21,462 nt of DNA. It comes from a virus. Below the pieces are notes generated by a model, which saw only the letters and a program-made list of their open reading frames with translations, did no database searches and was not told the DNA's origin. Positions within the stretch are counted from its first letter, which is position 1. Every line of letters begins with the position of its first letter. The position numbers and the translations under genes are program-made. Shown here piece by piece: positions 1-21,462 of this stretch. The stretch is taken from IMG/VR virus record IMGVR_UViG_3300020474_000147, positions 1 through 21,462 of that record; one strand, written 5' to 3'.

Positions 1-2
1 TC

Positions 3-125
3 GACACTAATGTCGGAACCCGCGATGGACTAAATGCAGGACTCGTAATGAACTTCGTCAAGAGGGCGCTAAGCCAGATTACTGACGAAAGAGGTAACCC
101 ATTAAACTTAGATGAAACTTTTTAG
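3..125 (+). CDS. C-terminal end of an unidentified protein (partial)
   Basis: A reading frame enters from the left edge and stays open for 40 codons to a TAG at 123-125. Visible residues include GLNAGLVMNFVKRALSQ and the tail NLDETF. I do not recognise the family. The stop lies inside a hairpin (GAAAC 114-118 pairing with GTTTC 125-129) that precedes a TACTAG box, as in most genes of this window, which supports this as a true gene end. An internal ATG could make it a much shorter ORF, but the frame is open to the edge so a longer gene is more likely. Confidence 0.65.
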   Translation, partial: DTNVGTRDGLNAGLVMNFVKRALSQITDERGNPLNLDETF

Positions 126-139
126 TTTCGTCTTACTAG
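114..139 (+). promoter_or_regulatory. Stop-codon hairpin plus TACTAG box
   Basis: Stem GAAAC/GTTTC (114-118 with 125-129) encloses the TAG stop of the incoming gene. TACTAG follows at 134-139. Here six bases (ATAAAT) separate the box from the next ATG at 146; at most junctions the ATG follows directly. Confidence 0.6.
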
Positions 140-145
140 ATAAAT

Positions 146-364
146 ATGACTTTGAAAAGAACTTTTGAAAACATAACAGGCATGTGGAAAAGACGCAAGA
201 CCGTAAGTGGGACAACAGAAACCCACTTTTACGGACAGATTAGGGAAACTATAACCCTTAACAAAGGCGATAAAGTCCACATGTATGAAACCAGAGCCAA
301 AGACCGAACTGCAAAATCACCGCAGTATCATCTTAAGGTTCTACGCGCAGAAGACGAATCTTGA
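146..364 (+). CDS. Small basic hypothetical protein, 72 aa
   Basis: Unrecognised 72-residue protein rich in Lys, Arg and Thr, with an alternating pattern (HFYGQIRETITLNKGDKVHMYE) suggesting a small beta-rich fold. No signal peptide or membrane segment. The ATG follows a TACTAG box by six bases. The TGA stop lies in the perfect hairpin CGAATC-TT-GATTCG at 355-368, just before the next TACTAG. Function unknown. Confidence 0.7.
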   Translation: MTLKRTFENITGMWKRRKTVSGTTETHFYGQIRETITLNKGDKVHMYETRAKDRTAKSPQYHLKVLRAEDES

Positions 365-382
365 TTCGTGGCCTGCTACTAG
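355..382 (+). promoter_or_regulatory. Stop-codon hairpin plus TACTAG box
   Basis: CGAATC (355-360) pairs with GATTCG (363-368), and the TGA stop at 362-364 sits in the turn. TACTAG is at 377-382, immediately before the ATG at 383. Confidence 0.65.
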
Positions 383-1984
383 ATGAACAATAGAGAAAAT
401 ATTGAACAAATGCTCGCACGCAATGAATTAGACTTCATAACCTCTGACGAGGCTCTGAGTCTTATAAAAAACAATAAGTGCGGCAAAATCACTGTGACAA
501 GTGGCGGTATAACTACCACTCCATTTGACACAATAGAGTTACTATTTTTGACAGAGTCCCTAAGTTTCAACCGAAGTCTGGTAGGCTACGCAGCAGATTT
601 ACGGACATTTACCCCAATGTATCAAGACTTTTTTGTTTTAACTAACAGCCGTCAATACGCACGAGCAAGAAGTAATAACATGGGTATTGATGGCTATTGT
701 ACACTTGGTGCTGGTATTTATTACCAGCGAACTAATTATACAATAAATGAAGACGAAGAATACTTCTATATCACGACGAAATTCGACATCTACACTAACA
801 CAGTGTTAGATACTATTAGGAATTTTTATAATGACGGATATTCTGAGGCATGTTTACTTTTACCTACGACTCCTCGATTTTTAGAGGAGGACAGCGAATG
901 GTCCAATTTCCGCAACTCTTTAGTAGAAGAGCAGGCTGTGACCTCGTCGCAAAGGAACAGAACTGGAATTACGAACGATTACCGCAACCATAACCGACTT
1001 AGGCAATGGCTGCATGAAAACCGTTTTCCAAGAATTCGTGCCCACGCCACAGATACCAATCGTGACACCATAGTTAGAACCGAAGACGGTCTTACTACTT
1101 GTGTCGCAATTAAAAAGTTCAAATATACTGCACCCACACAGGTGATACTAAACCAGAATCCGATCCGCTCAACAGGGTGGGTAGACTTTGGTTCGATGAG
1201 AACATTTGAAATACGTCAAGGTTTTTTTAATGACCGAAACACCAAAAGTAAAATCGGTCAACAAACTTTGTACAGCAAAACAGTAACTACAAACACTTTT
1301 TCAAAAAGAAAAAATAACAAAATGTTTAACGGCATTTTTGACGAAAGTGGAAGATACACTATAGCCAATATAGTCTGCACCGATACTGGTGTTGATGACG
1401 AAGAATTACTTCGCTTGCTGAAAAGTAAGGTGGCTACTAATATCTACCCCGAAACTAATAAGAAAGTATTGCTAAATGCAAATGCTTTCTTGAAAACATA
1501 TACTGATGGCCCCCTTGAGGAGCATATTCTAAAACTGCCGGGTATCATAGGCTCTGAACTCTTTTTATGGAGAGAAGGAGACTTTGATGGTACTCAGGCT
1601 GGTTCAACCTTAACCGACTATGGTCAAATTGAAGACGGCGTGTATAAAATACGCTTGTCTCACAGTTCGACTCTGCGTCGCGACAAAAAGATTGCAAAAA
1701 TGAATAACGGTATCTATCGAGTCTGTATAGACTCGGATATGGATATCATTCAATATGTAGATACAGTTTCCAACGCTTTGGCCGAAATAACGGTTGAGGC
1801 AAATAGGGGAAGACTGACTATGGATTCTGGTGCTTCGCAAACTCTGCGAGTCTCTAGAAGAAATAGAACGTTATCTACCACTGACAGCACAAGCGAACCA
1901 CCTACTAAAAAAATCGGTGTTCGTCGAAGTGCTAGAAAGATTTTTGGAGACTTTCTTAGAAAAGGAAGTCTTGAGGAAGAGTGA
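383..1984 (+). CDS. Large hypothetical protein, 533 aa
   Basis: The longest gene in the window. I cannot place it in a family. The sequence is soluble-looking, with no membrane segments, and rich in aromatic and polar residues through the first 350 positions. About the last 50 residues are low-complexity and strongly basic (around SEPPTKKIGVRRSARKIF), ending SLEEE. The basic tail could bind nucleic acid, or be an exposed terminus of a structural protein; both are guesses. The ATG directly follows CTACTAG at 377-382. The TGA is followed by a GNRA-capped hairpin (TGGC GAAA GCCA, 1986-1997) and TACTAG for the next gene. Confidence 0.85.
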   Translation: MNNRENIEQMLARNELDFITSDEALSLIKNNKCGKITVTSGGITTTPFDTIELLFLTESLSFNRSLVGYAADLRTFTPMYQDFFVLTNSRQYARARSNNMGIDGYCTLGAGIYYQRTNYTINEDEEYFYITTKFDIYTNTVLDTIRNFYNDGYSEACLLLPTTPRFLEEDSEWSNFRNSLVEEQAVTSSQRNRTGITNDYRNHNRLRQWLHENRFPRIRAHATDTNRDTIVRTEDGLTTCVAIKKFKYTAPTQVILNQNPIRSTGWVDFGSMRTFEIRQGFFNDRNTKSKIGQQTLYSKTVTTNTFSKRKNNKMFNGIFDESGRYTIANIVCTDTGVDDEELLRLLKSKVATNIYPETNKKVLLNANAFLKTYTDGPLEEHILKLPGIIGSELFLWREGDFDGTQAGSTLTDYGQIEDGVYKIRLSHSSTLRRDKKIAKMNNGIYRVCIDSDMDIIQYVDTVSNALAEITVEANRGRLTMDSGASQTLRVSRRNRTLSTTDSTSEPPTKKIGVRRSARKIFGDFLRKGSLEEE

Positions 1985-1985
1985 T

Positions 1986-2003
1986 TGGCGAAAGCCATAC
2001 TAG
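1986..2003 (+). promoter_or_regulatory. GAAA-tetraloop hairpin plus TACTAG box
   Basis: TGGC (1986-1989), loop GAAA, GCCA (1994-1997), then TACTAG at 1998-2003 and ATG at 2004. The upstream stop is two bases before the stem. Confidence 0.6.
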
Positions 2004-2522
2004 ATGAAATACAATTGCAAAATATGCGATTTAGAATTTACAACAGAGGCTGCAGAAAAACTGCATAACTCTGTTTTTCACAAAAAAGAAATCAAAACAA
2101 AGACACCGAAAAAACCGCCAAAGAAGGATAAACTCCTAGCAACTGATGGTAGGAAAGGATACCTTTCTGGTGACGGTCGACATGTTGCAGCGTTCCTGCC
2201 CGATGGCAAGTCTACTAAATATAAAGACTACATCAAAGGAATGCGAAATGATTTCCCTGACTTCAAAGTTGGCGACAAACTCGCTGCCAAAGAGGTTAGA
2301 AATTTGTTTAAGCACGATATCTATAATACAAAGGATATCAAAGGTGCTAAACTGGAAGTTAAAAGAATTGTCAAGAATAAGAATGGTATTAGAAGATACC
2401 ATTTGGAGAACAGCAAAGTACGATTGACGTGGTCCGAAGGGGTCGCTTTCAAGAGTCATGCTGAACGAAAAATGCGTGACAAACATATTATACTTCCAAT
2501 TAATTTGTTTCATAAAAAGTGA
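2004..2522 (+). CDS. C2H2 zinc-finger protein, 172 aa
   Basis: Residues 3-28 form a classical C2H2 finger: C5-x2-C8-x12-H21-x4-H26, with Phe12 and Leu20 at the usual hydrophobic positions. A Lys/Pro-rich linker (about 28-45) and a basic C-terminal region of about 125 residues follow, which I do not recognise. Single C2H2 fingers are common in archaeal viruses and less so in bacterial phages, so this is a weak host clue. Probable role is nucleic-acid binding, perhaps transcription control. The TGA lies in hairpin GTTTCA/TGAAAC (2507-2525) before TACTAG at 2526. Confidence 0.8.
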   Translation: MKYNCKICDLEFTTEAAEKLHNSVFHKKEIKTKTPKKPPKKDKLLATDGRKGYLSGDGRHVAAFLPDGKSTKYKDYIKGMRNDFPDFKVGDKLAAKEVRNLFKHDIYNTKDIKGAKLEVKRIVKNKNGIRRYHLENSKVRLTWSEGVAFKSHAERKMRDKHIILPINLFHKK

Positions 2523-2540
2523 AACTACTAGTATGACGTA

Positions 2541-2663
2541 ATGTCAAAAAACACAAACGACGCGCACAACCCGAACAAGAAAGAAATTGGCCGCAAGAAA
2601 AAGCGACTGATTGAGGCTAGAAAAAAAGGCTGGTATTACAACCGCCATAATAAAACTGGCTGA
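2541..2663 (+). CDS. Small Lys/Arg-rich protein, 40 aa (possible +1 frameshift extension to 2700)
   Basis: ORF of 40 codons, very basic in the middle (EIGRKKKRLIEARKKGWYY). TACTAG at 2526-2531 is followed not by this ATG but by an ATG at 2533 that reads Met-Thr-stop, and that TAA overlaps the ATG of this ORF (TAATG). The TGA at 2661-2663 has no hairpin or box after it. Instead the +1 frame continues for 12 codons (ETNYNWGIRKAK) to a TAG at 2698-2700 that sits in a hairpin before a TCCTAG box, as real gene ends here do. Either ribosomes shift +1 at GGC-TGA or the assembly carries an indel. Function unknown, probably nucleic-acid binding. Confidence 0.55.
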   Translation: MSKNTNDAHNPNKKEIGRKKKRLIEARKKGWYYNRHNKTG

Positions 2664-2726
2664 GACTAACTACAATTGGGGGATACGCAAAGCCAAGTAG
2701 GGTAGAATATCTACTTGTGCTCCTAG

Positions 2727-2810
2727 ATGAGTTCGGAAGATAACCCCATGCGGGCCTTCCCATTAAGTAAGAACAATGATATCAAAGTTTTGAGTGTGGT
2801 TAGAATATAG
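2727..2810 (+). CDS. Possible 27-aa peptide, or part of a small structured RNA
   Basis: Starts directly after TCCTAG (2721-2726), a near-match to the TACTAG box. It ends in a TAG at 2808-2810 inside hairpin TGTGG/CCACA (2795-2815). This placement fits the window's gene architecture. However, the ORF also contains a stable nested hairpin (GGAAG 2735-2739 with CTTCC 2756-2760, inner CCC/GGG), so the stretch may be a small RNA instead. No recognisable protein motif. Confidence 0.35.
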   Translation: MSSEDNPMRAFPLSKNNDIKVLSVVRI

Positions 2811-2823
2811 CCACATTCATCAG

Positions 2824-3018
2824 ATGAGTAAAATCGAAGATGACGTATGTCAACAAATACAAGACCGTGCCAAAGTGGGGCTAAACAAATATGGAACCAC
2901 TATGGAGCGTACTGACCTTTCTACAATAGAATGGTTGGAACACGCCAAACAAGAAGCAATGGATCTTGTCATATACTTAGAGCGTATCATACAAGATATG
3001 CGTAAGAAGGAAGAATGA
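2824..3018 (+). CDS. MazG-like / phage accessory protein, 64 aa
   Basis: I place the start at the ATG at 2824 (MSKIEDD), directly after a degenerate box (CATCAG), not at the upstream in-frame ATG at 2794, which overlaps the preceding hairpin. The pattern RAKVGLNKYGTTMERTDLS then EWLEHAKQEAMDLVIYLE matches a small all-helical family widespread in tailed phages and related to MazG-like nucleotide pyrophosphohydrolases; the EW-x2-H-x3-E-x2-D residues suggest a metal-binding helix. Whether it is an active hydrolase is uncertain, since it is shorter than full MazG domains. The TGA lies in the loop of stem AAGGAAG/CTTCCTT (3007-3027). Confidence 0.7.
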   Translation: MSKIEDDVCQQIQDRAKVGLNKYGTTMERTDLSTIEWLEHAKQEAMDLVIYLERIIQDMRKKEE

Positions 3019-3033
3019 ATCTTCCTTTACTAG
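3007..3033 (+). promoter_or_regulatory. Stop-codon hairpin plus TACTAG box
   Basis: Seven-base-pair stem AAGGAAG (3007-3013) with CTTCCTT (3021-3027). TGA is in the seven-base loop. TACTAG at 3028-3033 abuts the ATG at 3034. Confidence 0.7.
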
Positions 3034-3348
3034 ATGGAAATCATAATAAAAATGGAAGCAGAAGATGCTTTAAAATTATTGACTGGAAATATGCCGAGTA
3101 TAGAACCTGTTGAAAAACTAGTTCCTATAGAACTAAAAGAACCTTTGACCCCATCGGTTCGGAAAAGTCCTGTAGGAAAAGTAAAACAAGTTCCTTGGTC
3201 TAAAGAAGAAAAAGCATGGCTTAAGAAACAATCTAAGCCGTGTAAGGCAAACGGTCATCATCAAAAGACTTTGAAAAGTCTTTTTGGAAGACACCGCACA
3301 ATCAAATCGATTGACGGCTGTTGGAGAAGAATCCAACGAAATAATTGA
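3034..3348 (+). CDS. SANT/Myb-like small protein, 104 aa
   Basis: Residues 1-50 are acidic/proline-containing and probably flexible. Residues 54-104 start VPWSKEEKAWLKK and end HRTIKSIDGCWRRIQRN. The spacing of Trp residues and basic C-terminal helix resembles SANT/Myb or similar helix-turn-helix DNA-binding domains (WSxEE...L). That similarity is by eye only. Likely a DNA-binding regulator or accessory factor. The TGA is at the foot of a two-part hairpin (GAGT/ACTC outer, TAGTAA/TTACTA inner) before TACTAG at 3393. Confidence 0.6.
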   Translation: MEIIIKMEAEDALKLLTGNMPSIEPVEKLVPIELKEPLTPSVRKSPVGKVKQVPWSKEEKAWLKKQSKPCKANGHHQKTLKSLFGRHRTIKSIDGCWRRIQRNN

Positions 3349-3398
3349 GTCAAAACATAGTAAGTTTAATTACTAACTAGGTTTACTCGATTTACTAG
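3347..3398 (+). promoter_or_regulatory. Two-part intergenic hairpin plus TACTAG box
   Basis: The only longer spacer in this cluster. GAGT (3347-3350) pairs with ACTC just before 3390, an AAAC/GTTT helix continues it, and TAGTAA/TTACTA forms the tip. TACTAG is at 3393-3398 before the ATG at 3399. Confidence 0.5.
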
Positions 3399-3596
3399 AT
3401 GACACAGATGCCAAGGCAAAGTGAGACTTCGACACAAAGTGTGTCAGAAGAAATACAACGACTGGCGAACAGCATATATGAGCACCACAATTACAAGTCT
3501 CTTTCGGGAGAAGAAAAGTGGATGCCCGCAGATGTTGCATTTGATTTAGCAAGAAAATTGTTGAAAGAAAAAAATGCCCGCCTGTCTACTAGATGA
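3399..3596 (+). CDS. Hypothetical helical protein, 65 aa
   Basis: Unrecognised. Residues 1-15 are Ser/Thr/Gln-rich; from about 16 the sequence (EEIQRLANSIYEHH, DVAFDLARKLLKEK) predicts two amphipathic helices. Its last codons, TCT ACT AGA TGA, contain the TACTAG box of the next gene, and the stop overlaps the next start (ATGA). The box is thus kept even where it must be translated, here as Ser-Thr-Arg. No hairpin is obvious at this overlap. Confidence 0.6.
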   Translation: MTQMPRQSETSTQSVSEEIQRLANSIYEHHNYKSLSGEEKWMPADVAFDLARKLLKEKNARLSTR

Positions 3597-4822
3597 GTAA
3601 TATAAACGAAAATCACGGATACGCAGTTGAAGGAAAATTAATGGAATCGACAAAGGGCTATTTGGTCCTATGGTCGATTAATGCAGGTACTATGAGGTAT
3701 GCCGACTTGGTCGCTGTTGCTAAAAGCAACAATTTGAGCCAAGGCAAGATACCAAAACTACGTACTGCAAAGAATGCTTTTGCAAAAGCAAAAGACGCTA
3801 TACAGAACTCGTCACTACCAGTACTTCTAGAACTAGAAGGATGGGATGGTGCCGTTAAGCAAAGTGTAGATGTAAAACATCTGATGAGAGGAAATGAATA
3901 CCAAATCTCGATTCGTCGAGAAGGTAGGATGAATGGAAAGTTACACAAGGAAAGTACACCGGTCTTTAGACTGGAGTTCTCTCCTCCAGATACTTTCGAT
4001 CACGTAGCATGGGTACAAAACTACATGCGCTCTTTTTGGGATGAAGCATACATCAAACAAATTGAAGATGGTGAGGTCGAAAGACCTGTGCCAAGTCAAA
4101 CACTTTGTTGCATACGTATAGAAGGTTATTGGAACGAGACAGAAATCAATATTGATTTAATGTCTCAAGTACAAAGACAGATATCAGAAGCGTTTCAAAA
4201 TACTATTGTTAGTATTGACGAAACTCTTCTAAGACAACATATCAAAGACACATTAGTTTCCCTACGCGGAGTAAACTTCCTTGCAGGCAAGGGAGTATCA
4301 TATGTGCCAACAAAAGTCAATGGTGTAGATACGTCTACATCTCTTGACTCTGTGGCTAATATAATTGCCTCTTTTGCTAGAGGTTACGAAGCAAGCGTAA
4401 ACAATGAAAACTACTATGGCGAAGATGGCAACCCTGTCAATCGCTATGGTACAAAGAGTAATTTTAGATACCTAGGATACTTGGACGGAGAAAGAGAGAT
4501 GCAATACATCCGAGAGGATTTAGGCTCTGACCTTTCAAAAGAAATCACTGAATTCCATGCAGAAGTTACCAAACTTGCTGGAGCCTTTGATACCGAAAAA
4601 GTAGAACAATTCGAAGCACGCATTTCCAAATTGCGTGTTAAGAAATCTAACATTACTAAAAGGCTAGCAAGTGCTGAAGAATTACTTGGTGGAAATATTC
4701 CTGTCAAAAGGAAAATGTACGCCGATGTAAACAACAGACTTCGCGGTCGAATAGCAAATATTCCTATGGCCAATGATGCAGTTACTGCTTCATTAGTTGA
4801 CCTTACGAATTTTGATAATTGA
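3593..4822 (+). CDS. Large hypothetical phage-type protein, 409 aa (DUF6744-like?)
   Basis: Soluble protein with an N-terminal mixed segment (1-200), a central stretch VSLRGVNFLAGKGVSYVPTK (about 222-241), and a C-terminal helical, charged region (about 300-375) likely to form a coiled coil. The central LRGVxFLxGKGVxYVP pattern recalls the 'LR-x-GGVYFVP' signature of a phage family annotated DUF6744, but I cannot confirm this. Start at 3593 is fixed by TACTAG at 3587-3592 and the ATGA overlap. The TGA lies at the edge of hairpin GAGG/CCTC (4821-4834), followed by TACTAG that heads the non-coding RNA 1 region. Confidence 0.75.
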   Translation: MSNINENHGYAVEGKLMESTKGYLVLWSINAGTMRYADLVAVAKSNNLSQGKIPKLRTAKNAFAKAKDAIQNSSLPVLLELEGWDGAVKQSVDVKHLMRGNEYQISIRREGRMNGKLHKESTPVFRLEFSPPDTFDHVAWVQNYMRSFWDEAYIKQIEDGEVERPVPSQTLCCIRIEGYWNETEINIDLMSQVQRQISEAFQNTIVSIDETLLRQHIKDTLVSLRGVNFLAGKGVSYVPTKVNGVDTSTSLDSVANIIASFARGYEASVNNENYYGEDGNPVNRYGTKSNFRYLGYLDGEREMQYIREDLGSDLSKEITEFHAEVTKLAGAFDTEKVEQFEARISKLRVKKSNITKRLASAEELLGGNIPVKRKMYADVNNRLRGRIANIPMANDAVTASLVDLTNFDN

Positions 4823-4841
4823 GGCTAACACCTCTTACTAG
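4821..4841 (+). promoter_or_regulatory. Hairpin plus TACTAG box heading a non-coding unit
   Basis: GAGG (4821-4824) pairs with CCTC (4831-4834); TACTAG is at 4836-4841. No convincing gene starts here; what follows is the ornate RNA candidate 4842-5500. Confidence 0.6.
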
Positions 4842-5500
4842 AAAGTAAATACAACTGATGCCCTTTTGGGCAAATGACGTATCGCCGAAAATTAAGCAAA
4901 CGAGTTTGCTTATCGGCTCATCCTACGGACAAGTCCCTCCACTTTGAAAAGTAGAGAGATTACCCTAACATCCCTATCACCTTGCGGCTCCGCTGCGGTG
5001 ACAACGGGACCTGCATTTCCTTGGCGGCTCCGCCTCGGAAATTTGGTCAGTAAAGTTGGAACCTGCCTACGCACGGCAGTTCCATTCTTCACTGATGTAA
5101 CGGGCCACCTACACTGAACTAACTAAAAGCAAGTTAGTTCACTGTGGCTAATCCTACGGAGAAACTATCAGGTGCCCTACGGGGACCTGACACTATGAGC
5201 CTATTTACCGACACTTGCTAGTTGGTTGCACCTCCTACGGAGGTTTAACAAGCCCTACGGGTCAACTACCCTGCGTGTCTTCGGCTCCTCGGAACTACTA
5301 CGGCACGAACGAAAGTTCATACCTTGAGCCACGGACCTATCCTGAGAGAATCTCAGGTGCTTAAAATATTCTGATATTTTAGCCGGTCCTGCGAGTACAT
5401 GACACCCTTGACCCCCTATGGGAGTTCCTAGTGTCATTTACCCTCGCGGCTGGCTCCAACCGGTTAAATCCGCCAGTTCCTCGGAAAAATAGTTTTACTT
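4842..5500 (+). ncRNA. Candidate large ornate non-coding RNA 1
   Basis: About 660 bases without a credible gene but dense in hairpins on the + strand. Examples: GCCC/GGGC 4860-4871; AAGCAAAC/GTTTGCTT inside GCCGA/TCGGC 4884-4917; TTTCC/GGAAA around GGCGG/CGCC 5016-5041; CTGCC/GGCAG 5063-5079; TGAACTAACT/AGTTAGTTCA inside GCCAC/GTGGC 5104-5148; TCAGGT/ACCTGA 5168-5190; a three-way junction closed by TAGTTG/CAACTA 5219-5268; GAAC-GAAA-GTTC 5307-5318; a junction closed by GGACC/GGTCC 5333-5389 holding two hairpins; ATGACAC/GTGTCAT 5399-5437; CTGGC/GCCAG 5450-5476. CCTACGG recurs five times at hairpin tips. It sits between TACTAG (4836) and CACTAG (5502). Size and complexity recall phage-borne ornate RNAs such as GOLLD and ROOL, but I cannot assign it to either. 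Confidence 0.7.
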
Positions 5501-5501
5501 T

Positions 5502-5534
5502 CACTAGAGCCTCGAAAGAGGAGAGTTGATTGAC
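5502..5534 (+). promoter_or_regulatory. CACTAG box, GNRA hairpin and SD-like AGGAG before the 5535 gene
   Basis: CACTAG at 5502-5507 is a one-base variant of the box. It is followed by CCTC-GAAA-GAGG (5510-5521) and GAGGAG (5518-5523), 11 bases before the ATG at 5535. If the hairpin forms it would hide part of this Shine-Dalgarno-like site. Confidence 0.4.
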
Positions 5535-5927
5535 ATGATTGAAGAAAGAAACGAAATAGTTGAAACAGCAGTTATTGATGTAGCACCCGTTACACCAATT
5601 GCTGAGCAACCAAAGAAAACAAAACCAGTTCCGATCACGAATGATATATTCATTCGTGTATGGAACGAATCTGAATATGTCACTGATGCAGCAGAAGTAA
5701 TGGGTATGAACCCAGCGTCTGCTAGAGCAAGGGCTGCGAAGTTGAGGACTATATTTGCGAAAGCAGGTGTAGAACTAAACTTGAAAAAGCACCCTAAAGC
5801 ACCAAGAAAGCAAAAGAAATCTTTGGTCAATGACCTAGATGAACTTGAGCGACTTGCTGCAATCGCCAATGCGTCAATGCAAACAGAAACAGCAACACAA
5901 AGTGCACCGTCAGAGCAATCTGAATGA
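5535..5927 (+). CDS. Putative HTH DNA-binding protein, 130 aa
   Basis: Residues about 33-80 (DIFIRVWNESEYVTDAAEVMGMNPASARARAAKLR then GVELNLKKHP) match a common small phage protein pattern: a helix-turn-helix in which 'W..s..v.eaA...gm...s.raa.LR..GV.Lk' marks the two helices and following turn. The acidic N-terminus and Ser/Thr/Gln-rich C-terminus are probably disordered. I chose ATG 5535 over the in-frame TTG at 5526, which is only two bases from the SD-like GGAG. It is flanked by the two long structured RNA regions, so it may act on them or regulate their expression; that is inference. The stop is at the edge of hairpin ACAC/GTGT before TACTAG at 5941. Confidence 0.65.
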   Translation: MIEERNEIVETAVIDVAPVTPIAEQPKKTKPVPITNDIFIRVWNESEYVTDAAEVMGMNPASARARAAKLRTIFAKAGVELNLKKHPKAPRKQKKSLVNDLDELERLAAIANASMQTETATQSAPSEQSE

Positions 5928-5946
5928 TACACTTGTGTTCTACTAG

Positions 5947-6400
5947 AGAGAACTAAAACACCGATGCTGAACAAGCACATGACGTAAATTAGAAACTATA
6001 AGACACGCATTAGCACGGAAGTCAAACTGATTTTCTGCTAAATCTAAATCTGCTGGTTACCCAAACAAGTAACCACGAATGAAATAAATCCACTCGTTGA
6101 TTTCATGGGGCAGTTGCCCCTCTCGAAATCTTACTTGACCGGGATAACCAGCACAATTAGAATAAAGAATTCACATCCGTGAATTAAACTACCACCACAT
6201 TAGAACGGTAGTCTGCCTTAGAATTAATTTCTACCTACCCACAACTGGAAACGTTCCGCGTGGCATAAACATCCACCTTTACAAAAGTAAAGGCCATACA
6301 ATACTGTACCACCAACAGTGAGGTAAAATCCTCACAACATTGGTTGGATGTTGAAACCACAGCGTCCGAGTTCCCTTGTGGAACCATAGAAATCAATAAA
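5947..6400 (+). ncRNA. Candidate large structured non-coding RNA 2
   Basis: Follows TACTAG at 5941-5946 with no credible gene. Pairings: TTAGCA/TGCTAA 6010-6041; a long closing helix TGCTGGTTA (6051-6059) with TAACCAGCA (6145-6153), continued by CCC/GGG and CAAGTAA/TTACTTG (6066-6072, 6131-6137), enclosing ATGAAAT/ATTTCAT 6079-6106 and GGGGC/GCCCC 6107-6120; AATTCAC/GTGAATT 6168-6185; ACTACC/GGTAGT 6188-6212; nested CCAC/GTGG and GGAA/TTCC 6239-6263; ACATCCA/TGGATGT 6269-6351 enclosing CCTTTAC/GTAAAGG 6276-6293 and GTGAGG/CCTCAC 6318-6335; GTTCC/GGAAC 6370-6384. These nested helices look like an evolved RNA fold. I recognise no tRNA, RNase P, tmRNA or intron core in it. The 3' end is uncertain; hairpins continue at 6420-6434 and 6444-6457. 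Confidence 0.65.
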
Positions 6401-6503
6401 AGTTAAACACTAAAACTAGGCAGCAATAAACTGCTAAAGTAAAGCGGCTTATATAAGCCCAATAGTAAAACTTGAAACTCTAAAAACATAGACCTCTCAC
6501 TAG
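6401..6503 (+). other. A-rich non-coding stretch with two hairpins, ending in a CACTAG box
   Basis: No ORF. GCAG/CTGC at 6420-6434 and the palindrome GGCTTATATAAGCC at 6444-6457 could be the 3' domain of RNA 2. CACTAG at 6498-6503 is followed by ATAGAC, the same hexamer that follows TACTAG at 8699-8704, where another non-coding unit begins. Confidence 0.4.
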
Positions 6504-6640
6504 ATAGACCACCATATTTTATATTCATCACCATGAAAAAATAATGGTTTATCTGACGTTCGGGAAAGACCGATAATAGATGAACACAAACTAAACCACT
6601 ACAACAACTCAATGCCGATTTCCTGAAAAAAGATTGGACG
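6504..6640 (+). ncRNA. Possible small structured RNA
   Basis: Begins after CACTAG (6498-6503). A helix GGTTTA (6546-6551) with TAAACC (6592-6597) encloses TCGG-GAAAGA-CCGA (6560-6573). Upstream, an A/T-rich arm near CCATATTTT can pair with AAAATAATGG (ending about 6547). The ORFs here are only 4-10 codons. Weaker evidence than for RNAs 1 and 2. Confidence 0.35.
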
Positions 6641-6641
6641 T

Positions 6642-6719
6642 ATGAAAAATGACGCTTTTAATTTATGGACGCATGAATTAAAAATGAAAGTATATTTGTT
6701 GGAAAAGGTCAAGGGGTGA
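6642..6719 (+). CDS. Possible 25-aa peptide
   Basis: ATG at 6642 opens 25 codons (beginning MKNDAFNLW) ending in TGA inside GGG-GTGAAA-CCC, followed by CCTAG at 6736-6740. The stop-in-hairpin arrangement resembles gene ends elsewhere, but there is no box or Shine-Dalgarno site before the ATG. Low confidence. Confidence 0.25.
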   Translation: MKNDAFNLWTHELKMKVYLLEKVKG

Positions 6720-6790
6720 AACCCGGCCCTGTGGTCCTAGTTTTTGTCTGACACCATGAAAGAATGGAACAACATTTGCGCCTCAAATAG

Positions 6791-6871
6791 ATGGATGCAA
6801 TATGTTGTATAACAAAACGGCGCAAAAGGCTATATGGAATGTATAGTTTTATGTGCTTAAAGAGGGGGTGA
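6791..6871 (+). CDS. Possible 26-aa basic/Cys-containing peptide
   Basis: ATG at 6791 follows AATAG; the ORF has 26 codons with a basic centre (TKRRKRLYG) and three Cys. The TGA at 6869-6871 is in the loop of a stem GAGGGGG/CCCCTTC (about 6862-6882) preceding CACTAG of the primase gene, exactly like other gene ends. Against it, TTTGCGCC (6775-6782) and GGCGCAAA (6819-6826) form a perfect inverted repeat across the start region, so this could be more RNA structure. Confidence 0.3.
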   Translation: MDAICCITKRRKRLYGMYSFMCLKRG

Positions 6872-6888
6872 AATATCCCCTTCACTAG
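6862..6888 (+). promoter_or_regulatory. Hairpin plus CACTAG box before the primase gene
   Basis: GAGGGGG pairs with CCCCTTC (one G-U pair), with a TGA in the loop. CACTAG at 6883-6888 abuts the ATG at 6889. Confidence 0.55.
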
Positions 6889-8115
6889 ATGAATAACAAA
6901 TGGAAGACAGAAGAGACGCGTTGTATCCATAAAGACCCACGGGACTTTAGCCGATGCAAAATTAAAGACGTTAAACCTGGAGAATACTTATGTGAACACC
7001 ATAAGTACGATCTCGCATCATTTGTAAATGACCAAACAGCCTGTATTGATATTATGGCTGAAAGGTTTCCAAAAAGACATCATCCTGCCTGCGACCGCAA
7101 AGGAGAAAATGACTGTGAATGTCATGACTACTCTAGAGGCGCAAGTATGATGATTACCATGAAGGCTGCTTTCAAAGAAAGCAAACTTCAGAGTAAACTA
7201 TACCAAAAGCACTTGAAAGTGACGATGGCTGACAAAGTCCGTCGAATCAAGAACTACTATAGGAATATAACAGAGGATGATATATATCTACCTCCCTATA
7301 GTAATTTTAGACAGTATAGGTTTTTTATATGGGAACCAAAAAGTCAGAGAATCGTTGTCAAAGTATTGAAAGATAATGTAAAGACAAAGAAAACTCTGTT
7401 AAGTCATCTACGAAGACTGGCACCTATACATGTGTATTACACAACAGGTCAATGGCTGAATCCGCAAGGAATTGGTCCTGACCCTGAATCACGTAAAGGT
7501 TTAGCCAAGATGCGAAAGAAAGGATGGTGCAGCCCTAGTAACAAAGTTACTTTGAAGCGATACCATAACACCATGTTGAAACGAGATTTATATTTTGATA
7601 TAGATTACGACAACAAAGACTATCATCAAGGAATACAGATGGCTAGCGAACTCATTACTGCAATTGGAAAACACATTCATTGCTACGAGTTCAAAAACAT
7701 CAAACAACAAATCGTATTTAGTGGAGGCAAAGGCTTTCACTTGATAGTAAACGGATACTATGACGAAGCATTTGCTAGTCCTAGTAAAAGTTACTTATTT
7801 AAAGTACTAAGAAGAGAGAAGATAAAACAAGGTCAAGAAAAAGAGACCTTACTACGTTACTCTTGCAACCACGAAGACAAGAATGCAGATATTGAGAGAC
7901 ACTACAAATCTGTGGTGAACATCTTACAGCATGAAACGAATCTGTTGCTAGACTGGATGGTTACTTACGATAACCGTAGAATCATACGATTGCCTGGAAG
8001 CGTGCATGGAAAGTCCATGCGTGTTTGTAAGGAAATTAATTTTAGTGACGATAACGTTATTAAAAATCGTGCTGGAAGACCCGTTGGGTACATTCCAGCA
8101 GACCCCATTCCTTGA
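6889..8115 (+). CDS. Archaeal/eukaryotic-type primase small subunit (PriS-like), 408 aa
   Basis: Makes RNA (or DNA) primers for replication. Motif I: LYFDID, carboxylates D237 and D239. Motif II: SGGKGFH, S278-H284 (SGxxGxH). Motif III: LDWMVTYDNRRIIRLPGSVHG, with D355 as the likely third carboxylate and RLPGSVHG at 367-374, closer to archaeal PriS than to bacterial DnaG or LigD-type polymerase domains. Residues 1-80 add many Cys/His (C12, H14, C23, C35, H37, C52, H64, H65, C69, C76, C78), probably a zinc-binding extension that I do not recognise from cellular PriS. No PriL large subunit is visible nearby. RNase H follows nine bases downstream, and a DNA ligase lies about 12 kb away. Starts directly after CACTAG. 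Confidence 0.85.
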   Translation: MNNKWKTEETRCIHKDPRDFSRCKIKDVKPGEYLCEHHKYDLASFVNDQTACIDIMAERFPKRHHPACDRKGENDCECHDYSRGASMMITMKAAFKESKLQSKLYQKHLKVTMADKVRRIKNYYRNITEDDIYLPPYSNFRQYRFFIWEPKSQRIVVKVLKDNVKTKKTLLSHLRRLAPIHVYYTTGQWLNPQGIGPDPESRKGLAKMRKKGWCSPSNKVTLKRYHNTMLKRDLYFDIDYDNKDYHQGIQMASELITAIGKHIHCYEFKNIKQQIVFSGGKGFHLIVNGYYDEAFASPSKSYLFKVLRREKIKQGQEKETLLRYSCNHEDKNADIERHYKSVVNILQHETNLLLDWMVTYDNRRIIRLPGSVHGKSMRVCKEINFSDDNVIKNRAGRPVGYIPADPIP

Positions 8116-8124
8116 GGTTACTAG

Positions 8125-8694
8125 ATGACAAATCAAATTGAATTTTATGTTGATGGCTCAGCCATCAATAATGAGAACCCAAATGTACGAACTCTTGGAG
8201 GTATAGGTGTTTACAGACGCACTAACTCCGAGAACGGCTTCAAATTAGGAACTGTTTTTGCTTCTAAACCACCAGATCATGGTTATGCAATAAATGTTAA
8301 TGCCAACGGCATAGCGTTAATGCAGACTCCGGTCGTGAGAAACACAAACCCATTAGACTTGGGAAAAGTAACAAACAATACTACCGAACTGGCTGCAATA
8401 TACTATGCGCTCCAAATAATAATAACACGGGGCAATCAATATGATAATTGCATAATATACGGAGACTCGCAATATGCGGGTAACTTAGTATTTGGGAACT
8501 GGAAAGCAAAACAGAACAAGGAACTAGTTGCCAAGGTTAAAGCCCTAGCAAAAACAGTTCCTAATGTCACATGGGAATATGTAAAAGCACACGATGGCAA
8601 TGTCTACAATGAATATGCAGACTACCTTGCCAAATCTGGTGCATACAATCAAACCCCACTTCCATTTGAAGAATGGAAAGAAACGGAATTTTAA
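8125..8694 (+). CDS. Ribonuclease H (type I fold), 189 aa
   Basis: Cleaves RNA in RNA-DNA hybrids, most likely removing primers laid by the adjacent primase. All four catalytic acids of RNase HI are visible: D10 (FYVDGS), E88 (NNTTELAA), D114 (IYGDSQY) and D166 (NEYADYLAKSG), plus the mobile His156 (KAHDGN). Slightly longer than the usual ~155 aa because of an insertion of about 30 residues (around 45-75) between the first acid and the helix carrying E88. Start set by TACTAG at 8119-8124, nine bases after the primase stop. The TAA lies in the hairpin GGAATT-TT-AATTCC (8687-8700). Confidence 0.9.
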   Translation: MTNQIEFYVDGSAINNENPNVRTLGGIGVYRRTNSENGFKLGTVFASKPPDHGYAINVNANGIALMQTPVVRNTNPLDLGKVTNNTTELAAIYYALQIIITRGNQYDNCIIYGDSQYAGNLVFGNWKAKQNKELVAKVKALAKTVPNVTWEYVKAHDGNVYNEYADYLAKSGAYNQTPLPFEEWKETEF

Positions 8695-8704
8695 TTCCTA
8701 CTAG
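8687..8704 (+). promoter_or_regulatory. Stop-codon hairpin plus TACTAG box heading a non-coding unit
   Basis: GGAATT/AATTCC (8687-8700) contains the RNase H TAA. TACTAG at 8699-8704 is followed by ATAGAC rather than ATG; the next gene is 160 bases further on. Confidence 0.6.
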
Positions 8705-8860
8705 ATAGACGCTCGGACTCAACTTTTTGTTAAGGTTTTTTATATGTTCCCTGTTCAGACAAATGACAGAGACACATAGTCCGTTTATCAACCCGCTACT
8801 ACTCCGAGTGGTAGCAGTGACCCTCCGTCACAATAGTACTGCCTGGTCGAGAGGTGGTAC
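8705..8860 (+). ncRNA. Candidate small structured RNA 3 (or structured leader of the 8867 gene)
   Basis: No credible ORF. CGGACT (8714-8719) pairs with AGTCCG (8778-8783) around smaller hairpins (AAC/GTT 8721-8731; CTGT/ACAG 8751-8769). Three consecutive strong hairpins follow: GCTACTAC/GTGGTAGC (8795-8815), GTGAC/GTCAC (8817-8831) whose loop is CCTCC, and GTACTGCCT/AGGTGGTAC (8836-8860). AACTAG (8861-8866) and the next ATG follow at once. The CCTCC loop equals the core anti-Shine-Dalgarno sequence, so pairing to ribosome-binding sites is conceivable. Confidence 0.55.
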
Positions 8861-8866
8861 AACTAG

Positions 8867-9673
8867 ATGAGTACTAAGAGAACAAATCAAAAAACAGAAA
8901 TGATACCGAACGTCTTTGTGCCAAACACAAAAACGTTCGATGCTGCAAAGATGATGGGCACCCAATATGGTGCCGTAAAAAAATTACTAGACACTATAAA
9001 AGATGCTAGTAATGATTACATTACTTGGAGAAATGAAAACGACGACAGTGACTTAAACGAACTACGTCAAAAGAACTTCCTCCAAATAATTGCACAAATG
9101 GAACCAGAATTGGAAATCATCCAATTATGGAACGGTGAGAACTGGGTAAAAATCTCAGTTCGAGAAACACCTGAAGCGGTTGAAGTAGATACAAAATCTG
9201 CTATCGATGAACTATTCGAACCAGCCGTTTCTGAAATGAAACAAAAACACGAAGCAAAAAGCCCATTAGAACAACATAAAGATCTATTGGCTGAACAAAC
9301 GCACCTCAAGACCGGACTTAATTTTAAAACAAAGTATGGTGTTGAGTTAATGCTACTTTGCTTAAATTGTTTTAAGGAAGCATATGCTAAAGAAAAAGCA
9401 AATGATGGGAATTTAGGTTCTTTGATTTTGACTTTTAAACAATGCACACAATATGTCAAGAGAAACAAGCGAAAATCCACTCAACTAATAAAAGGGTGGG
9501 AAGACCGCTTACTAAAGTCACTAATTGATGACGCATGGCTTCTTGGACATACTGACACCTTAACTGTAAAACCTTTTTCAAAAGGTATTGAAGGTTGGGT
9601 AGAGGGATGGAAAGAACACCCCAGTGTACTTGGCGAAGCACCAATTCGCATAACCAAGTATATGAAACCTTGA
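8867..9673 (+). CDS. Hypothetical protein, 268 aa
   Basis: Unrecognised soluble protein. Residues 1-60 are polar; about 115-165 are Glu/Lys-rich and helical; the C-terminal 100 residues contain a mixed helical region with several Trp (GWVEGWKEHP). It has no obvious metal-binding or nucleotide-binding motif. Start set by AACTAG (8861-8866), a variant box, directly before the ATG. One TACTAG occurs inside this CDS at 8985-8990 without a following start, showing the motif alone is not always used. The TGA sits in hairpin GAAACA-ATT-TGTTTC (9672-9686). Confidence 0.7.
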   Translation: MSTKRTNQKTEMIPNVFVPNTKTFDAAKMMGTQYGAVKKLLDTIKDASNDYITWRNENDDSDLNELRQKNFLQIIAQMEPELEIIQLWNGENWVKISVRETPEAVEVDTKSAIDELFEPAVSEMKQKHEAKSPLEQHKDLLAEQTHLKTGLNFKTKYGVELMLLCLNCFKEAYAKEKANDGNLGSLILTFKQCTQYVKRNKRKSTQLIKGWEDRLLKSLIDDAWLLGHTDTLTVKPFSKGIEGWVEGWKEHPSVLGEAPIRITKYMKP

Positions 9674-9692
9674 AACAATTTGTTTCTACTAG
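9672..9692 (+). promoter_or_regulatory. Stop-codon hairpin plus TACTAG box
   Basis: GAAACA (9672-9677) pairs with TGTTTC (9681-9686) over a three-base loop; the TGA begins one base before the stem. TACTAG 9687-9692 abuts ATG 9693. Confidence 0.65.
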
Positions 9693-9845
9693 ATGAAAAA
9701 AGGAGACCACAACATCACAGAATGTCCCAACGAATGTTGCGGACATAACTACATCATAAATGCCGGTGATTTTAGGTGCGTAGATTGCGTAAACACTATT
9801 ACCATAATATGGCAAAACCTTCAAGAATTACTTGAAAAATTATGA
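9693..9845 (+). CDS. Small zinc-ribbon protein, 50 aa
   Basis: Fifty codons directly after TACTAG. Cys residues at 11, 15, 16, 29 and 32 (ECPNECC ... RCVDC) make a compact zinc ribbon, followed by a C-terminal amphipathic helix (IIWQNLQELLEKL). Likely a DNA-, RNA- or protein-binding adaptor; no family recognised. Its TGA lies outside the hairpin that precedes the next TACTAG, unlike most genes here. Confidence 0.6.
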   Translation: MKKGDHNITECPNECCGHNYIINAGDFRCVDCVNTITIIWQNLQELLEKL

Positions 9846-9852
9846 CAGAGAC

Positions 9853-9905
9853 AACAACTATAAACCCCCAATTTAGGGCTTATATTGTTACTAGGAGAAC
9901 TTAAA
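9853..9905 (+). promoter_or_regulatory. Long hairpin, TACTAG box and Shine-Dalgarno site
   Basis: AACAA/TTGTT, TATAA/TTATA and CCC/GGG form an imperfect 13-pair stem (9853-9889) with one bulge and one mismatch. TACTAG at 9889-9894 runs into AGGAG (9893-9897), spaced eight bases from the ATG at 9906. This is the only clear junction carrying both the box and a well-placed Shine-Dalgarno site. Confidence 0.6.
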
Positions 9906-10340
9906 ATGACAAAGCAAACCAAATTAAGCGACTTCCTCAAAGGAGTTGCAGAAGAAGACGAAAAGCACCGCACGCCGAATGCCGAAATTGAAGACAGGGT
10001 AGACCTGAAGGCTGAATTTGACACAGTATATGAAAACTATATTGTCGAAAGTTACACCTCAGATATCCCTAGTAATTTCGATGATAAAACAAACACGGTT
10101 GTAAAGATGACAAGCCCTGCTGGAGACAAAGTCCAGATGTGGGTTGGAAGTTACGAACAAGACCACTTTCACCAGAAAGTTGCTTCATGGCAAAACCAAG
10201 GTCACGAACTACCAGTGAAAATATCATTTGCACGAATTAAGGTGCCGTCAAAGAAAGATGCAAGTAGGTCATACAACAGACTAAAGATACAGACTGTTGC
10301 AATGGGCCCAGATGTGGCTCAAGAATTACTTACACTTTGA
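9906..10340 (+). CDS. Unknown protein with N-terminal PCNA-interacting (PIP-box-like) motif, 144 aa
   Basis: I choose ATG 9906, not the upstream TTG at 9885, because AGGAG at 9893-9897 is correctly spaced to it. The protein then begins MTKQTKLSDFL: Q4-x-x-L7-x-x-F10-L11 fits the PIP consensus by which archaeal and eukaryotic replication proteins bind the PCNA sliding clamp. The rest (about 50-144) looks beta-rich with a Trp-containing core (VQMWVGSYEQDHFHQKVASW) and could be an OB-like or single-strand-binding fold; that is a guess. Role is probably in replication or repair. The stop is at the edge of hairpin GAGG/CCTC (10339-10353). Confidence 0.65.
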   Translation: MTKQTKLSDFLKGVAEEDEKHRTPNAEIEDRVDLKAEFDTVYENYIVESYTSDIPSNFDDKTNTVVKMTSPAGDKVQMWVGSYEQDHFHQKVASWQNQGHELPVKISFARIKVPSKKDASRSYNRLKIQTVAMGPDVAQELLTL

Positions 10341-10360
10341 GGCTAATAACCTCTTACTAG
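10339..10360 (+). promoter_or_regulatory. Stop-edge hairpin plus TACTAG box
   Basis: GAGG (10339-10342) with CCTC (10350-10353), then TACTAG 10355-10360 and ATG 10361. Nearly the same as the junction at 4821-4841, which heads RNA 1. Confidence 0.6.
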
Positions 10361-10561
10361 ATGAATACAGAAATGAAGACAATATGTCCTAATTGCGAAG
10401 AAGAAAAGACAGATGTAGACTACACTATACCAACCGGTGTCCATGACAACGGTATGGGTGGTGTTTTGGTTTACAACAAAATTTGTTTTGGTTGCTTCGT
10501 AGAATATTCCGGCTTCGACAATGAAGGTAGACCAGCAGTGGTTCAACTTTCAGAAGCGTAA
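10361..10561 (+). CDS. Small zinc-ribbon protein, 66 aa
   Basis: Two Cys pairs, C9-x2-C12 (ICPNCEEEK) and C42-x2-C45 (ICFGCFVEY), spaced about 30 residues with hydrophobic strands between them, form a zinc ribbon or treble-clef knuckle. Similar small proteins are frequent in phage genomes; specific role unknown. The TAA starts hairpin AAGGC/GCCTT (10560-10574), then TACTAG at 10575. Confidence 0.65.
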   Translation: MNTEMKTICPNCEEEKTDVDYTIPTGVHDNGMGGVLVYNKICFGCFVEYSGFDNEGRPAVVQLSEA

Positions 10562-10581
10562 GGCTTTGAGCCTTTACTAGT

Positions 10582-11421
10582 ATGAGTAGCGAAAGTGAAA
10601 ATGAAATGGAGGAAAGAAAGAAAAGAAGAACTTGCTTGGATTGCGGATGCAAAATGAGCGGGGTCGGTAAGAAGAACAGAAGACCAAACAGAATTGGTTT
10701 GAAAACAAATGGTGTAAATATGCACTATATGTTAAAAACTAGTTTATGGTTTGAAATAAACCAAGGATACAAAGGATTGTTGTGCCTAACATGTGCACAA
10801 ATAAGACTTGGCCGAAAGTTTGTTCCAACCGATTTTAAGCCCGTACCAATTAATTTTGCAAAGGGCGGAGCATTGGCTACATTGTTCCCAGATGAATTTA
10901 CAGCCCATATGGTTGCATTCGTTGGGGAAGAAACCGAAGAAGAGCAACATCAAGCGAGGTTGCTCATAGATTCTCACTATAAATCATGGCTACCTGTTAA
11001 AGAGGAAGTCGCTGATGATTTAACTCCAGAAGAAAATAATTCTGAAACTGAAACTAAAACTAAACCCAAGAAAAAGACTAATACATCAAAGTCGACGAAG
11101 AAAGCAATGGGTGCCCTTAAGAAAAATAAGAAGGCATACACTGGTGCTGTCTACGGTTGGGATGTCAAACAAGGTTCGCTCGTTCCTAACTGGAAAGAGC
11201 AGAACAATATAGAATGGATGAAAGTACAACTAAAGTATGATGTTGCTGCTGCCGTCATTGCCAAGACCTTAATTGAAAACGGTCTTACTGGCAAGAAAGG
11301 TGGCAAGTGGACGTCTACTTCTGTACTTCGTACAATACGTAACGAACTACATTCTACCCGAAACGATGATGAAGCACCACGGTGGTTCAAAAAGCGTGGC
11401 GGAAAAAGTTTGAAAAACTAG
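10582..11421 (+). CDS. Zinc-binding domain fused to a serine-recombinase-like DNA-binding domain, 279 aa
   Basis: N-terminal half: C18-x2-C21 and C68-x2-C71 with GYKGLLCLTCAQIRLGRKF at 62-80, matching a small zinc-binding phage family ('LCigClekRLGR.ltp.DF'). An acidic then Lys-rich linker spans about 140-185. C-terminal part (about 187-258): GAVYGWDVKQGSLVPNWKEQ, helix AAAVIAKTLIENGLTGKKG, then KWTSTSVLRTIRNEL. This follows the layout of the 'Recombinase' domain that comes after the catalytic domain in large serine recombinases ('YGY...l.pn..E...IA..LN..G...rrG..Ws..tV..Il.N'). No resolvase catalytic domain is present, so it probably binds DNA without recombining it. Confidence 0.6.
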   Translation: MSSESENEMEERKKRRTCLDCGCKMSGVGKKNRRPNRIGLKTNGVNMHYMLKTSLWFEINQGYKGLLCLTCAQIRLGRKFVPTDFKPVPINFAKGGALATLFPDEFTAHMVAFVGEETEEEQHQARLLIDSHYKSWLPVKEEVADDLTPEENNSETETKTKPKKKTNTSKSTKKAMGALKKNKKAYTGAVYGWDVKQGSLVPNWKEQNNIEWMKVQLKYDVAAAVIAKTLIENGLTGKKGGKWTSTSVLRTIRNELHSTRNDDEAPRWFKKRGGKSLKN

Positions 11422-11440
11422 GTACTTAGTGCCTTACTAG
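11420..11440 (+). promoter_or_regulatory. Stop-codon hairpin plus TACTAG box
   Basis: AGGTAC (11420-11425) pairs with GTGCCT (11429-11434) using one G-U pair; the TAG stop straddles the 5' arm. TACTAG 11435-11440 abuts ATG 11441. Confidence 0.6.
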
Positions 11441-12424
11441 ATGAAAAAAAATTCCAACAAAAGGCGCAAAAAATTTGCGTCCAAACAGAAAAAAACTCGG
11501 GTCCTAAAAACGCCACTAATTAACCCATACTGGGAAGAAGTACGATTGCGACAAGCAATCATAGGTACTGCTTGGTATGTTGTTGATAGGGCAATGGACG
11601 TGAACATCAATACGAGAAAGCAACCTGATTGGGTGCCTACTCGTGAACACATAAAAAAAACTCTACTCAAAGGATATGATATAGATGATATCACAGAGTG
11701 GATAACCGGATACTCACCCCTCTCTGATGAGTGGGATGACAAATTCGACAACCACGCACCTCACTTGAGGGGCGAGATGACGCAAGAATTTTTTGAAGTA
11801 AAAAAACTACTCGAAGAAACTATTGATGCGTTAATTTACTTACTTATTGGAAAGGTCCGAGGACTTCGACAAAGTAAGAGAACTAAAATAGAAAAAGAAA
11901 CTATTCCTTACAAGACTATGGTAAAACATACTGGTAATGATGAATGTTTCAATTGTAGGTTTAAGGACCTACAGCGAATGAGCGAAGAAGGTGCCAAAGA
12001 CGGCTACCTTTACTCAGAGATGAGACTCGCTACAGAAACATCTAGAACAACAAGAGCAATTTCAAACCACAGGCTTTATATCGACGAAAAAATAACTAAA
12101 GAAATGTTAGATAAACACCCTGATATAAAAACGAGGATCGAGAAGAAGATACTAACTTGTGTTAGACTACTTTTATCTCCACATCTTTTAAGATGGTCTG
12201 CTGGTGAGTATGACTTGGAAGCCACTGAACATTTAGCGGCTCTCCAAAACCAACCACTATTTGCAGAAATTTATGACCTTGAAGATGTAAGCGATACTTA
12301 CAATGCTATTCTAGATAAAGAGAATAAGGATTACCTTAGACTCTATGTGATATCACCTAAACTAGCCGCTATTGCAAAGTCGGTTAAACCTGCAGTGCTG
12401 CGGTTTTTTAAGAAAGATGATTAA
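11441..12424 (+). CDS. Hypothetical protein, 327 aa
   Basis: Unrecognised. The first 20 residues are almost all basic (KKNSNKRRKKFASKQKK), suggesting nucleic-acid binding. The middle has one Cys pair (CFNC, about 166-169) followed by Arg/Glu-rich predicted helices (SEMRLATETSRTTRAISNHR). The C-terminal third is mainly helical with many Leu. No membrane segments. It is the last gene before the window's only strong intrinsic terminator, so it may close a transcription unit. Confidence 0.7.
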   Translation: MKKNSNKRRKKFASKQKKTRVLKTPLINPYWEEVRLRQAIIGTAWYVVDRAMDVNINTRKQPDWVPTREHIKKTLLKGYDIDDITEWITGYSPLSDEWDDKFDNHAPHLRGEMTQEFFEVKKLLEETIDALIYLLIGKVRGLRQSKRTKIEKETIPYKTMVKHTGNDECFNCRFKDLQRMSEEGAKDGYLYSEMRLATETSRTTRAISNHRLYIDEKITKEMLDKHPDIKTRIEKKILTCVRLLLSPHLLRWSAGEYDLEATEHLAALQNQPLFAEIYDLEDVSDTYNAILDKENKDYLRLYVISPKLAAIAKSVKPAVLRFFKKDD

Positions 12425-12433
12425 ACAATATTC

Positions 12434-12463
12434 GCCAATCTATTAATAGGTTGGCTTTTTTTT
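12434..12463 (+). terminator. Intrinsic (rho-independent-type) terminator
   Basis: Nine-pair stem with one G-U pair: GCCAATCTA (12434-12442), loop TTAA, TAGGTTGGC (12447-12455), directly followed by eight T (12456-12463). It lies ten bases after the TAA of the 327-aa gene. The next box (TACTAG 12468-12473) and ATG (12474) come at once, so the next gene needs readthrough, processing, or its own start signal at the box. Confidence 0.85.
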
Positions 12464-12473
12464 ATGTTACTAG

Positions 12474-12692
12474 ATGAGAGGAACTAAAACCCGAACCAGA
12501 GCACTTGATGCCTGTGCGAGCATACTAAAGCAAACCGCTAGACCTATGTCCTCGTCAGAACTGATTGGTGCTATGATAAGTAAAAACCCTAGAAGTACAA
12601 GATGGGCGCCACAGGCGCAAGCATTGAGTAATTGGCTAAGGGGAGATCAAAGGTTTCAAGCCTTTGGTAGAAGACAGTGGAAACTAAAATAA
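12474..12692 (+). CDS. Winged-helix-like DNA-binding protein, 72 aa
   Basis: Sequence layout ALDACASILKQTARPMSSSELIGAMISKNPRSTRWAP then NWLRGDQRFQAFGRRQWKL resembles short winged-helix/HARE-HTH domains: helix, 'PMsSsELi' turn and helix, then a basic wing ending in an aromatic strand. Very basic overall. Probably binds DNA as a regulator. It is the first gene after the terminator and starts directly after TACTAG. The TAA lies in the loop of GTGG/CCAC (12677-12696). Confidence 0.6.
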   Translation: MRGTKTRTRALDACASILKQTARPMSSSELIGAMISKNPRSTRWAPQAQALSNWLRGDQRFQAFGRRQWKLK

Positions 12693-12703
12693 CCACCTAC
12701 TAG

Positions 12704-13195
12704 ATGAAGAGAGCAAGAAAAACCAAAAAACGCCGAAGACCGGCAGCAAAGCGCACAACACTTAAGAAGAGCCAACAAAGACTTGGTAAAAAGGTGAATT
12801 GTGAATATTGTGGTGAAGAAATAAGCCTCCGTGTTCGTAAGAATGCTGTGGGTCCGTTTTTTCACACTTTATGTGAGCAAGCATGGCAATCAGAACAAAC
12901 TGGTGGTCCAGTGCTTGCTGCCTCTAAAAACTATTATGATATAGAAAACGACCCAGAGTGGCGTGACTTATCAATAACAACAACTGAGTCGGCAGAAGAT
13001 GCCGTTCACAATCTATTGATTGAAAACAGAAACAAGCGACATGGTGATAAAATTTCATCACCTAAGCACTATGCTATTTCTTATAATCATAATGGGAACC
13101 CAATTTATTCGACGACTGATAAGAAAAAGTTGTCTGAAGAAGTTAAACAGCAAGACCTTAGTGTCTTGTTTTTACGCAAAAAACTAGAAAGTTAA
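12704..13195 (+). CDS. Basic zinc-finger protein, 163 aa
   Basis: The first 30 residues are extremely basic (KRARKTKKRRRPAAKR), then a zinc-binding module with C33-x2-C36 (CEYCGEEISLRV) and H54-x2-C57 (FFHTLCEQAW), resembling small treble-clef fingers. From about 70 the sequence is polar and not recognised. Likely nucleic-acid binding. The TAA lies inside a two-part hairpin (ACGC/GCGT outer, AACT/AGTT inner, about 13174-13200) before TACTAG at 13201. Confidence 0.65.
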   Translation: MKRARKTKKRRRPAAKRTTLKKSQQRLGKKVNCEYCGEEISLRVRKNAVGPFFHTLCEQAWQSEQTGGPVLAASKNYYDIENDPEWRDLSITTTESAEDAVHNLLIENRNKRHGDKISSPKHYAISYNHNGNPIYSTTDKKKLSEEVKQQDLSVLFLRKKLES

Positions 13196-13206
13196 TGCGT
13201 TACTAG

Positions 13207-14055
13207 ATGTATAGTGAATATAACATTAAAGAAAAGAAATTAGCATACGCCACGTTAACTGAAGAAGAACATACGAAACTGAAAGAAAAAACACTTTCTG
13301 ACGTCAAAGTTACTTCAGTTTGTCTTGGCGCTAGCGTCGGATGTCACTTGGCAGAATGGTCAGGTGGTAGAACCGGAAGGTCACACTTTTGTGACAGTAG
13401 CGGATTAGACGTTAGTTATTACATACTGAAGAGTGATGTAAAAACTGATGAACTGGTTCGTGCTACTATCGCTGGAAAATGCAATCACACACACTTGGAT
13501 ATTGCCAGAAGAAATATTGATGGCAAAACCAAGAGAGAAAGAGAAAAAGATAACAGAGCCGCTTTTAGAGAATTGAAAGAATTGATTCTTTTAGTCGGCA
13601 ATCGTTTTGAACAATTTTATACTGCTTGGAGGATTTCATTGAATCCGAGTGATAAAAAATTTTACGAAGCGTTTATGGACAATAAGAGAGACTTGGCGCT
13701 AATGGAATGTGCAGTAATGTTGGGTTCGAAAGAATACCGAGACACTGTATCCAGACTGCCAGGTGAAACTGAGTTTGAGAACGAAAAGAGATTTAGGCAA
13801 CAGGCTGTTTTGCATTTGAATGCAATACAGCAGTTGGCCACAGGTAGTTACGCTGATTTTCAAATAGATCACGAAGACTACAACAACTTAACCGTTGTGA
13901 TAAGAACCTCAATCGCCGGACTCAAAAACAATCGATTAATGAACAACTGCTTTTTAGATTTCAATAGCGAATCGGCTATCTACCTTTTTATAGAAAGGGC
14001 CGGATACGGACATATGATAACCGAAGAAGCAAGAAAAAAATGGTTAGGCAAATGA
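13207..14055 (+). CDS. Hypothetical protein, 282 aa
   Basis: No family recognised. The N-terminal third has an unusual Gly/Ser/Cys/His-rich patch (CLGASVGCHLAEWSGGRTGR, then SHFCDSSGLD and CNHTHLD), possibly a metal- or cofactor-binding site. From about 110 it becomes helical and charged. Soluble; no signal peptide. The TGA is in the loop of a strong hairpin (TGG-bulge-TAGGC with GCCTA-CCA, 14041-14063) before TACTAG. Confidence 0.7.
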   Translation: MYSEYNIKEKKLAYATLTEEEHTKLKEKTLSDVKVTSVCLGASVGCHLAEWSGGRTGRSHFCDSSGLDVSYYILKSDVKTDELVRATIAGKCNHTHLDIARRNIDGKTKREREKDNRAAFRELKELILLVGNRFEQFYTAWRISLNPSDKKFYEAFMDNKRDLALMECAVMLGSKEYRDTVSRLPGETEFENEKRFRQQAVLHLNAIQQLATGSYADFQIDHEDYNNLTVVIRTSIAGLKNNRLMNNCFLDFNSESAIYLFIERAGYGHMITEEARKKWLGK

Positions 14056-14071
14056 GCCTACCATTTACTAG
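14041..14071 (+). promoter_or_regulatory. Stop-codon hairpin plus TACTAG box
   Basis: TAGGC (14045-14049) pairs with GCCTA (14056-14060), and the stem continues after a bulge with TGG/CCA. TGA at 14053-14055 is in the loop. TACTAG at 14066-14071 abuts ATG 14072. Confidence 0.7.
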
Positions 14072-14422
14072 ATGACTACAAAAAATTGTAAAGAATGTGA
14101 AAAAGAATTTACACTTACACAACCTGCTCAAAAATACTGCTCGGATGAATGCCGAGGTATCAGCAGGAAAACATACATGCAAGAAACAATGGCTCTGAGA
14201 AGAGAGGTTTTGTTTTTTGAAATGATAAATAGTGCAGCAAAGGATGAACCAATACCAGACGACCAAGAATTAATGGTTGCTTGGTATAGAACTCCTGGTC
14301 TGCTAGAATTTATTAGAAACTGTATAAAAGACGGCCAACGAGTAGTTGGCATTAAGGTCACTAGGAACGAAACAGGTATTGTTGTCGTTCCTGATGGATT
14401 AATTGATACTTCAGAAGACTGA
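14072..14422 (+). CDS. Zinc-knuckle protein, 116 aa
   Basis: C6-x2-C9 and C23-x3-C27 (NCKECEKEF ... KYCSDECRG) form the CxxC...CxxxC knuckle common in phage DNA-binding proteins and at the ends of HNH-type enzymes; here there is no HNH motif. The remainder is mixed and unrecognised. The same CxxC...CSxEC arrangement occurs in the repeat protein at 18421, suggesting shared ancestry of that module. The TGA is in the 3' arm of the perfect hairpin ACTTCAG-AAGA-CTGAAGT (14408-14425). Confidence 0.6.
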   Translation: MTTKNCKECEKEFTLTQPAQKYCSDECRGISRKTYMQETMALRREVLFFEMINSAAKDEPIPDDQELMVAWYRTPGLLEFIRNCIKDGQRVVGIKVTRNETGIVVVPDGLIDTSED

Positions 14423-14431
14423 AGTTACTAG
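14408..14431 (+). promoter_or_regulatory. Stop-codon hairpin plus TACTAG box
   Basis: Perfect seven-pair stem ACTTCAG/CTGAAGT with AAGA loop. The gene's TGA is formed by the 3' arm. TACTAG 14426-14431 overlaps nothing else and abuts ATG 14432. Confidence 0.7.
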
Positions 14432-14602
14432 ATGCGAAAAATAGATACTAAAGCATATCAACCACATACTTTCGGTGGTGCAGCACGATTCGTGCTTGAC
14501 GCCCCTGAAATATTGGCCGCCCTCAACGAAGGGTATGAAGAAATTCGGCAACTAAAAGCCGAGAATAAGAGACTCAAGTCTCAACTACCTACTAACGAGT
14601 AG
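14432..14602 (+). CDS. Small coiled-coil protein, 56 aa
   Basis: Begins MRKIDTKAYQPHTFGGAARF directly after TACTAG. Residues 27-52 (EILAALNEGYEEIRQLKAEN and following) form a probable short coiled coil. No enzymatic motif. The TAG is in the 3' arm of hairpin CCTAC/GTAGG (14588-14603), two bases before the next TACTAG. Confidence 0.6.
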   Translation: MRKIDTKAYQPHTFGGAARFVLDAPEILAALNEGYEEIRQLKAENKRLKSQLPTNE

Positions 14603-14610
14603 GCTACTAG

Positions 14611-14961
14611 ATGATACATATAGATGTTACAGAACTACCAACCGAAATAACAGCAACAGCAACAATAGCGGTTTGCGATCAATTTGATTTGATTGCTAGA
14701 ACCGCAGAGGCTTTGATGGACTACGTGGTGGAAACGGACCCCAATGGGGACATAGCAAAAGAACTAATGTCAACTATCGAACAAATGAAGGAAAACAAAC
14801 CCCCAACCGATGCACCACCTGAGCGTGTTGCTAAGTGGGTTGTTGGAATGCCTGGATTAGTTCAATTAGTCGATGAATACTCGACGATGTTGACAACTAC
14901 TATTTGCGCTATCTCGGAATCTCATAAAGGTATGATACTTTTCCAAGATAAAAACAACTAA
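14611..14961 (+). CDS. Hypothetical protein, 116 aa
   Basis: Unrecognised. Acidic, mostly helical, with the pattern DQFDLIARTAEALMDYVVET and a Pro-rich turn (NKPPTDAPPE, about 71-80). The start directly follows TACTAG (14605-14610). The TAA overlaps hairpin AAGAC-CACG-GTCTT (14960-14973). Confidence 0.6.
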   Translation: MIHIDVTELPTEITATATIAVCDQFDLIARTAEALMDYVVETDPNGDIAKELMSTIEQMKENKPPTDAPPERVAKWVVGMPGLVQLVDEYSTMLTTTICAISESHKGMILFQDKNN

Positions 14962-14979
14962 GACCACGGTCTTTACTAG

Positions 14980-15312
14980 ATGGAAACATTAGGAAAAATA
15001 AAAACAGAAGAAGAACAAGTTGCCGAACTTGACGAATACACCGCAACTATGCGGCAGATTCGCAAGTTAGATGCTAGCAGAATGAGAATAAAACAATCAT
15101 TCCATGCTAACCTCGCACCAGGACAGACGATGGTCGGACATTATCAGATAAAATCTGGTCATGTCGATACTACCAGAATGAAGTCTGCAGAATCGTGCAG
15201 AGCAGAATTAAAGGGACTTGGGTATGAAGAAGAAGAAATTGTTAAGATAATGTCTAAACTAATTAATTATGGACAAAGCAGACAATTCTTAGTTAAATAC
15301 AACCCCCAATGA
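14980..15312 (+). CDS. Hypothetical protein resembling small phage recombination-accessory proteins, 110 aa
   Basis: Helical N-terminus (TEEEQVAELDEYTATMRQI, about 9-27), then GQTMVGHYQIKSGHVDTTRMKSA (about 48-70) and a C-terminal RQFLVKYN strand. This layout (long helix, beta strand, 'tT..k.' turn, helix, final strand) is reminiscent of small phage proteins near exonuclease genes, but no exonuclease is adjacent and the match is by eye. TACTAG precedes the ATG. The TGA lies at the start of GAGT/ACTC (15311-15328), enclosed by CCC/GGG. Confidence 0.5.
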   Translation: METLGKIKTEEEQVAELDEYTATMRQIRKLDASRMRIKQSFHANLAPGQTMVGHYQIKSGHVDTTRMKSAESCRAELKGLGYEEEEIVKIMSKLINYGQSRQFLVKYNPQ

Positions 15313-15342
15313 GTTAAAACAAAGACTCGAATGGGATACTAG

Positions 15343-15642
15343 ATGAAAGAGGCAGATTGGCAACCGAGCATATCGGATATAGAATGGACACGACGTACAA
15401 TAGATACTTTGGTGGAAGAAGGAGCATGGGGTATACCCTCTGCAAATGTCTTACTAAAAGTATCAAAGATAAACAAAAGATACGGAATAAGTCCAATAAA
15501 AGACAGATCACTTAATCAAAATGAAACAGACCTCCTAATTCGCACAGTTAAAACAATGAAAAAACTGGATTACGAAATAGGTGCTGTCGAAGGTGGAATA
15601 GCATTCCACTCTGGAATCAGTGTCATCTTTAAGATGGCTTGA
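15343..15642 (+). CDS. Small phage-type protein with W-x-PS-x-D-x-EW start, 99 aa
   Basis: Begins EADWQPSISDIEWTRRTIDTL then EGAWGIPSANVLLKVSK. A 'W.P...Di.Wt......l..gg.WgiP......k' pattern is one I associate with small uncharacterised proteins of tailed viruses; the function is not known. No metal or nucleotide motif. The TGA is in the 3' arm of a long two-part hairpin: GAATCA (15614-15619) with TGATTC (15640-15645), tip CATCT/AGATG. Confidence 0.6.
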   Translation: MKEADWQPSISDIEWTRRTIDTLVEEGAWGIPSANVLLKVSKINKRYGISPIKDRSLNQNETDLLIRTVKTMKKLDYEIGAVEGGIAFHSGISVIFKMA

Positions 15643-15652
15643 TTCTTACTAG
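15614..15652 (+). promoter_or_regulatory. Two-part stop-codon hairpin plus TACTAG box
   Basis: GAATCA/TGATTC outer stem and CATCT/AGATG inner stem, both formed by coding sequence of the 99-aa gene, with TGA in the outer 3' arm. TACTAG 15647-15652 abuts ATG 15653. Confidence 0.65.
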
Positions 15653-16117
15653 ATGAAACGAAACAAAGAAAAACATTGGAGCACACCGGGACTACTCGGT
15701 GTTGCTAAAATTACAACGTTAACGAACGAAGAACGAGATGAACTATACAAACAAACTGAACAGAATTTCAGAAAAAGGTTTGCAGATCATTCTCGTTATC
15801 AAAGTGGTTCGTCCGCTAGTAACATCCGGCTGGTAGAAAATCTGAAAACATTTTTAGATAGTCTACGCCCGCTGATGTCTACAAGCAACGACTACCGTTT
15901 TGATATACTTAACATAGTGATGATGTATGCCTTAAATGGCTTTAACATAGACACTAGATTGCACTACTTGCTTAGTGAAGAATACTTGTTGAGCCAACTG
16001 AAAGAGGTTGACCAAGAAGCATGGAAAGTGCAATATGAAAAAATGCGTGGGGGACTTCCCTACGATGGTGTGGACGATGCCGGTTGGTATTCGTCCCACA
16101 GAGAAACCTTCGAGTGA
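15653..16117 (+). CDS. Hypothetical protein, 154 aa
   Basis: Unrecognised. Basic N-terminus, helical centre with hydrophobic segment DILNIVMMYALNGFNIDTR (about 84-102, too polar for a membrane helix), and acidic, Gly/Tyr-rich C-terminus. The TGA adjoins a six-pair hairpin AAACCT/AGGTTT (16105-16122) whose last T is also the first base of TACTAG. Confidence 0.6.
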   Translation: MKRNKEKHWSTPGLLGVAKITTLTNEERDELYKQTEQNFRKRFADHSRYQSGSSASNIRLVENLKTFLDSLRPLMSTSNDYRFDILNIVMMYALNGFNIDTRLHYLLSEEYLLSQLKEVDQEAWKVQYEKMRGGLPYDGVDDAGWYSSHRETFE

Positions 16118-16127
16118 GGTTTACTAG
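16105..16127 (+). promoter_or_regulatory. Stop-codon hairpin overlapping the TACTAG box
   Basis: AAACCT (16105-16110) pairs with AGGTTT (16117-16122). The TGA at 16115-16117 spans loop and stem. TACTAG occupies 16122-16127, so stem and box share one base. Confidence 0.65.
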
Positions 16128-16349
16128 ATGCGAAACATACACAAAGAATACGAAATAGTACATACTGTACTAATATATTTAAAGAATGTGAACACACTAG
16201 ATCTCCTACTAAGAGCAGGCGATCCAATGTTGCGAAGTCATTACGAAGAACAGTATGTAGGTCTAAAACCAAGTGAAGTTTGGTTTAGATTAGACATAGA
16301 ACATCGTAAGAACATCGTAAGAGATGCTATTGAGTATTATGCTAAATAG
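16128..16349 (+). CDS. Hypothetical helical protein, 73 aa
   Basis: Unrecognised. Predicted almost entirely helical (YEIVHTVLIYLKNVNTLDLL; LDIEHRKNIVRDAIEYY). Directly follows TACTAG. The TAG is in GCTA-AA-TAGC (16341-16350), followed by a second hairpin GGGC-TGAT-GCCC (16353-16364) and TACTAG at 16366. Confidence 0.6.
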   Translation: MRNIHKEYEIVHTVLIYLKNVNTLDLLLRAGDPMLRSHYEEQYVGLKPSEVWFRLDIEHRKNIVRDAIEYYAK

Positions 16350-16371
16350 CCTGGGCTGATGCCCGTACTAG

Positions 16372-16722
16372 ATGAGAAAACGTGGAACGTTAAATGAAAG
16401 AGACCCTTTTACAACCGAAGTTGAAATCAACGAACCCGATAGGATTCGTTGGCCAATTAGGTGTAGAGCGGTTATCGACACGGGTGCGACAAGAACTTCT
16501 ATTGATGAAGGATTGGCTCGCACACTGAATCTCAAATCCGCTGGACGGGTTAGAGTAAGAAATGCAATGGGAGTACAAAAAAGGAAACTAGTTTGGCTAC
16601 AAATAGATGTCTTTAATGAAACAATTATACTAAAGGCTTCTATTACTAATAGATCTAAACTATCCTGTCCTATACTTATAGGAAGAGATATACTACATAA
16701 TGCATATGAGGAGGAAGAATGA
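16372..16722 (+). CDS. Retropepsin-like aspartic protease, 116 aa
   Basis: Residues 33-44 AVIDTGATRTSI carry the catalytic D36-T-G motif of retroviral-type aspartic proteases, with hydrophobic residues before it. The second signature, CPILIGRDIL at 99-108, matches the 'iLiGrDfl' alpha-turn segment. About 116 residues is the size of a single retropepsin monomer, which acts as a dimer. A role in processing viral or host proteins is likely; the substrate is unknown. It ends AYEEEE because the sequence GAGGAGGAAGAATGATG is also the Shine-Dalgarno site and start of the next ORF (TGATG overlap). Confidence 0.7.
   Translation: MRKRGTLNERDPFTTEVEINEPDRIRWPIRCRAVIDTGATRTSIDEGLARTLNLKSAGRVRVRNAMGVQKRKLVWLQIDVFNETIILKASITNRSKLSCPILIGRDILHNAYEEEE
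16709..16714 (+). promoter_or_regulatory. Shine-Dalgarno site AGGAGG
   Basis: AGGAGG at 16709-16714 is seven bases from the ATG at 16722, which overlaps the upstream TGA. There is no TACTAG at this junction. Confidence 0.75.
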
Positions 16723-16844
16723 TGGCCCGAAGTACTAACAACAGGCCCATTGTGGGATGGATAACGACAAAGAAAATCAAACTCTACTTTCCCGGTGAGC
16801 CGCAGGAAACTGCGAAAACATGGGTATTGCAGGAGGAAGAATGA
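16722..16844 (+). CDS. Small hypothetical protein, 40 aa
   Basis: Starts at the TGATG overlap with the protease gene. Sequence begins MARSTNNRPIVGWITTKKIK, ends WVLQEEE. No motif recognised. An in-frame ATG three bases earlier (16719) is possible, but the spacing to AGGAGG favours 16722. The EEE tail is encoded by the Shine-Dalgarno site of the next ORF. There is no hairpin or TACTAG on either side. Confidence 0.55.
   Translation: MARSTNNRPIVGWITTKKIKLYFPGEPQETAKTWVLQEEE
16831..16836 (+). promoter_or_regulatory. Shine-Dalgarno site AGGAGG
   Basis: AGGAGG at 16831-16836, seven bases before ATG 16844, which overlaps the preceding TGA. No TACTAG. Confidence 0.75.
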
Positions 16845-16969
16845 TGGATGAACTCAAACCGGCTATGGTGATAGAAAACTCAGAATACATCTTCACGGTG
16901 TATGATATGAATTCACTGTATCCCCAAGCCTTTATTCCAAAAAAGTGCGAAAGCACGGAAGAAGAATAA
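16844..16969 (+). CDS. 41-aa ORF carrying a family-B DNA polymerase motif A
   Basis: Residues 16-32 read IFTVYDMNSLYPQAFIP. D21-x-N-S-L-Y-P is the motif A (palm) signature of B-family DNA polymerases, and the D-x-NSLYP form is typical of the protein-primed branch. No other polymerase motif is present, so it cannot be a working polymerase alone. It may be a relic of a lost gene, a translated fragment in a split gene, or chance. Good Shine-Dalgarno site and TGATG start. It ends STEEE before a weak hairpin and TACTAG at 16975. Confidence 0.5.
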   Translation: MDELKPAMVIENSEYIFTVYDMNSLYPQAFIPKKCESTEEE

Positions 16970-16980
16970 TCCTCTACTAG

Positions 16981-17664
16981 ATGACAAAAATAACACCAAT
17001 TTTTGAAGATGATGACGAAGACAAGCGTAAGAAACGAGCGTATCAACGCAAGTATCGCGAAGAGAATCGTGAGAAGTTAAACGCGTATCAACGCAAGTAT
17101 CGCGAAGAGAATCGTGAGAAGTTAAACGCGTATAACCGCAAGTATCGCGAAAAGAATCGTGAGAAGATAAAGGCGTATTACCGCAAGTATCGCGAAGAGA
17201 ATCGTGAGAAGATAAATGCAAGATATAATGAGATGCACAAAGCAAATCCTGAGAAGAGAAATGCAAGAAGACGCAAGTATCACGCAGCGAATCCTGAGAA
17301 ACGAGCAGCGTACGAACGCAAGGCTTACGAAAAGAATTCCAAAGACCCTGAATGGGTTGAGAGAAGAAATACGTACGCACGCAAGTACTACGAAGAGAAT
17401 CGTGAGAAGATTGCTGTGCGAAGCCGCAAGTCTTACGAAGAGAATCGCAAAGACCCTGAATGGGTTGAGAAGATAAATGCGAAACAACGCGAGTATCGCA
17501 AAGAGAATCTTGAGAAGATACGAGCGAGAGAACGCGAGTACCAAAAAAAGAATCGTGATAAGATAAATGCAAAAAGACGCGCAAGACACAAAGCAAATCC
17601 TGAGAAGAGAAATGCGATAAACCGCGCACGCTATCGCGCAAACAAAAAACAAGAGGAAGAATAA
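16981..17664 (+). CDS. Lys/Arg/Glu-rich 15-residue tandem-repeat protein, 227 aa
   Basis: After an acidic lead (EDDDEDKRKKR), about 13 tandem repeats of roughly 15 residues with consensus AYxRKYREENREKIN run to the C-terminus; two carry a KDPEWVE insertion. Repeats 1-4 are nearly identical in DNA, later ones diverged, indicating recent expansion at the N-terminal end. Such highly charged helical repeats occur in phage and giant-virus proteins of unknown role, sometimes linked to zinc-knuckle or HNH modules; DNA or RNA binding is plausible. Related repeats appear in the proteins at 18092 and 18421. The TAA is in the loop of AGAGGA/TCCTCT (17652-17670). Confidence 0.7.
   Translation: MTKITPIFEDDDEDKRKKRAYQRKYREENREKLNAYQRKYREENREKLNAYNRKYREKNREKIKAYYRKYREENREKINARYNEMHKANPEKRNARRRKYHAANPEKRAAYERKAYEKNSKDPEWVERRNTYARKYYEENREKIAVRSRKSYEENRKDPEWVEKINAKQREYRKENLEKIRAREREYQKKNRDKINAKRRARHKANPEKRNAINRARYRANKKQEEE
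17035..17225 (+). repeat. 45-bp tandem repeats within the 227-aa protein gene
   Basis: Four near-identical copies containing CGCAAGTATCGCGAAGAGAA and GTGAGAAG, in frame with the 15-residue protein repeat. Copies further downstream to about 17650 are degenerate. It is coding sequence, not a CRISPR array: there are no unique spacers. Confidence 0.8.
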
Positions 17665-17675
17665 TCCTCTACTAG
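17652..17675 (+). promoter_or_regulatory. SD-like arm in a stop-codon hairpin plus TACTAG box
   Basis: AGAGGA (17652-17657) pairs with TCCTCT (17665-17670); TAA lies in the loop. TACTAG 17670-17675 abuts ATG 17676. The 5' arm is the same GAGGAAGA used as a Shine-Dalgarno site before boxless genes, here masked by its complement. Confidence 0.65.
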
Positions 17676-18080
17676 ATGGAACAAGAAAACAAACTAAAAA
17701 TAACAACTAAGACTACAAAAATACCACTGTATTGTCCTGATAATCGGATAAGAGTGTGTATTGTTGATAGACTAAAAGATGTAAAATCTTTCAGAGATAC
17801 TGTAGAAGATGCAGACCAATATGATGTTGCAGATGCAGTGTTGTTTATAGACGAAAGCAAAAAATACACTACGTTTACGATGATTTTCGAAAGAGAACAC
17901 ATAGGCGCAGGTCATATTGCTCACGAATCGATTCATATGAAGAATCATATTTTCGGTTCTATAGGAATCGAACTAGACCCGGCAAACGACGAACCAGAAG
18001 CATATTTTATGCAATGGTTAGTCGATTTTGCTACTAGTGTCTGGAAAAAAGACCAAGAAAGATTTCAAAAGGATGAATAA
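17676..18080 (+). CDS. Phage-type HExxH putative metalloprotease, 134 aa
   Basis: Residues 79-91 GHIAHESIHMKNH contain H83-E84-x2-H87, the zinc-metallopeptidase motif, followed about 18 residues later by NDEPEAYFMQWL (104-115), whose acids may supply the third ligand. This pair of motifs ('iaHE..H......GI..dp.NDEp.AYl..Wl') marks a small uncharacterised family in tailed phages. Protease activity is unproven; the family may act on host proteins. TACTAG precedes the ATG. The stop is in AGGAT/ATCCT (18070-18084). Confidence 0.65.
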   Translation: MEQENKLKITTKTTKIPLYCPDNRIRVCIVDRLKDVKSFRDTVEDADQYDVADAVLFIDESKKYTTFTMIFEREHIGAGHIAHESIHMKNHIFGSIGIELDPANDEPEAYFMQWLVDFATSVWKKDQERFQKDE

Positions 18081-18091
18081 TCCTCTACTAG
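18070..18091 (+). promoter_or_regulatory. Stop-codon hairpin plus TACTAG box
   Basis: AGGAT (18070-18074) pairs with ATCCT (18080-18084), with the TAA in loop and stem. TACTAG 18086-18091 abuts ATG 18092. Confidence 0.6.
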
Positions 18092-18409
18092 ATGGAAATT
18101 AAAATAGATATTAGTGTAGAAGAAATACTAACTCTATGCGGTATACAACAAGAGATTGACAAAAAGGAAGTCGCTAGACTTCGTAAAAATGCCAGTAACC
18201 AAAGATACCGTGAAAGAAACAGAGAAATGATCAATGCTAAACAACGCCTATATCGCAATAAAAACTTAGAGCGAGCGAAGGTTCAGCAAGAGGAATGGCG
18301 CAAAGCCAACCCTGAAAAACGCGCAGCACAAGCCCGACGATATCGCGAGAGACACCGCGAAATGTTGGCTAGAAAGCAACGCGAATATCAAAAAAGAAAG
18401 AAGGAGTGA
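18092..18409 (+). CDS. Charged repeat protein, 105 aa
   Basis: A 25-residue N-terminal part (MEIKIDISVEEILTLCGIQQ) is followed by about five degenerate copies of the 15-residue RxYRExNREKINAK-type repeat seen in the neighbour at 16981. Predicted long charged helix. Probably a paralogue that gained a different N-terminus. The stop is in AGGA-GTGA-TCCT (18402-18413), a GNRA-type loop, before TACTAG at 18415. Confidence 0.65.
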   Translation: MEIKIDISVEEILTLCGIQQEIDKKEVARLRKNASNQRYRERNREMINAKQRLYRNKNLERAKVQQEEWRKANPEKRAAQARRYRERHREMLARKQREYQKRKKE

Positions 18410-18420
18410 TCCTCTACTAG

Positions 18421-18843
18421 ATGGTTAATATGAAACTAATTAACGTATCGAATACGAGTCTTTCGCTTTACAAAGGGAATAGACATCGTAAGTTCGATGC
18501 TAAACAATCAAAGAGACATGACTATGGAACAGCACTTTGTGCAGTATGTGATAAGGTATTTACCAAATATCACCAACGCATAACGACTTGTTCCGAGGAA
18601 TGTAAGCGTGAGAAGGAACGAGCGTATAAACGCAAGTACCGCGAAGAGAATCTTGAGAAGATGAAAGCGTATGGCCGCAAGTATCGCGAAGAGAATCGTG
18701 AGAAGTTGAATGCGCAAAACCGCAAGTATCGCGAAGAAACTTGTGGTAAGTCTCAACGCAAGTACTACGAAGAGAATCGTGAGAAGATAAATGCGCAAAG
18801 ACGCGCACTATATCACGCAAAGAAAAAACAAGAGGAAGAATGA
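18421..18843 (+). CDS. Zinc-knuckle plus charged-repeat protein, 140 aa
   Basis: Residues 40-61 hold C40-x2-C43 and C57-x3-C61 (CAVCDKVFTKY ... TTCSEECK), a zinc knuckle like that at 14072. From about 64 to the end run five copies of the RKYREENREK repeat. One repeat has ETCGKSQRKYYEEN, where a copy appears shortened. Ends KKQEEE like the 227-aa paralogue. Likely nucleic-acid binding. Start at TACTAG-ATG 18421; a second in-frame Met is at residue 4. The stop is in AGAGGA/TCCTCT (18831-18849). Confidence 0.65.
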   Translation: MVNMKLINVSNTSLSLYKGNRHRKFDAKQSKRHDYGTALCAVCDKVFTKYHQRITTCSEECKREKERAYKRKYREENLEKMKAYGRKYREENREKLNAQNRKYREETCGKSQRKYYEENREKINAQRRALYHAKKKQEEE

Positions 18844-18854
18844 TCCTCTACTAG
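18831..18854 (+). promoter_or_regulatory. SD-like arm in a stop-codon hairpin plus TACTAG box
   Basis: AGAGGA (18831-18836) pairs with TCCTCT (18844-18849) and TGA is in the loop. TACTAG 18849-18854, then one A and the ATG at 18856. Closely matches the junction at 17652. Confidence 0.6.
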
Positions 18855-18855
18855 A

Positions 18856-19002
18856 ATGGAAGAAGAAGAAGATTACATGAGTATCGCGTGGATAAAAAGA
18901 AATTGGAAATCGGGAACGGTTTCCAGTTCTAAATTACCACAATTTGCTCATGCTGATAAAAAATATAACTTTCGCTATGTAATAAATAGCGAGGAGGAAT
19001 AA
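18856..19002 (+). CDS. Small hypothetical protein, 48 aa
   Basis: Begins MEEEEDYMSIAWIKRNWKSG, ends YVINSEEE. No motif recognised. Start is one base after TACTAG; an in-frame second Met is at residue 8. The C-terminal EEE codons form GAGGAGG, the Shine-Dalgarno site of the next gene, and the TAA is two bases before that gene's ATG. Confidence 0.55.
   Translation: MEEEEDYMSIAWIKRNWKSGTVSSSKLPQFAHADKKYNFRYVINSEEE
18992..18997 (+). promoter_or_regulatory. Shine-Dalgarno site AGGAGG
   Basis: AGGAGG at 18992-18997, seven bases from ATG 19005. No TACTAG here. Same spacing as at 16722 and 16844. Confidence 0.75.
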
Positions 19003-19004
19003 GA

Positions 19005-19253
19005 ATGAGAAACCATCGAATAGAAACGCGAGTCAAAAACACTAAAACCGGAGCAATCTGGTATTGTGTAGTGGCTGACGATGGAAGGTACTACAATGGT
19101 ATTCACCTTGTGAGTATACACGACAAGAAGATCGATGCGCTGATAAACATGACGTCACATCCTGATGGATGGAGATGGCTGAAAGCAAATGGATATACTT
19201 ATGATGGTTTACTTGAAATGAAATACCGTTCAAAAAGAGGTGAGGAAGAATGA
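19005..19253 (+). CDS. Hypothetical protein, 82 aa
   Basis: Beta-rich N-terminal half (RIETRVKNTKTGAIWYCVVA) and a C-terminal WRWLKANGYTYDGLLEM segment. No family recognised. One of three genes using a plain Shine-Dalgarno start. The TGA is within AGAGGT/ACCTCT (19236-19258), which joins the TACTAG box of the next gene. Confidence 0.6.
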   Translation: MRNHRIETRVKNTKTGAIWYCVVADDGRYYNGIHLVSIHDKKIDALINMTSHPDGWRWLKANGYTYDGLLEMKYRSKRGEEE

Positions 19254-19263
19254 CCTCTACTAG
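19236..19263 (+). promoter_or_regulatory. Stop-codon hairpin plus TACTAG box
   Basis: AGAGGT (19236-19241) pairs with ACCTCT (19253-19258); alternatively GAGG (19242-19245) with CCTC (19254-19257). TGA 19251-19253. TACTAG 19258-19263 abuts ATG 19264. Confidence 0.6.
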
Positions 19264-19539
19264 ATGGAAGAAAAAATTGAATGCTCAATTTGTTTGAAAA
19301 CAATAGAACCACATCCGAATGATACAAGAGAATGGGGTGGTTGGATATATGGGAATAATCCCGATCCAATCGCCAAAGGTCGCTGTTGCGACACCTGCGA
19401 TTGTCTCATTGTCATACCTGCTAGAATGGGTATGCAAGGTGCGGCGGCTATTGAGTTTGGACAAGTGATGCTAAAAAATCGGATTAACCCTCCGGATTTT
19501 GAAAAAATTAAAGAAACCCTTAAGAAACAGGCTGAATAA
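19264..19539 (+). CDS. Small zinc-binding phage-type protein, 91 aa
   Basis: C7-x2-C10 and C41/C42-x2-C45 with the phrase GNNPDPIAKGRCCDTCDCLIVIPAR (about 30-54). The pattern 'C.iC.k.iep........GnNp.Pia.GrCCd.Cn..vViPaR' marks a small conserved family found in many phages and prophages; its function is unknown. Zinc binding by the four Cys is likely. TACTAG precedes the ATG; the TAA is in AGGCT/AGCCT (19529-19543). Confidence 0.7.
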   Translation: MEEKIECSICLKTIEPHPNDTREWGGWIYGNNPDPIAKGRCCDTCDCLIVIPARMGMQGAAAIEFGQVMLKNRINPPDFEKIKETLKKQAE

Positions 19540-19550
19540 GCCTCTACTAG
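19529..19550 (+). promoter_or_regulatory. Stop-codon hairpin plus TACTAG box
   Basis: AGGCT (19529-19533) pairs with AGCCT (19539-19543), with TAA at loop and stem. TACTAG 19545-19550 abuts ATG 19551. Confidence 0.6.
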
Positions 19551-19667
19551 ATGAGTGATTTACACGATGAAATGATTGCATGGCGTTCCCATTTAAGGAA
19601 CGAAAATGCTACTAGTCACATCTCTGATGAACATATGCCACATATTGGCGAGTTTATCGGAGAGTGA
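19551..19667 (+). CDS. Small hypothetical protein, 38 aa
   Basis: Starts directly after TACTAG (MSDLHDEMIAWRSHL) and is His/Glu/Asp-rich. No motif recognised. It carries an internal TACTAG at 19610-19615 that is not followed by a start. The TGA lies in a weak stem AGTTT/GAACT (19651-19670) directly before TACTAG at 19671. Confidence 0.5.
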   Translation: MSDLHDEMIAWRSHLRNENATSHISDEHMPHIGEFIGE

Positions 19668-19677
19668 ACTTACTAGA

Positions 19678-19947
19678 ATGAAAACTAAAAACGAGTTTGA
19701 ATATGAACACCAAAGACAAGAGAATGGTCGAAGAATTGAGATACTGACTGGAGACTGGATAAGTTTCCGAATTGATGAGGGTGAAGGGTATGGCGACTGG
19801 ATTAAAGTCAAGACCTACCAAGACCTCGAACAATTGCTCAGACAATACATTCTCCATGATTGGCCGATAGGATGTGACTTACCATCGGAAATGATAATGG
19901 ATGACGATGGTGTTGTTCAGAACAAATACCCACCCTTTATAGAGTGA
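19678..19947 (+). CDS. Hypothetical acidic protein, 89 aa
   Basis: I choose the ATG at 19678, one base after TACTAG, rather than an upstream in-frame ATG at 19606 that would overlap the 38-aa gene. Begins MKTKNEFEYEHQRQENGRR, with several Trp (TGDWISFRI, YGDWIKVKTY, HDWPIG) and an acidic C-terminus. Family not recognised. Followed by a weak hairpin and TACTAG-A-ATG of the ligase gene. Confidence 0.6.
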   Translation: MKTKNEFEYEHQRQENGRRIEILTGDWISFRIDEGEGYGDWIKVKTYQDLEQLLRQYILHDWPIGCDLPSEMIMDDDGVVQNKYPPFIE

Positions 19948-19957
19948 GGTTACTAGA

Positions 19958-21073
19958 ATGAGTAAAGAATTTGAAACAAAAATAATATACAAGAAAACTA
20001 GCACAGGCAAAATCCAGCAATGGCAAGCCTGGGTTGAAAAGACTGAAACTGGATATCTGTTAAAAGTTAGGTCGGGTCAAACCGATGGTAAACTTACAGA
20101 AACAACAGGACAGATTATTGATGAAGGTAAGCAAAAGCGTACCGCAAAAGAGCAAGCAATTTTTGAGGCTAACTCAAAAGTTAACAAGAAACTAGACGAA
20201 GGATATTCTGACAGCATTGAAACTGCTAAGAATTACGTCAAGTTGCTACCGATGCTGGCACATCCTTTTGCTAAGCGAAAGCACAACATCAACTATCCTG
20301 CAATTGTTCAGAGAAAATTTGACGGTGTACGATGTCTAGCCATCCTAAAGGATGACGGCACTGTATCACTAATGTCAAGAAAAGGAAAAGAATTTCCTCA
20401 CATGAATCATATCAGAAAAGACATTGCTGCTAATAACAGTGATACTACTTTGATACTTGACGGTGAGTTATATTCTGATACCTTGTCTTTCCAAGAACTG
20501 GTTGGACTTGTAAAACGTGTTACACTGAAAGAAGGAAATAATGAGCAAATGCTCCAAGTTTCCCTACGTGTATACGATTGTATAAAATTAAACGAAGAAC
20601 CTGGGTTTCAACAAAGACATGGGATAATTGCCAAAGTAACAAATGGTGCAAATTATCTTTCTTTAGTTGAAAACTTTACAGTGGAATCTGAAAAAGAAAT
20701 CCACGAAGCACAGGCTCGATTCGTAGAAGAAGGCTATGAAGGTGCTATGGTTAGAAACATAACCGGAGCATACGCCATCGGAAAAAGAAGTGCTAATTTA
20801 CAGAAAGTGAAAACTTTCTTAGACGGTGAATATGAAATCGTCGGCTTCAATCAAGCCTCAGGAAATGACATTGGAACGGTTATCTGGGTGTGTACAACAC
20901 CGGAAGGAAACCAATTCAACGTTAGACCTCGTGGTACGAGAGAAGTAAAGAGAGAACAATACGAAAACGGTGATTCTTACATTGGGCGACGATTAACTGT
21001 CCGATATCAAGAATTAACCGATGACGGTGTTCCAAGATTCCCAGTGGGAATAGCAATTCGCGATTACGAATAA
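19958..21073 (+). CDS. ATP-dependent DNA ligase, 371 aa
   Basis: Seals nicks in DNA via an enzyme-AMP intermediate. Motif I K120-F-D-G (adenylated lysine K120), then R141-K-G, motif III LDGELY (D168, E170), IIIa VYDCI (205-209), IV EGYEGAMVR (E258-E261), V LQKVKTF (K283, K285), and a C-terminal OB-fold (about 288-370). Residues 1-85 form a beta-rich N-terminal domain (WQAWVEKTETGYLLKVRSGQTDGK then EQAIFEANSKVNKKLDEGY) like the WGR-like N-terminus of several phage ligases. With primase and RNase H it completes an Okazaki-fragment set. Start is one base after TACTAG (19951-19956). Confidence 0.9.
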   Translation: MSKEFETKIIYKKTSTGKIQQWQAWVEKTETGYLLKVRSGQTDGKLTETTGQIIDEGKQKRTAKEQAIFEANSKVNKKLDEGYSDSIETAKNYVKLLPMLAHPFAKRKHNINYPAIVQRKFDGVRCLAILKDDGTVSLMSRKGKEFPHMNHIRKDIAANNSDTTLILDGELYSDTLSFQELVGLVKRVTLKEGNNEQMLQVSLRVYDCIKLNEEPGFQQRHGIIAKVTNGANYLSLVENFTVESEKEIHEAQARFVEEGYEGAMVRNITGAYAIGKRSANLQKVKTFLDGEYEIVGFNQASGNDIGTVIWVCTTPEGNQFNVRPRGTREVKREQYENGDSYIGRRLTVRYQELTDDGVPRFPVGIAIRDYE

Positions 21074-21075
21074 TT

Positions 21076-21094
21076 GCCTTAACTGGCTTACTAG
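21076..21094 (+). promoter_or_regulatory. Weak hairpin plus TACTAG box
   Basis: GCC/GGC (21076-21087) is only three pairs; TACTAG 21089-21094 abuts ATG 21095. Confidence 0.45.
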
Positions 21095-21462
21095 ATGAAT
21101 AACGAAAATAACGAAAATAAAAGAATTGACTTAACTCAGTTTGAAAAGATACTTAATGGCCCGTGGTCATTGGTTGATGGAAGTGAGCAGTACATTATTG
21201 GTGCTGACATAGGCACAGGCCGAGATTTGATAATGGCCACCGTTGACCAAACCATAGACGAAGTCATGGCTTGGGATGATGAGCCCAACAGAAGAATGCC
21301 TTGGATGGTTGGCAATTACAACCTTCCATCAAAAGAAGAGGGAATAGAGTATGCTACTGCAAAAGCAGTGCAAATCCTTCCCGACCTAATTGCTGAGTTG
21401 AAGAGAATGTATGAAAGAGAAGATGAACTTATGGAGATACTTTCTATCCTTGAAGATAGACA
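21095..21462 (+). CDS. GPW-type (Ead/Ea22-like) phage protein, N-terminal 122 aa, truncated by the window edge
   Basis: Open to the right edge with no stop. Begins with Asn/Glu repeats (MNNENNENK), then LNGPWSLVDGSEQYIIGAD (about 21-39), DEPNRRMPWMVGNYN, and a helix ATAKAVQILPDLIAELKRMY followed by a Glu-rich coil. The order 'GPW ... A..A..lPdLiaEl.r' matches a widespread family of early phage proteins with no settled function. The ATG directly follows TACTAG. Confidence 0.65.
   Translation, partial: MNNENNENKRIDLTQFEKILNGPWSLVDGSEQYIIGADIGTGRDLIMATVDQTIDEVMAWDDEPNRRMPWMVGNYNLPSKEEGIEYATAKAVQILPDLIAELKRMYEREDELMEILSILEDR

Follow-up and report, generated by a model that had tools for sequence, protein, structure and literature searches.

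A hairpin-TACTAG element probably marks the beginnings of separate RNAs in the genome of a DNA virus

Phages usually signal their genes with Shine-Dalgarno (SD) sites or promoters. Start Associated Sequences (SAS) with upstream inverted repeats are known from cluster K mycobacteriophages (PMC3203893). These are short conserved motifs directly before many phage start codons; about half have an inverted repeat just upstream, their role is not settled, and SAS-like motifs are also found in Microbacterium cluster EF (PMC3203893, PMC7302621, PMC11373665). The SAS, with its SD-like core, precedes only 13-19 genes, and the extended SAS (ESAS) of phage Adephagia contain SigA-like promoters (PMC11373665). 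In T7, RNase III cuts polycistronic mRNA between genes, and the mRNAs keep a stable 3' hairpin (PMC9032294). MazF has been proposed to cut just before AUG and thereby to generate leaderless mRNAs, a model that other laboratories did not reproduce (PMC9031893). SAS/ESAS and T7 mRNA processing are the nearest in logic to the element described here, which belongs to neither class.

We analyzed the whole of IMG/VR record IMGVR_UViG_3300020474_000147, a stretch of 21,462 bases that we call the window. Its genes all lie on one strand and include those for a DNA ligase, a PriS-like primase and an RNase H; the source is therefore a DNA virus, either a DNA phage or an archaeal virus. Most of its proteins are orphans, and we found no relatives in IMG/VR, GTDB or the GenBank phages. 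A preliminary description had listed exact TACTAG copies at 37 unit starts, six near-matches and three copies inside genes (8985, 18032 and 19610), and every one of these positions was confirmed. The + strand has 40 exact TACTAG copies, 37 of them at unit starts, and the - strand has 7, two of which are palindromic overlaps of + boxes. The 47 copies on both strands compare with 8.9 +/- 3.0 (maximum 20) in dinucleotide shuffles. Inside genes, 4 copies were observed and 4.2 expected from codon-preserving shuffles, which is chance level; the enrichment is therefore confined to unit starts. TACTAGATG is found 27 times on the + strand and never on the - strand, and its reversed control has a count of 0.

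All boxed elements lie on the + strand. ATG follows the exact box immediately (+0) in 27 of 37 cases. Among these are hairpin-TACTAG elements at 1986-2003, 9672-9692, 10339-10360, 11420-11440, 14960-14979, 16105-16127, 16352-16371, 17653-17675, 18070-18091, 18402-18420, 19242-19263 and 19529-19550, as well as elements whose hairpin is compound (347-382, 13174-13206, 15305-15342), bulged (14039-14071), long (15613-15652), or of 8 bp (3007-3033), 7 bp (14408-14431) or 6 bp (14588-14610). At 12434-12473 the hairpin has a T8 tract and resembles an intrinsic terminator. The remaining +0 boxes have a long-loop stem (12698-12703), an imperfect hairpin (8119-8124, RNase H), a weak one (3393-3398, 16975-16980, 21089-21094) or none that is clear (3587-3592, within the 3' end of the previous ORF). 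Five boxes, each behind a hairpin, have ATG at +1: 10560-10580, 18832-18854, 19651-19676, 19935-19956 (DNA ligase) and 2507-2531, where that ATG gives only 2 codons and a short ORF starts at +9. One has ATG at +6 (110-139, 10 bp hairpin) and one at +11 (9855-9894, long hairpin), the latter through an 11-nt leader with the SD AGGAGA before ATG 9906. Hairpins with TACTAG also stand at 4821-4841, 5922-5946 and 8685-8704, where the units opened lack ORFs or are poor in them. The variant boxes are TCCTAG (2695-2726, hairpin, ATG +0 of a 27-aa ORF), CATCAG (2793-2823, 10 bp hairpin, ATG +0), AACTAG (8836-8866, 9 bp hairpin, ATG +0) and CACTAG, which precedes the primase gene (6862-6888, 9 bp hairpin, ATG +0) and occurs without a hairpin at 5502-5507, ahead of a gene at 5526 or 5535 with the SD AGAGGAG, and at 6498-6503, ahead of a non-coding unit. 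TACTAG followed by ATG is, letter for letter, the BioBrick (RFC10) scar preceding a coding part. RBS parts are absent upstream, however, the hairpins are site-specific and overlap native stop codons, variant boxes exist, boxes precede non-coding units, and this is an otherwise unknown IMG/VR viral genome; an engineered or artefactual origin is excluded in practice.

As with SAS, a conserved motif adjoins many starts, with 27 exact boxes touching ATG and 5 more one base away, and the SAS with their upstream inverted repeats are a caveat to the earlier statement that no virus with such start punctuation is known (PMC3203893). The cluster K SAS (GGGATAGGAGCCC) is 13 bp long, SD-like and placed 3-9 bp before the start, whereas TACTAG is non-SD and touches ATG; SAS stand before 13-19 genes, TACTAG before nearly all units, non-coding ones included. 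The two also differ in their inverted repeats. At 26 of 37 exact boxes, the upstream sequence forms a mismatch-free stem of 4 bp or more that stops 0-1 nt short of the box, against a mean of 7.2 and a maximum of 16 for shuffled upstream sequences, and this signal was lost once the frame was shifted by at least 3 nt. By ensemble folding, the box edge is paired at 31/37 exact boxes versus 30% of random positions, and a confident hairpin is absent at 6/37. The arms of ESAS, a 17-bp inverted repeat, are conserved, whereas the TACTAG hairpins share no common arm sequence: the 26 sites have 20 distinct 5' arms, and arms pair with their own partner in 26/26 cases compared with 3.2 (maximum 9) after 3' arms were swapped between sites. 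Most boundary hairpins have stems of 4-10 bp and loops of 3-9. A wobble test of RNA versus DNA hairpins gave similar counts for the two, 5 G-T and 4 A-C mismatches.

Of 25 cases tested, 23 have the stop codon of the preceding gene inside the hairpin, 10 of them in the 3' arm, 7 in the loop and 6 in the 5' arm. The position of the hairpin is fixed by the box and not by this stop. Stops so placed, along with a stop-to-box distance of 2-16 nt in most units, would suit translational coupling, in which a terminating ribosome would melt the hairpin and reinitiate at the adjoining AUG, with the box helping to hold it. We consider this improbable, as genes 6889 and 8867 have hairpin, box and ATG but follow non-coding units and so have no upstream frame, non-coding units are preceded by boxes too, and the box is present even where the stop-to-box gap is 43-57 nt, as in several units.

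The units without genes bear on what the box is. Boxes 4836, 5941, 6498 and 8699 open ORF-less or ORF-poor + strand units of 156-660 nt: unit A (4842-5501, 660 nt), which folds strongly and has no Rfam match, unit B (5947-6497, 551 nt), which also folds strongly, unit C (6504-6882, 379 nt), and ORF-poor unit D (8705-8860), opened by box 8699. Because boxes open ORF-less units, the box is not solely a translation signal; it marks RNA units, beyond start codons alone. The preliminary description had put a box before almost every gene, but boxes 4836, 5941 and 8699 and the near-match at 6498 have no gene, so "almost every unit" is the accurate wording. Likewise, its reading of the box as start punctuation was supported but incomplete: the box is half of a hairpin-box element that also opens non-coding units and delimits non-coding RNAs. 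The first base of the box behaves as if it were part of the upstream RNA, being T after 37/39 coding units and after 0/4 non-coding units (Fisher p = 1.2e-4).

Consistent with the earlier claim that the box cannot be an SD site, the anti-SD duplex upstream of the 27 box-ATG genes is -1.94 kcal/mol, against -1.92 at random positions, and genes with an ATG-touching box have no SD above chance. T7 genes, by comparison, have a duplex of -8.9, an SD in 37/37 tested and no common box. Strong SDs appear in the window at genes that are second in a unit or have a longer leader: duplexes at the box-less or longer-leader genes 16719, 19005, 5536 and 9906 are -12.3, -11.8, -9.1 and -7.3, and the strong SD GAGGAGGA lies at 16689-16718 and 18975-19004 on the + strand, before the box-less second genes 16719 and 19005, the two clear cases of SD use by internal genes of a unit. 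In nearly every unit, the place of the SD at the first gene is taken by a fixed box joined directly to AUG, along with a co-varying hairpin. In this the units resemble bacterial and archaeal leaderless mRNAs, whose first genes lack an SD, with AUG near the proposed 5' end, and whose internal genes have one, as 16719 and 19005 do. We rejected the box as an anti-SD-like pairing site on the E. coli 16S rRNA, which may not be the host's: its 3' end lacks the complement CUAGUA, and CTAGTA occurs only internally, at 248 and 1344 of 1542.

Initiation without an SD is possible at an AUG that lies in an unstructured patch. Predicted RNA pairing extends up to the box and gives way there to an open stretch that reaches about codon 8 (~+28), a modelled profile that resembles an RNA 5' end. 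The same open region, together with the mutual exclusion of box and SD, could reflect SD-independent ribosome entry in cis, in which the hairpin holds UACUAG-AUG and the first codons open on an uncut polycistronic RNA, with the box as the binding site of ribosomes or of a viral initiation factor. This is possible but rather doubtful: the element also opens ORF-less units, on an uninterrupted mRNA a ribosome would have to occupy the position of its hairpin, and openness alone would not demand an invariant UACUAG.

If the RNAs are separate, as the hairpin-TACTAG element probably indicates by marking their beginnings, then their 5' ends might be made by transcription initiation, the usual origin of leaderless transcripts. 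Each box would be the start site of its own promoter for an unusual, perhaps viral, RNA polymerase, and the hairpin either an element like that of the N4 virion polymerase, in DNA or RNA, or the terminator of the previous gene. The N4 promoter is a fixed short stem with a 3-nt loop at a constant distance; the stems of 4-10 and loops of 3-9 seen here vary, and we rejected an N4-type hairpin promoter. The T8-tract hairpin directly upstream of box 12468 resembles an intrinsic terminator, as separate promoters would predict, and the SigA-like promoters in the ESAS of Adephagia offer a precedent (PMC11373665). Unlike ESAS with their -35/-10, however, the boxes have no -10/-35 or other clearly conserved column upstream, hairpin edge aside, and no promoter-like site with a -10 located 2-25 nt upstream of any of them. 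Six bases and a variable hairpin hold little promoter information, and tracking of the upstream unit class by box base 1 would be unexpected. We therefore regard separate promoters as unlikely; from sequence, the cutting of one long transcript appears likelier than 37 promoters.

Our preferred model, to which we assign not quite an even chance, is that hairpin-UACUAG is an RNA-level boundary between expression units whose first gene is leaderless or nearly so, with the ends most likely arising from cutting. Endonucleolytic cleavage of long + strand transcripts, by a viral or host enzyme that recognizes single-stranded UACUAG next to the hairpin base, would leave the upstream RNA with the hairpin as a protected 3' end, and the downstream RNA would begin at or inside UACUAG. 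With such a start, the mRNA of the first gene would be leaderless or nearly so (0-6 nt) and could be translated without an SD. Cleavage at the box, if it occurs, would represent a general route from one transcript to many leaderless mRNAs and imply a new sequence- and structure-specific RNase. We identified no candidate nuclease in the window, where most proteins are orphans. Like the T7 intercistronic stem-loops, a hairpin precedes 31/37 boxes, its 3' end role being putative here. RNase III requires long duplexes, whereas most boundary stems here are 4-10 bp. The MazF model involves ACA sites in a stressed host, unlike a six-base box and hairpin built in before nearly every unit. RNase E cuts at RN-cut-WUU (PMC5222698), a site we rejected, as U at +2 occurs at only 3 of the 12 boxes without a directly following ATG, assuming a cut after the box G. 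Under the cutting model, the terminator-like hairpin before box 12468 would require a local promoter or read-through.

Folding of the window as a whole is a second unexpected property beside the punctuation. Over its entire length, coding sequence included, the + strand is far more strongly folded than shuffled versions of itself; against codon-preserving shuffles the window scores -2.82 and the ssRNA phage MS2 -3.07, with no comparable folding in T7 or T4. That a DNA virus, unlike MS2, should have such a coding strand raises the question of a link to the hairpin-box punctuation. Heavy folding elsewhere in the RNA could help restrict cutting to open boxes. In its broadest form, which we put forward only tentatively and think less probable than the boundary itself, the code would be universal and SD-free: a dedicated nuclease would cut an MS2-like folded transcript wherever hairpin-UACUAG occurs, releasing non-coding RNAs and leaderless mRNAs of one gene each. 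If true, expression would be organized by RNA cutting, not by promoters and ribosome-binding sites, in parallel to tRNA punctuation in organelles. Inverted repeats are enriched throughout the window (stems of at least 6 pairs, 104 versus 30 expected) and the - strand is likewise structured (z -2.36), as might be anticipated if gene cassettes were separated by a mark at the DNA level, for example for recombination, nicking or replication, and the hairpins had arisen through template switching. Such a mark is very improbable, given the strict orientation (TACTAGATG 27:0), and the exact AUG tie, the exclusion of SD and the better + strand folding favor RNA. The + strand exceeds the - strand in folding (p = 6.6e-4), and in non-coding unit C the + strand has a z of -6.2, while the - strand, at -0.8, does not fold beyond chance.

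The preliminary description listed 37 exact copies of the TACTAG box (UACUAG in RNA) at unit starts and six near-matches, and every one is present at its listed position. The window has 40 copies of TACTAG on its + strand and 7 on its - strand, while dinucleotide shuffles give 8.9 copies, with a maximum of 20, on both strands combined. The longer TACTAGATG is found 27 times on the + strand and never on the - strand. Inside genes, TACTAG is at chance level (4 observed vs 4.2 in codon-preserving shuffles). The box had been placed before almost every gene; gene starts are indeed marked, but boxes also open units without an ORF. One of three in-gene copies, at 19610, also has a hairpin at its edge; it lies in a small ORF (19551-19667) that may be a split gene or a wrong call.

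Directly 5' of the box, we find a hairpin. At 26 of the 37 sites, 0-1 nt separate the box from a perfect stem of 4 or more pairs, compared with 7.2 sites (maximum 16) when the upstream sequences are shuffled, and the signal is lost once the frame is moved by at least 3 bases from the box. By ensemble folding, the box edge is paired with upstream bases at 31/37 sites, against 30% of random positions. The 26 hairpins have 20 different 5' arms and no common arm sequence, with stems of 4-10 and loops of 3-9 varying among sites. Each arm nevertheless pairs with its own partner (26/26), whereas partners swapped between sites pair in a mean of 3.2 cases and a maximum of 9. Thus, the pairing is conserved and the letters are not. 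The upstream gene's stop codon may lie in the 3' arm (10 cases), the loop (7) or the 5' arm (6), which shows that it is the box to which the hairpin is anchored. In most cases, the pyrimidine reported to precede the box is the hairpin's closing pair's 3' member. Mismatches, counted as a test of RNA versus DNA hairpins, comprised 5 G-T and 4 A-C. At 12434-12463, 4 nt before a box, lies a textbook intrinsic terminator with a 9-bp stem and T8.

Box and Shine-Dalgarno (SD) sequence are mutually exclusive. Upstream of the 27 genes whose ATG adjoins the box, pairing to the 16S 3' end averages -1.94 kcal/mol, against -1.92 at random positions; in T7 the mean is -8.9, and 37/37 genes pass -5. Strong SDs do precede 16719 and 19005, which are second in their units (-12.3 and -11.8), and 5536 and 9906, which lie behind a longer leader (-9.1 and -7.3). 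These SDs imply an ordinary host anti-SD, and the box replaces the SD only where AUG adjoins it. This pattern is expected if the box is an RNA 5' end, with the first gene leaderless and later genes dependent on an SD. The predicted pairing profile agrees with such an end: bases are paired through the last one before the box, and the box and the sequence after it are open as far as about codon 8. Translational coupling from the upstream gene, another reading, does not work for genes 6889 and 8867, because both come after non-coding units.

Four units have no convincing reading frame: A (4842-5501, 660 nt, box at 4836), B (5947-6497, 551 nt, box at 5941), C (6504-6882, 379 nt, near-match box at 6498) and D (8705-8860, 156 nt, box at 8699), all on the + strand. 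The box therefore marks units, start codons being only one case. The main rival to an RNA end, in which the box is a ribosome-entry element and nothing is cut, is hard to square with these units. All four are structured. Folding is strong on either strand in units A and B; unit C folds on the + strand (z -6.2) and not on the - strand (z -0.8). Rfam gave no match for the non-coding units, and units A, B and C have no phage DNA match. The first base of the box is T in 37/39 boxes after coding units and in 0/4 after non-coding units (p = 1.2e-4); the latter, at 5502, 6498, 6883 and 8861, read CACTAG three times and AACTAG once. On a simple reading, the first base would belong to the upstream RNA. 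In unit A, CCTACGG recurs at the tips of hairpins, and ATAGAC is the start of both unit C and unit D. Four copies of ATGACGTA (2533, 2840, 4874 and 5979; 0.6 expected) each lie 7-38 nt past a box start, those in units A and B being exactly 38 nt from it, after a matching small hairpin (GATGC...GCANATGACGTA).

Sigma-70 promoters at the boxes were rejected, as no box has a promoter-like -10 at 2-25 nt 5' of it. Positions -1 and -2, where the hairpin ends, are the only upstream columns to rise above the 95% point of the null. Judged from sequence, an RNA cleavage site seems more likely than a promoter that would consist of just six bases plus a hairpin of variable form. RNase E fits poorly, with the U required by its motif (PMC5222698) in only 3 of the 12 boxes not directly before ATG, and so does RNase III, because the stems are short. 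These poor fits suggest a dedicated nuclease, which would cut at the boxes. N4 hairpin promoters, BioBrick scars and pairing of the box itself to 16S RNA were also rejected.

The + strand folds like the genome of a single-stranded RNA phage, which is unusual given the DNA-virus proteins it encodes. In 240-nt tiles compared with dinucleotide shuffles, the mean z is -3.14, against -0.60 for T7, -0.92 for T4 and -4.39 for the RNA phage MS2. Coding regions still reach -2.82 when the shuffles preserve both the protein and its codon usage (T7, -0.16; MS2, -3.07). Seventy IMG/VR loci, each on its better strand, have a mean of -0.78 and a minimum of -2.86, and 46 viral and bacterial loci have a similar mean. 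The + strand folds better than the - strand (p = 6.6e-4), and stems of at least 6 Watson-Crick pairs occur at 3.5 times expectation. The fold may have been selected as RNA, for protection or for confining cuts to boxes, or it may be a leftover of template switching in DNA. One locus with similar folding (L084) was set aside as a parallel: it has A/T-rich gene leaders and no box.

Closest in appearance are the Start Associated Sequences of cluster K mycobacteriophages, some with extended inverted repeats (SAS/ESAS; PMC3203893, PMC11373665). Those, however, have an SD-like core, their arms are conserved in sequence and contain SigA-like promoters, and they stand before 13-19 genes (PMC3203893, PMC11373665); three of the four features that define them do not hold in the window. 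Closest in proposed working is T7, whose early mRNA is cut into pieces carrying 3' hairpins (PMC9032294), although T7 has SDs and no box. Leaderless translation is well known, and creation of leaderless mRNAs by MazF was proposed and not reproduced elsewhere (PMC9031893). The element is akin to intergenic RNA punctuation or a start-associated sequence, and there is a real chance that it is categorically new.

Searches of IMG/VR with the primase, ligase, RNase H, 533-aa and 409-aa proteins found no relative with this punctuation, nor did tblastn against GenBank phages and plasmids find a relative. Box-pair spacing patterns, two run on IMG/VR and one on GTDB genomes, gave matches of which each one examined seemed to be a repeat within a gene, a conserved stretch of a gene or a pair arising by chance; a hairpin-specific pattern gave 0 matches. 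The PriS-like primase (6889-8115; Pfam DNA_primase_S) is of the archaeal/eukaryotic small-subunit type; its sole PDB match is archaeal PriS, its match to Natrinema PriS is weak, and it has no GenBank phage match. The nearest relative of the ATP-dependent DNA ligase, at 39% identity, is in a 735-kb uncultured phage, in which TACTAGATG is absent from the 41 kb examined. A bacterium and an archaeon are both possible as host. HNH-like proteins were also identified, as was a retropepsin-like aspartyl protease (16372-16722; Pfam gag-asp_proteas, E 1e-7), a type unusual in phages. The remaining proteins are mostly orphans, and AlphaFold without an alignment produced no usable model for those of 533 and 409 aa (pLDDT 31 and 35). 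Three neighbouring genes (16981-17664, 18092-18409 and 18421-18843) carry REENREKxNA-type repeats. Glu-Glu-Glu is the C-terminus of several proteins encoded in this stretch, and its codons provide a hairpin arm or an SD.
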